A DNA stretch of 64,000 nucleotides from Bradyrhizobium australiense (GTDB taxonomy: Bacteria; Pseudomonadota; Alphaproteobacteria; Rhizobiales; Xanthobacteraceae). Numbering within the stretch: the first letter of the stretch is position 1; each line of letters begins with the position of its first letter. This document shows, one piece after another, positions 1 to 64,000 of the stretch. A program made the translations under genes and the position numbers. Under the pieces are notes generated by a model. It saw nothing but the letters and a program-made list of their open reading frames with translations. It was not told the origin of the DNA and searched no databases. The DNA is taken from the NCBI RefSeq assembly GCF_013114825.1, contig NZ_JAAVLX010000011.1, forward strand, positions 62,001 through 126,000, given 5' to 3'.

Positions 1-890
1 AAGATCGCGTTCATCTGGGCATTCAGCTTTTGCACGATCTCCGGCCGCATGCCCGCGGGTCCAACGATGCCGAACCAGACGGTGACCTCGTATCCGGAAA
101 CGCCGGCCTCCGAGACCGTCGGCACGTTTGCGGCGAGCGCCGAGCGCGTCTTGCTGCTGACGCCAAGCGCCCGCAACTTGTCGGCTTTAACTTGGGGCAA
201 CACGTTCGGCGTGTTGTCGAAGGCGATATCGATGTGCCCGCCGAGCATGTCGTTCACCATTGGCGCACTGCCTTTATAAGGCACATGCACGAGGTCGATC
301 CCTGCCATGCTCTTGAACAATTCCATCGAGAGATGGTTGGACGAACCGATACCGGTCGAGCCGTAGCTGACCTTGGCGGGATTCTTTTTGGCGTAGTCGA
401 TCAGCTCCTTCACGGAATTGATCGGCATCGAGGGCTTTATCACAAGAAGGTTCTGCGTCTGGCCCGCGAAGATCAGCGGCGTAAAATCCTTCACCGTATC
501 GTAGGGCAGATTCTTGTAGATGCTGGGATTGGCGCCGAACGGAAACGCGACGCCGAGCAGGGTGTAGCCGTCGGGCGGTGCCTTGGCGACAGCTTCGGTA
601 CCGATCAGCGTGCCGCCGCCCGGCCGGTTCTCGACCACGACGGGAACGCCCCAGGCCTCGTTGAGCTTTTGCGCTACGATCCGCCCCAGCGTGTCGTTGA
701 ATCCGCCGGGCGGGTAGGGAACGACGTAGCGGATGGTCCGGCTCGGGTAGTTGTCCGGATCGGCCGGTATTGCCGGGGCGGTCTGCGCCGATGCTGCGGT
801 GGCGCCAAGGAGAATAAGGAGAGCGCAGCAGGCGAAGTGAACAAGTCGGCGTGCGCTCGATGCAACTTCAGCCCGCTGCGTTTCAGACAT
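1..890 (-). CDS. Bug-family (TTT) periplasmic receptor, 3' end outside window
   Basis: Periplasmic solute receptor of the Bug/TctC family, which binds carboxylates for tripartite tricarboxylate transporters. The ATG at 890 opens a hydrophobic signal peptide ending near ATAASAQ. Family hallmarks follow: YPSRTIRYVVPYPPGG, VVVENRPGGG, VAKAPPDGYT, VPYKGSAP and the late VPTVSEAG segment. The reading frame runs off the left edge, so only the last residues are missing. The start overlaps the stop of the upstream enolase-superfamily gene by 8 nt, so it is the last visible gene of the operon. No TctA or TctB membrane subunit is visible. The ligand is unknown; the neighbours suggest a sugar acid. Confidence 0.9.
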   Translation of the reverse strand, partial: MSETQRAEVASSARRLVHFACCALLILLGATAASAQTAPAIPADPDNYPSRTIRYVVPYPPGGFNDTLGRIVAQKLNEAWGVPVVVENRPGGGTLIGTEAVAKAPPDGYTLLGVAFPFGANPSIYKNLPYDTVKDFTPLIFAGQTQNLLVIKPSMPINSVKELIDYAKKNPAKVSYGSTGIGSSNHLSMELFKSMAGIDLVHVPYKGSAPMVNDMLGGHIDIAFDNTPNVLPQVKADKLRALGVSSKTRSALAANVPTVSEAGVSGYEVTVWFGIVGPAGMRPEIVQKLNAQMNAI

Positions 891-2022
891 AGCACGGTCC
901 CTCGATCAGCGGATGGGCATTGATGAAGGCTTCATTGATCTCGACGCCAAGCCCTGGCGTTTCCGACGGCTTGACGCATCCGTCCGTATCTAACGCGTAG
1001 GGGCTGCCACCAACCTCATCGCGGAACGGGTTGTGCTTGGCGACATCGCCCTCGAAATATCCCGGGAGATCGACGGCCGCGAGCACGTTGATGCTCGCAG
1101 CCATGTTGATGCCGGTTGCCGAGGTATGCGGATTGAACGACAGCTTCCACGCATAGGCCATGCCGGCGATCCGGACCGCCTCGGTGACGCCGCCGGTCTT
1201 GGACAGATCCGGCTGCACGAAGCTCACGGCGCGGTCTTCGATCAGGCGCGTGAATTCGAAGCGGGTGTAGTGGTTTTCGCCGGCCGCCAGCGGCGTGGTG
1301 CCGAGCGATGCGGCCGTTTGGTACGAGCGGTAGTCTTGTGCCGGAAACGGTTCTTCGAGCCATCCGATCTGCAGCTCTTCATAGGCTGGCATCACGCGGC
1401 GCACGTCGTCGACGGTGTATCCGGTGTTGGCGTCCACCAGGATCTCGATTTCGTCTCCGACCGCTTCGCGGACGGCGGTGGCGCGGGCAACGTCGTCGCG
1501 GGGATTGTCGCCGACGCGAAGCTTGATCGCCCGATACCCCTGCGCGACATAGCCGAGGGCTTCCTGCGCGAGCGATTGCGGCGGCTGATAGCCGAGCGAA
1601 ATGCCGCCCGCATAGGCCTTGATCGGCTTTGAAGCGCCGCCGAGCAGTTTGTACAGCGGCCAGCCGGCCGCCTTGGCCCTGATATCCCACAGCGCGAGAT
1701 CGAGGCCGCTCAAGGCCATCGCGGCGGCATACCCCATGCCATGGCTCGCGAGCTGCATCTGGTAGACGCGTTGCCAGACGCCGACGACGTTCATCGCATC
1801 CATGCCGACGACGAGCTCGGAGATCGTGGTATCGATCAGCTTGGCGATCGCGCCCGGGCAGCGGCCGTGATGGGCTTCGCCCCATCCGGTGAGGCCTTGA
1901 TCGGTGGTGACTTTGACCAATACCGCGTCGCGCTTGACGGCGCGGCCGATACCGAGCCTGACGTTCTGTCCCTCCGGCACGCGGTAGGAGATCGGGACGG
2001 CTTTGATCGATGTAATGCGCAT
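883..2022 (-). CDS. Mandelate racemase/muconate lactonizing enzyme family protein (sugar-acid dehydratase-like)
   Basis: A 379-residue enolase-superfamily enzyme. These enzymes abstract the proton alpha to a carboxylate, in racemases, lactonizing enzymes and sugar-acid dehydratases. The N-terminal capping domain is followed by a barrel with KLR near residues 167-169 (many homologues have KxK), the metal-ligand sites DAN near 197-199, EEP near 223-225 and GEN near 248-250, and a candidate catalytic His at 299 (NPHTS). Length is normal. It lies between a hydroxyacid dehydrogenase gene (10 nt upstream) and a Bug receptor gene (8-nt overlap). That context suggests dehydration of an aldonate, but the substrate cannot be read from sequence. 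Confidence 0.9.
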   Translation of the reverse strand: MRITSIKAVPISYRVPEGQNVRLGIGRAVKRDAVLVKVTTDQGLTGWGEAHHGRCPGAIAKLIDTTISELVVGMDAMNVVGVWQRVYQMQLASHGMGYAAAMALSGLDLALWDIRAKAAGWPLYKLLGGASKPIKAYAGGISLGYQPPQSLAQEALGYVAQGYRAIKLRVGDNPRDDVARATAVREAVGDEIEILVDANTGYTVDDVRRVMPAYEELQIGWLEEPFPAQDYRSYQTAASLGTTPLAAGENHYTRFEFTRLIEDRAVSFVQPDLSKTGGVTEAVRIAGMAYAWKLSFNPHTSATGINMAASINVLAAVDLPGYFEGDVAKHNPFRDEVGGSPYALDTDGCVKPSETPGLGVEINEAFINAHPLIEGPCYV

Positions 2023-2032
2023 GTTGGGGACC

Positions 2033-2995
2033 TCATGCCGCCTTGTAGGCGGGATTGACGAGATTGAGCGGTTGTTCGCCGCGCAGGATACGAAGCATTT
2101 CCTCGGCTGAGCCGACGGCCATCGCTCGGCCGCTGGTGGCGGTGATGCCCGCGGTATGCGGCGTCAGCAACAGGTTCGGACAATCGAACAGGACGTCGTT
2201 CGACGGCAAGGGTTGCACGTCGAACACGTCGAGCGCCGCACCGCCGATCTTCTGCGACTTCAGCGCGTCGATCAGCGCAGGCGTCTCGATCACGGCGCCG
2301 CGCGAGACGTTCACCAGCAGGGCAGACGGCTTCATCCGGCCGATCAGGTCGCGGCTGACCATGCCTCTTGTCTCGTCGGTCAGCGCGCAGCACACCGCGA
2401 TGGCATCGCTGCGGGCGAACAGGTCTGCGAGCGAGACTTCTTCGATACCGGCGGGCAGCGATCCCTTGCGGCGCGAGGTGCCGAGCACTTTCATCCCAAA
2501 GCCGCCACGTGCGATACCTGCGAGGTGACGGCCGATAGTGCCGACCCCGAGGATACCGAGCGTTGTCGTGCTGAGTTCGGTAAAGCTGTCAGCCGCCGGG
2601 CGCGCGGTATTCCAGCCATCGCTGCGCAAGCTTTTGTCCAGGCGGTAGAGCGGCCGGCGCAGATACATCAAGGCCGACATCACATATTCGGCCACCGCGT
2701 TGGTATTGCTTCCCGGCAGGTTGGCCACCGCTATGCCGTGCGCGGTGGCGGCGGCGACCGGGATGAAGTCGAGGCCGACGCCGTGGCGGACGATGCCCTT
2801 GAGGCGCGGCGCATGATCGACGATATCGTCGGGCAGCTTGGCGCGCACGATGATGCCATCGGCATCCCCAGCGAAATTACGCAAGGTTTCCGGACGTGCG
2901 TCGGGCGGGACGATCAGACTGACATGCGGCGCGAGAATCGCCTCGCCGTCGGGATGCATCGCATTGGTCAAGAGGACGGTTGGTTTTTCAGGCAT
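2033..2995 (-). CDS. D-isomer-specific 2-hydroxyacid dehydrogenase family protein
   Basis: A 320-residue NAD(P)-dependent 2-hydroxyacid dehydrogenase of the phosphoglycerate dehydrogenase/hydroxypyruvate reductase type. The Rossmann motif GxGxxG falls at residues 150-155 (GVGTIG). SRGAV supplies the substrate-binding Arg near 231, and TPHTAG supplies the catalytic His near 279. The segment that normally reads DVFxxEP reads DVFDVQP here, so Gln260 sits where the catalytic Glu is usual. The start at 2995 overlaps the upstream FAH-family stop by 8 nt; the longer open frame upstream is only the shadow of that gene. It probably reduces or oxidises a 2-keto intermediate of the operon. Activity is uncertain because of the Gln. 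Confidence 0.9.
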   Translation of the reverse strand: MPEKPTVLLTNAMHPDGEAILAPHVSLIVPPDARPETLRNFAGDADGIIVRAKLPDDIVDHAPRLKGIVRHGVGLDFIPVAAATAHGIAVANLPGSNTNAVAEYVMSALMYLRRPLYRLDKSLRSDGWNTARPAADSFTELSTTTLGILGVGTIGRHLAGIARGGFGMKVLGTSRRKGSLPAGIEEVSLADLFARSDAIAVCCALTDETRGMVSRDLIGRMKPSALLVNVSRGAVIETPALIDALKSQKIGGAALDVFDVQPLPSNDVLFDCPNLLLTPHTAGITATSGRAMAVGSAEEMLRILRGEQPLNLVNPAYKAA

Positions 2996-3893
2996 CTGGC
3001 GCGGATCCTTCGATGACGGGATTTCGCAGTCGGCCAAGGCCTTCGACCTCGACTTCGACGGTCGAGCCTGGCGTGAGCCACGCCGGCGGTTTGTGCAGGG
3101 CGGCGACGCCGGCCGGTGTGCCTGTTGCGATGATGTCGCCGGGCTCGAGCGGCTGCAGGACGGACAAATAGGAGACGAGATCGGCGACGTCGAACAGCAT
3201 GTCGCGCGTCGACCCGGACTGCAGCACACGGCCGTCGACCTTCAGCGATACCGCCAGCGCGTGAGGGTCCCTGACTTCATCGCGAGACGCGAGATACGGG
3301 CCAAACGGCCCAAACGTCGCAAAATTCTTGCCGCGATCGAAATGGCCGTCCGTCTTGATGATTTCGCTGGCGCTGATGTCGTTGAAGCAGCCATAGGCAA
3401 CGACGTGATCGAGCGCCCGGTCCTTGCCGACCTTCTCGGCGCGGGTACCGATCACGGCAGCAAGTTCGGCTTCATAGGTGACGCCGCCGATTCCCGCCGG
3501 CAGAACGATCGCCTGTCCGGCCCCGGTAATCGTTCGCAGCGCTTTCATGAACAGCACCGGCTTCTCCGGCGGTGGCATGCCGCGCTCGGCCAGCGCATCG
3601 CGGTAGTTATGTGCAATGCCGAAGATCCGTCGCGGCGCGGGCAGCGGCGCGGTCAGTGTGACGGAAGCGATGGAAAGTTTTGCTTCCTCTGCAAGGCGGT
3701 GCGCGCGGATTCGTTCGACGACGTCGGGAAGGCCGGCCTCGATCAAAGCAAGCATTTGCGGCGCAACGCCTCGCAGCGCCTCGCGCATCGACGGATGCGC
3801 GAGATCGACGACCTGGTCGTTGTGGCCGGCGCCATTCCCGAGCAGCACGCCCGCGCGGACAAAACCCTGCTTGCTGAAGCTGACGAATTTCAT
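2988..3893 (-). CDS. Fumarylacetoacetate hydrolase (FAH) family protein
   Basis: A 301-residue FAH-family enzyme. Relatives hydrolyse or dehydrate 2-keto or 2,4-diketo acids, for example 2,4-diketo-3-deoxy-L-fuconate hydrolase and 2-keto-3-deoxy-D-arabinonate dehydratase. The C-terminal catalytic domain starts near GIAHNYRDA (residues 92-100). Candidate metal ligands are Glu141 and Glu143 (YEAEL) and Asp172 (CFNDIS). TGTPAGVA lies near the C terminus. It starts at the ATG at 3893 and overlaps the next gene by 8 nt, so the two are probably translationally coupled. With two enolase-superfamily enzymes and a hydroxyacid dehydrogenase it fits a non-phosphorylative sugar-acid route ending in C-C cleavage. 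The exact reaction is inferred. Confidence 0.88.
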   Translation of the reverse strand: MKFVSFSKQGFVRAGVLLGNGAGHNDQVVDLAHPSMREALRGVAPQMLALIEAGLPDVVERIRAHRLAEEAKLSIASVTLTAPLPAPRRIFGIAHNYRDALAERGMPPPEKPVLFMKALRTITGAGQAIVLPAGIGGVTYEAELAAVIGTRAEKVGKDRALDHVVAYGCFNDISASEIIKTDGHFDRGKNFATFGPFGPYLASRDEVRDPHALAVSLKVDGRVLQSGSTRDMLFDVADLVSYLSVLQPLEPGDIIATGTPAGVAALHKPPAWLTPGSTVEVEVEGLGRLRNPVIEGSAPDA

Positions 3894-3909
3894 GCTTGTA
3901 GCAACCTGT

Positions 3910-5049
3910 TCAGGCGACGCGGTAGCGATCGAGCACGCCGCGATCGATCTCGATGCCGAGACCGGCGCGGTGCGGGACAGCAATCGTGCCCTTGACCTGG
4001 CGGATCGGCTCGACGGCCAAGTGATCGCGGAACGGATTTTCCTCCTGCTCGAATTCCAGCATCGGCGGCATTGGGAACAGGCTCTGCGGCTGGTTTGGTA
4101 TAGACGCCAGGAAGTGGATGGTGGCGGCGAGACCGACCACGGAACCCCATGCATGTGGCACGCATTCCACGCCATGTATCGAGGCCAGCGCCGCGATTTT
4201 CTTGCATTCGGTAATACCGCCCGCCGCGCAGACGTCAGGCTGTACGATATCCATCGCCTTGCGCACAATGGCGTCGCGAAAACCCCAGCGGGTGAACTCG
4301 TTCTCGCCACCCGCCACCGACATGTCGAGCGCGCGCGACACCTCGACATAGCCATCGATGTCCTCCGGCGAGATCGGCTCCTCGAACCATTCGATATCGA
4401 GTTCTTCCAGCTTGCGGCCAAGCCGGATCGCGGCGGGAACGGTAAGGCAATGATTGGCGTCGACCATCAGCTTGACGTCGGGGCCGATGGCCTCACGCAC
4501 CGCCTTGACGCGATCGAAATCGCGCTTGATCGAACCGAGGCCGATCTTCATCTTGATCGCCCTGAACCCTTTTCTGACGTAGGCCGAGGCTTCCTCGACC
4601 GCCTCGTCGACCAGCCGGTCCATGTCGGTGAAGTAAAGCCCGGTGGCATAGGCATCGACTTCGGTGCGGAACGCACCGCCGATCAATTTGTGAACCGGCT
4701 TGTTGCAGGCCTTGCCGACGATGTCCCACAGCGCGAGGTCGATGCCGCTGATCGCGGCGATCGACATGCCCTTCGGGCCGTAATCCTTGATCCGATTATA
4801 GAGATCCTCCCAGATCACCTCGACGTCGAACGGATCGCGGCCGATCACGCGCGGCGCCAACTGGGTGTCGATGAAGGCCTTGGCGACGGCAGAGGGGCCG
4901 TAGCATTCGCCCCAGCCGACGATGCCGTCATCGGTCTCGATCTCGACCAGGCAGGTGCCGCGGGTCTTGTAAAGCCAGCCGCGCGAGGAGGTGAAGGGCC
5001 GCGCGACCGGAGCTGCAACGACGTGACAGGTGATTTTCTTGATGGACAA
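3910..5049 (-). CDS. Mandelate racemase/muconate lactonizing enzyme family protein (second copy)
   Basis: A second 379-residue enolase-superfamily enzyme in the same operon, clearly diverged from the copy at 883-2022. It keeps the full KMK triad near residues 166-168, DAN near 198-200, EEP near 223-225, GEN near 248-250 and a base-candidate His299 in HAWGS. The only plausible start is the TTG at 5049, reading MSIKK; no strong ribosome binding site precedes it. Relatives include D-galactonate and other aldonate dehydratases and galactarate-type enzymes. Because the two paralogues differ at the second Lys of KxK, they may act on different epimers or on successive steps. Confidence 0.88.
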   Translation of the reverse strand: MSIKKITCHVVAAPVARPFTSSRGWLYKTRGTCLVEIETDDGIVGWGECYGPSAVAKAFIDTQLAPRVIGRDPFDVEVIWEDLYNRIKDYGPKGMSIAAISGIDLALWDIVGKACNKPVHKLIGGAFRTEVDAYATGLYFTDMDRLVDEAVEEASAYVRKGFRAIKMKIGLGSIKRDFDRVKAVREAIGPDVKLMVDANHCLTVPAAIRLGRKLEELDIEWFEEPISPEDIDGYVEVSRALDMSVAGGENEFTRWGFRDAIVRKAMDIVQPDVCAAGGITECKKIAALASIHGVECVPHAWGSVVGLAATIHFLASIPNQPQSLFPMPPMLEFEQEENPFRDHLAVEPIRQVKGTIAVPHRAGLGIEIDRGVLDRYRVA

Positions 5050-5100
5050 GCGCTTAGGCCTTTGTCTTGTTGTGAGGAGGGCAGGGCGGCGAGGCGCCGG

Positions 5101-6078
5101 TTATTCTTTCTGGTCCTTCGGGAAGACCTGCGCTGCCACGGTGCCGAGCGCGTTGGCGACGCTGTCGACTTCCTTGGTCAGGGCATCGCCGGTGAGATCG
5201 TCGACGAGGAACGCGTTCTTCTTGGAAAATTCCTTGAAGCGCGGATCCTGGATGGCCGCGCGGAAGGCGGTGATGAGCTTGGTCTTGACATCGGCGGGAA
5301 GGCCGGCCGGCGCGACTACATAGGCCATCTGCACGACGGGACCGAATGGGAAGACGTCGTATCCCCTGTCCTTGAAGGTCGGTACATCCGGAAACATCTC
5401 CAGTCGCTCATTGGCGAAGATGCCAATCGGCTTGAGCAGGCCTTCCTGAATCTGCCCGATCGTTTCCGACGGCTTGAGCACGCCGGAAGTGACGTGCCCG
5501 CCGAGCAGGTCGGCGACCACCTTCGAGCCACCGGTGTAGGGCACGTTGACATAGTTGACGCCGGCAGCGCGCGCCGTCATCGACGCAAAGATGTGGTTGA
5601 GGTTGTAGTTGCCGGGCGTGCCGATCGTCACCTTGTCGGGATTGTCCTTCATCAGCTTGACGAAATCGTCGAGCGATTTCTGCTCGGCCTTGGTCGGCAC
5701 CAGCAACATCAACGGATCGGTCGAGACGCGGGCGATGTGGGTGAACTGCGCATTGGTGAGCGGCGTCTTGCCCTGCGCGATCAGCGCCAGCGTCGAACTG
5801 GTGCCCATGCCGATCGTGTAGCCGTCGGGGGTTGCTGTTGCCACGCGGCGCATGCCGATCGTGCCGGTGGCGCCGGCCACGTTCTCGATCACGAGCTTAA
5901 TACCGTGTTCGCGCAGGATCGGATCGAGCGCCCGCACCGCGACATCGTTCGAGCCGCCGGCATTCCAGGGCACGATGAAGGTGACGTCCCGCGCAGGATA
6001 GGCGGATTGAGCCTCGGCGGCTGTGAACTGAAAACTGGCAATAGCGCACGCCAGAATAATCGAGCTCGGCTTGAGCAT
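5101..6078 (-). CDS. Bug-family (TTT) periplasmic receptor
   Basis: A 325-residue tricarboxylate-type periplasmic receptor and first gene of the minus-strand operon. A signal peptide covers about residues 1-23 (cleavage after AAEAQ). Bug-family segments follow: FIVPWNAGGSNDV, VIENVAGATGT, ATATPDGYT and VPYTGGSKV. A good ribosome binding site (AAGGAAA) precedes the ATG at 6078. It faces the GntR gene across a perfect palindrome, so it is probably the first target of that regulator. No cognate TctAB permease is visible, so it must work with a transporter encoded elsewhere or act as a sensor-type receptor. Confidence 0.92.
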   Translation of the reverse strand: MLKPSSIILACAIASFQFTAAEAQSAYPARDVTFIVPWNAGGSNDVAVRALDPILREHGIKLVIENVAGATGTIGMRRVATATPDGYTIGMGTSSTLALIAQGKTPLTNAQFTHIARVSTDPLMLLVPTKAEQKSLDDFVKLMKDNPDKVTIGTPGNYNLNHIFASMTARAAGVNYVNVPYTGGSKVVADLLGGHVTSGVLKPSETIGQIQEGLLKPIGIFANERLEMFPDVPTFKDRGYDVFPFGPVVQMAYVVAPAGLPADVKTKLITAFRAAIQDPRFKEFSKKNAFLVDDLTGDALTKEVDSVANALGTVAAQVFPKDQKE

Positions 6079-6097
6079 TGTTGTTTCCTTCCATTGT

Positions 6098-6119
6098 GTT
6101 GTTTGTTATAACAAACAAC
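6098..6119. promoter_or_regulatory. 22-bp perfect palindrome, probable GntR operator
   Basis: A 22-bp perfect inverted repeat (half-site GTTGTTTGTTA, centre at 6108/6109) lies in the 111-bp gap between the divergent Bug receptor and GntR genes. It contains TTGTTATAACAA, typical of the AT-rich symmetric sites bound by FCD-subfamily GntR regulators. Its distance from the receptor start (about 20 bp) and regulator start (about 70 bp) suits repression of both promoters. The symmetry is seen directly; the binding partner is inferred. Confidence 0.65.
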
Positions 6120-6189
6120 GTCGGGCGGTCAATAGACCGCCTTGCGAGGGAATTTGCGCCATGTCGCGCGCTGGGATAGCGAGCGTCCG

Positions 6190-6882
6190 ATGACGACGGC
6201 ATTGAAGCGAATCGAACGTGAGCCACTGTGGGATCTCGCGCACGCGCAGCTGCGCGATGCGCTGCTGGCCGGGAAGTTCGAGCCCGGCACGGTCCTGACC
6301 TTGCGCGCGCTGGCCGAAAGTTTTGGGACGTCGATTACGCCGGTACGCGACGCCGTCACCCGGCTGGTTGCGCAAGGTGTGCTGCAGCAGGGGCCGCGCA
6401 ATTCGGCGATCGTGCCGAACCTGTCACGCAAGGAGCTCGCAGATCTGACGGTGGTGCGCTGCGCACTCGAAGGACGCGCGGCGCGGGAAGCCGCACTGCA
6501 ACGGCACGACGACGCCACGCTGCGCCGTCTTGAAGAACGGCTTGCGACGATGCAGTCGCTGATCCAGGCGCGAAAGCTGGAAAGCTATCTCGAGCATCAC
6601 CGGAAATTCCATTTCGGGATTTACGCGATGTCGGGCATCCCGCTGATGGTCGAGACCATCGAGAACATGTGGCTGCGGTGCGGCCCGGTGTTGTCCTTCG
6701 TGATCCCCGAATATGTCGTTCTGTTAAAAGGGTGGGACCATCACACCGCGTCGCTGAAGGCGATCATGGCGGGTGACGCTGATGGTGCAGAGCGTGAGAT
6801 TGTCGCCGACATCAGCGAAGCCGCGCACTATCTTGCCGGTCTTGCAGATTCGAAGGGGCAAATAAGGCGGCCGTCCAGCTAG
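6190..6882 (+). CDS. GntR-family transcriptional regulator (FCD/FadR subfamily)
   Basis: A 230-residue regulator. The N-terminal winged helix spans about residues 10-75 (LRALAESFGTSITPVRDAVTRL is the recognition region), and the all-helical FCD ligand-binding domain follows. The ATG at 6190 is chosen because the winged helix begins soon after it; an in-frame ATG at 6142 would only add a short unconserved tail. It is divergent from the sugar-acid operon with a palindrome in between, so it probably represses that operon until an acid intermediate binds the FCD domain. Confidence 0.9.
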   Translation: MTTALKRIEREPLWDLAHAQLRDALLAGKFEPGTVLTLRALAESFGTSITPVRDAVTRLVAQGVLQQGPRNSAIVPNLSRKELADLTVVRCALEGRAAREAALQRHDDATLRRLEERLATMQSLIQARKLESYLEHHRKFHFGIYAMSGIPLMVETIENMWLRCGPVLSFVIPEYVVLLKGWDHHTASLKAIMAGDADGAEREIVADISEAAHYLAGLADSKGQIRRPSS

Positions 6883-7125
6883 TTGGGCTTGCATTTAGAA
6901 AATCTCGCGGCCGACGTTCAGATCTTCCGTATCGTTGCACCTGGTGTCAAAGGACGAGGTTCAGCGGCTGCTGGGGGCATGCCTGATAACAGTAGAGAAC
7001 GGCGGGAGGATACATGAAACAAACAAGAAACTGTGTCGAGATTTTGCGATAGTTTGCCTGGCCCTGAGGGCGTCTCGACTATTGCGATCTTGCCAATACC
7101 AATGGTCTGAACCGGAGAAAACGTA

Positions 7126-8199
7126 ATGTCAGCGACTGTCCGACCGACCACCATGAAGGGGCCCGCAATTTTTCTGGCGCAGTTCATCGGCGATGCACAG
7201 CCGTTTGACAGCTTCGATGCCATCTGCGGCTGGGCCGCAGGACTCGGTTACAAGGGCGTTCAGGTCCCGACCTCCGATCCACGACTGATCGATCTCGACA
7301 AGGCTGCGGCCTCTCAGACCTATTGCGATGAAATTGCCGGCGTGGCCGCGAGCCACGGTCTCGTGATCACCGAATTGTCCACCCACCTGCAGGGACAGCT
7401 CGTCGCGGTCCACCCAGCCTACAACGAAGCCTTCGACGCTTTTGCACCGCCAGCAGTCAGGGGCAGGCCGAACGAACGTCAGATCTGGGCCATAAATCAA
7501 ATGGTGAAGGCCGCGCAGGCGTCTCGCCGCCTCGGCCTCACCGGCAGCGTGAGCTTCACCGGCGCGCTGGCCTGGCCGTTTCTTTATCCCTGGCCGCAGC
7601 GGCCGCCGGGCCTGATCGAGACAGCGTTCGACGAACTCGCGCGTCGCTGGCGTCCGATCCTCGATGCATATGAGGAAGTGGGCGTCGACCTCTGCTACGA
7701 AATCCATCCAGGCGAGGACGTATGCGACGGCATTACCTTCGAGATGTTCTACGAGCGCACCGGCAATCACCCCCGTTGCGCGATCAACTACGATCCGTCC
7801 CATTTCGTCCTGCAGCAACTGGACTATCTGGCCTTCGTCGACATTTACGCCGAGCGCATCCGCGCCTTCCATGTCAAGGACGCGGAGTTCAATCCGACCG
7901 GGCGGCAGGGCGTCTATTCGGGCTTCCAGCCTTGGATCAATCGCGCCGGGCGCTTTCGCTCGCTTGGTGACGGGCAGGTTGACTTCAAGGCGATCTTCTC
8001 GCGGCTGGCCGCCATTGGTTTCGACCGGTGGGCGGTGCTGGAGTGGGAGTGCTGTTTGAAGAACGCGGAGGACGGCGCGCGCGAAGGCGCCGCCTTTATC
8101 CGCGACCACATCATCCGCGTTACCGAGCGAGCCTTCGACGACTTCGCCGGCGGCACCAGCGACGAGAGGCAGATCCGACGAACATTGGGCCTCATTTGA
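7126..8199 (+). CDS. Sugar phosphate isomerase/epimerase-type TIM-barrel protein
   Basis: A 357-residue xylose-isomerase-like TIM-barrel protein, the AP-endonuclease-2 fold of sugar isomerases, epimerases and inosose dehydratases. Candidate metal ligands are the Glu in CYEIHPGED, the Asp and His in NYDPSHF, the His in FHVKDAEF and the Glu near the end in LEWEC. The start has a good ribosome binding site (GGAGAAAA). The gene lies 31 nt upstream of a Gfo/Idh/MocA oxidoreductase gene, a pairing seen in keto-inositol and 3-keto-sugar pathways. The substrate is unknown. Confidence 0.88.
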   Translation: MSATVRPTTMKGPAIFLAQFIGDAQPFDSFDAICGWAAGLGYKGVQVPTSDPRLIDLDKAAASQTYCDEIAGVAASHGLVITELSTHLQGQLVAVHPAYNEAFDAFAPPAVRGRPNERQIWAINQMVKAAQASRRLGLTGSVSFTGALAWPFLYPWPQRPPGLIETAFDELARRWRPILDAYEEVGVDLCYEIHPGEDVCDGITFEMFYERTGNHPRCAINYDPSHFVLQQLDYLAFVDIYAERIRAFHVKDAEFNPTGRQGVYSGFQPWINRAGRFRSLGDGQVDFKAIFSRLAAIGFDRWAVLEWECCLKNAEDGAREGAAFIRDHIIRVTERAFDDFAGGTSDERQIRRTLGLI

Positions 8200-8230
8200 G
8201 CGCCGGAATAAATTGACAGGAGCGTGCGAC

Positions 8231-9382
8231 ATGGCTGAGCCACGCATTCGACTTGGAATGGTAGGCGGTGGGGAAGGCGCCTTCATCGGCGCCGTCCACC
8301 GTATCGCCGCGCGCTTGGACAACCGTTACGAACTCGTCGCTGGCGCGCTTTCGGCCTCGCCCGATAAAGCGATCCGATCGGCGGCGGCTATCGGCCTTGG
8401 GGCCGATCGATCCTATCCTGACTATGGGACCATGGCGCAGGCCGAGGCTGCGCGAACAGACGGTATCGAGGCGGTCGCGATCGTTACCCCAAACCATATG
8501 CACGCACCTGTCGCCGACACCTTCCTGGATGCGGGTGTTCACATCATCTGCGACAAACCGTTGACAACTACCCTTGAGGAGGCGCGCCGCTTGCGCGACA
8601 AGGCACGCGCGAGCGGACTGATATTTGCCGTCACCTATAATTATTCCGGTTATCCGCTTGTCCGCCATGCACGCTTGATGATTCAGGGCGGCGAACTCGG
8701 CGCGATCCGGATCGTGCAGGTCGAATACCCGCAGGATTGGCTGGCCGATCCGCTTGAGGCTGCGGGCCAGAAGCAGGCCGACTGGCGCACCGACCCAGCG
8801 CGCTCGGGTGCTGGCGGCTGCGTCAGCGACATCGGTACCCATGCATATCAGCTGGCGCATTTTGTCACCGGGATGATGCCTGAGCAGATTCTGGCCGAGG
8901 CGACGATCTTCGTGCCGGGCCGCCGTGTCGATGACAACGTGCAAGTCCTGCTGCGTTACGGGAACGGCGCGCGGGGCGCATTATGGGCTAGCCAGGTTGC
9001 ACCCGGAAACGATAACGGGCTGCGATTACGGATCTTCGGCGAGAAGGGCGGCTTGGATTGGCGGCAGGAAGAGCCGAACCTTCTCACCTGGTCGCCGCTC
9101 GGTGACGCACCACGATCGATCCGCCGCGGCACAACGTCCATGAACGCCGCCGGTCAGCGCGTCAATCGTATTCCAGCCGGCCATCCTGAGGGATACCTGG
9201 AAGCGTTCGCGACGATTTATACCGAAGTGGCCACAGCTATTGTGGCCAGTCGTACCGCTTCCCTTGCCGACCCGGGGCTGACCTTTCCAACGATTGAAGA
9301 TGGCTTTGCCGGTGTTGCGATGGTGGACGCCGTCCTGCGCTCGAGCACAGCCGGAGGGGTCTGGATGCCGGTTGAATTGTGA
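8231..9382 (+). CDS. Gfo/Idh/MocA-family oxidoreductase
   Basis: A 383-residue NAD(P)-dependent dehydrogenase. The N-terminal Rossmann motif is [20 protein letters not shown] carries the conserved Lys-Pro, and [17 protein letters not shown] carries the catalytic Asp and His. ATG 8231 is preferred over an upstream TTG at 8213 because AGGAG lies 8 nt before it. The enzyme probably oxidises a ring hydroxyl of a sugar or inositol to the keto form used by the TIM-barrel partner just upstream. No dedicated transporter is attached to this two-gene unit. Confidence 0.9.
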
Positions 9383-9850
9383 AAGCGCCGACCACACCAT
9401 CGTCCCTGTTACATGGGTGTGCGGAGGCCACTTATAATGCGAGGTCTGCGTCGTGACGGAGATGGGGCTACTCGGTGGGAGGGAACGAATGGTCGCCTGG
9501 AGTTATCGTAGAGCGACGCTCTGCGACGTGCCTCGCGATCACCTTCGATACCCGTCAAATCGCACGACGGCCTCTGCGGAATCGAGCTCACGAAAGTTGA
9601 CTATCTCCGCCACGCTCCCCTCCAGCTCTGCGATCGTTCGTTCTTAGGATCGGCCTTGCAGCGTGAAATGGGGGAAGGGGAGTATATCGGCAGCGACCAA
9701 CACTCGAACCCCAACGCCTTTGAGTTGTCTGGACTGCGCCGAACTCGCTGGTGCGGCATTCCGACAGGAGGAAATTAAACTGCCGGTTCAATGTAGGTTT
9801 AACGACACGTTTGTCGGAATAGCCCTTGATTTTCCTGCGAAATCACACGC

Positions 9851-9895
9851 CTCTTAATCAGCGGGTCCCAGGTTCGAGCCTTGGTGCGCTCACCA
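9851..9895 (+). tRNA. tRNA-Lys(CTT) 3' fragment (not a functional gene)
   Basis: The sequence from the anticodon (CTCTTAATCAGC) through the T-arm (CCAGG TTCGAGC CTTGG, with one G-T pair) to acceptor strand TGCGCTC and a genomic CACCA matches the 3' half of a bacterial tRNA-Lys. The 5' half is absent: the bases upstream cannot form the D-arm or the complementary acceptor strand. Such 3' tRNA pieces are typical att remnants left by site-specific integration. The intact gene would lie outside the window. Confidence 0.7.
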
Positions 9896-9930
9896 AACAT
9901 ATCAAGACCTTAGCCAGAGAAACCGTTTGA
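9859..9930 (+). repeat. Direct repeat copy A (att-like, tRNA-derived)
   Basis: This 72-bp stretch aligns without gaps to 40129-40200; a hand count gives 59 identities of 72. It covers the tRNA-Lys T-arm, acceptor end and CCA plus 35 bp of 3' flank, and the match stops after the shared CCGTTTGA. The two copies have the same orientation and enclose about 30.2 kb. This is consistent with old attL/attR sites, although the divergence is high. Confidence 0.55.
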
Positions 9931-9970
9931 GGAAACCGAACTAAAGCGGTTTTTCAAACGGTGTTTTTCT
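9922..9970 (+). terminator. Rho-independent terminator behind the tRNA fragment
   Basis: A two-part hairpin: outer stem ACCGTTTGA (9922-9930) with TCAAACGGT (9954-9962), inner stem AAACCG (9933-9938) with CGGTTT (9947-9952), loop of 8 nt, followed by GTTTTT. It lies 26 nt after the tRNA CCA end and is probably the original tRNA terminator carried with the fragment. Only its left arm is retained in the copy at 40.2 kb. Confidence 0.7.
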
Positions 9971-10425
9971 GTGAGGCGCGAACAGCTCTCGATAATGTGA
10001 CTGACAGCCCGCTGCTAAGATAAAGGCAGTCGGTTTGGCTGTATCCCTGACGACGTTCCTTCAGCCCTGACGCGGCTACGCGATCGGGCAACGGACGAAT
10101 TTCTCGACCGTGCCGTCGAGAAACATTCGCTCGAGATGATGGCCTGCCCCTTCGACACGACTGCGCGCGAACCGCGGCGTGTCGCGGCTTAGCCTGGAGC
10201 CGGCTCGTGGCACTCATTCCAGCCGCGTACGCACTCTATCAGGCACACCGATTTGTCCCCCTTCGCCCGTTCGAGGGCGTTTATGAAGGAATCCCAGCAG
10301 CTTGTTCTGAGCCTTGATCTGACGAGCCGCTAAGGCGCGCGCCCCCAATGCGTTGTCAGGTCTACGGGCGTCGTTTCCTCAAGATGAGTTGCGTACCTCA
10401 AAGAACCTCTGCTAGCCTTCAGCCC

Positions 10426-11469
10426 ATGAAGGAGCCGGACGCCAACAGCCCTCTCACGCTCAGGGACATCGCCCGCCAGGCTGGCGTCAGCCTCGCCACG
10501 GTCGATCGCGTCCTGCACAACCGTCCCGGCGTGCGGCCGGACACGGTCCGCCGGGTCAAGGAGACGATCGCCCGCAACTCCTTTCAGCCGCATGTGGCCG
10601 GCGCCGAGCTCGCCCGTGGCCGTTTCAGGCGCTTCGCCTTCGTGATGCCGTCGGGGCCGAACCTGTTCATGCAGCAGATCCAGTCCTATCTCGGCGAGAT
10701 GTCGGGCTGGCTGTCGGCCCGCCGCCTCGCGGTCGAGATGGTCGCGACCGACGTGTTCGACGCCTTCGTTCTCGCGAGCTCGCTAGAGGCCCTTGCCGGC
10801 GAGTATGACGGCGTCGCGGTCGTCGCGCTCGATCATCCGAGCGTGCGGGCCGCCATCAACGATCTCGTCGATGGCGGCGCCAAGGTGGTGACGCTGGTCT
10901 CTGATGTGCCGTCGTCGCGCCGCCATCATTATGTCGGCATCGACAATATCGCCGCCGGGCGCACCGCCGGCGCGCTGGTCGGCCGCCTCGTTGGTCCGCG
11001 ATCCGGCAAGGTCGCGATCGTCGCCGGCTCGCAAGGCCTGCGCGACCATGCCGAGCGCATCTTCGGCTTCAATCAGGTGATGGCGTCGGAGTTTCCTGGG
11101 CTTAACGTGCTGCCCGTGCTCGAAGGGCGCGACGAGGACGAGCGCTCGGAACAGCTCATGTCGCGTCTGCTCGGCAAACATCCTGACGTCGTCGGCCTCT
11201 ACAATGTCGGCGCCGGCACGCCAGGCGTTGCCAAGGCCCTGATCGATTCCGGTCGCGAGAAGCAGGTGGTGTTCGTCGGACACGACGTCACCGTGCTGAC
11301 GCGCAAGCTCTTGTTGCAAGGCGTGATGGATGCGGCGATCTCGCAAAACCCGGGACACGAGGCCCGCGCCGCCGTGCGCGTGCTGCTCGCGCTCGCCCGC
11401 GGCGAGCCGATCCTGAGTGAACAAGAGAAGATCCGGATCGACATCGTGATGCGGGACAATCTGCCATAG
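10426..11469 (+). CDS. LacI-family transcriptional regulator
   Basis: A 347-residue regulator. The LacI helix-turn-helix is at about residues 11-45 (TLRDIARQAGVSLATVDRVL, then a hinge at NRPGVRPDTVRRV). A periplasmic-binding-protein-like sugar domain follows. ATG 10426 places the DNA-binding domain close to the N terminus; an earlier in-frame ATG at 10348 would add an unconserved tail. It sits directly upstream of the xylulokinase, xylose isomerase and Rbs-type ABC genes in the same direction, so it probably controls them in response to the transported pentose or related sugar. Confidence 0.92.
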   Translation: MKEPDANSPLTLRDIARQAGVSLATVDRVLHNRPGVRPDTVRRVKETIARNSFQPHVAGAELARGRFRRFAFVMPSGPNLFMQQIQSYLGEMSGWLSARRLAVEMVATDVFDAFVLASSLEALAGEYDGVAVVALDHPSVRAAINDLVDGGAKVVTLVSDVPSSRRHHYVGIDNIAAGRTAGALVGRLVGPRSGKVAIVAGSQGLRDHAERIFGFNQVMASEFPGLNVLPVLEGRDEDERSEQLMSRLLGKHPDVVGLYNVGAGTPGVAKALIDSGREKQVVFVGHDVTVLTRKLLLQGVMDAAISQNPGHEARAAVRVLLALARGEPILSEQEKIRIDIVMRDNLP

Positions 11470-11551
11470 CCTGTAGAACGATTTGCAAGGCGGCCCGATG
11501 TGGGAAAAGGCGACAAAGATCGCCAACCGGGCCGGAAGGGAGGACGACGAC

Positions 11552-13002
11552 GTGTATCTCGGGGTGGACATCGGCACATCCGGTGTGAAGGCGTGAACGA
11601 GGCTGGCGCAATCGTCGCGACAGCCGCGCGCGAGCTTGCGTTCTCGCATCCCGCACCGCTGTGGTCCGAGCAGGATCCGGACGCCTGGGGTGATGCAGCG
11701 ATCGGCGCCATCGACGATCTCGCATCCGTTCATCCGCGCGTCGTCGCGCAGGTGCGTGGCATCGGTCTCTCCGGTCAGATGCATGGCGCTACCTTGCTTG
11801 GCGAGGACGGCCGTCCGCTGCGTCCGGCAATCCTGTGGAATGACGGCCGGTCCCATGCCGAATGCGAGAGGCTCGAGGGCCGCTGTCCCTCGCTCCACGC
11901 TATCGCTGGCAATCTCGCGATGCCAGGCTTCACCGCGCCAAAGCTGCTCTGGGTGGCCCGCCATGAGCCCGAGATCTTCGATCGGGTGGCAAAAGTGCTG
12001 CTGCCAAAGGCCTATGTGCGCTACCGCCTGACCGACGAGATGGTCGAGGACATGTCGGACGCCGCCGGCACGCTCTGGCTCGATGTCGGTCAGCGCCGCT
12101 GGTCTGCGTTGCTGCTACATGTCACGGGGCTCGATCTTCACCACATGCCGCGCTTGGTCGAAGGCAGCGAGATCAGCGCGGCACTCGCTCCCGAGTTTTC
12201 GAAGCGCTGGGGCATGACGAACGATGTCATGGTTGCCGGCGGTGCGGGGGACTGTGCCGCGAGCGCGATCGGGCTCGGCGCCATCACGCCTGGCGATGCG
12301 TTCCTGTCGCTGGGAACTTCAGGCGTCGTGTTTCGTGTCACTGACAGTTTTGCGCCGGCGCCCGCGTCGGCTGTGCACGCCTTCTGTCATGCGCTTCCGG
12401 GTCTCTGGGACCAGATGGGCGTGATGCTGGCGGCGGCCGCCTCGCTCGCCTGGCTTTCAGGCGTGATGGCGACGCCTGCCGCCGCGCTGCTGGCGCCGCT
12501 CGGCGAGACCGTCCGCGGACCGAGCCCGGTCAAGTTCCTTCCCTATCTCAATGGCGAGCGCACGCCACACAACGACGCTGCTGCCAGCGGCGGGTTCGTG
12601 GGTCTTCGCGGCGCGACAGGGCGCGATCAGATCGTCCAGGCCGTGCTCGAAGGCGTGGCCTTCGCCGCGCGCGACAACCTCGCGGCGCTCGGCAACGCCA
12701 GCTCCGCGATCACGGAGTTCGATCTTGTGGGCGGCGGCTCGCGCTCGGCGCTGTGGGCCCAGATCTGCGCCGATGTGCTCGGCATTCCTGTCCACCGCGT
12801 CGAGGAGGGCGAGTTCGGTGCAGCGCTTGGCGCTGCACGGCTCGGCCGGCTTGCTGCAACCAACGAAAACCCTGCGCAGATCTGCACGCGTCCGCGGCGG
12901 CTTGCGAGCTTCACGCCGCGTGCGTCTGCCGAAGCCGCCTACGATGAAGCCTATCACCGGTGGCGAAAACTATATCCCGCGCTGAAGGAGTTCTCCCTGT
13001 GA
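11552..13002 (+). pseudogene. xylB: Xylulokinase, frameshifted near the N terminus
   Basis: An FGGY-family xylulokinase whose frame is broken. The native start is GTG 11552 behind GGGAGG and reads VYLGVDIGTSGVKA, then hits TGA at 11594. The body continues in another frame from VNEAGAIVATAA at 11593 to the stop at 13002, with WSEQDPDAW, GQMHGATLL, WNDGRS and the late GGGSRSALW segment intact. The break is explained by loss of 7 nt (GTGCTGG) between AAGGCG and TGAACGAG. Translation from upstream ATGs in the second frame would lack the DIGTS phosphate-binding segment. A second intact xylulokinase at 24598-26073 may make this copy dispensable. A sequencing error is possible. Confidence 0.8.
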
Positions 13003-14321
13003 ACGTGTCACCCAAATTTTTCGGGGCGAGTGCGCCGGTCGCCTACGGCGGCAAGGACGCCGAAAGCCCGCTCGCGTTCCGCTGGTACGACAGGGATCGC
13101 GTCGTGCGCGGACGGCGGCTCGAGGATCACCTGCGTTTCGCGGTCTGCTACTGGCACTCGTTCTGTTGGCCCGGCGGCGATCCCTTCGGCGGCGAGACAT
13201 TCCTGCGGTCCTGGCATCGTGGCGCGGACATGATGGCGCTGGCACGGGCCAAGGCCGATATCGCCTTCGAGCTGTTCCGCCTGCTCGATGTGCCCTTCTT
13301 CACCTTCCACGACGTCGATGTCGCGCCGGAAGGCGCCTCGCTTGCCGAATCCGTAGCCAACCTCAACGCCATTGCCGCTCTCTTCGAACAGAAGATGGCG
13401 TCTTCCAAGGTGCGTCTACTCTGGGGTACGGCCAATCTGTTCACGCATCGCCGCTACATGGCCGGCGCAGCGACCAATCCGGATCCGGACATTTTCACCT
13501 ATGCCGCCGGCCAGGTACGGGCTGCGCTCGAGGTGACTCACCGTTTGGGCGGGCAGAACTATGTGCTCTGGGGCGGACGCGAAGGCTACGAGACGCTGCT
13601 CAACACCGACATCAAGCGCGAGCTCGACCAGCTCGGCCGCTTCGTCTCGCTGGTCGTCGAGCACAAGCACAAGATCGGTTTCAAGGGACCGATCCTGATC
13701 GAGCCGAAGCCGAAGGAGCCGACCAAGCATCAATATGATTTCGACGTCGCCACATGCTACGGGTTCCTCCAGCGCTATGACCTTCTGAAAGATGTCAAGC
13801 TCAACATCGAACAGAACCATGCCATCCTTGCCGGCCATTCGTTCCAGCACGAGATCGGGCTGGCCCAGGCGCTCGGTGTGTTCGGCTCGCTCGACATCAA
13901 CCGCGGTGACGATCTGCTCGGCTGGGATACCGACCAGTTCGCGATGAACGTGCCGGAGCTGGCGCTGGCGTTCCACGATATCCTGAAGGCCGGCGGCTTC
14001 ACGACGGGCGGTCTCAATTTCGACGCCAAGATCAGGCGGCAATCGATCGATCCGGACGATCTGATCCACGCCCATGTCGGCTCGATGGACGCCTGCGCGC
14101 GGGCGTTCCTTGCCGCCGCCGACATGCTCGATGCCGAGGCGCTGACGATGCCGGTTGCGGAACGTTACGCCGGATGGGCTGATGCCGAGGGACGCGCGAT
14201 CCTCGCTGGCCAGCGTTCGCTTGCCGATCTTGCTGATCGCGCGCTGGCACCCGGTTTCGATCCACAGCCGCGCTCAGGTCGTCAGGAATATCTGGAATCA
14301 CTGGTCAACCGGTACGTCTGA
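12999..14321 (+). CDS. xylA: Xylose isomerase
   Basis: A 440-residue xylose isomerase (D-xylose to D-xylulose, metal dependent, cytoplasmic). Diagnostic segments in order are [12 protein letters not shown] with the ring-opening His, [49 protein letters not shown] with metal-site Glu and His, and [18 protein letters not shown] with the Asp cluster. GTG 12999 is chosen because AAGGAG lies 8 nt before it and it overlaps the xylB stop (GTGA). Its partner kinase just upstream is frameshifted, so xylulose must be phosphorylated by another enzyme unless the shift is an artefact. Confidence 0.95.
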
Positions 14322-14333
14322 ACGAGGCCGAGC

Positions 14334-15098
14334 ATGGAAACCGCAGGTGCAGCCGGGCAACCGGTTCTGGAATTGACAGGGATCGGCAAGGAGTTCGGCG
14401 CGATCCGCGCGCTGCACGGCGTCGACATGCAGGTCTTCCCCGGCGAGGTGGTCGGCCTGATGGGCGACAACGGTGCGGGCAAGTCGACACTCGTGAAAAT
14501 CATCGCCGGCAACTTCCGCCCCACCCATGGCGAGGTCCGCTTCGACGGCAACGCGGTCCATTTCTACCGTCCCATCGATGCTCGTGCAGTCGGTATCGAG
14601 GTCGTCTATCAGGACCTGGCGCTCGCCGACAATCTCACGGCGGCGGCCAATGTCTTCCTTGGCCGCGAGCTCAAGCGCAAATTCGGCCCGTTCGCCTTCC
14701 TCGATCACAATGCGATGGCGGCGCGCGCGCTGGAGCTGTTCGGCGAGCTGCGCTCCGAGACGAGACCGCATGATCTCGTCAAGCAGATGTCGGGCGGCCA
14801 GCGCCAGGCGGTTGCGATCGCACGCACCCGCCTGTCGAACGCCAAGCTCGTGATGATGGACGAGCCGACCGCGGCGATCTCGGTCCGCCAAGTCGAGCAG
14901 GTCCTGGGCCTGATCCATCGGCTGAAAGAGCAGGGCGTCGCCGTCATGCTGATCTCCCACCGCATGCCCGACGTCTTCGCGGTCTGCGACCGCGTCGTCG
15001 TCATGCGCCGCGGCGAGAAGCGGGCGGATAAGTCGATCCGTGATACCAGTCCCGAGGAAATCACTGCCCTCATCACCGGCGCGAAGGAGGCTGCGTGA
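14334..15098 (+). CDS. Sugar ABC transporter ATPase (Rbs/Frc type, single domain)
   Basis: A 254-residue ATP-binding subunit of a CUT2 sugar importer. Walker A is GDNGAGKST (about residues 43-51), the signature is MSGGQRQAVAIAR, Walker B is MMDEPTAAIS and the switch is LISHRM. Most CUT2 ATPases are double-length (about 500 residues); this one has a single domain like FrcA, so a dimer is expected. It lies 12 nt after xylA and overlaps the permease start by 4 nt (ATGA). Confidence 0.93.
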   Translation: METAGAAGQPVLELTGIGKEFGAIRALHGVDMQVFPGEVVGLMGDNGAGKSTLVKIIAGNFRPTHGEVRFDGNAVHFYRPIDARAVGIEVVYQDLALADNLTAAANVFLGRELKRKFGPFAFLDHNAMAARALELFGELRSETRPHDLVKQMSGGQRQAVAIARTRLSNAKLVMMDEPTAAISVRQVEQVLGLIHRLKEQGVAVMLISHRMPDVFAVCDRVVVMRRGEKRADKSIRDTSPEEITALITGAKEAA

Positions 15099-16180
15099 TG
15101 GCTATGCCCCTGGAATCCCCGATCTCCTTCACCAATATCGGCCGTATCAGGTGGTGGCAGCGCGGCATCTTTGCGTCCCAAACCGGCTACGTTCTGCTGG
15201 CGCTGCTGGGGCTACTGATCGTCATGCATTTTGCGAGCCCTTACTTCTTCACGCAGGGCAACATGCAGAACGTGGCGAAGAACTTTTCCTTCATCGCCAT
15301 TGCCACCCTCGGCATCACCTTCGTGATCATCACCGGCGGCATCGATCTCTCGGTGGGATCGATGATGTGCTTCTCCGCCATGATCACATCCATGGTGATG
15401 TCGGGCCTGTCGACGCCGGGCATGCCCGGCGCGTTCCTGTTCGTGCATCTGGCTGCGGACGGCAAGACCGTGGTCGCCAATGTACCGGGGCTGATCCTGC
15501 TTGTCTCGATCCTGGCGGGACTTGTCACCGCACTGATCGTCGGGCTCGTCAACGGCTTCTGCATCACCGTGCTCGGGCTGTCGCCCTTTGTCACCACGCT
15601 CGGCATGCTCTCGATCGTCCGCGGTCTCGGCTATGTCGTCTCTAACGGGCGCGGCAGCTTTCCGGGCGGACCAGATGCCGACTATTTCTACGCGCTGACA
15701 TCGGGCGATCTGTTCGGCGTACCGGCCCCATTCATCTATCTGGTGATCCTCGCGGCGGTAATGGCGATCGTGCTGCACCACACGAGCTTCGGCCGTCATG
15801 TCTTCGCGCTCGGCGGCAACGAGAAGGCGGCGGAATTGACCGGCATCCCGGTCGTACGGGTCAAGATCGAGGTCTACGTGATTTGTGCGCTGGCCGCAGG
15901 GCTGCAGGGCATCATCATCTCGGGCTGGCTGGGGTCTGCGCCCGCGAACATGGCGACATCCTACGAGCTCAACGTGATCGCGGCGGCGGTCATCGGCGGC
16001 GCCAATCTCGCGGGAGGCGTCGGCGGCCCGCTTGGGGCCATCGTCGGCTGTGTGCTGCTCGAGGTGATCCGCAACGGCCTCGTGCTCGCGCAGGTCAGCT
16101 CCTACTGGCAGCAGACGCTCGTGGGCGTGATCATCATCCTGGCCGTGCTAGTCGACCGCATCCGCTCACGCATCGCTTGA
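15095..16180 (+). CDS. Sugar ABC transporter permease (Rbs/Frc type)
   Basis: A 361-residue CUT2 inner-membrane permease with about ten hydrophobic segments. The family signatures are ITGGIDLSVGSMM near the N-terminal third and the late AAVIGGANLAGGVGG segment. The N-terminal 30 residues are cytoplasmic. Its start overlaps the ATPase stop by 4 nt, so the two are probably translationally coupled. It forms the import pore for the sugar captured by the binding protein encoded 90 nt downstream. Confidence 0.93.
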   Translation: MMAMPLESPISFTNIGRIRWWQRGIFASQTGYVLLALLGLLIVMHFASPYFFTQGNMQNVAKNFSFIAIATLGITFVIITGGIDLSVGSMMCFSAMITSMVMSGLSTPGMPGAFLFVHLAADGKTVVANVPGLILLVSILAGLVTALIVGLVNGFCITVLGLSPFVTTLGMLSIVRGLGYVVSNGRGSFPGGPDADYFYALTSGDLFGVPAPFIYLVILAAVMAIVLHHTSFGRHVFALGGNEKAAELTGIPVVRVKIEVYVICALAAGLQGIIISGWLGSAPANMATSYELNVIAAAVIGGANLAGGVGGPLGAIVGCVLLEVIRNGLVLAQVSSYWQQTLVGVIIILAVLVDRIRSRIA

Positions 16181-16270
16181 GGTTACTCCGGGAGGCAACG
16201 AACACATCGTCTATCCGCCTTCTGGAGCATTCAATTCAAAAGGATAGGCACAAGAGTGTGGAGGGAGCCA

Positions 16271-17203
16271 ATGAGGAAGATACTTCTCGCCGGCATGGCC
16301 ATCGCGATGATGGCGACACCGGCATTCGCCCAGACCTACAAGTTCGTGATCGTGCCCAAGGCGATGAACAATCCGTTCTTCGACGTCGCGCGCGACGGTT
16401 GCCTGAAGCGCGCCAAGGAGCTCGGTAACGTCGAATGCATTTATAAGGGGCCGGTCGAGCATGAGCCGGCGACGCAGGCGCAGATCATCCAGGATTTCAT
16501 TACGCAAAAGGTGGATGGACTTGCGATTTCGGTCGCGGATGTCGCGGCGATGACCAAGTCGATCGAGGCGGCGACCGCGGCCGGTATTCCCGTCATCACC
16601 TTCGATGCGGATGCGCCCGGCTCCAAGCGCATCGCCTATATCGGCACCAACAACAAGGACTTCGGCCTCGCGCTCGGCAAGCAATTGCTGCAGCTCAAGC
16701 CTGAGGGCGGCAAGTATGCCGTCGTCTCCGGTGGTCCGGGCGCCAAGAACCTCGCCGAGCGCGTCGATGGCGTGCGCGAGGCGCTCAAGGGCTCGAAGTG
16801 GGTCGAGGTCGCGGGCTCGCCGACCTTCTGCAATGACGATCCTGCGCTCGCGGTCCAGCAGATGGCGGACCTGCGCACCGCGACGCCCGACTTGGGGGCG
16901 ATCGTGCCGGTTGGCGGCTGGCCGATGTTCGCGCCCGAAGGCTACAAGGCCTTCGTCAACAAGAACAAGAAGGACATCGACGCTGGCAAGCTGACGCTCG
17001 TCGTCGCCGATACGCTGAAGATGCAGCTTGAGCTCTTGCGCGACGGCTACTCCAACGCCCTTACGGGACAGCGCCCGTTCGAGATGGGCGAAAAGGCGAT
17101 GGATGTCCTGCTCGCGATCAAGAAGGGCGAGAAGGTTCCCGAGATCGTCTACACCGGCCTCGATCTCGTCACCAAGGAGAACGTCGCTCAACTGTTGAAG
17201 TAG
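16271..17203 (+). CDS. Sugar ABC transporter substrate-binding protein (RbsB/FrcB type)
   Basis: A 310-residue periplasmic binding protein. The signal peptide covers residues 1-21 (MRKILLAGM..TPAFAQ). The two-lobed PBP type 1 domain begins at YKFVIVPKAMNNPFF. ATG 16271 sits behind GGAGGGAG; a GTG at 16256 is in frame but lies before that site. The ligand is probably a pentose or a hexose of the Frc type, given the xylose isomerase in the operon. A strong hairpin follows the stop by 32 nt. Confidence 0.93.
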   Translation: MRKILLAGMAIAMMATPAFAQTYKFVIVPKAMNNPFFDVARDGCLKRAKELGNVECIYKGPVEHEPATQAQIIQDFITQKVDGLAISVADVAAMTKSIEAATAAGIPVITFDADAPGSKRIAYIGTNNKDFGLALGKQLLQLKPEGGKYAVVSGGPGAKNLAERVDGVREALKGSKWVEVAGSPTFCNDDPALAVQQMADLRTATPDLGAIVPVGGWPMFAPEGYKAFVNKNKKDIDAGKLTLVVADTLKMQLELLRDGYSNALTGQRPFEMGEKAMDVLLAIKKGEKVPEIVYTGLDLVTKENVAQLLK

Positions 17204-18025
17204 GAACGTTCGCAGCCCCAACGTTCCTGCGCTACACTCCCTCTCCCGCTTTGCGGGGGAGGGAGTGCTGCTTTCGGCCTTGGAAGTTCATCGGAATGAA
17301 GCGCGCGCGGCTTGCGGATGGGCTCGATGCCACGGCGATCGACCTTGGCCGCGCCAAGAATCGCCGCGTTGAATTGATACCACAGTAGTTTCGCGCTGCG
17401 TGGATCTCGATCGGTCACAACAATGGAAGAGAATGCAAGTGTATCACATAGGTTTGGCCGGCGAGGATGGCCGAAGCGGCGATGGTTCGGCCGAACCACG
17501 CGCCGAGAGGCAATCCCAAGGAATACCGCATTCATATCCGTTGCTCGTTCGTGATTATGGTCTGGCGACGGCGCTGGGGTTGCTGGTCAAGACTTTGCCT
17601 TATGCCCTCGCGCGGTGAGGAGTTTGGTGGCAGCGGCCGCAGCGTGCGTCGTCTGGTCGGGATCGGCGCAGGAGGCGCGGTATGGCTCGCTGTACACATC
17701 TCCATGATATTCGGCGTCTGCTGGCTTTTTGGTATTGTCCTTGCCGGTGGACGGATCTGGGCAACAGTCCTGCGATATGTGCCCCAAAGTGCGGGCCACT
17801 TAATGCCCTTCGTGAAGGGCCGGACACCGGATACGAGTCTTGCAATCTCCTGGCTTCGAATTGACTTCCGCTCGGGCCCTGTCGGTGGCAAAATCACCAT
17901 GCAGCGGGTGGATACGGCTTGCAGTTGCAGGGTTTTCCTGTGAGCGGAAGTAGTGCAGTGGCAGGCAAGCTGAAGAAAACGCGCACCAACATAACTGGGC
18001 AATGGCCAGGAAAGAGCAGGTCCAT
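17204..18025. other. Intergenic region without a convincing gene
   Basis: About 820 bp between the xylose/ABC operon and the aldo/keto reductase gene. It begins with a strong CT-rich hairpin. A plus-strand open frame at 17467-17943 has one hydrophobic stretch (VWLAVHISMIFGVCWLFGIVLAGG) but no good ribosome binding site and poor composition elsewhere. I treat it as non-coding or a remnant. Confidence 0.5.
17235..17267. repeat. CT/GA-rich 15-bp-stem hairpin, terminator or REP-like element
   Basis: The arms are CACTCCCTCTCCCGC (17235-17249) and its complement at 17253-17267, with one T-G pair and a TTT loop. No T-run follows, so it is not a classical terminator, but it can stabilise or end the upstream ABC operon mRNA. 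CCCTCTCCCGC-type palindromes are widely dispersed in Bradyrhizobium-like genomes; that is remembered background, not tested here. Confidence 0.6.
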
Positions 18026-19063
18026 ATGAACCCGGTGCTCACAGTGCCACGCCGTGCTCTTGGCCGGACGCGGCTTGAGGTTTCAGTCCTGGGATTCGGA
18101 ACCGCGCCGCTTGGCGATCTCTACGCGCAACTGGACGACGAAACGGCCATCGATGCGGTGAGCCGCGCGTTCGAGCTGGACATCAATCTCCTCGATACTT
18201 CCCCGCTCTATGGAAATGGACTTGCCGAACATCGCTGCGGCGCCGCGCTCAGGCGCGTGTCGCGCCAGGACATCGTGGTTTGCACCAAGGTCGGTCGCTG
18301 GATGGATCCGTTTCGCGGGCGAGACGACAGTTCCGGCTTTATAGGAGGGTTGCCGCACCGGGCGGTGGTCGATTATTCATATGACGGCACCATGCGATCG
18401 GTCGAGCAGTCGCTGTTGCGGCTAGGGACCGACCGGCTGGACCTGTTGCTGATCCACGACGTTGACGTCTGGACTCACGGCATCGACGTCATTGAGCAGC
18501 GGTTTCGAGAAGCGATGACTGGCGCGTACGTGGCGCTGGACCGGCTTCGTGGAGAGGGCGTGGTCGCGGGCATCGGAATCGGCGTGAACGAGGCCGAGAT
18601 GTGCGTGCGTTTCGCGCAAGCCGGATCGTTCGACACCATGCTGCTCGCCGGGCGCTATTCCTTGCTGGAACAGCCAGCGTTGGCGCACTTTCTGCCGCTG
18701 GCCCAGCAACAGGGAATTGGCGTGCTGCTCGGCGGCGTATTCAATTCAGGAATTCTGGCGACCGGCGCGGTGAGGGGTGCCAAGTACAATTACAGGGATG
18801 CTCCACCCGAGATCCTGGCAAAAGTGGCGCAGATCCAACGCGTCTGTGATGCGCACAACGTGGCGCTGCCAACCGCGGCACTGCATTTTGCGCTGGGTCA
18901 TCCAGCTGTGGCGAGCGTTGTGCTTGGGGGCCAGAGTCCGAGGGAGGTCGAGTCCAATGTGACGGCGCTGTCCAGGAAGGTGCCGACGGCGCTTTGGGCC
19001 GATCTGAAGGCGGAGCGTTTGCTGGACTCGGAAACGCCCGTTCCGTTATCGGAACCCGGCTGA
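18026..19063 (+). CDS. Aldo/keto reductase (L-fucose/D-threo-aldose dehydrogenase-like)
   Basis: A 345-residue aldo/keto reductase. The tetrad is visible as Asp in LLDTSPLYGNG, Tyr in the same segment, Lys in CTKVGRW and His in LIHDVDVW. The C-terminal cofactor region reads VLGGQSPREVESN. The family oxidises or reduces aldoses such as L-fucose at C1. ATG 18026 follows AGGAAAGAGCAGG; an ATG at 18002 is also in frame. The lactonase gene overlaps the stop by 1 nt, matching the aldose to lactone to aldonate sequence. Confidence 0.9.
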   Translation: MNPVLTVPRRALGRTRLEVSVLGFGTAPLGDLYAQLDDETAIDAVSRAFELDINLLDTSPLYGNGLAEHRCGAALRRVSRQDIVVCTKVGRWMDPFRGRDDSSGFIGGLPHRAVVDYSYDGTMRSVEQSLLRLGTDRLDLLLIHDVDVWTHGIDVIEQRFREAMTGAYVALDRLRGEGVVAGIGIGVNEAEMCVRFAQAGSFDTMLLAGRYSLLEQPALAHFLPLAQQQGIGVLLGGVFNSGILATGAVRGAKYNYRDAPPEILAKVAQIQRVCDAHNVALPTAALHFALGHPAVASVVLGGQSPREVESNVTALSRKVPTALWADLKAERLLDSETPVPLSEPG

Positions 19064-19920
19064 TGCGGATCGATGCGCATCACCATTTGTGGACTCTCGC
19101 TCGGGGCGATTATGGTTGGCTGACGCCAGCGCTCGCGCCGATCTTCCGTGACTTTTCCCTCTCGGACCTGGCGCCGCACCTGGCCGCCGCGAAGATCGAC
19201 GGGACGATTCTGGTGCAGGCTGCATCGACCGAGGCGGAGACGACCTTTCTGCTCGATATCGCGGAGAAGGCGCAGCTGGTGCGAGGCGTGGTTGGCTGGA
19301 TCGATTTCGACGCAGCCGACGCCATGGCACGCATTGATGCACTGGCTGGGCGCGAACTTTTGGTCGGACTGCGGCCGATGGTGCAGGACCTTCCCGATGA
19401 CGATTGGCTGCTTCGCCCGGCATTGGCGCCGCTATTGGCGGCCATGGCACGAAACAGCCTGGTATTCGATGCGTTGGTGCTGCCGCGGCATTTGCCGCGC
19501 CTGCTGCGGCTCGCCGATGATCACCCGGATCTGCAATTCGTGCTCGACCATTGCGCCAAGCCGCGGCTTGCAACCGGCGAGCTTGCGGTATGGCAGGACG
19601 ATATCGCCTCGCTCGCCGAACGCCCCAACATCGTCTGCAAGCTATCGGGATTGGCGACAGAGGCGCCACCGGACTGGCAAGTTGCGGATCTACGAAAAGC
19701 GGTGGATCACGTCGTTGGGTGCTTCGGGCTACACCGGCTGCTGTGGGGAAGCGACTGGCCGGTGGTCAATCTGGCCGGAGGCTATGAAAAATGGTTTGCC
19801 GCCGCCGAAGTCCTGCTGGCCGGTGTGTCTCCGGATGAAAAGGCAGCAGTCTTCGGCGGTAATGCGGCGCGCATCTATCTCTCAAGCCGGGGGCGCCATG
19901 TTGAGTCCGGGGCCATCTGA
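19063..19920 (+). CDS. Amidohydrolase-family sugar lactonase
   Basis: A 285-residue amidohydrolase-2 protein of the L-fucono-/L-rhamnono-lactonase group. The metal motif DAHHHLW is at residues 4-10, LDHCAKP lies mid-protein and LWGSDWPVVN is near the C terminus. These enzymes open aldonolactones in the cytoplasm. The start overlaps the upstream aldo/keto reductase stop (TGATG), indicating coupling. It ends 8 nt from the convergent permease gene. Confidence 0.9.
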   Translation: MRIDAHHHLWTLARGDYGWLTPALAPIFRDFSLSDLAPHLAAAKIDGTILVQAASTEAETTFLLDIAEKAQLVRGVVGWIDFDAADAMARIDALAGRELLVGLRPMVQDLPDDDWLLRPALAPLLAAMARNSLVFDALVLPRHLPRLLRLADDHPDLQFVLDHCAKPRLATGELAVWQDDIASLAERPNIVCKLSGLATEAPPDWQVADLRKAVDHVVGCFGLHRLLWGSDWPVVNLAGGYEKWFAAAEVLLAGVSPDEKAAVFGGNAARIYLSSRGRHVESGAI

Positions 19921-19928
19921 CCGCCCGG

Positions 19929-20855
19929 CTATTTTCCCGCGCCCGTCGTCAGACCACTGACGATGTAGCGTTCAAGGAATATTCCGACGATGACGAGCGG
20001 GGCGATTGCCGCTGTCGACAGCGCTGCCATCGACCACCAGTTGATGCCTTGCGACCCAGTTTGGCTGGCCACCATGACGGGTAGGGTTTTGGCGTCGGTA
20101 CTCGTCAGCAGCGCTGCGAAGAAGTACTCGTTCCAGCACAACACAAGCGAGAGGATGAACGCCGCAGCCATCCCGGGGACGGCCAGCGGTAATATGATGC
20201 GAAGGAAGGCGCCCCAGGTTGAAAGCCCGTCGACGAAAGCGGCCTCATCGAGCTCGATCGGGATCGAATTGAACTGGTCGCGCATGATCCAGATCACGAT
20301 CGGCAGCACCGTCAAGGTGTAGAGCAGGATCAGACCAAATCTGGTGTCGAGCAGAGACAACGCCTTGTAAAGCACCAGGAACGGCAGCGCGAGGACGACC
20401 GGCGGCAGGATCAGTTGCGACATGAAGAAGAAGAGGATGTCGTCGTTGCGCATCCATGCAAACTTATAGCGGAAGCGGCTCAAACCATAAGCTGCCAGTG
20501 ACCCGAGAATGAGAGCCAAGATCGACGCACCGACCGATGTGATGATGCTGTTTGCGAATCGGCTCACGAACTCGCTTCGGGCAGTAGAGATTCCGAAAAT
20601 CGTATCCGGTGACAGGCCGAGCGAACGCCAGCCTTTCCAATCCGGCTGAAAGTCTACCCAGGGGACCAGGTGGCCTTGCGTGACGTCGATCGCCGATTTG
20701 AATGAGGTCGTGACGGTCCAATAGATCGGAAACAGGCAAACGAACGACCAGAACAGTAATGCAGCATAGATCAAGACGCGCGATGCGATCCGGTTGGTCC
20801 GCGCCGCTGCGCCGCGCTTTCGGCCGCGCTTCGATTCCGATGTCAAGATGGCCAA
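19929..20855 (-). CDS. Sugar ABC transporter permease (CUT1, MalG/UgpE type)
   Basis: A 308-residue inner-membrane permease with six predicted helices. The cytoplasmic EAA loop is ELDEAAFVDGLSTWGAF..PLAVPG, which contacts the ATPase. The C terminus SGLTTGAGK is typical of MalG-like subunits. It is the last gene of the long minus-strand sugar run, 28 nt after its partner permease. No ATPase gene follows, so it probably uses the MalK-like ATPase encoded at 26114-27199. Confidence 0.92.
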   Translation of the reverse strand: MAILTSESKRGRKRGAAARTNRIASRVLIYAALLFWSFVCLFPIYWTVTTSFKSAIDVTQGHLVPWVDFQPDWKGWRSLGLSPDTIFGISTARSEFVSRFANSIITSVGASILALILGSLAAYGLSRFRYKFAWMRNDDILFFFMSQLILPPVVLALPFLVLYKALSLLDTRFGLILLYTLTVLPIVIWIMRDQFNSIPIELDEAAFVDGLSTWGAFLRIILPLAVPGMAAAFILSLVLCWNEYFFAALLTSTDAKTLPVMVASQTGSQGINWWSMAALSTAAIAPLVIVGIFLERYIVSGLTTGAGK

Positions 20856-20883
20856 TCGAGCAACTCCTTCGAGCGATATCCGT

Positions 20884-22011
20884 CTACGCGACCTTCTGCG
20901 TCCAGCGCCTGGACAAGCGCAGCAGCAACGTGAGGAACAGGATGATCATGAGAAGATAGAACATCGCTAGCCCCGTGCCATATCCGACGTTCGAGCGGTC
21001 GCGGTACACGCGGTATATGAAGCTTGATACCGTATCGGTCGCGCCGCCGGGCCCTCCCGCCGTGACGTTGATCACGATGTCTGCGAGCTTCAATTTGAAG
21101 ATGATCCGGATGATCAGGACGGTGATGCTCACCGGGAGCATGATCGGAAACGTGACATGCCAGAACGACTGCCAGCTGTTGGCGCCGTCGACCTTGGCGG
21201 CCTCCAGCACCTCCTTGGGCATCGCCTGCAGGCCTGCGAGCAGGATGATCATGATGAAGGGAATGGATACCCAGGCATCCATCACCTCGATGCTCAGCCA
21301 CGCCGACCAGGGCGAGGCGAAGAACGCCGGATTGTCCCACCCCAGATAGCGCGCCAGCGTAGCCGCCGGGCCGAACCGATACTCCATGAGCGACTTTCCG
21401 ATCATCCAGCTCACGGCTACCGGACTGAGCATCATCGGCAGCAGGAATACCACACGGAAGAGTTTTCGAGCACGGATCTGGCCGCTCAGCAGGAGGGCGA
21501 GTCCAAAGGCAATCGCATATTCGGCCAGCACCGCGATCGTGTAGAAGCCCATGTTGCCGAGTGCGTTCCAGTAATAGGTGTCGTGAAACAGTCCAATGAG
21601 ATTGTTGAAGCCGCTGAAGCGGGGACCTTCAAGTGAACTGAGATTCCAATCCAGTGTGGCGATGTAGATTCCGAACATCGTCGGAAAGATCACGACCGCG
21701 ATCGTGAAGAAAACGGCAGGCAGCAGAAACAGCGCCCGCAGCCCGCGTTCACCCCGGATGACCACGAGGCCGATTCCGATCGCAATGGCCCAAAGCAGGT
21801 AAGCAACAAGGACGGGGCGCCAATCTGCGAAGCCGATCGCCGTCGCGCCGGTCGCGTGCAGAAGCTGGACCAGGAGCAGGAGCAGGAATGCCAGCGAGGC
21901 CAGCACCACGATCGCGTATCCAGCATTCCGCCGACCGGCAAGGATGTGCCGAGACGCCGGCTTGGGCCGATCATCTACCTTCGAGTCAGCTAACGGCGAT
22001 GAAGTCTGCAT
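20884..22011 (-). CDS. Sugar ABC transporter permease (CUT1, MalF/UgpA type)
   Basis: A 375-residue inner-membrane permease. It has a longer N terminus than usual, with two extra hydrophobic segments (AIVVLASLAFLLLLLVQLL and LVAYLLWAIAIGIGLVVI) before the conserved six-helix core. The EAA loop reads EVLEAAKVDGANSWQSF..FPIMLP. AGGPGGATDT near the C terminus is common in MalF-like sugar permeases. It lies between its binding protein and the MalG-like partner and would form the heterodimeric channel with the latter. Confidence 0.92.
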   Translation of the reverse strand: MQTSSPLADSKVDDRPKPASRHILAGRRNAGYAIVVLASLAFLLLLLVQLLHATGATAIGFADWRPVLVAYLLWAIAIGIGLVVIRGERGLRALFLLPAVFFTIAVVIFPTMFGIYIATLDWNLSSLEGPRFSGFNNLIGLFHDTYYWNALGNMGFYTIAVLAEYAIAFGLALLLSGQIRARKLFRVVFLLPMMLSPVAVSWMIGKSLMEYRFGPAATLARYLGWDNPAFFASPWSAWLSIEVMDAWVSIPFIMIILLAGLQAMPKEVLEAAKVDGANSWQSFWHVTFPIMLPVSITVLIIRIIFKLKLADIVINVTAGGPGGATDTVSSFIYRVYRDRSNVGYGTGLAMFYLLMIILFLTLLLRLSRRWTQKVA

Positions 22012-22110
22012 CAGAGTTGCAACCTCTATTTCAGACGTTGAACGATCAAAAGTCTTTCGGCTGGCGCTCGATGCGGCGCCAGCCGGAATGTGAGGCGGAG
22101 CCGAATGGAG

Positions 22111-23769
22111 CTACACGCCGAGAGACGCCTTATAGAGTGCAATCTGCTTCTCGCGGCCGATCTGGTCGGTCAGCTTTTCCCATGCGGCGGCGATGTTGTT
22201 CGCGCCGGTCTGCGCGTCAACTCTGCCGGCGAAGATCTTGGTCAGTTCGTCTTCCGCGATACTGTAATACTGGAAGATACCCGGAATGCGCGGTTCGACC
22301 GCGCGATTGGGATGATTGTAGGAAGAAAGCTGCGAGTTCAGATAGGACGTGATGTACTTCCGGTCATAGCCCGCCGCCACCCACTCATCGAAGTTGAAGT
22401 GGCTGGTCCGGTGCGCCTGGAAGCCCGATGGATACATGACCATCCAGAGCGAAAGGTCCTTGCCGCCAAGATGCGCTGCCGCACTCCAGGCCGCCCTGTG
22501 CTTGCGCTCGTCGCCTGCGACCCTTGCCATGACGTAGATGCCCCAGCCGAGATAGGCGCAGTTCGGCGCATGGTTTGGACCGCTTGCGAGCTTATCCCAC
22601 TTGCCTGTCTTGGAATTGTAAACGTCTTCCGATCCAGGCAGGATGTCGAAGCCGACGACATCGCCGACCACGGAGGTGTCGCTTGCCTTCGCCACTTGGC
22701 CTATGTCTCCCCACCACGGAATCATCGAGCCGATGCCGGCCAGGAATTGCTGGAAGCCGGTGGTGTTGGGGTCTGCGTTGAGCTGATCAGCGGGCTCGGA
22801 TGGCAACGCATCGATGACGTCCTGGATGGCGCGAACCCAGGCCGGATTGTTGATGCGCGGCTTCATCGTATCGATATCGAACAGCCAGGCCTTATCATCC
22901 GGATGCTTGGCATAGGCAGAGGCGCGGCTGGCAAGGAAATAGAAGCCGAAGCCGCCCCAGGGCTTGGGCGCATCGAGGTAGCCGTACGCGTTCTGGCCCT
23001 TGATCTTCTTGCCCTTGAGGAATTTTGTGACCGCCTGGACCTGCTGCCAGGTCTTAGGCACGCCCCATTCGCCTTGATTGCCGGCGTCCTTCCAGGCCTT
23101 GGCAAGAGCGGGATCGGAGAAGTAGTCGGTTCTGTAGTTGAAGTTGTGGCAATCGCCATCGATCGTTACGCGATAGGTCTTGCCGTTCCAGGTTCCGACG
23201 GGCGGCTTCAGATAGTCGACATAATCGTCGATATCGATCTGCTTCTTGACCCAGTCCGGCATCTCCGACGCCAACCCTTTGCCGCACACGTCTCCCTCGA
23301 ATGGCGCGCCCATTTCGAGGATGTCGAAATCGACTGTGCCGGTCGCGATCGCTTGCTGCAGTCGCGGGTTGTAGTCGGCCTGAGCAAGGTCGATCCACGA
23401 AATCTTCGCACCCGTATAGGCCTCCCATGGTTTCAGGAACCCACGGAACAGCAGGTTGTGCAGATTCTGGTTGTTCAATCCCATGAAGGAGAGCTCGACG
23501 CCCTTGAATTCTCCTTCCTTGACACTGGCCTTGGTCGGGCCGAGGCAGAGTTCGCCGACCTTCTGCCAATCGGCATCGGTTGGCGCGCCTTTCCCAACGC
23601 CCGGAATCTGTGAGATCTGAGACCGCAGATTGCTCTGAGCCAAGGCAAGCTCAGAGAACGAGCCGAGCGCGCCTGTCGTCCCCAAGGCAGCGGCGCTGGC
23701 TGCTCCCTTCAGGACGGTACGCCGGTTCGGCTTCATTACGGAATGCTGATCGTGTCCTTGCTGTTTCAT
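22111..23769 (-). CDS. Sugar ABC transporter substrate-binding protein with Tat-like signal
   Basis: A 552-residue extracellular solute-binding protein (PBP type 2). The N terminus carries a twin-arginine motif (NRRTVLKG), a hydrophobic stretch and a cleavage site after LALAQ, so Tat export is likely. The body has the large two-domain fold with YGYLDAPKPWGGFGFYF and NHAPNCAYLGWGIYVMA. ATG 23769 is supported by GGGAGG just upstream; ATG 23736 is the alternative. It is longer than most CUT1 binding proteins (about 420-450). The ligand may be L-fucose or a related sugar because fucU is next upstream. Confidence 0.9.
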   Translation of the reverse strand: MKQQGHDQHSVMKPNRRTVLKGAASAAALGTTGALGSFSELALAQSNLRSQISQIPGVGKGAPTDADWQKVGELCLGPTKASVKEGEFKGVELSFMGLNNQNLHNLLFRGFLKPWEAYTGAKISWIDLAQADYNPRLQQAIATGTVDFDILEMGAPFEGDVCGKGLASEMPDWVKKQIDIDDYVDYLKPPVGTWNGKTYRVTIDGDCHNFNYRTDYFSDPALAKAWKDAGNQGEWGVPKTWQQVQAVTKFLKGKKIKGQNAYGYLDAPKPWGGFGFYFLASRASAYAKHPDDKAWLFDIDTMKPRINNPAWVRAIQDVIDALPSEPADQLNADPNTTGFQQFLAGIGSMIPWWGDIGQVAKASDTSVVGDVVGFDILPGSEDVYNSKTGKWDKLASGPNHAPNCAYLGWGIYVMARVAGDERKHRAAWSAAAHLGGKDLSLWMVMYPSGFQAHRTSHFNFDEWVAAGYDRKYITSYLNSQLSSYNHPNRAVEPRIPGIFQYYSIAEDELTKIFAGRVDAQTGANNIAAAWEKLTDQIGREKQIALYKASLGV

Positions 23770-23971
23770 TTTGTAACCTCCCTGTTTTCTTATGGCGATT
23801 GCTTATGCCTGTTCTGCAGCTCGCTGAGCGCTGATGGGCAATGCGACCTGCAGAAATTATCTTCGCGGCAACGGCTAGCCGTGAAGAGGACCGGCGCTGT
23901 TACGGACTGATGTTTGGCGGCGCAAAGGTTTAGTTGCTTCACGGCTTTTTCACGGCTTTGTTGGCAGTTGG

Positions 23972-24427
23972 CTAGGTTGCGTCGGGAGCGATGACACCCT
24001 TCTTGAAGACGAAGCAACCGTAGAAGCGGCGTTCGCCGGTCTGGATCGCACAATAGGCATTCTTCGCGCGTTCATAGAAGGCAAATCGCTCGACCGGTCC
24101 CATCGGCAAGGAGCGGCCCTCGGCGGCATCGATCTCTTTCTGCACCTCGCGCTGCACGGGAGGAATCTCGTCGGGCTGACCGACGATTTCCATCCGCAAT
24201 GCGGGTCTTTCGACAAAGGAATCGAGCGGCAGGACTGAAAGAATGGCGCGTGTGGCGCGGCTCGCACTGACGTTATCGATGCGGAGCAGCCTGCCCAGCA
24301 CGGTCTGACGAGCAACCGCGTCGGCAGGAAAATTGGTGTCGCAGAGGACGAGATCGTCGCCATGGCCCATGGCGCGCAACGCGTAGAGGACGTCTGCATT
24401 CAGGATTGGATCGATCGATTTCAGCAT
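23972..24427 (-). CDS. fucU: L-fucose mutarotase (RbsD/FucU family)
   Basis: A 151-residue RbsD/FucU-family protein that interconverts sugar anomers. The N-terminal segment MGHGDDLVLCDTNFP carries the catalytic His. The C-terminal segment ERRFYGCFVFKKGV matches the FucU substrate-binding Tyr-containing end, and length matches FucU. ATG 24427 is preceded by AGAGGTG. Its presence beside a CUT1 transporter and near an aldo/keto reductase and lactonase supports a non-phosphorylative L-fucose or similar 6-deoxyhexose route. Confidence 0.9.
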   Translation of the reverse strand: MLKSIDPILNADVLYALRAMGHGDDLVLCDTNFPADAVARQTVLGRLLRIDNVSASRATRAILSVLPLDSFVERPALRMEIVGQPDEIPPVQREVQKEIDAAEGRSLPMGPVERFAFYERAKNAYCAIQTGERRFYGCFVFKKGVIAPDAT

Positions 24428-24597
24428 GCTGCACCTCTGATGACTCCGACCGGCTCTTTTGGGCGACTGGCTGTCTGGCTCAACCATGCAGCCACATCCG
24501 CTTGCCCACTATAGGGCCCGGATTGAACGAACGGCCAGCCGCCATGCCTGCGGTTCTCTGCGATCTCATTCAGTGAATGGTCGCCTTTATGCAAAGC

Positions 24598-26073
24598 TTA
24601 TCCTCTCCGGTCGCTGCGGTACATCGCCCGCATCCGCGCTGCGCGTTCGCCGAGCAAGGGAGCGGCGGCGCGATCAGGCGAAAAGCTCGCGCGGATCGCC
24701 GGCTTGACGCAGACCTCTTGCTCGCGAACGCCGGCCGCGATCATGCCCAGGCGTGCCGCACCGAAGGCCGCACCGAGCTCGGCGCTGCTCGGCACGTCGA
24801 GGGCGAGGCCGGTCGCATCCGCCAGCAACTGGGCCCAGTAGGAACTCCGCGAGCCGCCGCCGACCATCAGGCAGGAGGTCGGCGCCGCGCCCGCGTCGAC
24901 GAGCACGTCAAGGCAGTCGCGCAACGCAAACGCAACCCCTTCGAGGACGGCGTAAGCTAGCGCTTCGGGACCGTGATCGGCGCAGAGCCCGGCGAATGCG
25001 GCGGTCGCGTGCGGATCGTTGTGCGGCGTTCTCTCGCCGGTCAGGTAGGGTAGAAAGACCGGTGCGTGGGCGCGCCGCTCCGGCTCCGATGCGAAGCGCT
25101 CTACACGCGCGAGCAATCCCTGGATGTCACCGCCGGCGCCGGTGATCCCAGCGATCCAGGATAGAGCCGACGCCGCCGAGAGGGCTACCGTCATGCCGTG
25201 CCAGCGCCCGGGGAGCGCATGACAGAAGGCATGCAGCGTACGCTCTGGCAGGGCCACCGGATGATCCGTGACAGTGAAGATGACGCCGGACGTCCCGAGC
25301 GAGAGGAAACCGTCGCCGGCACGCGTCGCGCCGATACCGACGGCGGAACAGGCATTGTCGCCGCCGCCGCCCGCGATGGGAATCTTGCGGCCCACAAGTC
25401 CCCATTCGGCTGCAACCTGCGCCGAGAGACAGGCCGAGACCTGCGAGCCTTCGACGACGCGCGGCATCTGCGCTTCCGTCAGGCCGCAGGCGGCGAGCAG
25501 GGTGGCGTCCCATCGACGCTCTGCGACGTTGAGCCATAGCGTGCCGGCGCTGTCGGACATCTCGGAAACATATTCGCCCGACATGCGGAAGCGCACATAG
25601 TCCTTCGGCAGGAGGACCATCGCCGTCTTCGCGAACACCTCCGGCTCATGCTTCGCGACCCACAGCAGCTTCGGCGCGGTGAAGCCCGGCATCGTGGTAT
25701 TGCAGGCGCGCGTCGTGAAGTCCGTCACGCTGTCGAGCAATTCGCGGCATTCGGCGCCTGAGCGTCCGTCGTTCCAGAGAATGCAGGGCCGCAGCGCTTT
25801 GCCGGCCGCGTCGAGCAATGTCGCGCCGTGCTGCTGCCCGGAAAGGCCGATCGAGGCAAGTTCGTCCCATTCGCTCGGCGCCGCTGCGGCCAAGGCGGAG
25901 ATCGCGCTCTGAGTCGCAGTCCACCAGCTCTCCGGGTCCTGCTCTGACCACAATGGGCGCGGCCGGTCGACCTCGAGCGGTGCCGAGCTTTCGGCGATGA
26001 GATTCTGGCGCGAGCCGATGAGGACCGCCTTGACCGACGAGGTACCGATGTCGATGCCGAGATGGCTGGTCAC
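24598..26073 (-). CDS. xylB: Xylulokinase (intact copy)
   Basis: A 491-residue FGGY kinase phosphorylating D-xylulose to D-xylulose 5-phosphate. LGIDIGTSSVKAVLIG at the N terminus is the first phosphate-binding loop. LWSEQDPESWW, GQQHGATLLD, WNDGRSGAE, MPGFTAPKLLWV and SLGTSGVIF follow. The C-terminal GGGSRSSYWAQLLAD supplies the adenosine motif. GTG 26073 is the start because the conserved N terminus begins there. It lies 40 nt after a MalK-like gene. It is colinear with the frameshifted copy at 11.5-13.0 kb and could replace its function. Confidence 0.94.
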   Translation of the reverse strand: MTSHLGIDIGTSSVKAVLIGSRQNLIAESSAPLEVDRPRPLWSEQDPESWWTATQSAISALAAAAPSEWDELASIGLSGQQHGATLLDAAGKALRPCILWNDGRSGAECRELLDSVTDFTTRACNTTMPGFTAPKLLWVAKHEPEVFAKTAMVLLPKDYVRFRMSGEYVSEMSDSAGTLWLNVAERRWDATLLAACGLTEAQMPRVVEGSQVSACLSAQVAAEWGLVGRKIPIAGGGGDNACSAVGIGATRAGDGFLSLGTSGVIFTVTDHPVALPERTLHAFCHALPGRWHGMTVALSAASALSWIAGITGAGGDIQGLLARVERFASEPERRAHAPVFLPYLTGERTPHNDPHATAAFAGLCADHGPEALAYAVLEGVAFALRDCLDVLVDAGAAPTSCLMVGGGSRSSYWAQLLADATGLALDVPSSAELGAAFGAARLGMIAAGVREQEVCVKPAIRASFSPDRAAAPLLGERAARMRAMYRSDRRG

Positions 26074-26113
26074 GTCAGATCCCCACTCTTGTGCCTTCCT
26101 TGTGGCGCTGCAT

Positions 26114-27199
26114 TCACATTGCAATCCCGTCGGCGTCGAACAGATAGACCCGCCCTGAGGCGAGGCCGACCGGCAGCGTAGCTCCCCGAACGATGGCCCG
26201 CCGTCCATTCGCGAGGATCGCAATCTGAGGCGCGTCGGTTGCGGTGGCATAGATCTGGGTGTGGCCGCCGAGATTTTCGGAGAAATCCGCGGTCAGGTTG
26301 AGAATGGGGTTGGGGCTACCGATCGTGAGATTGTCCGGCCGCAGCCCCACCGTGACGGGGGCGCCCGGCGACACCGGACGCAGCGGCGCGCGTTCGACGG
26401 TCAGTGTTCCCCCTACAAAGGCGGGATGCGAGAGCGTGATCGCGTTGTCCGCGACAGCGCCGATCCTGGCCTCAATGAAGTTCATCTTGGGTGAGCCGAT
26501 GAAGCCCGCGACAAAGCGGTTGGCCGGCTCATCGTAAAGCGTGCTCGGCGAGCCGACCTGTTCGATCTGGCCGGCGCGTAGCACGACGATGCGATCTGCG
26601 AGGGTCATCGCCTCGACCTGGTCGTGCGTCACATAGACCATGGTGACGCCGAGATTGCGGTGCAGCCGAGCGATCTCGACGCGCATTTGCGCTCGCAATT
26701 CGGCATCGAGGTTGGAAAGCGGCTCGTCGAACAGGAATAGCTTCGGGTGGCGCACGATCGCCCGGCCGATCGCGACGCGTTGTCGCTGGCCGCCGGAGAG
26801 CTGGCGCGGCTTGCGCGACAGCAGCGGACCAATCTGAAGGATGCTGGCCGCTTCGTCGACGCGTCCGATGATCTGGTCGGCGGGCATTTTCGCCATCTTG
26901 AGGCCGAAGGCGATGTTGTCGAATACGCTCATGTGCGGATAGAGCGCGTAAGACTGGAAAACCATCGATACTTCGCGATCGGCCGGCGCGACGCTCGTGA
27001 CGACCCGGCCGTCGATCGAGACATCGCCTGCGGAGATCTCCTCGAGGCCCGCGATCATGCGCAACAGTGTCGACTTCCCGCAGCCCGACGGGCCGACGAA
27101 GACGACGAACTCGCCCTTTTTCGCCTCCAGGCTTACGCCGTGGATTACAGGGATCGAGCCGTAGCGTTTGACAACCTTATCGAGCTTGAGAAAGGACAT
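26114..27199 (-). CDS. Sugar ABC transporter ATPase (CUT1, MalK/UgpC type)
   Basis: A 361-residue ATPase. Walker A GPSGCGKST, Q-loop FQSYALYPHM, signature LSGGQRQRVAIGRAI, Walker B LFLFDEPLSNLDA and switch VYVTHDQ are all present. The C-terminal TOBE region (about residue 240 on) includes VGLRPDNLTIG. ATG 27199 is right before FLKLDKVVKRYG; the upstream extension is the shadow of the FGGY gene. It is the only CUT1-type ATPase in the window and sits midway between two complete binding-protein/permease sets, so it probably energises both. Confidence 0.94.
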   Translation of the reverse strand: MSFLKLDKVVKRYGSIPVIHGVSLEAKKGEFVVFVGPSGCGKSTLLRMIAGLEEISAGDVSIDGRVVTSVAPADREVSMVFQSYALYPHMSVFDNIAFGLKMAKMPADQIIGRVDEAASILQIGPLLSRKPRQLSGGQRQRVAIGRAIVRHPKLFLFDEPLSNLDAELRAQMRVEIARLHRNLGVTMVYVTHDQVEAMTLADRIVVLRAGQIEQVGSPSTLYDEPANRFVAGFIGSPKMNFIEARIGAVADNAITLSHPAFVGGTLTVERAPLRPVSPGAPVTVGLRPDNLTIGSPNPILNLTADFSENLGGHTQIYATATDAPQIAILANGRRAIVRGATLPVGLASGRVYLFDADGIAM

Positions 27200-27204
27200 T
27201 GCGT

Positions 27205-28806
27205 TCAGAATACTCCTGTGGACGCGGAGGGATGACCAGCCAGCCGTCGACCCTCGACCTCGATTTCGTTGCGGATGGCGAATAGCTTCAGGTAGGTCGA
27301 ATAGGCAACGTCGTTGGCCGTCGCCCATGTCGGATCTGCCGTGTGGATGGTCTGCTCCGGCGCCATCGCGTCGAGCGCGGCGAACAGATCCGGATGCAGC
27401 CCGGCGGCAACGGCGGCGACCATTGCAGTGCCGAGCAGCACCGGTTCGGGCGCGTGGGAGATCACGAGATCCGCGCCAAGCGCATCGCGATACAGGCGCA
27501 CCATCAGTGGGTTCTTGGCATGTCCGCCGGAGAGGCAGACGCGATCGATTGCATAACCGTGCGCGTTTAGATGTTCGCGGATGTGCCGGCTTTGCAGCGC
27601 GAGCGCGCGGGCCGTCGCGTAATAGTGCTCGAGGAACGAGCGCGGGCTCGTCTCCAGGCCGATGCCGCTGACCAGCGCGCGCACTGTCCCATCGCCATAG
27701 GGCGCGCGATTGCCGAGCCAGTCGGGGATGACATGCCGTCGTGCGGCGAAGGCGGGGCCTTCGAGATCGAGCAGCGCGAGGATGTCGCGGGCGGCCTCCG
27801 CGTGCCGCTCCGCCGAAGCCTTGCCCGGGCTCGCGGGATGCTGATCCAGCACGGTGTCGAGCGCAGCGCCCGAGATGCTCATGCCGGCCTCGTGCATCCA
27901 GTAGCCGGGAAATATCGCGTCCTTGAAAGGCCCCCAGATGCCGGAGATGTGCCGCTCATCCTCCGCCCAGCACATGTAGCAGGTTGACGTGCCGCCGATC
28001 AGCGCCAGGGAGCGATTCATCTTGTCACGAAAACCGCGGCTTGCGACGCCGAGAGCGCCTGCTTCCGCGTCGATCAGGCCGATCGCGACCGGCGCGCCGG
28101 GCGCGATGCCGAGCGCCTGCGCCGCCTCCGAGGAAACCGTCCCTTGAACTTCGCCGACCCGGCCAGGCGGCTCGGCGAGATTGCCACGCTGCAGAAGATC
28201 GGAGAGGCCGAGCGCTGCGAGCAGTTCGCGGCGCCACGGGTTGGGGTCAGCGGGCAGGTAGGGAAACTTGCAGGCAAGCCCGCAGACAGAGTGACGATCG
28301 ACGCCGGTTAGGCGACGGGCCACTTCATCCGAGAGATCGCGTACAGCGGTGATGCGCGCCCAAGCCTCCGGCCTGTGTCGCTTCACCCACAGAATCTTGG
28401 GCAAATACATCTCCGGGGAGACCGTGCCGCCGACATGATCGAGATAGCGGTCGCCGGAAGCCCCGATCTCTTCGGCCTCGCGCTCGCCGCGGTGGTCCAT
28501 CCAGCAGATGACATCCGCGTCGCCTTCAAGCGGCCGTTCGCCTTTCGCCTCGAAAAAAGTGGATGATGTGGCGTCGACAGCAATACCCGCAATCGCAGCC
28601 GCCGCGCCTGGCGCTTCACTGATAGCCGCCCGGATTGCGGCACACACTGCTGCCCAGATATCGTCCATTCTATAGACGGCGTGGTTTTCCGCAGGGCGCA
28701 GCAGTTCGAACGGATGACTGCGTGCCGTCACCAGCCGGCCTGACGCGTCGAACAGACCGGCGCGAGCCGACAGGGTGCCAACATCGATGGCCAGAAGCAG
28801 GCTCAT
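27205..28806 (-). CDS. FGGY-family pentulose kinase (ribulokinase-like)
   Basis: A 533-residue carbohydrate kinase. The N-terminal phosphate loop is LAIDVGTLSARAGLFD. VDATSSTFFEAKGERPL, CWMDHRGEREAEEI and YLPKILWVKRH are typical of the FGGY ribitol/D-ribulose kinase branch rather than xylulokinases. IGGTSTCYM and LSGGHAKNPLMVRL form the C-terminal nucleotide-binding half. The start overlaps the SorC regulator stop by 4 nt and the stop is 5 nt before the MalK-like gene. Together with a polyol-type dehydrogenase it suggests degradation of ribitol, arabinitol or a similar polyol via ribulose. Confidence 0.9.
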   Translation of the reverse strand: MSLLLAIDVGTLSARAGLFDASGRLVTARSHPFELLRPAENHAVYRMDDIWAAVCAAIRAAISEAPGAAAAIAGIAVDATSSTFFEAKGERPLEGDADVICWMDHRGEREAEEIGASGDRYLDHVGGTVSPEMYLPKILWVKRHRPEAWARITAVRDLSDEVARRLTGVDRHSVCGLACKFPYLPADPNPWRRELLAALGLSDLLQRGNLAEPPGRVGEVQGTVSSEAAQALGIAPGAPVAIGLIDAEAGALGVASRGFRDKMNRSLALIGGTSTCYMCWAEDERHISGIWGPFKDAIFPGYWMHEAGMSISGAALDTVLDQHPASPGKASAERHAEAARDILALLDLEGPAFAARRHVIPDWLGNRAPYGDGTVRALVSGIGLETSPRSFLEHYYATARALALQSRHIREHLNAHGYAIDRVCLSGGHAKNPLMVRLYRDALGADLVISHAPEPVLLGTAMVAAVAAGLHPDLFAALDAMAPEQTIHTADPTWATANDVAYSTYLKLFAIRNEIEVEGRRLAGHPSASTGVF

Positions 28807-29795
28807 TGCAGCAGCGCCTCCGCCGCCGATTCGTCGGTGACAAGACAGCGCACGTAGCGCGCATTCAGAATGCCTCGGATCACCGGCGCCTTGGGTACCC
28901 CGCCCGAAGCCAAGATCGAGATCGGGTATGCCTTCAGTTCCTGTGGACTCAGGGCCATGACGCGGGAGTTGAGGGGATGGTCAATCGGCCGGCCATATTC
29001 GTCGAGGAACGTTCCGAGCAGGTCACCGACTGCGCCGGCCTTCCGCAGCCCGTCCAGCGCTTCGCTGACGATATGGGTCGACGCAAGCAGCGAGCGTGGT
29101 GTCAGGTCGCCGCAGGACACAAGCGCGATCTGGCCTTCGCGCGCTCGGCGCATTACGTCCGCAAGTCCGTAGTGGGTCAGGAGCGTCGAACGGCTCTCGA
29201 CCGACGGGCAATAGATCGGTGCAGCGACATAGTAGCATTCGGCGCCGATCAGGCGCGCAAACTCGGTCGCGACCTCGAAGGTGTTAGTGCCGGCGCCGCG
29301 TGTCAAGCCGCCCATCAGCGAAGTCACCCAACCCTGAGCGAATCGTCGCTGCTTGAGCGCGCGCGCAGCGGCGCTCAATGTGCGACCCCAGCCGACGCCG
29401 AGGCCGATGCCATCCTTCAGCAGGGGGTGAAGCATCGTGCTCGCGGCTTCGCCGACCACCTGCTGCAGTGCGTCGGGATCGGGCAAGGTCGGCACTACGG
29501 AAACATCATCGAGCGCAAAGCGCGCCTTCAGCCTCTCTTCCAGCGCGACGCAATTGGCGAGCGGCAGCTTGATCTCGACGCTGACGAGCCCGTCCTGCCG
29601 CGCTTGTCCAAGCAGCTTGTTGACCCTGAGCCGCGTCAGCCCCAGTCGATCGGCGATCTCCTGCTGTGTCATCGCGCCGACATAGTAGTACCAACAGGCT
29701 CGCGCCTGGATTTGCGCTTCAGTCAGGTCCTCCGCGTTCATGCGCATTGTCGTCGTGTCTCTGTTGTGTGTGTCGCTCACCGCCCCCTCACGCAT
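28803..29795 (-). CDS. SorC-family sugar-binding transcriptional regulator
   Basis: A 330-residue SorC/DeoR-type regulator. The helix-turn-helix is near residues 40-65 (MTQQEIADRLGLTRLRVNKLL). The large sugar-phosphate-binding domain has GVGWGRTLSAAARAL and a late LASGGVPKAPVIRG. The ATG at 29795 overlaps the upstream stop by 8 nt; GTG 29780 or ATG 29747 would remove an unconserved tail. It lies inside the polyol operon, so it probably senses a phosphorylated intermediate and controls the run from 35.6 kb downward. Confidence 0.9.
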   Translation of the reverse strand: MREGAVSDTHNRDTTTMRMNAEDLTEAQIQARACWYYYVGAMTQQEIADRLGLTRLRVNKLLGQARQDGLVSVEIKLPLANCVALEERLKARFALDDVSVVPTLPDPDALQQVVGEAASTMLHPLLKDGIGLGVGWGRTLSAAARALKQRRFAQGWVTSLMGGLTRGAGTNTFEVATEFARLIGAECYYVAAPIYCPSVESRSTLLTHYGLADVMRRAREGQIALVSCGDLTPRSLLASTHIVSEALDGLRKAGAVGDLLGTFLDEYGRPIDHPLNSRVMALSPQELKAYPISILASGGVPKAPVIRGILNARYVRCLVTDESAAEALLQ

Positions 29796-30681
29796 ACGCC
29801 GGCTTCAAGATTGCAACCGACCGCTTGACCGCCTCGAGCACGGAAGCGTCGTCGCGCTCGAAGGGATAAAAGACTTCTAGAAATACAGGTGTTTGGCCGA
29901 GTCCGTGCGCCCTTTGCAGCGCAGCCGTCGCAACGGGATCGAGCCGGCCGGGCTCGGTAAAATCCCAGTGTCGGTCATACTGGAAATCGGTTTGCTGCAC
30001 ATGGATCACACCGATTTTAACCCCGAGCGCCGCAAACCAGTCGGCCATGCCGGCCCGGTATCTTCCGTAGAGCGGCTCGAACGTCCCATGGCCCCAATCC
30101 AGGCAGAACTTCCACGGCACCGCCGACGTCTCGAGGTCGGTGGCCATCGTGAGCGCCTGATCCACGGTCCAGGGCCACTCGCGCCGCATCGGCGTAGGCT
30201 CAACGTAAAGTTCGACGATCCCTTCGGCCTTTGCGGCGTCAGCCAACCTATGCATGCGTGCGATCAGGTCTTCATAGTCTGCGCGCAGCAGGGTGTCGGC
30301 CTCGCGACCATCGCGGCGTGAGGCAACCGCGCCGAGCGGCCCGCCAACGCGCGCGATGCCGGCGCTAGCCGCAAAACGATAGGCGCGTCTCATCCAGACT
30401 TCTGCGACATCGCGGACGCGAGGATCGGGATGCAGCAGCTGGTTGAACGTGTAGTGAGCAAGGCCGATGAAAGCGCTATGCACGTTGATGCCAGCCCTGT
30501 CCGTGCATTGGCGGATGTCGCGGGCAAGCGATACCAGTAGATCGTCGGGCCAGGTCGGATCGACGAGATCGAACGACAGCTGAACGAGATCCAGGCCAAG
30601 ATCTTCGCGGACCAGCGGGGCCCAGAGCTCAGGCGTTACCCAGCGCTTGACGCAGAAAGAAAGATTCACGCCGAATGGCAT
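29788..30681 (-). CDS. Sugar phosphate isomerase/epimerase-type TIM-barrel protein
   Basis: A 297-residue xylose-isomerase-like TIM-barrel protein. Candidate metal ligands are Glu in LYVEPTPM, Asp and His in CLDWGHGTF, His in GVIHVQQTD and Glu in VFLEVFYP. Relatives act as sugar isomerases or 3-epimerases, including erythrulose-phosphate isomerases. It sits between transporter permease genes and the regulator (15-nt and overlapping spacing), so it is an operon enzyme. Whether it acts on a free ketose or a ketose phosphate is not resolved. Confidence 0.85.
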   Translation of the reverse strand: MPFGVNLSFCVKRWVTPELWAPLVREDLGLDLVQLSFDLVDPTWPDDLLVSLARDIRQCTDRAGINVHSAFIGLAHYTFNQLLHPDPRVRDVAEVWMRRAYRFAASAGIARVGGPLGAVASRRDGREADTLLRADYEDLIARMHRLADAAKAEGIVELYVEPTPMRREWPWTVDQALTMATDLETSAVPWKFCLDWGHGTFEPLYGRYRAGMADWFAALGVKIGVIHVQQTDFQYDRHWDFTEPGRLDPVATAALQRAHGLGQTPVFLEVFYPFERDDASVLEAVKRSVAILKPAYA

Positions 30682-30696
30682 GGTCTCGGATTCCCG

Positions 30697-31524
30697 TTAT
30701 TTGGTCGCGCCCATAGTCAGTCCGCGTATCATGTGCCGGCTGACGAGCATCGCAAAGACCGTCACCGGCAGCACGATCACCGTACCCGTCGCCATGATCT
30801 TTCCCCAGGGTAGCTCGTAGCCCGACATGAAGTTCGTGGCCACCACTGGAGCGGTCTTGAGCCCCTGGCTTGTGATCAGCACGAGCGCATAGAGCAGTTC
30901 GTTCCAGGAGAAGATGAACGCGAAGATGGCGGAAACAGCGACGCCGGGCAGACCGAGGGGCAGGTAGATCCGCCAGAATATGTCGAACTGCGATGCGCCC
31001 TCCAGCCGCGCCGACTGCTCCAGATCTGGCGGAATTGAGCGGAATTGGTCGGTACAGATCCAAACGACGATCGGAAGGTTGAAGGTGAGATAGATCAGCA
31101 CGAGCACCAGGCGCGTATTTAATAGGCCGACCTGCCTCGACAGCAGGTAAACCGGCAGCGCGAGCACGATCGGGCTGATCATGCGGTTCGAGATGAACCA
31201 GAACCAGAGGTCGGCCTTGCCGCGAAACTCGAAGCGCGCAAGGGCGTAGGCCGCCGGCGTGCCGAGGATGACGGACAACAGCGTGGTCGAGACCGCGACG
31301 ATCAGCGAATTGAGGACTGCCGTGGTCACCTTCGTGTCGGCAAAGATGTCCATGTAATTCGAGAGCGTCGGGTGGAAAAACCAGACGGGTGGCGAGGCGA
31401 GCAGCTCGGTCTGGTCCTTCAGACTGGAAGTGACCATCCAATAGAAGGGAAACAGCGCGAAGGCGAGAACGATTAGCAGGCCAAGCGCGTGCAGCAGCGA
31501 GCCAATTCGTGTTGCGGCCATCAC
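30697..31524 (-). CDS. Sugar ABC transporter permease (CUT1, MalG type)
   Basis: A 275-residue inner-membrane permease with six predicted helices. The EAA-like loop is DLEQSARLEGASQFDIFWRI..GLPG, where Glu-Ala-Ala is replaced by Gln-Ser-Ala as in many CUT1 subunits. The C terminus RGLTMGATK is typical. It overlaps the MalF-type gene by 4 nt, so the pair is coupled. It belongs to the second CUT1 transporter (binding protein at 33124-34479). Confidence 0.92.
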   Translation of the reverse strand: MMAATRIGSLLHALGLLIVLAFALFPFYWMVTSSLKDQTELLASPPVWFFHPTLSNYMDIFADTKVTTAVLNSLIVAVSTTLLSVILGTPAAYALARFEFRGKADLWFWFISNRMISPIVLALPVYLLSRQVGLLNTRLVLVLIYLTFNLPIVVWICTDQFRSIPPDLEQSARLEGASQFDIFWRIYLPLGLPGVAVSAIFAFIFSWNELLYALVLITSQGLKTAPVVATNFMSGYELPWGKIMATGTVIVLPVTVFAMLVSRHMIRGLTMGATK

Positions 31525-32477
31525 TCGATCTCCTGATAGAAGATGTGAATGTAGAGGCGGCTGAGCACAATGGTGAGAATCAGCAGCAGGATCGCCTGTG
31601 CGGAGGCGAGCCCGAGGTCGAAAACTTTGAAGCCGACCCGCTGGACATAGATCGAGATGAGATCGGTCGCCGCGCCAGGTCCGCCGCGCGTCATCACGAA
31701 CACCGTATCGAATAGTTTCAGCACGTCAGCGGAGCGCAGGATCAAGATCGCGGTAAGACCCGGCAGCATGTAGGGAAGCTGTACGTAGCGGAGCAAGGCC
31801 CAGGGGCTCTTCGTCTCAAGTCGAGCGGCTTCCTCGATCTCGACCGGCACCATCGACAAGCCCGCGAGAAAGATCAGCGCGACGAACGGCGTCCACTGCC
31901 AGATGTCCATCACGACGATCGCGAGAAAGGCTCCCGTCGGATTGCCAAGCCAGTCGGACGAGGAGACGCCGAGCCAGCTCATGAACTGGTTCGCGACGCC
32001 AAAGTCGCGATTGAAGATGAGGCGGCCAATCAACCCCACGACTGCATAGGTCGTCGCCAGTGGGACCACCAGCGAAACGCGGGTGATCGCGCGCAACAGG
32101 CTCCAGCCTGGCCGATGCAGCATCAGCGCGATCAAAATGCCGAGCGCGATCTGCACCGGCACCACGCTGAGATAAAACTTGCCGGTGAGCAGAAGGCTAT
32201 CCCAGAAACCCCTGTCGTGGAGCACGGTGAAATAATTGTCGAAACCGACGAAAGGGAAACCGTCCTGCTGGTCGGCGCGTCGCGTGATGTTGTAGCGCCG
32301 GAATGACGTCGCGATCGCGAAGAGAGTCGGATAAATGCCGATCGAGAACAGGACGATGACCGCCGGCGCGAGGAAGAAGAAAGGCGTCCAGCGACCATAG
32401 CCGGGGTGATGGCGCCGCGCGCCGCTGGCGGCGGGTGGCGCCAATCGCGTGGACAGATTTTGCGGTACCGACGTCAA
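31521..32477 (-). CDS. Sugar ABC transporter permease (CUT1, MalF type)
   Basis: A 318-residue inner-membrane permease. An Arg/Pro-rich cytoplasmic N terminus is followed by six helices. The loop EIEEAARLETKSPWALLRYVQLPYMLPG is the ATPase-contact motif, and RGGPGAATDLI lies near the C terminus. The start is 4 nt from the SIS-domain gene stop. It pairs with the overlapping MalG-type gene to form the channel of the polyol/sugar transporter. Confidence 0.92.
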   Translation of the reverse strand: MTSVPQNLSTRLAPPAASGARRHHPGYGRWTPFFFLAPAVIVLFSIGIYPTLFAIATSFRRYNITRRADQQDGFPFVGFDNYFTVLHDRGFWDSLLLTGKFYLSVVPVQIALGILIALMLHRPGWSLLRAITRVSLVVPLATTYAVVGLIGRLIFNRDFGVANQFMSWLGVSSSDWLGNPTGAFLAIVVMDIWQWTPFVALIFLAGLSMVPVEIEEAARLETKSPWALLRYVQLPYMLPGLTAILILRSADVLKLFDTVFVMTRGGPGAATDLISIYVQRVGFKVFDLGLASAQAILLLILTIVLSRLYIHIFYQEIE

Positions 32478-32481
32478 AACG

Positions 32482-33033
32482 TTATTCCAGGTTCGTGTGG
32501 TTAGCGCGCATCGCCTCCGGGGTGACCCCGAGACGTTCCCGCAGCCGAAGGATCATGATCTCGAACAGGATGTACTGGGCACCTTCAAAGAGGGACCCCA
32601 TCGGCAGCACCGAGCCGGAGGGGCCCGTATCGTCGGCCATGGTCTGTGCGGGGACCGGGAGCACGGCATCGGCCGCGCGCGCGCATTCGCCGTTCGGCTG
32701 AGCGGTGACAACCAGGGTCCGGGCTCCATCACGGCGTGCGACGCCTATCAGAGCCGCCACGGTTGAGAAATGGCCCGGGCCCGCTGAGGTGATCAGCAGG
32801 TCACCTGTCCCAAGGTGCGGCGTCGTCATGTCGCCGACCATCGCCGCCTGGCGGCCAAGGTGGAACAGGCGCATACAGAATCCCCTGATCTGCAGGCCCT
32901 CGCGGCCGACGCCGTAAAGCGCGATGCATTTCGCCCTGGCGATCTCATCGATGGCTCGGTCGACGGCGCTTTCATCGATGCGGTCGAACACACACGCGAG
33001 TTCGTCGAGTGCGGCGCGATAGAGCGTCGTCAT
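32482..33033 (-). CDS. SIS-domain protein, 6-phospho-3-hexuloisomerase-like
   Basis: A 183-residue single SIS domain protein of the PHI (HxlB) type. CIALYGVGREGLQIRGF and LLITSAGPGHFSTV form the sugar-phosphate pocket, and MGSLFEGAQYILFEIMI is the family's C-terminal signature. PHI converts 3-hexulose 6-phosphate to fructose 6-phosphate. No 3-hexulose-6-phosphate synthase is in the window, so formaldehyde fixation is unlikely. A role in isomerising another 3-ketohexose or 3-ketopentose phosphate made from an imported polyol is more plausible. Confidence 0.85.
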   Translation of the reverse strand: MTTLYRAALDELACVFDRIDESAVDRAIDEIARAKCIALYGVGREGLQIRGFCMRLFHLGRQAAMVGDMTTPHLGTGDLLITSAGPGHFSTVAALIGVARRDGARTLVVTAQPNGECARAADAVLPVPAQTMADDTGPSGSVLPMGSLFEGAQYILFEIMILRLRERLGVTPEAMRANHTNLE

Positions 33034-33123
33034 GACCTGACCCTCCGAGGACGAGCATCCGCGTTGCGGATGCCTGGAGCAAGGACAGCGAACGCAGGAA
33101 AAACGCGTTCGCCGTCAGGCGGC

Positions 33124-34479
33124 TCACTGCCGCAGGGCTTTCTTGCCGTCGTAGTAGCCTTCCTTCTTGAGGATGTCTTCCATGCGGGCGCCGATTTGCT
33201 TGGCGCCGTCTTCGGTCGAAACCTCGCCGAGCATCATCTTCGAGCCGACCTCGGCAACGATCTCGGAGATCGCGGCCCAGGCCGGAAAGCGCGGTCGAAA
33301 CTCCGGCACGCCCTTCTGCCAGGAGGCGACCATCGGCTCGACGAACTTGTACTTCGCCTTGATGTCCGCCTGTTCGTATACCGAGCTGCGCCCGGAGACG
33401 CCGCCCGCCTCTACATAGGCGCGCGCGATATCCTCCGAGGTTGCCCATTGGATGAACAGCCAGGATGCCTTCTGTTGCTGCGGGCTGGCCTGTGATGCGA
33501 CGGCGAGCGAGAAGCCACCAAGTGCGGGTAGACGGCCGGCCGGTCCGGCGGGTTCGGGTGCGACCGCGAGGCAATCGCCGAGCTTGGAGGTCTTCGGATC
33601 GGTCAGCGTGCCATAGAAGGCCGACCATTCCGTGATCATCGCCACCTGGCCCTGGGCCAGCGCGTTGACCGCCTCGACGTGGTCATAGGAGACGACCCCC
33701 GGCGGCATGTACTTCATAAGGTCCTGGCGGAACTTCAAGCCAGTCTGGCTTTCCTTCGACATCAGGTTCGAATGGAACGTCTTGTCGAGCAGGGAGCCGC
33801 CGAAAGGCCAGAGCACGCGCATGAAGCTGTCGGCCGACTGCGTCTCGCCGCGCAATGACTGCAGGGCGAAGGCGTATTGTTTCTTCTCGGGGTTGGTCAG
33901 CTTCGGGGCGTAAGTGGTGTAGAGGTCTTGCCAGGTCGCGGGCGGCTTGTCGAACCCAGCGTCCTTCAGCATGCATTTGTTGTAGAAGAGCAGGCCCGAA
34001 TAGTTGTCGAAGGGCAGGCCGTAGACCTTGCCGCCCCACGAGCCGAAGGCGTCTAGCAGCAGCGGGAAGAAGCCCTTGAGGTCGAGCCCGGGGTCGGTGA
34101 TGGATGCGTCGCTGGTGAACTTCTCAATCGGAACTATCCAGCCATTCTCTGCGAACTCGCCGATCCACACCAGATCGACCAGTGCCATGGTCAGATCGCC
34201 TTTCGAGCTGAAGTTGAGGACCTGCTTCTCGCGGCTGTTCTCATATGGAACGATTTCGTAGTTGACCTTGATGCCGGTTTTTTTCTCGAACTCAGGCAGC
34301 AGCTTGATGATGGCGCGATAGCCAGGGCGATCGAGGAAGATGATGTTGATTTCGGTGCCTTTGTAAGGCGCGGCTGCCTTGTCGAGCGCCCATTCGGCCC
34401 GGGCGAGGGTGGGGTCGCCGACGGCAGCACCCGCAGTAATGACGAGCGCGCTAAGCGTCGCCAGAAGCCATTTTCTCAT
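33124..34479 (-). CDS. Sugar ABC transporter substrate-binding protein (CUT1)
   Basis: A 451-residue extracellular solute-binding protein. A Sec signal peptide ends near [27 protein letters not shown] begins the first lobe, and [16 protein letters not shown] is a typical hinge/ligand segment. [12 protein letters not shown] lies in the last third. It is the binding component for the permeases at 30697-32477; the SIS gene separates them by 90 nt. The ligand is probably a polyol or pentose, from the flanking dehydrogenase and kinases. Confidence 0.92.
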
Positions 34480-34531
34480 CGTATTCCTCCCTTTTTGTTA
34501 TCTCGTCAGCTACGTGTCATTCCGCATCGGG

Positions 34532-35554
34532 TCATATCCTCTTCAAATCGACGAGGACCTTGACATACCCCGGTGCGTTCTCGGCGAGCGCCGTGAGCAC
34601 GCCGGGCGTTTCCTCCAGCCCGATGCGATGGGTGACGATCGAGCGCACGTCGACCTTCCCCGCTGCGAGGAACTCGATGGCGAGCGGATAGACGTCTCCC
34701 ATCCGCCGCGCGAACTTGATGTTGAGGCCGCGGCGACGCGCATCCGCGGCAGGCAAGGTGTAGATGTCGCCGTCCGGAATGCCGACGAGCACGATGCGGC
34801 CGCCGATGCGTGTCGCGGTCACGGCGTCGCGGAAGCCGAACGGTGAATTCGTCGCCTCCATCACGAGAGGACAGCCGCCTTTGGACCATTCGATCAGATC
34901 GGCGGCGGTTTCGCCAACCCGGTCCGCGCCGATTCTTTCGGCCATTGCACGGCGATGCGCCAGCGGATCGCAGGCGAAGACTTCTCCAGCGCCGGTCGCC
35001 TTCAGCACCTGGACAATGAGCAGGCCAATCGGGCCGCAGCCTAGTACGGCCACACGTTCCAGCATGCGCGGCTTGGCGAGTTTGACGGCGTGAATTGCGA
35101 CGCCGAGTGGCTCCAGCATCACAGCGTCGAGTGCGTCGAAGCTCTCCGGCAGTGCAACGAGCTGCGATTTTGGCGCCCAGATGCGTTCCGTCATTGCGCC
35201 GTCGAATGGGGGAGCGCCAATAAACTCAACATTAGGACACAGATTGTGATGGCCTTCACGGCACCAGTCGCACTGACCGCACGCCTTATTCGGGTCGACG
35301 GCAACGAGCTGCCCGCGCGTGAGACCGAGCTCTTCCACGTCTTCACAAAGATAGCCGCCGAACTCATGCCCGGGGACAAACGGCTCCTTGATAACCGTGG
35401 CGCCGATACCGCCGTCCTTGAAATAATGCAGATCGCTGCCGCAGACGCCGACCGAGGCGACCTGCATGAGGACTTCGCCCGCGCGTCCCTCCCGCAGATT
35501 GAACTGCGCTACGCGCGCCTTGTTTGCGCCGTGGACGAAAAGAGCTCGGCTCAT
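34532..35554 (-). CDS. Zinc-dependent medium-chain alcohol dehydrogenase (polyol/sorbitol type)
   Basis: A 340-residue MDR dehydrogenase. Catalytic zinc ligands are in VGVCGSDLHYF and PGHEFGG. The structural-zinc lobe is CGQCDWCREGHHNLC with four Cys. The Rossmann segment is VLGCGPIGLLIVQVL. It oxidises polyols such as sorbitol, xylitol or arabinitol to ketoses with NAD. ATG 35554 is the start nearest the conserved N terminus. It is the first gene of the 16-kb minus-strand run, and its ketose product fits the downstream pentulose kinases. Confidence 0.92.
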   Translation of the reverse strand: MSRALFVHGANKARVAQFNLREGRAGEVLMQVASVGVCGSDLHYFKDGGIGATVIKEPFVPGHEFGGYLCEDVEELGLTRGQLVAVDPNKACGQCDWCREGHHNLCPNVEFIGAPPFDGAMTERIWAPKSQLVALPESFDALDAVMLEPLGVAIHAVKLAKPRMLERVAVLGCGPIGLLIVQVLKATGAGEVFACDPLAHRRAMAERIGADRVGETAADLIEWSKGGCPLVMEATNSPFGFRDAVTATRIGGRIVLVGIPDGDIYTLPAADARRRGLNIKFARRMGDVYPLAIEFLAAGKVDVRSIVTHRIGLEETPGVLTALAENAPGYVKVLVDLKRI

Positions 35555-35851
35555 CAACCTGTCATCCGCGTTGCACCGGGGTCCTTTGCGCCAACGCGCC
35601 ATCGTGGAACCCAAGCTATACATTCGTATTTCGCTAAGTGCAACATATGAATAGTTATAAAAACATTTGTACCATTCCGGACTCTTGAATACGATTCCGC
35701 CTAGCGTTTTCAGGTTGGCTGCTGGCGATTATTCCGCGCCGATATGGATTATTCATTCGCCAGGGCGTGCGCAGCCGGCGTAGAGGCTGAACTCTCAAAG
35801 ACGGCCACAAAGAGCTGAGCGGTCGGTTCGCCGAGACGGGGATCCAGCGAA

Positions 35852-35995
35852 ATGAGTGATCACAGGTCCCGACGGCCTCCATATTTTCTATATCGCTTGT
35901 TGGCAGTCATCCTGTTCGGCGGTTATGTGCTGTTCAATGTCTTTCAGGAGGACAACTCCGCAACCATGGCCCCGAATCTGACACTCAATCGCTGA
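35852..35995 (+). CDS. Small single-pass membrane protein, 47 residues
   Basis: A short ORF starting ATG 35852 and ending TGA 35995. A basic N terminus (MSDHRSRRPPYF) is followed by one hydrophobic helix (about LYRLLAVILFGGYVLFNVF) and a polar tail ending TLNR. The positive-inside arrangement is that of a real small membrane protein. GACGGGGAT about 10 nt upstream could serve as a weak ribosome binding site. Function unknown. Confidence 0.45.
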   Translation: MSDHRSRRPPYFLYRLLAVILFGGYVLFNVFQEDNSATMAPNLTLNR

Positions 35996-36209
35996 CGTCT
36001 CGCGCGCTTTTTCCTTGGGAGCCACGCCGGCACGCCCGCGCGGGCAAGTGGATCCATCCGCTTGCTTGCCAAGAGCCGACATTCAGAATGAAAGAGGCCG
36101 CCAATTGAGGCGGCTCGGTGAAGCATGATCGGCATTTTGCGGCTGTCTAGCAAGATGCGTACTGCGTCACCGTGATAGGTCTTGCCCACGACGACATCAG
36201 TGGCGACGC

Positions 36210-36347
36210 TCGCCGTCGTGAGAAGGCCATCTCACGGCAGAGTTCGACGAAGCGTGCACGCACCTTGCGAAGGGGGAGGCCATTGTCTTTGCGGAAGTCC
36301 GCGATCGTCTTGTGATCAGGAGCGAGCCGACCGAGCAGAAGCGCTGA
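36210..36347 (-). pseudogene. Transposase remnant (IS1182/IS5-like)
   Basis: The minus-strand frame reads ALLLGRLAPDHKTIADF then RKDNGLPLRKVRARFVELCR, the N-terminal signature of IS1182-type transposases. It has no start, no catalytic DDE region in frame and no inverted repeats, so it is a fragment left from an old insertion. It lies inside the region bracketed by the att-like repeats. Confidence 0.6.
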
Positions 36348-36690
36348 ACCGCGCGTGCCCCCGACTGGAGTACGCGGCCTCTTATCGCGTGAAGCACGGA
36401 AATTGCCTAAATCGACGAAATCTAGCGTTCGTCAGTATGTCCGCTCTTAGCGGTTAGAGCGGAAACGGCTAGTGAAAGAGCGACGCGGTTGACCCGTTGC
36501 TGACATCTGCTTTTTGGTTGATTATGAAATGCGATCTCATTGACCGCCGCCAATGACGCTTGGCAGCAGGTTTCAAATTCCTGTGACGGCTGCTTTTCGT
36601 TCGCCACTGGCGCGATCGCAATAGCGGCCCACGGTTCACATGAATTCAGGTCCCCGAAATGATAGCCGGAAACCTTGGTTGGAGATTGAG

Positions 36691-37071
36691 ATGGATAATC
36701 GAACTGTGCGGCTAGCGTTGCAGCGCCATTGGAATGCTTCGGACGCGAGCGATTTCGAGATCGAGCATGAGATATACCACGAGGAGGCTGTGCTTGAATA
36801 TCCGCAATCCGGCGAGCGGATTTGCGGCCGGCACAAGATTCAAGAGAGCCGGTTCGTCCAGCCAAACAAGAAGCGTTTTACGGTCCGGCGAATTATCGGG
36901 AGCGGCGATCTGTGGGTGACAGAATTCGTGCTTAGCTACGACGGCATACCATCATACGCGGTGAGCATCATGGAGTTCCGCGAAGGATTGGTCGCCAACG
37001 AAACGCAATATTTCGCCGATCGCTTTGACCCGGCACCCTCGCGTGCGCATCTTGTTGAGCGAATAGGCTAG
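36691..37071 (+). CDS. SnoaL/NTF2-like domain protein
   Basis: A 126-residue protein of the nuclear-transport-factor-2-like fold. RHWNASDASDFEIEHEIYHEEAVLEYPQSGERICGR resembles small SnoaL-like proteins in which a cone-shaped barrel forms a hydrophobic pocket. FREGLVANETQYFADRF is the matching C-terminal strand pair. ATG 36691 follows TTGGAGATTGAG; an ATG at 36640 is in frame but has a poor context. It stands alone with no operon partner. No enzymatic role can be assigned. Confidence 0.8.
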   Translation: MDNRTVRLALQRHWNASDASDFEIEHEIYHEEAVLEYPQSGERICGRHKIQESRFVQPNKKRFTVRRIIGSGDLWVTEFVLSYDGIPSYAVSIMEFREGLVANETQYFADRFDPAPSRAHLVERIG

Positions 37072-37323
37072 AACGAATCTTTGTCTTCGCGACTGCTAAT
37101 GGCCCCAACGCGAAGTCCAGCAGGATTCTGAAATTGTCTGCTTATCGGGGTAGACCGGAAGATCTAAATGGGGCTTTTGACCCTCAATGGGAAATTTGGC
37201 CGGGCTGACGGCAAGCGCGCTATCGGCCTGAACATTCGATAGCGACAAGAGCTATTGCGAAATAGCGACCAGAGGTCGATCCCACAGCTGTAGGAAAATG
37301 GCGCGGCAAAGTCTTGGGCCGGG

Positions 37324-37917
37324 TTATAGTCCCAGGGTAGTCTCAGCCCATTTCAACATGATTTCGCTATTTAGGAACTCCAGCACGGCTGGCTCTATTG
37401 ACGTGGACGCACCATGTTGAAGCAGAACCGTCGCCGCCACCATGTCGCAACGCTGGTTGAATGCGAGTGAGATGACGGCTCCATTTCGGTTTTGAGCAGC
37501 GCTAACGCTATAGGCCCGAGTGCGGCCCCGCATTGAGCCGACGGTGATCGGCCGGCCGGCGCCCAACGGCTTCGCTTGGCCGCCAATCAAAGCCAGATCG
37601 CCCATTTGCTCGAGGTCCGTGTCGTCAGCGATGCCAGTGGCGCAGTTGCAAAAACCAAGCTTGGCGCGAACGTAAAGGTGGACTTCGCTGCCGCAATCGG
37701 CCGCCCTGCACCGGAACGCTTTGCCCTTGCCCCAAGGATCCGTTGGAAAAGGCCAATGTGCTTCAGTCCACACTGGTCGCAAAGCGCGCAACACGCTCTT
37801 GTTTGCCAACTCGGTGGAGAGAATCGGCAAAACAGCGATTGCTGCCACGAGGATGAGCGCAGCGCTCACGGTGACTGCGAAGGTTCTACCCGTCAGGCGC
37901 ATGGAGCTGCTTCGCAC
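37324..37917 (-). CDS. Secreted/membrane-anchored protein of unknown function
   Basis: A 197-residue protein with one N-terminal hydrophobic segment (FAVTVSAALILVAAIAVLPIL), then a hydrophilic domain with four Cys in CRAADCGSEV and GFCNCATG. The Cys pairs suggest disulfides or metal binding outside the cytoplasm. It starts at 37917 or, more conservatively, ATG 37902. It begins 5 nt after the TPR gene stop, so both are probably one transcript. I do not recognise a family. Confidence 0.75.
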   Translation of the reverse strand: MRSSSMRLTGRTFAVTVSAALILVAAIAVLPILSTELANKSVLRALRPVWTEAHWPFPTDPWGKGKAFRCRAADCGSEVHLYVRAKLGFCNCATGIADDTDLEQMGDLALIGGQAKPLGAGRPITVGSMRGRTRAYSVSAAQNRNGAVISLAFNQRCDMVAATVLLQHGASTSIEPAVLEFLNSEIMLKWAETTLGL

Positions 37918-37922
37918 CCTGA

Positions 37923-39524
37923 CTAATTCTTTGCCATGAATTTCCGCGCGGCCGCCAAGTCCTGCCGACCAGGGTCGCCATTTCGGGCCATGTCAACGAT
38001 CTTGGCGTAATGCTGCCGCGCCTTTGCTGCGTCACCCGCCTTGTCGGCTGCTTGTGCGGCACCGATAGCTGCGCCAAAACGATTCGGCTCCTTACGCAGG
38101 GTGCCCTCGAACGCGGCAAGCGCCTCAGTTGCCATACCCCTTTCGAGCAGCATGGTCCCGTAGAGCTCCCGCGCTGGGGCGAGCGGTCCTGGCGTGACAA
38201 TGGATTTCTCCGTCTTATCCTCCGCATCGGCAGCGACGCGCATAGCATCCAGCGCTTCCGCGTGCTTGCCCTGTGCGTTGAGCAGCCAAGCCGTTGCGAC
38301 CTGCTGTTGGATGTCGACGATCCCAGCCCAATAGGTATCCTTGTCCTGCTGCAGCTTGTCCCGTAACTCCGAAAGCTTCGCGATGTCGGCCCGTGCCGCA
38401 TCAGGGTCGCCCGAGCGCGCGGCGCCAAGCGCACGCGCGAAGTGGGTGATCGCGTCGACATATGCGAACCGGCTTGGCTCGACCTTTAATGCAGCGGCGC
38501 CTCGCCAATCGCCGCGCTCGACCGTATAGCGCGCTTGGCTGGCAGCCACCGCGTACGGCCCGGTGCGGACGTTCGGCGCATAGCCCTTGGTTGCGATCAT
38601 GTCCTCAACTACCTCGCGGGCCTCCTTGTCCTGCGCGAGTTGGAGGTGGGCGTACACGAGATAATCCTCGGCGTGCAGTTGTTCGTGGGGCTCCTTGCCC
38701 TCCTTCGCGGCGCGAGCAGAGCGGCTGTTCGCGGCAATGGATTCGTTCCAATAACCGACGCGCGTGAAAATGTGGGAAGGCATGTGCTGGGCGTGCGGTG
38801 CCGCTGGGGCGATCTCGGCATATCGCTTAGCGGCATCCAGACCCTGCTCCGCTATCGGTGGGTAGTCGTAGAGATGAATGAGGTAATGAGCAACGCCTGG
38901 GTGCCGCGGCTGTCGCTTAAAGATTGGCTCCAGAATGGCAGCCCCCTTGAGCTGGTTGGCATAGGTCTTGTCATTTGGGGAGGCGGCGACATTCAGGGTA
39001 ATGGCGTAGGCGATCTGCGCCTCGTCATCATCTGGATAGCGCGCTGCGAGTGCTTCCGTGGCCTTGAGGTAGCCTTGCACACGCTGGCCAAAGGAAACCT
39101 TCTCATCTCCCAAGTAGAAAGCGAGAAGCGCATCGATGTAGTCACGCTCCCGTTCGCTCTTGGCGCCAATTGCTTTAGCCTTTTGCAAAACCGCAAGGCC
39201 TTCGGCGAGGTTCTCTTTCGGTGCGGGGAAGTGCGGGTTCGACAAAAGGCTGAGGGCAATGCCCCAGTAGGCGATAGCACATTCGGGATCCGCTTTGAGC
39301 GTCTCTTCGAAAATCTCTTTCGCGGGCCGATACCAGAACGAGTGCTGATAGCGCATCCCGCGGTCAAAGCGGCGTTGCGCCACCTCGTTGCACGATGTCT
39401 GAAAATGAACTTTGCCGAACTGGTCGTCGGCGCCATCTTGTGCGATAGCGGCTGGCTTGGTGAATACAGAACCTAATGCAGCCAAGGCGATAAGAGAGAC
39501 GGTCCTCAAGGCGAGCGCACGCAT
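37923..39524 (-). CDS. Secreted tetratricopeptide-repeat protein
   Basis: A 533-residue protein with a signal peptide (cleavage near PAAIAQ) and repeated TPR-type helices, for example FEETLKADPECAIAYWGIAL, a second set around ARYPDDDEAQIAYAITLN and a C-terminal set AFEGTLRKEPNRFGAAIGAA. PHAQHMPSHIFTRVGYW is a distinctive His-rich segment of this poorly characterised family. ATG 39524 is preceded by GGGAGG. It probably acts as a periplasmic scaffold. Function unknown. Confidence 0.88.
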   Translation of the reverse strand: MRALALRTVSLIALAALGSVFTKPAAIAQDGADDQFGKVHFQTSCNEVAQRRFDRGMRYQHSFWYRPAKEIFEETLKADPECAIAYWGIALSLLSNPHFPAPKENLAEGLAVLQKAKAIGAKSERERDYIDALLAFYLGDEKVSFGQRVQGYLKATEALAARYPDDDEAQIAYAITLNVAASPNDKTYANQLKGAAILEPIFKRQPRHPGVAHYLIHLYDYPPIAEQGLDAAKRYAEIAPAAPHAQHMPSHIFTRVGYWNESIAANSRSARAAKEGKEPHEQLHAEDYLVYAHLQLAQDKEAREVVEDMIATKGYAPNVRTGPYAVAASQARYTVERGDWRGAAALKVEPSRFAYVDAITHFARALGAARSGDPDAARADIAKLSELRDKLQQDKDTYWAGIVDIQQQVATAWLLNAQGKHAEALDAMRVAADAEDKTEKSIVTPGPLAPARELYGTMLLERGMATEALAAFEGTLRKEPNRFGAAIGAAQAADKAGDAAKARQHYAKIVDMARNGDPGRQDLAAARKFMAKN

Positions 39525-40179
39525 CGGCCCCTCCCGTAAACAGCTTATCGAAAATCTTTTCCCTGAAGCCGGCCTACAAGTCGGCTTGCCGAAGTTCGGC
39601 AGCGTCGCAAATTGCCAATCGTAATTCTCCAAAGGATCCGCGCATTAGCAATCGGAGTCAAGAAGAATAGAATTGTGGAGGAGCTCTGGCCGTCCGGTCG
39701 GTAGCACTGGGCATACTCGCATGCTGGCCGCCGTCTGCTCCTGGGGAGGACCGCACATCGAAACCCAGCGGCTGCCCATGTCCGATTCTGGCCGATATTG
39801 TGGAAAGAGTCGGAAACTCTCAACTCCAGATCGCCACCAGCGAATGTCGCATCGGTGATTGCTCCTCCCACCCACGACCTGATGCAGGAACGTACAGCGT
39901 TCGAGATCGAGCGAACGGGAGTTAGTTGTTGGCCAGGACTCGGAGTTGCGTCGTGAGTGAGGCGATGCAGGCCACCGGCTTGGCAATTGCCGCAGGGCAA
40001 ACCTATACCCCTGCACCGAGCCGTATTTATGATCCGGGAGAAGGACTCCGGACCGATTTAAGCAAGGAAGAATGTCGCTCGAAGCGCTTGGCTCTCTTGG
40101 GAAAACTGGAGCGATAGGATTGCGCACCCAGCGGGCCCCAGGTTCGCGCCCTGGTGCGCCCACCAAGCCTTTCAAGAAC
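39525..40179. other. Intergenic region with right-hand att-like repeat
   Basis: About 650 bp with no convincing gene. A plus-strand ORF at 39953-40117 (GTG start, 54 residues, ending KRLALLGKLER) has reasonable composition but weak initiation signals and stays unassigned. The diverged tRNA-derived repeat begins at 40129. Confidence 0.45.
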
Positions 40180-40200
40180 TTAGCGCGCAAAGCCGTTTGA
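40129..40200 (+). repeat. Direct repeat copy B (att-like, tRNA-derived)
   Basis: The diverged counterpart of 9859-9930: CAGCGGGCCCCAGG, then TTCGCGC, CCTGGTGCGCC and CACCA, then TTCAAGA and CCGTTTGA at matching offsets. The T-stem still pairs (CCAGG with CCTGG). The anticodon and 5' half are absent, and the right arm of the terminator present behind copy A is missing. The stop of the frameshifted Bug receptor falls inside it. Confidence 0.55.
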
Positions 40201-41232
40201 CGCCGGGCCGCTTAACGAACGATCGAGCGGAATGCCGCAGCTTGTCGAACCTCGCTCATTGGGGCTCGATACCTGCTTGCTTGATGATGCGCGACCATTT
40301 GGTAGTTTCGGCCCGAAGGTAGGCGTCGAGCGCCGCGGGCGTGGCCTGCTCTTCCTCGACGGCGTCATGCTCAGCTCGGCGAAGCGGCTGACCAGCGGCG
40401 GATCCTTAAGCGCCTTCTGCAAGGCGGCGACCAGCGCATCCACAATCGGCTTGGGCGTGTTGCGCGGCGCATACATTCCGTACCAGGTGGTGACGTCGAA
40501 CGCCGGTACGCCAGCCTCTGCCGAGGTTGGCACGTTCGGCAGGGTCGCCGCCCGCTTCTTGCTGGTAATCGCATAACCCGGAATGGTGCCGGCCTGGATA
40601 TGGGGCGTCGGTCCGGTTGCAGGATCGCAATAGACGTCGATGTGACCTGCGATGATGTCGTTGAGCGCCGGTCCGCCGCCCTTGTAATAGATCGGCGTGA
40701 GCTTTGCATCGATCGCGTTCATGAACATCAATCCGCAAAGATGCGAGGCGGAGCCGAGGCCCACATTGCCGTAGGTGACCTTGTCGCCTTGGGCGCGCAC
40801 ATAGGCGACAAGCTCCTTCAGGTCCTTTGCTGGAAAATTCGCTCGCGCCACCAGAAGCATCGGAACATCCGTGACGAGACCGATCGGTGCGAAATCGCCG
40901 ATCGGATCGAACGGCAGCTTGGCATAGAGCGCCGGTGCGGTCGCCTGGCCGACATGCATCAGCAGCAGCGTGTATCCATCCGGCGCTGCCTTGGCGACGC
41001 GATTGGTGCCGAGTGTGCCGCCGGCGCCCACGACGTTCTCGATCACGATCGACTGCTTCAGCGTCGCGCTCATCGATGTTCCAAGCAGCCGCGCGATCAC
41101 GTCGCCAGGTCCGCCGGCCGAGAAGGGAACGACGAGGGTGACCGGTCGGTTCGGGTATTCCTGTGCGAGGGCCGACGGCACCGACAACGACAACAGCAAG
41201 AGCAGCGGAAAAATCGTTTTAAAAAACTTCAT
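40180..41232 (-). CDS. Bug-family periplasmic receptor, frameshifted near its C terminus
   Basis: A 350-residue open frame encoding a tricarboxylate-type receptor. The signal peptide ends near ALAQE, then VTLVVPFSAGGPGD, IENVVGAGGT, KAAPDGYT and YYKGGGPALND. After SMTP the frame becomes Arg/Pro-rich nonsense. In the next frame the normal family ending continues as VEEEQATPAALDAYL then RAETTKWSRIIKQAGIEPQ and stops at 40256. One missing G near 40360 explains this. The native gene was therefore 40256-41232; the present frame reads on into the att-like repeat. The ligand-binding lobes are intact but the last helix is lost, so function is doubtful. Confidence 0.8.
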   Translation of the reverse strand: MKFFKTIFPLLLLLSLSVPSALAQEYPNRPVTLVVPFSAGGPGDVIARLLGTSMSATLKQSIVIENVVGAGGTLGTNRVAKAAPDGYTLLLMHVGQATAPALYAKLPFDPIGDFAPIGLVTDVPMLLVARANFPAKDLKELVAYVRAQGDKVTYGNVGLGSASHLCGLMFMNAIDAKLTPIYYKGGGPALNDIIAGHIDVYCDPATGPTPHIQAGTIPGYAITSKKRAATLPNVPTSAEAGVPAFDVTTWYGMYAPRNTPKPIVDALVAALQKALKDPPLVSRFAELSMTPSRKSRPRPRRSTPTFGPKLPNGRASSSKQVSSPNERGSTSCGIPLDRSLSGPASNGFAR

Positions 41233-41283
41233 TTGGAATTTCCTATCTGCCGCTCGTCCGTCGATAAGCCTTGGCGGGACCGG

Positions 41284-42000
41284 CTATTCCTCCACCACTG
41301 CTTTTTCCCTAGGCGCGGATGTTTGCTCGATCATGCTGAGTGCGGCCACCGCGGCCGCCTTGACGTGGTCGACGCAACACTGCTCGGCGAGGTCTGGATC
41401 GCCATTCTGGATCGCGCGCCAGATCGCGGTGACCTCGCGCAAGCTCTTGTTGATACGTTTCGGGTGCGACATCGACGTAATTCGCAACAGAGTAATGCGG
41501 TCGTGCAGGGGTCTTAGCATTCGCTCGATGAAGGCATTCTGGCAGCCGCCAATCAGCGCCGCATAGAAATCCGTCTTGGCTTCCAGGGCGGCGGTCAAGT
41601 CGCCTTCGGCGAATGCTGCCTTCAATCGCGCCAGCGCGTCCCCGATTCTGCGCACCACGTCTGGATCGCGGAGACGGGCGCATTCACGGCCGGCAAATCC
41701 TTCGAGCACGGCGCGCGCCGCGTACAGCTGTTTTGCTTCCTCGAGGCTGATGGTGCTGACCACCGGACCGCGATGAGGGATGGTATTGACCAAGCCGTCC
41801 GCCTCCAGCACCCGGAGCGCCTCGCGGATGGACGGCCGGCTTACGCCCATCATCTCGCAGAGCTCCCGTTCGACCAGGCGCTGGCCCGGCTTCAGCCTTC
41901 CCGACATGATCGCTTCGCGCAGCTTTTGCGCGACCATCGAGCGAACGGTCGGAACGTCCTCGATTCGAAGCGTGAATTGCAGTTCACCGCGTTTGTCCAT
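41284..42000 (-). CDS. GntR-family transcriptional regulator (FCD subfamily)
   Basis: A 238-residue regulator. The winged helix spans about residues 15-85 (VERELCEMMGVSRPSIREALRVLE), and the FCD domain follows with Asp/His-rich helices (FYAALIGGCQNAFIERML, VTAIWRAIQNGD). It lies between the SDR gene and the frameshifted Bug receptor, all on the minus strand, and is the only local regulator of the 40-55 kb block. An organic-acid inducer is expected from the subfamily. Confidence 0.9.
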   Translation of the reverse strand: MDKRGELQFTLRIEDVPTVRSMVAQKLREAIMSGRLKPGQRLVERELCEMMGVSRPSIREALRVLEADGLVNTIPHRGPVVSTISLEEAKQLYAARAVLEGFAGRECARLRDPDVVRRIGDALARLKAAFAEGDLTAALEAKTDFYAALIGGCQNAFIERMLRPLHDRITLLRITSMSHPKRINKSLREVTAIWRAIQNGDPDLAEQCCVDHVKAAAVAALSMIEQTSAPREKAVVEE

Positions 42001-42158
42001 CGTCTACCGCCCTGGTACCGGCATTGGTTCAATAGCGATTTACGGGCAGAATCATCATCTCCGCAATCTGAACATGCCGCCGGCCGCCCCGGTCAGTATG
42101 ATATTGCAGCTTGATGCTTCAGCCCTTGAATCCCTCACGAAGGGTCGATCATTTGTGC

Positions 42159-42929
42159 TCACGCGACGGCCCAGCCTCCATCAATCGGCAGGATCGCGCC
42201 GGTGATGTCCTGTCCAGCCGGGCTGGAGAGGAAGACAACCATCGCTCCGACGTTTTCCATCCCGATGAACCGCCCGCTTGGCTGGCGCGCCGCGAGGTAG
42301 TCGCGCGTGGTCTCCTCAGCGCTCCGGCCTTCGTCGGCGGCGACCGATGCAATCTTTCGCTGGATAGCCGGCGTCGGCAGGGTGCCCGGGCTGATCGCGT
42401 TGCAGGTGATCCCGCTCGTCGCCGTCTCGATCGCGACGGCCCGGGTCATGCCGAGGATGGCGGTCTTGGTCGTCACGTAGTCGATGCGGTCGGCGACAGC
42501 GCGGGTCGAGTAGATCGAGGCCATATTGATGATGCGGCCCCAGTTGCGCTTCTTCATCGCGGGTAGTGCAAGGCGGATCAGATGAAACGGCGCCGACAGG
42601 TTCACCGCCAGCGCTTCGTCCCATCGTTCCGGTGCAAAGTCCTCGACCGGCGCGAAATGCCGGACCACAGCGTTGTTCACCAGGATGTCAATCGCCCCCG
42701 GCCCGAGCAAATCGGCCATCATGGTTTCGATGCATGCGCGCTGCGACAGGTCCGCGGCAACGCTCGTCACCTCGACATCAAAGCGCGACCGAAGCTGGGC
42801 TGCCGTCTCCTTCGGTTCGATGAGATCATGAAGGATGATGTTGGAGCCCGCGCCGGCAAGGCTTTCCGCCACGGCAAGCCCTAGCCCTGCCGTCGCGCCG
42901 GTGACGAGTGCGCGTTTTCCGTTCAGCAT
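42159..42929 (-). CDS. Short-chain dehydrogenase/reductase (SDR)
   Basis: A 256-residue classical SDR. The cofactor motif TGATAGLG is near residues 10-17, NNAVV is conserved, and the catalytic Tyr and Lys are in DYVTTKTA. The end IDGGWAVA is typical of the 3-oxoacyl-ACP reductase-like group. ATG 42929 starts at the Rossmann strand (MLNGKRALVTG). It lies 19 nt after a carboxymuconolactone-decarboxylase-like gene. It probably oxidises or reduces a hydroxy/keto group of the pathway substrate. Confidence 0.92.
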   Translation of the reverse strand: MLNGKRALVTGATAGLGLAVAESLAGAGSNIILHDLIEPKETAAQLRSRFDVEVTSVAADLSQRACIETMMADLLGPGAIDILVNNAVVRHFAPVEDFAPERWDEALAVNLSAPFHLIRLALPAMKKRNWGRIINMASIYSTRAVADRIDYVTTKTAILGMTRAVAIETATSGITCNAISPGTLPTPAIQRKIASVAADEGRSAEETTRDYLAARQPSGRFIGMENVGAMVVFLSSPAGQDITGAILPIDGGWAVA

Positions 42930-42948
42930 CGCGGTTGCGGCTCCCGGG

Positions 42949-43332
42949 TTACTTCTTCTGATCCAGCTCGTCGAACACTTCGCGCGCATTGCGAAAGGCG
43001 TCGACGCCGGCCGGCACGCCGCAATAGATTGCGACCTGCATGAAGACCTCGCGTATTTCCTCGCGGGTGGCGCCGTTAGTGAGCGCGCCCCGAACGTGAG
43101 TCTTGAGCTCGTGCGGACGATTGAGCGCGCACAGCATTGCGAGGTTGAGGAAGCTGCGGGTCTTGTGCGAGAGGCCGTCGCGGCCCCACACATAGCCCCA
43201 ACAATATTCTGTCGTGAGGTCCTGCATCGGACGATTGAAGTCATCGGCCGTCGCGATGGCCTTGTCGACGAATTCATCACCGAGGACGCTTTTGCGAATT
43301 TCGAGTCCCCGGTCGTATGTTGCCTTGTCCAT
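42949..43332 (-). CDS. Carboxymuconolactone decarboxylase (CMD) family protein
   Basis: A 127-residue all-helical CMD-family protein of the PcaC type rather than the AhpD type. YCWGYVWGRDGL, KTRSFLNLAMLCALNRPHELKTH and AIYCGVPAGVDAFRNAR are the family segments. It lacks the AhpD CxxC. PcaC decarboxylates 4-carboxymuconolactone in protocatechuate degradation, but no other pca gene is present, so another cyclic acid or lactone is likely. A close paralogue lies at 53346-53726 on the other arm of the cluster. Confidence 0.9.
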   Translation of the reverse strand: MDKATYDRGLEIRKSVLGDEFVDKAIATADDFNRPMQDLTTEYCWGYVWGRDGLSHKTRSFLNLAMLCALNRPHELKTHVRGALTNGATREEIREVFMQVAIYCGVPAGVDAFRNAREVFDELDQKK

Positions 43333-43377
43333 GACGATTTCCAGATCCTTGCGAGTTGGAGTGCGCTAATTCTTCGG

Positions 43378-44598
43378 CTAGATCTTGGGCCAGAACGGCT
43401 GGGCCAACGCCAGTTGTGGCGGGAACACGGTGACGGGCACGCCGGATTGCCACTGCACGATGGTCATGCCGGCGCCGACGCGACGGCCCTTTTCGTCGAA
43501 CTTGATCTCGCCGAGCGGATAATATTTCGAGGGGCCGCCATCCATTGAGCGCAAGGCTTCGGCGACCGAGACCCGGTCGGCCTTGCCGGCCTTCTCGAGC
43601 GCGTCCTTGATGATCCACATGTCGCCGTAGGTGGAGATCGCGTTCTGCGTCATCCACGGTTCCTTGTAGCGGGATTTGAGCTCGGCGATCAGCGTCTCGT
43701 GGCCCTTGGCGCCCCAGCTAGCGACGCAGGTGAGCACGCCCTGCAGCAATTCCGGGCTGACTGTCTGCAGCATATCAGGCTCGGCGATGGCGATGCCGAA
43801 CGAGATGGTCGGGATCTTGCCTTGTCCCAGCCCAAACTCGTTCATCTTTTCGAGCAGCAGTTTTGCGTCGGAAATCACTGTCGGCAGGAAGAAGAGCAGG
43901 TCGGGCTTCGCCGCTCGGACCTTTTGAACCAGCGAGGTGGCGTCGGCGAGCGGCGGGGTGAAGGTTTCATCGACGATCAGTTGCAGGCCGTTCTCGGCAA
44001 GCAGGCCTTCCCGCATCGACTTCGCGGAGGCGACCGATGCGCCGGTATTGTCGGTGACGATCGCAACCGTCTTGGGCTTCTTGCCCGACGCGGCTTCCGC
44101 AAGCTTCACGATCTGCGGCAGGGCCTGCTTGGCCTGAGAGCCGGCGGTTGCGGACGTCTGGAAGACATATTTGAAGCCGCGATCGGTGATTAGATCGGAG
44201 TAGGAAAGGGTGAGCACCGGCAGATTGGCGCGCTCCGTCACTTCGGTAACCGCGAGCGTAAACGAACTCAGATAGGCGCCGCTCGCTGCTACCAAGTCTG
44301 GCTCCTGCGCCACCATCCGTTGCGCCGCGTTCTTCGCCTTTTCCGTGGTGTCGCCGGAATCGAGCACGACCAGCTTGAGCTTGGCGCCGCCGAGCGACTT
44401 CACGCCGCCCTGCGCGTTAATGTGATCCACAGCCATCTCGGCCCCATGGCGCATCACCAGTCCCGGCCGTGCATAGAGGCCGGAGACCGGCACCAGCAAT
44501 CCAACTTTCACTTCAGATGGTGCTTGCGCCCACGCACGGGGCGTCATTAATCCGATCGAGGCGCCGGCAAGCAGCGTTCGTCGCGTAATCTTGCTCAT
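43378..44598 (-). CDS. Branched-chain amino acid-type ABC transporter substrate-binding protein
   Basis: A 406-residue LivJ/LivK-like binding protein (PBP type 1). The N terminus has a twin-Arg sequence (TRRTLLAGAS) and cleavage near RAWAQ, suggesting Tat export. HINAQGGVKSLGGAKLKLVV and GDTTEKAKNAAQRMV are typical. It is a tandem paralogue of the next gene upstream (44640-45893); about two thirds of residues match by eye. It probably binds an organic acid or aromatic compound rather than leucine. Confidence 0.92.
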   Translation of the reverse strand: MSKITRRTLLAGASIGLMTPRAWAQAPSEVKVGLLVPVSGLYARPGLVMRHGAEMAVDHINAQGGVKSLGGAKLKLVVLDSGDTTEKAKNAAQRMVAQEPDLVAASGAYLSSFTLAVTEVTERANLPVLTLSYSDLITDRGFKYVFQTSATAGSQAKQALPQIVKLAEAASGKKPKTVAIVTDNTGASVASAKSMREGLLAENGLQLIVDETFTPPLADATSLVQKVRAAKPDLLFFLPTVISDAKLLLEKMNEFGLGQGKIPTISFGIAIAEPDMLQTVSPELLQGVLTCVASWGAKGHETLIAELKSRYKEPWMTQNAISTYGDMWIIKDALEKAGKADRVSVAEALRSMDGGPSKYYPLGEIKFDEKGRRVGAGMTIVQWQSGVPVTVFPPQLALAQPFWPKI

Positions 44599-44639
44599 GA
44601 CAATGGCTCCTTGAAAATCTCGAAAGAGGCTTGTTCAGA

Positions 44640-45893
44640 TCAGGAGGATTTCTTCGGCCAGAAAGGCGCCGCCTGCGCGAGATCAGGCGGATAGACGGTG
44701 ACGGGCACGCCAGACTGCCACTGCACGACCACCACGCCGGCGCCGACACGACGGCCCTTTTCGTCGAACTTCAACTGACCGCCGGGATAGTGTTTCGAGG
44801 GGCCGCCATCCATTGTCCGGAACGCTTCTGCAACCGCACGCCGATCGGCCTTGCCGGCCTTTTCGAGCGCCAGCTTCATCAGCCACATGTCGCCGTAGGT
44901 CGAGATGACGTTCTGCGTCATCCAGGGCTCCTTGTACTTGGCCTTGAGCTCGGCGATCAGGTCCTCATGGCCTTTCGAGCCCCAGTTCGCGACGATCGTC
45001 ATGATGCCCTGGACGACTTCGGGGCTGACACTTTGCAGCATGTCGGGTTCGGCAATCGTGATCGAAAACGAGACCGTCGGAATCTTGCCCTGGCCCAGCC
45101 CGAACTCGTTGATTTTCTCAAGACCGAGTTTGGCGTCGGATACCGCGTTGGGCATGAAGAGCAGCAGGTCCGGACGGGCTGACCTGACCTTCTGGATCAG
45201 CGGCGTGGCGTCGGAAAGCGGCGGCGTCCAGACTTCCTCCAGAATCAACTGAAGGCCCTCCTGCGCGAAGATCTTCTCTTTCAGCGCCTTCGCGGTCGCA
45301 ACCGACGTCGCAGTATTGTCCATCAGCATCGCCACCGTCTTCGGACGCTTGCCCGACGCCTTTTCGGCGAGCTTCATCAGTTCGGGCAGGCCGAGTTCGG
45401 ACTGCCGGCTTGCGGGTGCCGCGGTCTGGAAGATGTATTTGAAGCCACGCTCGGTCAGCAGATCCGAATAGGAGAGGGTGAGCATCGGCAGTTCGGCGCG
45501 CTCGGTGACCTCGGTCACCGCCAGCGTGAAGGAGCTGAGATATGAGCCGGTGGCGGCGACCAGATCGGTCTCCTGCGCCACCATACGCTGCGCAGCGTTC
45601 TTGGCCTTTTCGGTGGTATCGCCGCAATCGATCACGACGAGCTTGAGCTTGGCGCCGCCGAGCGACTTGATGCCGCCCTGCGCATTGATGTGTTCGATGC
45701 CCATCTCAGCGCCCATGCGCATCACTTGGCCGGGGCGGGTATAGATGCCGGAAAGCGGCACGATCAGGCCGACCTTGACCTCGGCCGGCGCTTGCGCCCG
45801 CGCGATCGTCGAAAGTCCCATGGCGGCTGCGCCGGAAAGCACGGTTCGGCGCGTGAGCGACGTTTTTGACGTCTTGTTATTTTGTTGGCTCAT
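44640..45893 (-). CDS. Branched-chain amino acid-type ABC transporter substrate-binding protein (paralogue)
   Basis: A 417-residue binding protein closely related to its neighbour. Tat-like motif LTRRTVLSGAA, cleavage near IARAQ, then the PBP type 1 domain with HINAQGGIKSLGGAK. ATG 45893 is chosen because GGGAGGAAAA stands right before it; the ORF can extend 4 codons. The ligand-pocket region differs from the paralogue (TSATAGSQAKQAL versus TAAPASRQSELGL), which may extend the substrate range of one transporter. Confidence 0.92.
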   Translation of the reverse strand: MSQQNNKTSKTSLTRRTVLSGAAAMGLSTIARAQAPAEVKVGLIVPLSGIYTRPGQVMRMGAEMGIEHINAQGGIKSLGGAKLKLVVIDCGDTTEKAKNAAQRMVAQETDLVAATGSYLSSFTLAVTEVTERAELPMLTLSYSDLLTERGFKYIFQTAAPASRQSELGLPELMKLAEKASGKRPKTVAMLMDNTATSVATAKALKEKIFAQEGLQLILEEVWTPPLSDATPLIQKVRSARPDLLLFMPNAVSDAKLGLEKINEFGLGQGKIPTVSFSITIAEPDMLQSVSPEVVQGIMTIVANWGSKGHEDLIAELKAKYKEPWMTQNVISTYGDMWLMKLALEKAGKADRRAVAEAFRTMDGGPSKHYPGGQLKFDEKGRRVGAGVVVVQWQSGVPVTVYPPDLAQAAPFWPKKSS

Positions 45894-45926
45894 TTTTCCT
45901 CCCAATGGCTTGTTGATCGTTTGTTG

Positions 45927-46634
45927 TCACATGCCGAGATAGGCCTTGCGCACGCGGTCGTCCGCTCGCAAGGTTTCGTTGTTGCCTTCGAGCGCGACGC
46001 GACCGGCTTCGAGGACGTAGCCGTGATCGGCGGATTCCAGTGCTTCCGCCACGCGCTGTTCGACCAATAGAATTGTCAGCTTCGATTGCCGGCGGATCTC
46101 GATCAGCCGTTCGAAGATGAAATCGGCTACCGTGGGCGCGAGGCCCATCGAAGGTTCATCCAGCATCAGAAGTTTTGGCGACGACGCCAATCCCCGGCCG
46201 ACCGCCAGCATCTGCTGCTGTCCGCCCGACAATGTTCCTGCGAACTGGTCGCGGCGCTCGGCGAGCACGGGCAGCCATTCGAAGATGCGCTCGATGTTGC
46301 GCTTCCAGTCGCGGTGGCCTGCTTCGGTCATCGCACCCATCTCGAGATTTTCCATCACCGTGAGCGAGGGAAAAACCTGTCGGCCTTCGGGGACATGGGC
46401 GATGCCGAGATGCGGGCGGCGCGCGGGATGGATCGACAACAGGTCGGTCCCCTCGAACGTGATCGTGCCGGCGCTCGGCCGCACGATTCCGGAGATCGTC
46501 TTGAACAGCGTGGTCTTGCCGGCGCCGTTCGGGCCGACGATGGCGACGAACTGCCCCTGTTCGACCTTGATCGAGACGCCGTTCAGAACCGGAATTGCCG
46601 AATAGCCGGCGGTCAGCCCTTCAATTTGGAGCAT
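45927..46634 (-). CDS. livF: Branched-chain amino acid-type ABC transporter ATPase (LivF)
   Basis: A 235-residue ATPase. Walker A GPNGAGKTT, signature LSGGQQQMLAVGRGL, Walker B LLMLDEPSMGLAP and VEQRVAEAL are present, and the end YVLEAGRVALEGNN is typical of LivF. ATG 46634 lies at the conserved start; it overlaps the fused permease-ATPase gene by 14 nt. It forms the second nucleotide-binding subunit next to the LivG-like domain of that fusion. Confidence 0.93.
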   Translation of the reverse strand: MLQIEGLTAGYSAIPVLNGVSIKVEQGQFVAIVGPNGAGKTTLFKTISGIVRPSAGTITFEGTDLLSIHPARRPHLGIAHVPEGRQVFPSLTVMENLEMGAMTEAGHRDWKRNIERIFEWLPVLAERRDQFAGTLSGGQQQMLAVGRGLASSPKLLMLDEPSMGLAPTVADFIFERLIEIRRQSKLTILLVEQRVAEALESADHGYVLEAGRVALEGNNETLRADDRVRKAYLGM

Positions 46635-48399
46635 GGGCCATCCATCTTTTGCCGAGATAGGCCTCGATGACGCGGCTGTCGCGCGTGACAGCTTCCGGTT
46701 CGCCCTCCACAATCACTGCGCCATGATCGAGAACGAGGAAACTGTCGACCAGGCGGACCATGGCCTGCATGGTATGCTCGATGATCGCGATCGTCATGCC
46801 GTCGCGGGCGAGACGCTGGATCACCGTCACGACCTCGTTGGCTTCGTCATGCCCGAGGCCCGCCAGCGTTTCGTCGAGCAACAGGATTCGGGGTTGCCCG
46901 GCGAGCGCACGGGCCAGTTCCATCAGCCGCAATTCCTTGGTCGTGAGCTCGCCGGCGATGCGGTCGGCAATGTCGGACAAGCCGACACGCGTGATCGCCT
47001 CGGTCGCCAGCTGCTTTGCTTCGGCGTCCGTCCTGGCGCGGACATAGGCGCCCACCACGACATTGTCCGAAATCGACATACGCAGGAACGGACGCATGAT
47101 CTGGAAGGTCCGGCCGATGCCGGCCTCGCAGAGCTCGTGTGGCTTGCGGCCTGACATGTCGCGCCCGTCGAGCAGAATCTCGCCGGTGCCGGGTCGCAGG
47201 AATCCGTTCAGCAGATTGAATAGTGTGGTCTTGCCGGCGCCATTCGGGCCGATGATTCCAAGGATCTCATTGCGCCGCAGTTTGAAGCTGACGTTTTGGA
47301 CCGCCTTTAGTCCGCCAAAGGACCGCGACAGGTTGCGGACTTCGAGCACCACTTCGCCGGCGCCCTTAGGCCGTTCCGGGCGTGACCGGCTGGCGATGGC
47401 GGCGGCAGGTTGAACTGGCGCGCTCGGGGTCGCCGCAGCGGGCGAGGTCACGCGCTTCCGCAAGAAATCGCGCAATTTCCAGAACAGTCCCTCAGGCGCG
47501 ACCAGGATGACCGATATGATCGCAAGACCGAAGATCACGCCTTGAATGCCGGGAAAGCGCGAACCCGCCTCAGCGTTGAGGGTTTCGGCAAGCGGGATCA
47601 GGATCACGGAGCCGATCACCGGTCCCCAGACCGTTCCTACCCCTCCGAACATCGCGACCGTCAGCGCCTGCGCGGATACCAGCATGCCGAACACCGATTG
47701 CGGGGTCACCACCAGCAGCACGACGGCGTAGAACCCGCCGATCGCCCCGGCAATCGCCCCGCTCAAGGTGATGGCGCGCAGCTTCCAGGCCAACGTGTTG
47801 ATGCCGGCTGCCTCGGCCGCGGCTTCGTTCTGCTTGATCGCCAGCAGTGCCATGCCGAACCGCGATTTTTCGATCACCCGGGTGAGCAGGATCGTCCCGA
47901 GCATCATGGCGAGCGCCAGCAAAGTGTAGAGACGGGGATCCGAAAACTGCATGTAGGCGATCGGATTGTCGCGCTTGATCGGTAATGTAACTTCCTGGAA
48001 GCCGAGCCATTCGAACACGTAGAGAATGGCGAGCGGATAGGCGAGCATCGCCAGCGCGAAGTAGTGTCCCGACAGCCGGAATGTCGGAAATCCGATCAGG
48101 AACCCGGCGATGCCGCCAAGCATGGCTGCGATCGGGATCAGCATCCACGGCGAAAGATCGAAATAGATCTGACCGAGCGCAGTGGTGTAGGCGCCAATTC
48201 CGAAGAACGCGGCATGGCCGAACGAGATCAGGCCGGTATATCCGCTGAGCAGATTCCAGGATAAGCCGAACACCGCCCACACCGGCACCAGCGTCATCAC
48301 CAGCTGGTAATACGAATTGGTGACGCTCAGCGACAGCGCAGCATAGAGCGCGGTGAAAACAAGAATGGGGAGGAGCGATCGCAGGTTTTGCATCGTCAC
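46621..48399 (-). CDS. Fused ABC permease-ATPase (LivM-LivG fusion)
   Basis: A 592-residue two-domain protein. Residues 1 to about 320 are a LivM-type permease (LSWNLLSGYTGLISFGHAAFFG, ~8-10 helices). A Pro/Ala-rich linker at about 320-350 follows. From about 350 on is a LivG-type ATPase with Walker A GPNGAGKTT and Walker B ILLLDETLAGL. The ABC signature is degenerate (LTTKELRLMELARAL instead of LSGGQ-like), as in some LivG proteins. GTG 48399 overlaps the LivH stop (GTGA); ATG 48393 is the alternative. Fusion fixes a 1:1 ratio of permease and ATPase. Confidence 0.92.
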   Translation of the reverse strand: MTMQNLRSLLPILVFTALYAALSLSVTNSYYQLVMTLVPVWAVFGLSWNLLSGYTGLISFGHAAFFGIGAYTTALGQIYFDLSPWMLIPIAAMLGGIAGFLIGFPTFRLSGHYFALAMLAYPLAILYVFEWLGFQEVTLPIKRDNPIAYMQFSDPRLYTLLALAMMLGTILLTRVIEKSRFGMALLAIKQNEAAAEAAGINTLAWKLRAITLSGAIAGAIGGFYAVVLLVVTPQSVFGMLVSAQALTVAMFGGVGTVWGPVIGSVILIPLAETLNAEAGSRFPGIQGVIFGLAIISVILVAPEGLFWKLRDFLRKRVTSPAAATPSAPVQPAAAIASRSRPERPKGAGEVVLEVRNLSRSFGGLKAVQNVSFKLRRNEILGIIGPNGAGKTTLFNLLNGFLRPGTGEILLDGRDMSGRKPHELCEAGIGRTFQIMRPFLRMSISDNVVVGAYVRARTDAEAKQLATEAITRVGLSDIADRIAGELTTKELRLMELARALAGQPRILLLDETLAGLGHDEANEVVTVIQRLARDGMTIAIIEHTMQAMVRLVDSFLVLDHGAVIVEGEPEAVTRDSRVIEAYLGKRWMAHAPN

Positions 48400-49346
48400 G
48401 TCCTCTCGACCATGCGTCCGAAGAAGCCTTGCGGACGGAAGAAGATGATCAGGAGGAAGACGGCGAAGATCGCCGCGTTCTGCAGTTGCGTCGGCAGCAC
48501 CAGCGTCGACATCTGCTGCACCAGGCCGATGGTCATGCCGCCCCAGAAGGCGCCGATAATGCTGCCCATGCCGCCGAGCACGACGCCGGCATACATGACG
48601 ATGACATATTCAACGCCAACGAAGGGATGAAACGGATAGTTGGTGGCGAGCAGGCCGCCGGCAATCGCTGTTATGCCGGTGCCGAGCGCGAAGGCAACCC
48701 GATGCGCGCGATCGACGTCGATCCCCATATAGGTTGCCGCCGTCGGATTATCGGCTGCGGCCCGCAGCGACTTTCCGAGCCGCGATCGCGTGATCAACAG
48801 CGTCAGCAGTATCATCGTTACCAGGGAGACTACGGCGTCGATGCCGCGCGCCTTGTTGACGAAGACACTGACGTCATGGAACAACGGCCCGAGCTCCCAG
48901 GCCGAGCTCGACAGCGGCGTGCGAATCGATGCCAGCACCGAACCGAACACGATCAGGCCGCCGTTTTGCAGGATCAGCGCGATCCCGAGCGTCAGAATGA
49001 GCTGGGCGTAGTGACCTTCACCCTCGAGGGAGGTGGTGCGCGTGCCTGATACGCGCGAGATCAGGGCGAGATGGACCGCGTAACCGAACACCGCGAGCAC
49101 TGGACCGGCAAGAAGAATTGCCACGAACGGCCCAATGGCGTTGCCGAAAGTGGCCTGCACGCCGAGCGCGGTGAAGAAGTAGAACGCCGAATACATGCCG
49201 AGCATCATGAAGTCGCCCTGGGCGAAGTTGATGACCCGCATGACGCCGAAAATCAGGCCGAGCCCGACACACATCAGGCCATAGACCGCGCCGATCAGAA
49301 GCCCGGCGGTCAAAGCCTGCAGAAATCCTTCGAGCGCTGCGGTCAC
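48396..49346 (-). CDS. livH: Branched-chain amino acid-type ABC transporter permease (LivH)
   Basis: A 316-residue inner-membrane permease. YGLMCVGLGLIFGVMRVINFAQGDFMMLG near the N terminus is the LivH signature, and GGMGSIIGAFWGGMTIGL lies near the C terminus. It has about eight helices. The stop overlaps the fused gene start. It is 103 nt downstream of a PrpD-family gene on the same strand, so transporter and enzymes may be co-transcribed. Confidence 0.93.
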   Translation of the reverse strand: MTAALEGFLQALTAGLLIGAVYGLMCVGLGLIFGVMRVINFAQGDFMMLGMYSAFYFFTALGVQATFGNAIGPFVAILLAGPVLAVFGYAVHLALISRVSGTRTTSLEGEGHYAQLILTLGIALILQNGGLIVFGSVLASIRTPLSSSAWELGPLFHDVSVFVNKARGIDAVVSLVTMILLTLLITRSRLGKSLRAAADNPTAATYMGIDVDRAHRVAFALGTGITAIAGGLLATNYPFHPFVGVEYVIVMYAGVVLGGMGSIIGAFWGGMTIGLVQQMSTLVLPTQLQNAAIFAVFLLIIFFRPQGFFGRMVERT

Positions 49347-49449
49347 CGCTCACCTCGCATCACGCGGAATAATATGGGACTTGGACTTGCTGCCGGCGTC
49401 ATCGGCCCTCGTTTGCTCATTGCGTCCCCTATCTTCTTGTTCTCATTCA

Positions 49450-50847
49450 TCATGATGCTGGCCGGAGCAGCCGCCCCGCCGGCTCGAGCCGGCATTGTCT
49501 GGCGATGACGCCGCTGTCCGGCAGCAGTTCGCAGCCGTCGACAAGCTCCTCCAGACTGCGCGCGCGATTGCCACCGATGGCGTCAGTGGCGGCCTGACGA
49601 AAGCGGGTGCGGATTTCCCGCGGCGTGGCCGCTATGACATTGTCAAGGCGCCGCCGGACCGTATTTCCATTGCGCAGGACGATCGAGATTTCGGCGCCCT
49701 GCTGAGCCGGGAAGGCGGCGGTGAAGGTGGAATCACATTGCAGGTCGGTCTGCTCGACCAGACGCAGGATCTTGGGATCATTGATCTCTGCGTAATTGTC
49801 CTCTTCGATTGCGCCGCGGGCGAGCACCGCGGCGACGCTGAAGGGAATGCTCATCTTGGCTTGCAGCGCATTCCGGTAAGGCCCTCGGGAATCGCAGCCG
49901 GGATAACGCGCCGCCGCTTCGGCAACGAGGATCGAAACCGCCTCGATCTCTTCCGGATTCTTAAGCTCGCGAGCCGCCCGCAACGCGGCCTGCGCGGCGG
50001 TTTGCGCAAAATTGCAGGCAGGAACCTGCTTGTTGTAGACGGCCATGATTTCCGGCTCCGAGCCTGCAAACAAACGGATGCCGGTAGGCGCGGGCTGGCG
50101 CCGGTAGGCCGCAAACAGTCCGGCTTCGCCTTCGAGGATGGTTTCCGAAGCACAGGCGCCGGCTTCCGCCAGTTCAATCGCCGTGATGGCGTTGCGGGCG
50201 GCAAAGCCCGGGTGGAAATACATCTCCGAACCGCCGGCATGCGGCCATTCGTTCAGGCCGGACGATGTATTGGCGGCAACCGAAATTGCGCTCGTCGCTG
50301 CATCTTCGGTAAGACCCAACGCGCGACTTCCCGCAAGAGCTGCTCCCAGCGGAGCGACGAGGCCGGTCGGCCGATAGAGGCGCGCCAGATCGGCGTCGAA
50401 GAGGGCTCGCCCGATCTGCGCGCCGGCCTCGTAGCCGACGATCGCAGCCGCAAGCAGGGTGGCGCCAGACAGCGACGTTCGTTCGGACAGCGCGAGCAGC
50501 GTCGGCCAGTTCACGACGCCATGATGGCAGATGCTGGCGGCGTGCATGTCTTCGCGCACCAAGCCATGGCCGAGCGTCGCGTTGGCGAAGGCCGCGTCGC
50601 CTGGCGTCGCAAGCTTGCTTGTCCCGATGATGGTCGCGCCGTTCTCGGTGTGGCGCGCGACGCTGATCGCCTGACGGCTCCACGGATGATGACGTGCCTC
50701 GAATGCGCAGGAAAGGAAGTCCAGAAGGCAAATCTTGGCCTTGGCGATGACGCTCTCGTCGAATTGGCCGATCTCGACGGCGAGCGACGCGCGGGCCAGT
50801 TGCCGCGCCAGAGGCGTCTCGTTCGATCCGCTCGACCCGATTGTCAT
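49450..50847 (-). CDS. MmgE/PrpD family protein
   Basis: A 465-residue protein of the 2-methylcitrate dehydratase / cis-aconitate decarboxylase superfamily. The helical N-terminal domain has KICLLDFLSCAFEARHH and the segment HGVVNWPTLLALSE. The C-terminal lid domain has AKMSIPFSVAAVLARG. ATG 50847 follows AGGAACG. No 2-methylcitrate synthase or lyase is nearby, so propionate metabolism is unlikely; a hydroxy-acid dehydration is the best guess. A long antisense open frame covers it but has no features of a gene. Confidence 0.9.
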   Translation of the reverse strand: MTIGSSGSNETPLARQLARASLAVEIGQFDESVIAKAKICLLDFLSCAFEARHHPWSRQAISVARHTENGATIIGTSKLATPGDAAFANATLGHGLVREDMHAASICHHGVVNWPTLLALSERTSLSGATLLAAAIVGYEAGAQIGRALFDADLARLYRPTGLVAPLGAALAGSRALGLTEDAATSAISVAANTSSGLNEWPHAGGSEMYFHPGFAARNAITAIELAEAGACASETILEGEAGLFAAYRRQPAPTGIRLFAGSEPEIMAVYNKQVPACNFAQTAAQAALRAARELKNPEEIEAVSILVAEAAARYPGCDSRGPYRNALQAKMSIPFSVAAVLARGAIEEDNYAEINDPKILRLVEQTDLQCDSTFTAAFPAQQGAEISIVLRNGNTVRRRLDNVIAATPREIRTRFRQAATDAIGGNRARSLEELVDGCELLPDSGVIARQCRLEPAGRLLRPAS

Positions 50848-50879
50848 CGCAATCGTTCCTCGCTCGGCTTTCCCAGATC

Positions 50880-51773
50880 TTAGCCGCGCATTTCCACACC
50901 GGCCCACTCTTCAAGGACCTTTGCGATCGACGTGAAATCGGACGACGCGCCATACTTGGCGTTGGTGATCGCAAGCATCTGCCGAACCACGGATCCGCAG
51001 ACCATTGGCACACCCATGGCCTCGGCTTCATCGATGCAAAGCCGCACATCCTTGTAGGAAAGACCAGTGGTGAAACCGAAATCGAAGGTGCCGGGAAGCA
51101 CGGCGCGCGGAAACTTGTCTTCGGATGCGCTGTTGCGGCCGCTGCTGACATTGATGATGTCGATCAGCACCTTGGCGTCGACGCCGCCCTTGACGCCCAT
51201 AGCGACCGCTTCCGACGTGATCACCAGGGCGGCCGCCGCCATCAGATTGTTGGCGAGCTTTGCAGTCTGCGCCGTGCCCGGTTTGTCGCCGGTATAAAAC
51301 AGTTTTCCGAAGTGCTTCAGGATCGGCTGCACCGTCTCATAGGTGTCCTTGGGGCATGACACCATGACGGCGAGCGTGCCGTTCACCGCGCCCTTGATGC
51401 CGCCGCTGACGGGAGCATCCACCAGCGTCAGATTTCTGGATTTGAACCCTTCTGCGATCAGCTTGGCCGCGCCGGGGCCGCTGGTGGACAGGTCGATTAC
51501 GATGCTGGCGCGGTTTCCCGCAATGATTCCGTCGGGTCCCAGCGTGACGGTCTTGACGATGTCGGGAGTCGGCAGGCTCGCCAACACGATATCCGCCGAC
51601 GAAGCAACCTCGGCTGGGGATTTTGCCAGACGCGCCCCGCGCGCGACGAGCGGATTGGTGGCCTCGCTTTGCGTGTCGTAGACGCACAGGGAGTAGCCGG
51701 CATCCATCAATCGTCCGGCCATCGGCCCACCCATGCGGCCCGTTCCCACGAAGCCGATCGTCTCTCCCGCCAT
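50880..51773 (-). CDS. NAD(P)-dependent beta-hydroxyacid dehydrogenase (3-hydroxyisobutyrate dehydrogenase family)
   Basis: A 297-residue beta-hydroxyacid dehydrogenase. The Rossmann motif GFVGTGRMGGPMA is at residues 7-19. DAPVSGGIKGA is the substrate loop, and KLANNLM carries the catalytic Lys. The family includes tartronate semialdehyde reductase and 3-hydroxyisobutyrate dehydrogenase. It is the first gene of the minus-strand arm, directly facing the second PrpD gene over a 183-bp promoter region. Confidence 0.92.
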   Translation of the reverse strand: MAGETIGFVGTGRMGGPMAGRLMDAGYSLCVYDTQSEATNPLVARGARLAKSPAEVASSADIVLASLPTPDIVKTVTLGPDGIIAGNRASIVIDLSTSGPGAAKLIAEGFKSRNLTLVDAPVSGGIKGAVNGTLAVMVSCPKDTYETVQPILKHFGKLFYTGDKPGTAQTAKLANNLMAAAALVITSEAVAMGVKGGVDAKVLIDIINVSSGRNSASEDKFPRAVLPGTFDFGFTTGLSYKDVRLCIDEAEAMGVPMVCGSVVRQMLAITNAKYGASSDFTSIAKVLEEWAGVEMRG

Positions 51774-51956
51774 CGTCTCACTCCTTGTCGCGCCGCCTGA
51801 GGCGGGCGTTCGTTGTTCTTGTCGCGGCAGGGCCTCCCGGCCGCGTTTCGTCGAATTTCAAGATTGTCAGTCAATCTGTCAAGCATAAGATTCTTGTCGA
51901 CAGGTCGCGGTGCGTCGGAATAGGGTCGGAAAAACAAGGTCCGAGGAATTCGCTCC

Positions 51957-53300
51957 GTGCGGCAAGATGAAGCGCAAGGCGCCAGCACAACGCTCGCCGA
52001 TTTCGTTGCCAGCATCGCGTGGGCGGATGTCGCGGCGCAAAGTCACGAGGCGAAACGCTCGATCCTGAATTTCTTCGCGACCGCGCTGGGATCGGCGAAT
52101 GACCCTGCCGTTACCGGCGCGTTGCGGACGCTATTGCCATTCAGCGGCGCTGCGACATCCGCGGTGATCGGCCGTCCGGAACGGCTCGATGCGATGGGCG
52201 CGGCGTTCGTCAACGCCGTTTCGGCCAATCTGCTTGATTTCGACGACACCCACCTCGATACGATCATTCATCCAGCGGCGCCGGTCGCGGCGCCCGTGCT
52301 TTCGTTGGCGCAAGCGCGAGGATTTTCGGGGCAAGCCGTTCTCACCGCATTCACTCTCGGCGTGGAAATTGAATGCCGCGTCGGCAACGCCGTATCCCCG
52401 GGACATTATGCACGTGGCTGGCACATCACCTCGACCTGCGGGGTGTTTGGCGCCGCCGCTGCCTGTGCCTGGCTGCTCGGGCTTTCGGCAGGCCAGATTG
52501 CACATGCGATCGGAATTGCGGCCAGTCAGTCGGCGGGGATTGTCGAAAATCTGCCGAGCGCAGCCAAGAATGTCAGTGTCGGCAATGCAGCGCGCAATGG
52601 CCTATTCGCGGCGTTGCTCGCGGCCGAGGACTATACCGCATCGCCACAGGCGATTGAAGGGCCGCTGGGCTGGGCTCGCGCCATGGGAGACGAACCCGAT
52701 ATTGGGCGTCTGACGGGAAATCTCGGCAAGACCTGGGAAATCGCGAAGAATACCTACAAGCCGTATCCGGCGGGCATCGTGTTTCATGCCGTGATCGACG
52801 CCTGCTTCAATTTGCGGGCAAAGCTTAACCGGCGCATCGACGATATCGCCCTCATCACGGTGCAGGGCTCCGCGCTTCTGCTGGCGCGGGGCGACCGTCC
52901 GGTTCGCAACGAACGTGATGCGCGGGTCAGCATTCATCATTGCGCCGCCTGCGCGCTGCTGCTGGGTACGGCCGGTGTCGCCGAATTCTCGGACGCGATC
53001 GTGTTTCGGCCCGATATCGCGGCTTTGCGTCAGAAGGTAGGGGCGGTGCTCGACGCTTCGCTTCCGGATGGCGCTGCGCGCGTCACGATCCAACTGGCGT
53101 CCGGAGAGACGTTCAGCGAGGCCGTGATGGCTGCAAGGGGCAGTCTTGCCGACCCGTTGTCGGATGGCGATATCGAAGCGAAATTGCGCGATTGCGCGCG
53201 GCTGGGTGGAAGCGATTGGGATATCGATCGCATCATCGGCGACGTTTGGCGTCTCGACACGCTTGCTGACGTCTCGAGTCTGGTGAGGGTGCATGGCTGA
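51957..53300 (+). CDS. MmgE/PrpD family protein (second copy)
   Basis: A 447-residue MmgE/PrpD protein, diverged from the copy at 49450-50847. LLDFDDTHLDTIIHPAAPV is the well-conserved active-site region of this superfamily, and HITSTCGVFGAAAACAWLLGL and YKPYPAGIVFHAVIDA follow. The frame opens at GTG 51957. The first copy reads HGLVREDMHAASICHHG in the same region, so the two probably act on different substrates. It starts the plus-strand arm. Confidence 0.9.
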   Translation: MRQDEAQGASTTLADFVASIAWADVAAQSHEAKRSILNFFATALGSANDPAVTGALRTLLPFSGAATSAVIGRPERLDAMGAAFVNAVSANLLDFDDTHLDTIIHPAAPVAAPVLSLAQARGFSGQAVLTAFTLGVEIECRVGNAVSPGHYARGWHITSTCGVFGAAAACAWLLGLSAGQIAHAIGIAASQSAGIVENLPSAAKNVSVGNAARNGLFAALLAAEDYTASPQAIEGPLGWARAMGDEPDIGRLTGNLGKTWEIAKNTYKPYPAGIVFHAVIDACFNLRAKLNRRIDDIALITVQGSALLLARGDRPVRNERDARVSIHHCAACALLLGTAGVAEFSDAIVFRPDIAALRQKVGAVLDASLPDGAARVTIQLASGETFSEAVMAARGSLADPLSDGDIEAKLRDCARLGGSDWDIDRIIGDVWRLDTLADVSSLVRVHG

Positions 53301-53345
53301 GCCCGCCGGTTGAAAGCCGTACTCAAACAATGGAAGGAGCCGATG

Positions 53346-53726
53346 ATGACTGAGTTGTTCGACAAGGGGTTGAAGGTCCGCAAGGAAGTGCTTGGCGAAG
53401 AGTACGTCAACAAATCCATCGCAGGCGCCGACGAATTCACCCGGACGATGGCGGAGTGGTCGACCGAGTTTTGCTGGGGCGCATTGTGGACCCGGCCTGG
53501 ACTCGACCGCCGCACCCGCAGCATCGTCAATCTGGCGATGCTTGGAGCGCTGAACCGGCCTCACGAACTGAAGCTGCATGTCAAGGGAGCGCTGAAGAAC
53601 GGCCTCACCAAGGATGAGATCAAGGAGATTCTGCTTCAGGTCGCCGTGTATTGCGGCATCCCCTCGGGTATCGATGCGTTCCGAAACGCGCGGGAGGCGT
53701 TCAATGAAGTTGAAACGAAATCCTGA
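53346..53726 (+). CDS. Carboxymuconolactone decarboxylase (CMD) family protein (second copy)
   Basis: A 126-residue PcaC-type protein, paralogous to 42949-43332. It shares FCWGALWTRPGL, RTRSIVNLAMLGALNRPHELKLH and AVYCGIPSGIDAFRNAR. ATG 53346 is 6 nt after GGAG; ATG 53343 is the alternative. It is 2 nt before the metallo-hydrolase gene, so the two are tightly linked and may act on a lactone and its product. Confidence 0.9.
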   Translation: MTELFDKGLKVRKEVLGEEYVNKSIAGADEFTRTMAEWSTEFCWGALWTRPGLDRRTRSIVNLAMLGALNRPHELKLHVKGALKNGLTKDEIKEILLQVAVYCGIPSGIDAFRNAREAFNEVETKS

Positions 53727-53728
53727 TC

Positions 53729-54562
53729 ATGGCCGAGGAGGAGTATGAACTCTTTGCCATCCGTTATGCTACCCGCGATGCGCGGCGGAGCGAGCATTTC
53801 ATCGGTGGCGATCCGCATGATGGGCCAATGCCAATGGACTACTTCGTGTGGGTCGCAAGGGGCGGAGGCCGTACCTTTGTCATCGATACCGGATTCAACG
53901 TGGAAGTCTCGAACAAACGAAAGCGGACGTTCCTGCGCTGCCCGGTGGAGACGCTCAGTGCGTTTGGTATCAATGCGAACGAGGTCGAGGATGTCATCCT
54001 TACACATCTGCATTACGACCACGTCGGCAATTTCGACCGCTTCCCCAACGCGCGATTCCATCTGCAGGAGCGCGAGCTGACGTATGCCACGGGACGCTTC
54101 ATGCGATATCCGAGGTTATCGCATTCATTCGAGGTCGATGATATCTGCGGGATTGTACGGCTGAACTATGCGCGACGCGTCTTGTTCTATGATGGCGACG
54201 CGGAGCTCGCTCCCGGCCTTACGGTACACGCGGCCGGCGGCCATTCCGCCGGGCTTCAATTCGTTCGCGTCAGGACCCGCCGAGGATTTGTCGTACTCGC
54301 CTCCGATGTCAGCCATTTTTACGAGAACATGGCAGCGGAACGTCCGTTTACGACCGCGCTGCATATCGGCGAAATGCTGGAAGGGTTCGCCCGTCTGCTG
54401 GCGCTAGCGCCGGACGAAAGCCATATCGTTCCAGGACACGACCCACTGGTGATGAAGCTTTATCCGTCCCCGAGCCCGCAGCTCGAGGGCGTCGCCGTGC
54501 GCCTTGATGTGCCGCCATCGGCCGATGCGCCCGTTCGCGCCGACTATCTTTCGCGGCATTAG
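53729..54562 (+). CDS. Metallo-beta-lactamase-fold hydrolase (lactonase-like)
   Basis: A 277-residue MBL-fold protein. The zinc motif is THLHYDHVGN (HxHxDH), followed by His in GGHSAG, Asp in LASDVSHFYEN and a late His in VPGHDPLV. FVIDTGFNVEV matches the N-acyl-homoserine-lactonase branch. Given the CMD and PrpD neighbours, hydrolysis of a catabolic lactone is as likely as quorum quenching. It is the last gene of the plus-strand arm. Confidence 0.9.
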   Translation: MAEEEYELFAIRYATRDARRSEHFIGGDPHDGPMPMDYFVWVARGGGRTFVIDTGFNVEVSNKRKRTFLRCPVETLSAFGINANEVEDVILTHLHYDHVGNFDRFPNARFHLQERELTYATGRFMRYPRLSHSFEVDDICGIVRLNYARRVLFYDGDAELAPGLTVHAAGGHSAGLQFVRVRTRRGFVVLASDVSHFYENMAAERPFTTALHIGEMLEGFARLLALAPDESHIVPGHDPLVMKLYPSPSPQLEGVAVRLDVPPSADAPVRADYLSRH

Positions 54563-54647
54563 TCCGGCATCCGGAAAAGTCGATGCCGGCTTCGACGGCG
54601 TCATGCGAACGCTGTAGCGCGCGCGGTGCGCTGCCAATGATGTGTCC

Positions 54648-55616
54648 TCATTTCTCCGCCGCAGCTTTCAGAATCGGCATCAACCGCTCGGATTCGCTTT
54701 TTACCAGGTCGGCCAGGGCCTTTGGCCCGCGGCGGTCCGGCTCCACGATATCGGCGCCTAGATCCGCAAACCGCTTTTGCACCGACTGTTCGCTGAGGCC
54801 CTTGCTCAGGGCCTCGGCCAGCTTGTCGACAATTGGCTGCGGCGTGCCGCTTGGCGCGAATACCGCGTAAAACGGCGCGCAGTCGAATTCGGGCAGCCCC
54901 TGTTCGTGCGAAGTTGGCACATCCGGTAACATTGAGCTCCGTTTCTTGGCGGCGACCGCCAGTGCCTTGACGTTGCCAGCCCGTACCTGACTCAATGTAC
55001 CGAGCACGGGATCGCATTCATAATCGATTTCACCCGCCAGCATTGCATTCAACACCGGAGCTGTGCCTGTAAACGGCACCATAGTCGGCTTGATGCCGAT
55101 AGCCGAGTTGAGAAGGAGACAGCCGATGTAGGATACCGAGCCAAGGCCGGCGTGCCCAACATTGAGCTTGCTCGCATTGGATCGGGCATGGGCGATGAAT
55201 TCTTTGAGACTATTGGCAGGGAAATCTTTGCGGACAACCAGCAATTCGGGATACTCGGCGGTCAGTCCGATCGGCTCGAAGTCCTTCCGTGGATCGTAGC
55301 CGAGATTCGGATAAAACGCCGACGCCAGTGCATTTGTGCCCAGGTGACCGGACAAGATCGTGTATCCGTCAGCCGCAGCGCGAGCGGCGCGCAGCGCCCC
55401 AATGGTGCCGCCGGCCCCTCCGACATTCTCCACCACGAATTTCTGGCCGAGATGGCGACTGAAAATATCGGCGACGATCCTGCCCGTGACGTCAGCGGGC
55501 CCGCCGGCTGCGAATGGAACGATGATGGTAACTGTTCTCGCGGGATAGTCCTGGGCCCATGCCCCAGTCGATCTCGCTAACATCAGAAGGATAGCCGCCG
55601 CTACGAACTTTGCCAT
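54648..55616 (-). CDS. Bug-family (TTT) periplasmic receptor
   Basis: A 322-residue receptor. The signal peptide ends near TGAWAQD, then VTIIVPFAAGGPADV, VVENVGGAGGT, RAAADGYT and VPFTGTAPVLN. The C terminus is intact (LMPILKAAAEK), unlike the copy at 40-41 kb. It is convergent with the metallo-hydrolase gene and stands alone. With three other Bug receptors in the window and no TctA/TctB, the membrane subunits must be elsewhere. Confidence 0.92.
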   Translation of the reverse strand: MAKFVAAAILLMLARSTGAWAQDYPARTVTIIVPFAAGGPADVTGRIVADIFSRHLGQKFVVENVGGAGGTIGALRAARAAADGYTILSGHLGTNALASAFYPNLGYDPRKDFEPIGLTAEYPELLVVRKDFPANSLKEFIAHARSNASKLNVGHAGLGSVSYIGCLLLNSAIGIKPTMVPFTGTAPVLNAMLAGEIDYECDPVLGTLSQVRAGNVKALAVAAKKRSSMLPDVPTSHEQGLPEFDCAPFYAVFAPSGTPQPIVDKLAEALSKGLSEQSVQKRFADLGADIVEPDRRGPKALADLVKSESERLMPILKAAAEK

Positions 55617-56989
55617 TTATCGCCTCCCTGACATCATATTGTTATTTGTTGTGACCATATCCCAGTTAGCTGGCAGGCAAATTCTTGGCCTGATCCAGCG
55701 CGGAAGTATTCACTCGGATCAGGAGCGCGAAGGCTATCGACGGTGCTATTTTCATATCTCACCGCCAAAGGGAGCATGCATGTCGATCAGGACGACAATC
55801 GATGGCGAAAGAAACTCTGGCCTGAATTAAAATCGTAAAAGGTGAGAGAGTGCCCGTCTGCAACGACCCTGCTCCTGAAAGACCAACACAAATGCCTTCA
55901 CAACCTGGTTACCAACCGGGCTCTCAAACAAGCTCTCAACAAGCTCTCAAACAAGCTCGTCGTCTCATTGTATTCGTTAGTAACCTTCATACGAAAGCTT
56001 AATAAACAAGTTTGCTTGCGATGCGATTCAAAGCTGGCAAGGTAGCACCACCAAGCAAAAAAACAGATGCAAGGCGCACCAAGCAACGTCGCTGATAATC
56101 TCCGCATTGGTTTCGAGAATATACGAATGAAAAGCCAAAAATACGAAGGCAGCGTTAGCCATGTTCCTGTTAACACTTGAAAACTGGGCAGTAGTTTAGA
56201 TATTTGGTGCACCGTTTTTGCTCAGTCCTGATCAAGGGAAATAGTGTTCGAACAAGACATACGATAGCTGGCGGATGCCTGCTCGAGGGACATTAGGAGT
56301 GGTTTTGTGGATCAATTTATCGCACCAAGTATCGAATTCGAACAAAGTAGGCTCCCGGCAAGAATTGGGCGATCGCTGGGTCAGCTTCGATCCGCACGAT
56401 CTGCCTGTCGCTCGCTGTTGACTGATCTGCCTACCAGTGACTGGCTTCAATCTCAGATTGATATTCGAATCCGGCTCCTGAGCAACCTGCGGCGGGTTCG
56501 GTTTCATCTTGGCCAGCATCTGGATGAACTTCTGCCGCATGGCCCAACCCGTTCTGGTCGCCGGCCCACACGGGCAAGAACCTATACGCGCTCAGCACAC
56601 AGAAAAGGGTCGGGCGCGCGCCGAATATAGCCAGCAGAGGCGGGGAGACTTGCAACATGGCGAGTCTAATTGTTCCTTGTGCGAAGCGCTCCAAGGAAGC
56701 GACGCGGCTAACACGTGCAAGTCGTTGATCCAGACCGCTCGGGAGCATACTCGAAGGGGTTGCCGAACGAACTTGGCTCTTTCTGGATCCCGCAAAACAG
56801 TGTGGCCCTAGCGGCAATCGCCCTGTCTACAACCAGAAGTAGCTCCCGGCCGTCGTCGTTGCCGGATTGACCCCGTCGCATCCACAGGCGCAGACTGCCC
56901 CAGCAGGGAGGGCGCGAAGGTGGGTTGAACGTGGGATAATACGTCAATATGTTATCGTGGATCCGAATCAGAAAACATTGTTGAAGCCC
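55617..56989. other. AT-richer gene-poor region
   Basis: About 1.4 kb with visibly lower GC than the rest, especially 55.84-56.25 kb. Open frames at 55898-56212 (minus) and 56307-56630 (plus) lack ribosome binding sites and family features. It contains three short direct repeats at 55921-55955. It ends in the leader of the H-NS-like gene. Confidence 0.5.
55921..55955 (+). repeat. Three short tandem repeats
   Basis: Three head-to-tail copies of CTCTCAAACAAG at 55921-55932, 55933-55943 (one A missing) and 55944-55955. This is a small slippage-type repeat outside any gene. Confidence 0.75.
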
Positions 56990-57367
56990 ATGGAAAAGTT
57001 GGAACTTGAGGCGATGCCTCTTGATGATCTGTGGTCTCTCCACGAGCAACTCACCGCTGTTTTATCCAGGCGGATTATTGCGGAGAAGCGCCAGCTTGAA
57101 AACCGGCTGGTCCAACTCAACCGCGGAAAAATTGCGCAGGCATCGGTTGCGGTCGATGTAAAATCAACCAAAACAGGTCGTAAGAGTCCTCGGCGCCATT
57201 ATCCCAGGGTTTTCCCAAAATATCGGAATCCAGCAGTGCCGTCCGAAACCTGGTCTGGACGTGGTAAACAGCCTCGATGGCTGGTTTCCGCTTTGAAGGC
57301 CGGTGGCAGGATTGAGGACTTCAAAATCCCCGGTGCGCAGCAGGGCAAGGTGAGAGCGCTGCGTTGA
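56990..57367 (+). CDS. H-NS-family DNA-binding protein (HvrA-like)
   Basis: A 125-residue H-NS-like protein. The N-terminal oligomerisation helix (LEAMPLDDLWSLHEQLTAVLSRRI) leads to a basic linker (TKTGRKSPRRHYP). The C-terminal AT-hook-like DNA-binding motif is YRNPAVPSETWSGRGKQPRWL. ATG 56990 is chosen by similarity to HvrA-type starts; in-frame earlier starts would add an unconserved leader. Such proteins silence AT-rich acquired DNA, and it sits next to the AT-rich gap. Confidence 0.88.
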   Translation: MEKLELEAMPLDDLWSLHEQLTAVLSRRIIAEKRQLENRLVQLNRGKIAQASVAVDVKSTKTGRKSPRRHYPRVFPKYRNPAVPSETWSGRGKQPRWLVSALKAGGRIEDFKIPGAQQGKVRALR

Positions 57368-57542
57368 TCCGAGCCTAGAAAATCATCTCCGTCTCCCGGC
57401 ATTCAAATCGCTAGCAAAGCGAGAAGGCCTTTCGCTTCGTGTTTGGCTTGCGGTTTTTGGCGGTTAGGCGGGCTGCCGGCCGGCCATTAACCTCTTTGGT
57501 GAGCCTGCTGTGGCGCAAGTGGGCTGCCTAACGGCTTTGAGC

Positions 57543-57809
57543 CTAAATGCGTTTGGAAGGTACCAGATGCAGCCGAGAAAGAAGTTGGCTCAGGAGGTCG
57601 CGGCTGGTCAGCCCGATCATGTAACCCCCCTGAAGGGCGACCGCCGGAATAAGAATGGCCAACAGCACCCCGGAAATGGTCTGGCCGTGCGACGCCGCGG
57701 CGGCACCGCAGGCTATGATTGTGGCCAGCGTAAGGGGGACTAAGATCAGGAAGTTGCAGTAAACGCCAAAGAAAACTCCGACCAGAAAGGAAGCGATTAG
57801 CAGTTCCAC
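57543..57809 (-). CDS. Small inner-membrane protein, 88 residues
   Basis: Three hydrophobic stretches (LIASFLVGVFFGVYCNFLIL, LTLATIIACGAAAA and GVLLAILIPAVALQGGYMIGL) are followed by a short cytoplasmic tail ending in SKRI. Composition is convincing for a membrane protein. It has no recognisable domain and no operon partner. Function unknown. Confidence 0.7.
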   Translation of the reverse strand: MELLIASFLVGVFFGVYCNFLILVPLTLATIIACGAAAASHGQTISGVLLAILIPAVALQGGYMIGLTSRDLLSQLLSRLHLVPSKRI

Positions 57810-58836
57810 TTACGCCCCCTGGTGCCTGACCGTTGAATTATTGCACTGCGGTGCAGGTGAATTTAATCTGACAGCCATTAACGAAAAGTTATTTTGGCGT
57901 TGGTTAGGCGTTCCGTGCTTCCTGATGCATTGAGCCGGCCAGACGGGCGGCAACTGCCCGCTAGGATCTGAAGTCAGGAACCATGAGCGGGGGCGTAGCG
58001 AGACAGGTAGCGGTCATTCCTTGACGTTTCCCTGCGAGGCAGTTCCCTACCTGCTTCGACCATGGATACGCTGGTTATTTTACCGCCGGTGCGTTTGGCG
58101 GTTTTATTTATCGCTGGGCACAGAAGGCCCCAATCCCGATCTCTACGTTCACTTCGCCTTGGGTCTAATCGCGAGTCACCAGTACTACTTCGGCCGGGCT
58201 GCAGCGCGGAGGTCCGGGCAAATCAGGAAGCCGAGTGCCGCGAACGCAACAAAATGTTCAAACGCCAGCCGACGTCGACAAATGGGCCTGTCGTGGATTG
58301 GCGCGAGCGTCGTAAAAGCGATGAAAGCGAGCAGCCCACGCGGCGAGGCTAATGAGTTTGTGGAACATGCGGACGTCATCTCCGATCAGATCAAGGAGGG
58401 TACCTGAACAGACGGGCGACTACTCACCTTTAGGATACTTTGCCGGGGAAGGTCGCTACCGCGTCGCTCGGGGTAGGAGCTAGGAACGTATCTCGAAGTT
58501 TGCGCTGTGCTGCTGGCATTCCTCGGCGCCGTGCTTCTAGATTCTGGACAGGCGGAACCAGGCAAGCCGCGCTAACCCAGGCCTCCTCTTCTCAAGCCTG
58601 TATGTCGAATAGTTCCACGCAGGCGGAGACATGTAGGCGGGCTTGCCCCCAAACGTTCTGCACGCCATGCCTCAATGCGCGAGAGCCAAGCGCCAACCTG
58701 CATCCGGGCCTGCCTAAGACAACACGCCTAAGTCGGGTCCGGATTTGAGGCAAACGCAAAGCGGCTGTCTAACTTGTCATTGTCTCAGGAAAGGCCTGAA
58801 GCTAGGATGGCCTCTAGCAGGTTCTGGGAGGCTCCA
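57810..58836. other. Gene-poor region with a decayed VanZ-like gene
   Basis: About 1 kb between two small genes. Apart from the VanZ-like remnant at 58185-58368 I see only random frames. A plus-strand stretch near 58065-58130 reads YAGYFTAGAFGGFIYRW in one frame but has no start codon. Nothing convincing lies at 58400-58760. Confidence 0.45.
58185..58368 (-). pseudogene. VanZ-like protein, N-terminal remnant with frameshift
   Basis: From ATG 58368 the frame reads MFHKLISLAAWAA. A small deletion shifts the frame, and the next frame continues LLAFIAFTTLAPIHDRP..FEHFVAFAALGFLI before a stop at 58185. Together these match the first two helices of VanZ-family membrane proteins common in Bradyrhizobium. 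The remaining helices are not recognisable, so the gene is broken and truncated. Confidence 0.45.
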
Positions 58837-59253
58837 ATGCGGATGGGCTTTGCTGCGGCCCTAGCGATTGCCCTGTCATCACCAGCGGTGCTGGCGCAAC
58901 AGTCGCCCGTGACACCAGGCGACGTAATAGGCCATCCCCCGCCGCTTCCTGGTCCTCCGTCCCTCGCTGAGCCACAGCCGGCGCCAGCACCATCTAGTGC
59001 CGCTCCAGCACCCCAGGCAAGCCAATCACCCCCCAACGGGGCGCATGCGCCGCCCGGCACACCGCCAGCTCCATATTCTGCCGGCACATTGCCGACGGTG
59101 AGTACCGGTCCAGGATTAACCACGGTAGGCCCGGATGGCGTTTCAACCAAGATCGTAAAGGCCGTGCCGTGCGGACTTGTCGCGCGCGAGACCGACGGAT
59201 TTACGACCTGCGTCGGGATCCCAGATAAGCAGCCAAGAATGAAGCGCAGGTAG
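58837..59253 (+). CDS. Secreted Pro/Ala-rich protein of unknown function
   Basis: A 138-residue protein. The signal peptide covers residues 1-20 (cleavage after AVLAQ). A long Pro/Ala/Ser-rich low-complexity segment follows (about residues 30-85). A compact C-terminal part has two Cys (AVPCGLVARETDGFTTCVG) likely to form a disulfide. ATG 58837 follows GGGAGG. It is probably a periplasmic or surface protein. Not recognised. Confidence 0.75.
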   Translation: MRMGFAAALAIALSSPAVLAQQSPVTPGDVIGHPPPLPGPPSLAEPQPAPAPSSAAPAPQASQSPPNGAHAPPGTPPAPYSAGTLPTVSTGPGLTTVGPDGVSTKIVKAVPCGLVARETDGFTTCVGIPDKQPRMKRR

Positions 59254-59587
59254 CGCCACCTTTTTAATTTCTGATCCCAAGCCTGAACTTTTCGGGGCAG
59301 TTTTCGGCGTCACGCTTTCACAAACCTTATTCGTGATGGCCCGCGCATTGAGCAGGGTACGAACGCTGATTCCGGATAACTATACGCGCCAATCGAATAA
59401 CTACATGCTGTGGGGTCAATCCGAAAAGCCTGCCTCGCGCTCCTTGCGTGTTGGGAGAGCCCGGCCAAACTGGCTTGCCAAAATGTGGACAGGAGGCTTG
59501 GGACGTCGATCCCTGCCTCAGCGAACGCCTCAGACATAGCGGTAGGCCTTCTGGCGTGCGGGGGCCGGAAAGCTATGTAAAGGTCTA
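59254..59587. other. Intergenic region left of the IS3 remnant
   Basis: About 330 bp with no gene I can support. A minus-strand frame that runs across it (59310-59846) is mainly the antisense of the transposase remnant. Confidence 0.4.
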
Positions 59588-60111
59588 GGGGACGCGCGAC
59601 TTCACCGCCGCAGTCCCGAACCGGGTTTGGCTTGCCGATATCACCTACATCCCGACGGCGGAGGGCTGGCTGCACCTGGCTGCGGTCATGGACCTCTTCA
59701 GCCTCAAGATCGTCGGTTGGGCGATGCGGGATCAGATGTTGGTCGAACTCGCCTCCTCCGCGCTGACCGTGGCAAGCCAACAGCAGCAACGGCCACAGGC
59801 CGGATTGATCCATTATTCCGATTGCGGCGTGCACTACGCCGTACATGCCTACCGTGCGGCCCTGCAGTTGCCGACCTCACCGCATCGATGAGCCGCAAGG
59901 CAGACTGCTTCGACAATGCCCCGATGGAGAGCTTCTTCCACACCTTGAATTCCACACCTTGAAGTCCGAGCTCGTTCATCATCGTCAGCGCCGGACCCCG
60001 CCGAGGCCCAGCGCGATAGCTTTGCCGTCATCGAAAGCTTCTGTAATCGAACCCCGCTCCACTCCGCGATGTATATCTTCCCCGATCGAGATGGAGTTAA
60101 AAGCAGCATAA
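59588..60111 (+). pseudogene. IS3-family transposase (OrfB) remnant
   Basis: The integrase-core segment NRVWLADITYIPT then EGWLHLAAVMDLFSLKIVGW and the degraded catalytic stretch IHYSDCGVHYA (normally HSDRGxQYA) occur in one frame. After a stop, another frame reads MSRKADCFDNAPMESFFHTL, and a third reads FAVIESFCNRTPLHSA. The end EMELKAA-stop is at 60111. Several frameshifts and loss of the N-terminal part show it is inactive. Confidence 0.8.
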
Positions 60112-60235
60112 CCAGTCCACTTTTTCGGGGGGGAAGATCAGTCCAGTAATTCCAACTGTCGTGCCGGCTGCGCGGCGATAGAGAAAGGCGACGATCCATC
60201 GCGGCATCCGCCTTTGAGAACAGCGCTAGTGAGAC

Positions 60236-60649
60236 TTAGGTTGTCGCCCGCGCAATTGAGCCGGTTGTCGTATTTGCTAGGTTGAAATCGGGAAACCTGG
60301 TGAGGAGTGCCGTTCTTAAGAACTGGAAGTGGCCGATGGTTTGTGCAAGCTCACTTAACCGTCGCTGCCCGTTAGCAATCTCGGCACCAAGGGTGTCTTG
60401 ATTCCGGCTATCTTCAGCTTCACGCGTGAGATATTCGTCCGTGTCATTCCCAAAAGTAACGGCAGCTCGTGCGAGTACTTCGTCGACGCGTGCGGTTAGG
60501 CCAGCATGCTCAGCCTTGGCCGCCTGAAGCGCATCTTCGATCGCACGAAAGATAGCTCCAGCTCTGAGACGATCCACTTCGAGGTCCCGCTCTGGAGATC
60601 GCGCCTTGAAGTCGTTGATAGCTTGCGGACGCCTGAAAAATCGAAACAT
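60236..60649 (-). CDS. Hypothetical coiled-coil protein, 137 residues
   Basis: ATG 60649 opens FRFFRRPQAINDFK. A long heptad-like helical region follows (EVDRLRAGAIFRAIEDALQAAKAEH, ARVDEVLARAA), and a second helix (GAEIANGQRRLSELAQTIGHFQFL). There is no signal peptide or membrane segment. GAGG lies 11 nt upstream of the start. It is probably a soluble coiled-coil protein. Not recognised. Confidence 0.6.
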   Translation of the reverse strand: MFRFFRRPQAINDFKARSPERDLEVDRLRAGAIFRAIEDALQAAKAEHAGLTARVDEVLARAAVTFGNDTDEYLTREAEDSRNQDTLGAEIANGQRRLSELAQTIGHFQFLRTALLTRFPDFNLANTTTGSIARATT

Positions 60650-61226
60650 TGTCGCAGATCCTCTGACAATTGACGGGACCGACGAGCTCTCGCCGATTCG
60701 ACCAGAGTAAAGTACCACGAAGATATAAGCTCGGTGCCTTCAGGCAAAGAAACGAGTCATGGCGCTGCGAGCCACTGCCCGTGCCCAACAGATCTTCCTG
60801 AACGGCGCTGCAGGCAGAAGGGTGGGTATGCAAACCAGGCTATCGCAAGATCGAAACCGGGCGGCGCTGGTGAATATTACTCCGACAGCGATCGCGGCCG
60901 CGCCCAAAATGATAGCGTTCTCAAACGAACCGCCTGAAGAGGTTGTGTTGGTGCGCGCAATTCAGGCGGCGTGAAATATCTTGCGCTGATCCTCCTTCAT
61001 TTGATGCAGAATGTTAAATGCGCATTAAGCGAGGGGTACGGATAGCTTGAAGCTCCGCTATCAGTTCCGAATCGCTCGTTGCGCAGGGTAGGGCAAATTG
61101 GTCGCCTTCAGACCCGCTTCATCGATGTTATCAAGTTCAGTCACGCAGCGATGAGGCAAGCAATGACAATCGTTATCTCAGATTGCACCTGATTACCAAA
61201 TTCAAGCTTCAATGGATTTCATCGTT
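60650..61226. other. Intergenic region
   Basis: About 580 bp. A plus-strand frame at 60759-60974 (71 residues, ending VLVRAIQAA) has fair composition but no ribosome binding site. I see no RNA gene or clear terminator. Confidence 0.4.
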
Positions 61227-61943
61227 TCATCGCTCCCGCTCTTCTTTGTTCGTGAAGAATTTGTCGAAGAAAATCGCTCCTAACCGTACCGCTGTCGGCC
61301 CCTGCATGGCGAACAAGGTTGAGATCGCGATCTTGGCATCCAACAAGAGCGACCAGCTCTTGGCATAAGCGCAATCGACGCTAACTCGCTCGCTATACCT
61401 CGCCTGACCGCTGACCCGCCAAAGTCCAGTAATGCCGGGCTTGCACGCCAGATAGGCTGCTGCTTTATCGGCATAATAGTCGATTTCGTCGTCGCTGATG
61501 GGCCGCGGGCCTACGATGCTCATGTCACCCCGCAGCACATTGAACATCTGCGGCAATTCGTCGAGACCGGCTTTACGAAATACGGCCCCTAAAGGTGTGA
61601 CGCGCGGTTCGTCCGGTCGCGCTTCGGTTTCCCTTGAGTCGCGGGCGGCAGAATCCGCGCTCGAGCAAAGGTGTACCCGGCGAGTTGATTTCGGTGCGGA
61701 GGTCTCGAATTTCAAACAATCAAAAGCACGACCGCGAAAGCCAACCCGCCGATGGCGAGCGATGATCGACCCTCCTGAGGCCAGGAATGTTGCGACCGCG
61801 CAGAAAACAAGGAGCGGTAGCAAAAGCCCGATCCCGACTACCGCGAGAATGATGTCAATCAACCGTTTGATCGCCCCTCCAACAGGCGCAACGCTCGCTG
61901 TCCTGGCCCTCGCGTCTGAGCTTCGTTTGGCGATTTCCGACAT
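61227..61943 (-). CDS. Sugar transferase (ExoY/WcaJ-type undecaprenyl-phosphate glycosyl-1-phosphate transferase)
   Basis: A 238-residue bacterial sugar transferase that would load the first sugar phosphate onto undecaprenyl phosphate for exopolysaccharide. One N-terminal membrane helix (LIDIILAVVGIGLLLPLLVF) is followed by GRAFDCLKFETS, GLDELPQMFNVLRGDMSIVGPRPI and KPGITGLWRVSGQ, the family's catalytic segments. ATG 61943 is preferred over 61961 because the latter only adds six residues. It stands without other polysaccharide genes. Confidence 0.88.
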   Translation of the reverse strand: MSEIAKRSSDARARTASVAPVGGAIKRLIDIILAVVGIGLLLPLLVFCAVATFLASGGSIIARHRRVGFRGRAFDCLKFETSAPKSTRRVHLCSSADSAARDSRETEARPDEPRVTPLGAVFRKAGLDELPQMFNVLRGDMSIVGPRPISDDEIDYYADKAAAYLACKPGITGLWRVSGQARYSERVSVDCAYAKSWSLLLDAKIAISTLFAMQGPTAVRLGAIFFDKFFTNKEERER

Positions 61944-62420
61944 AAAAGTCGCCCCATTCAAAAGTATCGGCCATCAAATGATTCAAATGCGCAATCAATT
62001 TTAATATCTTACCGCATTGCGTCATTTGGGCAAGGCGATTATCGGGCGTAGAGGCGTCCTGCCTCGGCCCCGGCGCGGCGCTCTACTCGAGAGAGCCACA
62101 TCTGATCAAATGCTTCGGCAAGCGAATGGAGGCGGCGTCGGGATCTAACAGGCACTCGGCCCGCGTTTGCGACACGGTACTGTATATCGCCCGTGATTGA
62201 GAAAGGAGTGCCGATGACGGAGCTGACATGCCGGCGTGGTCATCTGGTCCGGACCTGAATTGATTCATCTGCCTGTCACGACACTTGCTTATCTTGGCCG
62301 GTTTACGCCAGGGCAGTGACTTTTAGCTGTAGACAAAGAGGCGATATCTGAACCTAAAGCGAACTTCAGTTTACTAACGGCTTAGGCGCCAACAATTGGT
62401 ATCCGAACCGAGTAGATCAG
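61944..62420. other. Intergenic region
   Basis: About 480 bp with no supported gene. AAAGGAG at about 62200 precedes an ATG opening only a 14-codon frame (MTELTCRRGH..), possibly a truncated gene start. Confidence 0.4.
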
Positions 62421-62603
62421 ATGCAACAGATCAGTTCCAAGAAAGCCGAAGAAGCTGGGATCGATTGTAATCTTGCCGAGCAGTATGCTGAAATCCTGCG
62501 TCTAAGAAACCGGGTTCGGCGGGCGGAATCGGCGCGAAAAAGCGTTCTCCGTCGGCGGACCGTTCGGAAACATCCTGGTATCGATCTTACCAAGCACAAA
62601 TGA
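62421..62603 (+). CDS. Small basic protein, 60 residues
   Basis: Starts ATG 62421 and is rich in Lys and Arg with a helical, Ala/Glu-rich middle (AEQYAEILRLRNRVRRAESARKS). There is no membrane segment. The composition is plausible for a real small cytoplasmic protein; the antisense frame is less likely. Not recognised. Confidence 0.4.
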   Translation: MQQISSKKAEEAGIDCNLAEQYAEILRLRNRVRRAESARKSVLRRRTVRKHPGIDLTKHK

Positions 62604-63468
62604 CGTTCGCATGCTCGAGTCGCGTTGAACTCGTTGCGATGTCAGGGTGTGCTGGCGAAGGCCGAACCATATAGCAGCAACCGAAAGCCAAGCGAGGCTG
62701 CAGGAGAACTGGATAGCCGAAACCAGAGAGAATGCGCTGGCTGCATTCGACGCCTTCGTTGAAACCCGGGGGGCTTTAAATATGACAAGGCGGTCGAGTG
62801 CTGGCTCTTCGGTAACTGTTTAGCACGTTGGAGGTTTTGTGCACCCAGCAGCACTGGCCGCGGGTCGGAGGCCACGTCTCGCCGACCGTTTGCCAGAAGC
62901 CGGTCTACGCCGGATGGATACACTTTGATCCGCTTGATTGGCTTCTCAGCTATGGGCGGCCGCAGATCGTGGTGCTCCACCACATAGCGCGCCTTATCCA
63001 TGTGGCATCAGGCTGTCGGACCGAACGCAATGTACAGCAGGATGGCTACGGTCGCGTGCGTGATGACGCCGGCCATAAACATGCTTCGGAGCGGATTGCT
63101 TCGTATGAAGACCGGGCGCAAATGCGCGTCCGCCAGAGATCACGGTAATGTTCGACGTGTTGTGAACACTTTGGACTCGAAACGTGGTTCGTATCGTCGG
63201 CCGCGAAATGTGCCTTTGGAAAAGGGTCAGTAGGCGTTCTCCAACTCCAGCACTTCGAGTGTGAATTCGCGACCCGGGCGTGCTAAGAAGGCCATTCAGT
63301 GATGTGAACTGTGGAATCGATTGGCTTCGACAGCGGTCATTCGACAGGGAAAAATGTGTCGTTTGCTTTGGCAATGCACATGATGTCGCTTTGGAAACTT
63401 GTTTCGTACATGCGCCTTTTTAGTGCTCGGGTTGATATCGAACGTCAGTAGAAGAAAGGGAGCGTAGG
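62604..63468. other. Gene-poor region
   Basis: About 865 bp. On the minus strand at about 63017-63090 a stretch reads MFMAGVITHATVAILLYIAFGPTA-stop, which looks like a short membrane helix but has only a 24-residue frame, perhaps the end of a lost membrane protein. Nothing else is supported. The last 60 bp are the leader of the secreted-protein gene. Confidence 0.4.
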
Positions 63469-63780
63469 ATGAAAACAGGGCAATTAGTGGTTTGCGTACT
63501 GGCCGCTCTTGGAGTTTCGTCTCAATGGGGATCGGTGGACGCTCGCGAGCGAAGGCTTGGCTCGGAAGCGCGGGTCGAGCAAGCACATGGAAATCTGCCG
63601 CCGGGCGCAAAAACGATCGATGGCGGAGGCAGACCGGTGAAGGGCGCGCCAGAAGGTGGGACCGGTTCTGCCGCTGCCACAAAGACCGGGCCTACGGCGC
63701 CGGTAACCTGTAATCAGCAAAACGCATCCTCGCCGGCGTGTTATAGCGCGACCCAGCAAGCACGCCCTGTCGCGCGATGA
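63469..63780 (+). CDS. Small secreted protein of unknown function
   Basis: A 103-residue protein with a signal peptide (MKTGQLVVCVLAALGVSSQWGSVDAR). The mature part is Gly/Ala/Pro-rich and ends with two Cys in VTCNQQNASSPACYSA. GAAAGGGAG precedes the start. It is convergent with the partial gene at the right edge across a shared hairpin. Confidence 0.65.
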   Translation: MKTGQLVVCVLAALGVSSQWGSVDARERRLGSEARVEQAHGNLPPGAKTIDGGGRPVKGAPEGGTGSAAATKTGPTAPVTCNQQNASSPACYSATQQARPVAR

Positions 63781-63801
63781 GCCTGCTCGGGCTCAGTTTT
63801 T
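63778..63801 (+). terminator. Terminator between convergent genes
   Basis: Stem TGAGCC (63778-63783) with GGCTCA (63790-63795), loop TGCTCG, followed by GTTTTT. The stop codons of both flanking genes lie in the stem. The T-run serves the plus-strand gene. Confidence 0.6.
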
Positions 63802-64000
63802 GGTGACCACCACCGGCTCGGCTACTGGAGCTGCTGCGACCACATTGACAGGCGCCAGGGCCTTCTGGTGGATGTCGAGCTCCCGCATAAACGCGGCACC
63901 GGCCGCCGGATCCTTGAACTCCCAGAGGTTGTTCTTCACGCCTTCAAAGATGAGGGAGTAAACGGCGAGTTGAACACCTTCGCGAACGGCGAGCGTCGCA
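63793..64000 (-). CDS. C-terminal part of an unidentified protein, possibly CsgG/HfaB-like
   Basis: The open frame enters from the right edge and ends at 63793. It reads ATLAVREGVQLAVYSLIFEGVK, then LWEFKDPAAGAAFMRELD and an Ala/Val/Pro-rich tail ending VVVTKN. The VREGVQLAVYSLIFEG stretch recalls the C terminus of CsgG-type outer-membrane lipoproteins, but this is a weak recollection. The start is outside the window. Confidence 0.5.
   Translation of the reverse strand, partial: ATLAVREGVQLAVYSLIFEGVKNNLWEFKDPAAGAAFMRELDIHQKALAPVNVVAAAPVAEPVVVTKN

Follow-up and report, generated by a model that had tools for sequence, protein, structure and literature searches.

A divergent gene cluster of Bradyrhizobium australiense with two unlike MmgE/PrpD proteins: a candidate system for taking up and degrading a lactone-forming carboxylic acid

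Described relatives and layout of the cluster

In vitamin B6 degradation, an SDR (pyridoxal dehydrogenase) produces a lactone by oxidation, on which an MBL lactonase (4-pyridoxolactonase) then acts. An SDR and a lactonase-like MBL protein are also encoded in the cluster analysed here, and the model of its MBL protein matches 4-pyridoxolactonase (TM 0.69-0.70); however, there are no pyridine-ring enzymes in the cluster, and the MBL score is far under the 4-pyridoxolactonase NCBIfam cut-off (43.1 vs 325 bits). The pca branch of the beta-ketoadipate pathway (PcaB, PcaC, PcaD) shares PcaC-type carboxymuconolactone decarboxylase family (CMD) proteins and lactone chemistry with the cluster, but no PcaB, PcaD, PcaGH or other ring-cleaving dioxygenase was found among the 15 cluster proteins, and the genome has a canonical pcaBDC on a different contig, C2, where both PcaB and PcaD score above their cut-offs. 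A Pseudomonas itaconate/methylsuccinate cluster including an MmgE/PrpD methylsuccinate isomerase is described in PMC12290011; it combines an MmgE/PrpD protein with a lactonase and an importer for dicarboxylate use, as the present cluster is predicted to do. In contrast, Pfam domains of CoA transferase, itaconyl-CoA hydratase and citramalyl-CoA lyase were absent from the 15 cluster proteins, and the Pseudomonas 2-hydroxyparaconate lactonase belongs to another family and is a 127-aa protein annotated as a ring-cleaving dioxygenase (PMC9875883).

The window, a stretch of 64,000 nucleotides of the B. australiense genome (contig NZ_JAAVLX010000011.1, positions 62,001 to 126,000), contains 14 genes in two arms of one divergent promoter (Table 1), eleven on the minus strand and three (PrpD-CMD-MBL) on the plus strand. 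Their products include a Liv-type ABC importer, a GntR-FCD regulator, an SDR, a beta-hydroxyacid dehydrogenase, an MBL-fold protein, a pair of CMD proteins and two MmgE/PrpD proteins that differ from each other. Gene content and order agree with the original prediction: a divergent arrangement around 51.85 kb, each arm having one MmgE/PrpD and one CMD gene (Pfam domains; PF02627 in both CMD1 and CMD2), two tandem Liv-type binding proteins (SBP1, SBP2), and an MBL gene starting 2 nt past the CMD2 stop. The start proposed for the cluster, 40256, needs correction: it sits near the end of another reading frame of TctC1, whose own limits are those of Table 1. Comparison with the intact orthologues of loci L042, L053 and L055 shows that TctC1 of this genome has a frameshift close to its 3' end. 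TctC2 (42.7% identity with TctC1) adjoins the cluster, with a match of at least 60% in only 8 of the 33 relatives' loci.

Table 1 Features of the cluster (window coordinates)
Feature	Coordinates	Strand	Evidence
TctC1, tripartite tricarboxylate-type (TTT-type) binding protein	40180..41232	-	PF03401 3e-61; frame comparison with L042, L053, L055
GntR family regulator with FCD domain	41284..42000	-	PF00392, PF07729
SDR dehydrogenase	42159..42929	-	best profile 3-hydroxybutyrate dehydrogenase, 244.7 bits, below cut-off 258
CMD1, PcaC-type CMD family protein	42949..43332	-	PF02627; TIGR02425
SBP1, Liv-type periplasmic binding protein	43378..44598	-	PF13458
SBP2, Liv-type periplasmic binding protein	44640..45905	-	PF13458; 72% identity with SBP1
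LivF-type ATPase	45927..46634	-	PF00005; LivF profile 230.5 bits, below cut-off 441
LivM-LivG fusion (permease and ATPase)	46621..48399	-	592-aa ORF: PF02653 34-297, PF00005 367-512
LivH-type permease	48396..49346	-	PF02653
PrpD-A, divergent MmgE/PrpD subfamily	49450..50847	-	PF03972, PF19305; motif changes; AlphaFold2 model
Beta-hydroxyacid dehydrogenase, 3-hydroxyisobutyrate / 2-(hydroxymethyl)glutarate dehydrogenase-like	50880..51773	-	PF03446, PF14833; best solved relative 3cky
Divergent promoter region, 183 bp	51774..51956	.	
Conserved 31-bp block, likely operator (predicted)	51862..51892	+	degenerate pattern from alignment; then conserved GTCGACA block
PrpD-B, MmgE/PrpD with canonical active site	51957..53300	+	nearest solved relative iminodisuccinate epimerase
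CMD2, PcaC-type CMD protein	53343..53726	+	PF02627; TIGR02425 135.3 vs 155.7 bits
MBL-fold lactonase-like hydrolase, complete binuclear metal site	53729..54562	+	PF00753
TctC2, second TTT-type binding protein	54648..55616	-	PF03401

Proteins of the two arms

Both MmgE/PrpD proteins showed the N- and C-terminal Pfam domains of the family (PrpD-A, 168.3 and 79.1 bits; PrpD-B, 217.4 and 101.3 bits; cut-off 32.1). PrpD-A was below the NCBIfam equivalog cut-offs for the 2-methylcitrate dehydratase PrpD (49.7 vs 950, 48.6 vs 575 and 43.8 vs 458 bits) and PrpD-B scored lower still. The two had been regarded as a duplicated PrpD, a description which was rejected: they are 27.3% identical over 425 columns and their active sites differ. 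According to PMC12290011, a C4 1,4-dicarboxylate part is common to the substrates of the characterised MmgE/PrpD enzymes, and the His/Lys set binding it is said to be conserved across all MmgE/PrpD proteins. Compared to iminodisuccinate epimerase (2hp0/2hp3) and cis-aconitate decarboxylase, both proteins are alike in fold, and PrpD-B is alike in catalytic residues, retaining the carboxylate-binding set H105, H156, K204 and K268 (also present in 13 of 13 aligned relatives); in PrpD-A, by contrast, the active-site His is missing, as is one Lys. All ten aligned PrpD-A proteins have Arg in the His156 column (RPTG) and no Lys in the Lys204 column; the second Lys of the family set is kept. Among five relatives of PrpD-A at 29-34% identity, four were canonical and one mixed. 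The AlphaFold2 model of PrpD-A superimposed on cis-aconitate decarboxylase with a Z of 43.9 over 430 residues (rmsd 2.5). PrpD-A belongs to a subfamily without two of the carboxylate-binding residues of the family and, if the reading favoured below is right, would be a counter-example to their published conservation in all MmgE/PrpD proteins.

The CMD proteins are 59.1% identical to each other. Scoring on TIGR02425 (PcaC; cut-off 155.7 bits) was uninformative for assigning PcaC, because CMD1 (155.9 or 155.1 bits in two runs) and the CMD protein of the genome's own pcaBDC (155.3 bits) score alike. The cluster had also been described as having no pca genes; as CMD1 scores at the PcaC equivalog cut-off, this is right only for pcaB, pcaD and the dioxygenase. 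The best solved relative of the beta-hydroxyacid dehydrogenase was a 2-(hydroxymethyl)glutarate dehydrogenase (3cky), with 3-hydroxyisobutyrate dehydrogenases close behind; its score passed the superfamily domain thresholds and was under the TIGR01692 (3-hydroxyisobutyrate dehydrogenase) cut-off (205.6 vs 291.6 bits). The importer has Liv-type permease, ATPase and binding-protein domains (PF02653, PF00005, PF12399, PF13458), and did not reach the leucine/isoleucine/valine-specific equivalog cut-offs (binding proteins, 86.4 and 83.3 vs 477 bits; LivF, 230.5 vs 441 bits). SBP1 and SBP2 are 72.2% identical; the nearest solved relative of SBP1 is 8WCH.

The MBL protein carries the HxHxDH, His, Asp, His binuclear metal site of the AHL lactonases (AiiA, AttM, AidB, YtnP, AhlS), with residues H93, H95, D97, H98, H172, D193 and H237 invariant in 30 of 30 aligned sequences. 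Its structure model is closest to AHL lactonases, at 20-21% identity with the nearest structure, and its scores are far below the AHL-lactonase equivalog cut-offs (61.5 vs 375 bits for AiiA; 51.3 vs 390 bits for another; the rest below the AiiA score). The predicted lactonase fold and metal site are consistent with the lactone-forming acid originally proposed as the substrate.

Conservation in Bradyrhizobium and the enzyme core in other genera

In all, 33 Bradyrhizobium loci were gathered by MBL orthology (at least 80%), and 29 of them retain 12 genes of both arms (tblastn, recounted), indicating that the cluster is more than a chance assembly; of the others, three have only the MBL and a TctC gene and one is cut by a contig end. 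At least one of the five promoter-near genes is missing in 6 of the 33 loci, in some through contig ends, and the rearranged locus L079 still has genes from both arms together. Strains of B. yuanmingense and B. jicamae are among those with the cluster. In three Bradyrhizobium genomes an MBL of 83-87% occurred without the rest of the cluster in the 20 kb fetched, and of seven loci of the genus whose MBL identity was 53-66%, five had no such cluster. Lack of conservation of the neighbourhood in relatives had been named as the result that would count against the prediction; the set is conserved in Bradyrhizobium and cores recur in other genera, so the prediction survived.

The 31-bp promoter block is likely to be an operator, as judged from its alignment: one degenerate pattern, drawn from that same alignment, fits 31 of 31 aligned sequences and has one site in the window. 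A strict matrix of the window block, whose small pseudocount misses degenerate sites, also picked out a single window site, with no match in 37 other loci. Where the regulator is of another class, the loci have in common a block of their own, which lies upstream of the dehydrogenase gene.

In a class-wide sample, the MBL, dehydrogenase and CMD genes were co-located within 10 kb at 50-70 times the expectation for uniform placement in a 4.5-Mb genome (MBL-dehydrogenase, 23 pairs vs 0.43 expected; MBL-CMD, 27 vs 0.39; dehydrogenase-CMD, 25 vs 0.50), the matches being lower bounds as few candidates were scored per genome. For 38 of the 73 MBL matches none of the three partners was within 10 kb, and PrpD-B was close to the MBL in only three genomes. 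The core, complete or in part, is also present on annotated plasmids of alpha-, beta- and gammaproteobacteria, where it is accompanied by other importers, of five types, and regulators also vary among modules; substrates may therefore differ between modules. Among 43 loci compared by means of a simple gene caller that misses some genes, only L042 and L079 showed both PrpD types; statements on modules rest mainly on tblastn and annotated records. An aldehyde dehydrogenase family member lies beside the core in six loci, and CoA-transferase and thiolase genes adjoin two modules; one plasmid module adjoins pcaF and 3-oxoacid CoA-transferase genes. An HpaB-like monooxygenase gene is near two Rhizobium modules, one of which also has a 2,5-dihydroxypyridine dioxygenase gene nearby.

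Possible functions of the cluster

The reading that we favour, to which we give a probability of about 0.5, is that the cluster is a co-regulated system by which a lactone-forming carboxylic acid is taken up and broken down. The most likely substrate class may be that of di- or tricarboxylic acids carrying a branch or a hydroxyl group. The binding proteins would deliver the acid; the SDR and the dehydrogenase would oxidise hydroxyls, yielding a lactone (or an acid able to form one) in one step and a beta-keto or formyl acid in the other; the MBL protein would open the lactone, and a CMD protein would decarboxylate. PrpD-B may epimerise, isomerise or (de)hydrate a 1,4-dicarboxylate, and PrpD-A may catalyse a related step, with a substrate for which the usual His and Lys of the family are dispensable. 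The enzyme families are known; no named pathway was found for the set, nor any description of this gene set by title or abstract start among the matches listed in a library made up largely of open literature, which agrees with the route having been called undescribed. More tentatively, at somewhat under even odds, the cluster may exemplify an undescribed, transporter-swappable pathway for lactone-forming carboxylic acids in many soil- and plant-associated Proteobacteria, including a new MmgE/PrpD reaction by the PrpD-A subfamily without the dicarboxylate-binding His and Lys. If the favoured reading is true, the cluster is a defined gene set for finding an organic acid that these rhizobia take from soil or plants.

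The score of CMD1, the plasmid module beside pcaF and the 3-oxoacid CoA-transferase genes, and the monooxygenase and dioxygenase genes near the Rhizobium modules would all suit a pca-like route acting on a product of aromatic or alicyclic ring fission, in which a PrpD protein would stand in for the cycloisomerase, a CMD protein would act on a carboxymuconolactone-like acid and the MBL protein would replace PcaD, ending near 3-oxoadipate. We regard this as unlikely: the cluster has no ring-cleaving dioxygenase among its 15 proteins, the genome has pcaBDC elsewhere, and the substrates of characterised MmgE/PrpD enzymes have the C4 1,4-dicarboxylate part (PMC12290011). Two independent organic-acid operons, neighbours by chance and without a common pathway, would account for the rarity of loci with both PrpD types and for the different regulators of the modules; this is quite unlikely given the retention of both arms in the genus, the kept promoter block and the gene content of the rearranged L079.

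A specific version of the favoured reading, by analogy, concerns acids of the paraconate, 2-hydroxyparaconate or itatartarate type (hydroxymethyl-branched dicarboxylates and their gamma-lactones, e.g. fungal itaconate derivatives): the MBL protein would open the lactone, the dehydrogenase would oxidise the hydroxymethyl group, the next steps would fall to an aldehyde dehydrogenase and a CMD protein, and PrpD-B would epimerise. The dicarboxylate part common to substrates of characterised MmgE/PrpD enzymes (PMC12290011), the 2-(hydroxymethyl)glutarate dehydrogenase as nearest relative, the TctC genes flanking the cluster on both sides and the Pseudomonas 2-hydroxyparaconate lactonase of another family (PMC9875883) are consistent with it; however, its chemistry is argued by analogy only, and the cluster has no itaconate-type CoA transferase, hydratase or lyase and no aldehyde dehydrogenase, which makes this version improbable. 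Finally, the model and profiles of the MBL protein, nearest to AHL lactonases, could indicate a quorum-quenching enzyme with the remaining genes scavenging the products, which is very improbable considering its distance from the cut-offs, its low identity to the nearest structure and its linkage with CMD and a dehydrogenase. AHL breakdown is not known to need either of the latter. Public plasmid records name the lactonase 'N-acyl homoserine lactonase family protein'; if in this lineage the MBL protein acts in catabolism and is linked with a decarboxylase and a dehydrogenase, such quorum-quenching annotations need care.

Layout of the cluster and its conservation in Bradyrhizobium

Judged from its sequence, the cluster appears to be a real, conserved catabolic unit for a predicted substrate class, and the families of all its parts are already known. 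The window (contig C3, 62001-126000; genome size 7.44 Mb) contains no tRNA according to ARAGORN. The two divergent arms of the cluster are separated by a promoter gap of 183 bp, with intergenic spacings inside the arms of -14 to 158 bp (2 bp between CMD2, a PcaC-type CMD protein, and MBL, the metallo-beta-lactamase-fold lactonase-like protein). A frameshift lies near the 3' end of TctC1 (window 40180-40330); the orthologues in three other loci (L042, L053, L055) are intact, so it either arose recently by mutation or reflects a sequencing error.

Genes of the divergent cluster and its flanks (window coordinates)
Gene	Coordinates	Strand	Remark
TctC1	41232-40180	minus	promoter-farthest gene of minus arm
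GntR-FCD	42000-41284	minus	
SDR	42929-42159	minus	
CMD1	43332-42949	minus	
SBP1	44598-43378	minus	
SBP2	45905-44640	minus	
LivF	46634-45927	minus	
LivM-LivG fusion	48399-46621	minus	
LivH	49346-48396	minus	
PrpD-A	50847-49450	minus	
Beta-hydroxyacid dehydrogenase	51773-50880	minus	promoter-nearest gene of minus arm
PrpD-B	51957-53300	plus	
CMD2	53343-53726	plus	
MBL	53729-54562	plus	
TctC2	54648-55616		convergent with MBL

Downstream, window 55617-61000 is gene-poor by the gene calls, has lower GC and carries an integrase-core fragment (rve, below the Pfam cut-off) at 59688-59891; it probably represents mobile-element remains. The minus-strand genes at window 22111-35623 (two FGGY sugar kinases, an ABC permease, an alcohol dehydrogenase, and one clear and one weak solute-binding protein) are a sugar or polyol operon outside the lactone-acid cluster.

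MBL was matched at E-values up to 1e-40 in 190 of 195 Bradyrhizobium genomes. Among the matches listed, at least 59 genomes, its own included, carry a match at least 80% identical (57 full length, 2 partial), and identity was mostly near 50% in the remaining ones; the closest proteins (94-96%) belong to B. murdochi, B. retamae and Bradyrhizobium sp. LMTR 3. Loci of 20 kb were compared from 33 of the 58 other genomes with a match of at least 80%, and 29 of them hold GntR, SDR, CMD1, SBP1, LivF, LivMG, LivH, PrpD-A, the dehydrogenase, PrpD-B, CMD2 and MBL (one of these, L072, lacks SBP2). The cluster is interrupted by a contig end in L071; in L052, L059 and L060, MBL and a TctC alone remain within 20 kb. 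An additional weak SDR match occurred in 17 of the 33. A named scan, whose set overlaps with the former, found PrpD-A, the dehydrogenase, PrpD-B, CMD2 and MBL together in 27 of 33 Bradyrhizobium loci (for example in B. retamae, B. algeriense, B. jicamae, B. yuanmingense and B. diazoefficiens SZCCT0449), at least one of the five being absent from L126, L132, L133, L134, L135 and L137 (contig ends explain some). Five of seven genus loci with 53-66% MBL identity lack the cluster; L075 has most of the minus arm, and L079 a rearranged cluster with both arms represented.

B. yuanmingense CCBAU 10071 carries the cluster twice (L146, L150), with SBP1 to MBL visible in both copies and each MBL about 80% identical to that of the window. 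The genome holding the window encodes a second dehydrogenase-CMD pair (contig C13, L214 8986-10412; 48% and 67% identical to those of the cluster), whose surrounding 20 kb contain neither an MBL nor a PrpD match, and a second MBL (contig C6, L120, about 16877-18600; about 50% identical) beside a 28% identical dehydrogenase. MBLs of this second kind were matched in most Bradyrhizobium genomes among the matches listed, and the pair is possibly a sister pathway.

Promoter block and regulators

Alignment of the divergent intergenic region of the window and 30 loci revealed a mostly variable sequence, in which the pattern GATTG[CT]C[AT]G[TA][CT]AA[TGA]CTGTCAAGC[AT][TG]AA.ATT, derived from this same alignment, matches 31 of 31 regions; immediately after it comes a GTCGACA block, also conserved. 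A matrix built from the promoter block found a single site in the window. The block has the features expected of a shared operator, and we infer GntR-FCD as its binder.

Other blocks, spotted post hoc, precede the dehydrogenase in other modules. L086, L087, L162, L173 and L175 contain ATTTCTGTTATG exactly once each, 105-126 bp upstream of the dehydrogenase start, and all five modules include a gene read as LysR-like; TATCGATATC lies 75-95 bp upstream in L101, L104, L190 and L200, the first three with a LacI-type gene. Regulator class and upstream block vary together, ATTTCTGTTATG with LysR-like and TATCGATATC mostly with LacI-type genes.

Enzymes and predicted pathway

The AHL-type lactonase metal ligands of MBL are invariant in 30 aligned relatives. 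Its AlphaFold2 model (mean pLDDT 89.6) was nearest to the Pseudomonas poae AHL lactonase 8x78 (TM about 0.8, 20-21% identity), followed by AiiA-type lactonases and, lower, 4-pyridoxolactonase; MBL fell far short of all equivalog cut-offs compared. The nearest solved relative of PrpD-B is iminodisuccinate epimerase (9.4e-48), and His105, His156, Lys204 and Lys268 are retained in 13 of 13 aligned relatives. The PrpD-A model (mean pLDDT 82.8, falling below 50 at residues 203-205 and 269-272) has the MmgE/PrpD fold; it matched mouse IRG1 (Z 43.9, 430 residues, 2.5 A) and, equally well, human cis-aconitate decarboxylase. All ten aligned PrpD-A sequences have Arg in the His156 column (a fixed RPTG motif) and Met in the Lys204 column; three more (46-57%) show the same changes, one with Val instead of Met, the pAKD34 relative (38%) has RPLG and Ile, and among five relatives at 29-34% the canonical residues occur in four, the fifth being mixed. 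According to PMC12290011, every MmgE/PrpD member conserves the residues that bind the C4-dicarboxylate part common to the substrates, which in the Pseudomonas enzyme are named as His88, Glu91, His102, His152, Lys202 and Lys266; judged by spacing, His152 and Lys202 probably correspond to the columns changed in PrpD-A. PrpD-A represents a small PrpD subfamily with an altered active site.

Sequences and models directly show the gene content and order, their conservation, the promoter block, the metal site and the fold. In the proposed pathway, the Liv-type system would import the acid, SDR and the dehydrogenase would carry out oxidation, MBL would open the lactone, CMD would decarboxylate, and the PrpDs would isomerise the skeleton or dehydrate. 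Branched di- or tricarboxylates are the candidate substrates suggested by the known PrpD substrates, by the closest solved relative of the dehydrogenase (2-(hydroxymethyl)glutarate dehydrogenase) and by the presence of a TctC gene on either flank; acids of the paraconate and itatartarate type are one guess. The main rival is a pca-like aromatic route, which is weakened by the separate location of pcaBDC in the genome and by the absence of a ring-cleaving enzyme from the cluster. Searches of openly available papers found no description of this gene set.

Co-location in Alphaproteobacteria and core modules on plasmids

At set E-value limits, 385 alphaproteobacterial genomes (two Bradyrhizobium excluded from the counts) yielded 73 MBL matches in 61 genomes, 90 dehydrogenase matches in 61, 140 CMD1 matches in 124 and 21 PrpD-B matches in 19. 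Pairs within 10 kb numbered 23 for MBL-dehydrogenase (21 genomes; 0.43 under uniform placement), 27 for MBL-CMD (22; 0.39), 25 for dehydrogenase-CMD (22; 0.50), and three, in three genomes, for each of MBL-PrpD-B (0.11), dehydrogenase-PrpD-B (0.16) and PrpD-B-CMD (0.13). Counting against the reading, none of these partners lay within 10 kb for 38 of the 73 MBLs and 56 of the 90 dehydrogenases. PrpD-A is rare in the sampled genomes: relatives of at least 44% identity were present in 3 of 249 other genomes (250-genome sample), in two of them no more than 10 kb from MBL and CMD matches.

On annotated plasmids the core (MBL, SDR, PrpD, dehydrogenase and CMD) is complete or incomplete, and the importers differ from those of the window. 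It is complete in Paracoccaceae La 6 (TctAB nearby), Variovorax SRS16 plasmid 3 (close to TctC and Liv-type genes), Paraburkholderia largidicola (MFS), Rhizobium daejeonense and Rhizobium sp. ACO-34A (an ABC importer of BMP type, together with an aminotransferase gene, amidases and an HpaB-like monooxygenase), and Pseudoroseomonas (Liv ABC; dehydrogenases just 31-32% identical to that of the window). Variovorax SRS16 plasmid 4 has an incomplete core without PrpD; Marinobacter M3C has MBL, CMD, dehydrogenase, aldehyde dehydrogenase and TRAP genes, also without PrpD; Sphingobium EP60837 lacks CMD in the stretch seen and adjoins pcaF and a CoA-transferase. CoA-transferase and thiolase genes adjoin two modules, suggesting CoA-dependent breakdown of the product there. 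Rejected as modules were Aminobacter aminovorans (dehydrogenase and PrpD alone), Aminobacter MSH1 (dehydrogenase and a weak SDR), pAKD34 (PrpD flanked by two TctC-like genes) and OTU4NAUVB1 (PrpD with TctC). The corresponding stretch of Shinella PSBB067 carries no annotation.

An aldehyde dehydrogenase family was found in 6 of the 43 loci mapped. In two Rhizobium plasmid loci (L204, L241) an aminotransferase gene follows the core, and amidases and an HpaB-like monooxygenase adjoin; L204 additionally encodes a 2,5-dihydroxypyridine dioxygenase, and a pyridine-derived substrate is therefore possible on these plasmids.
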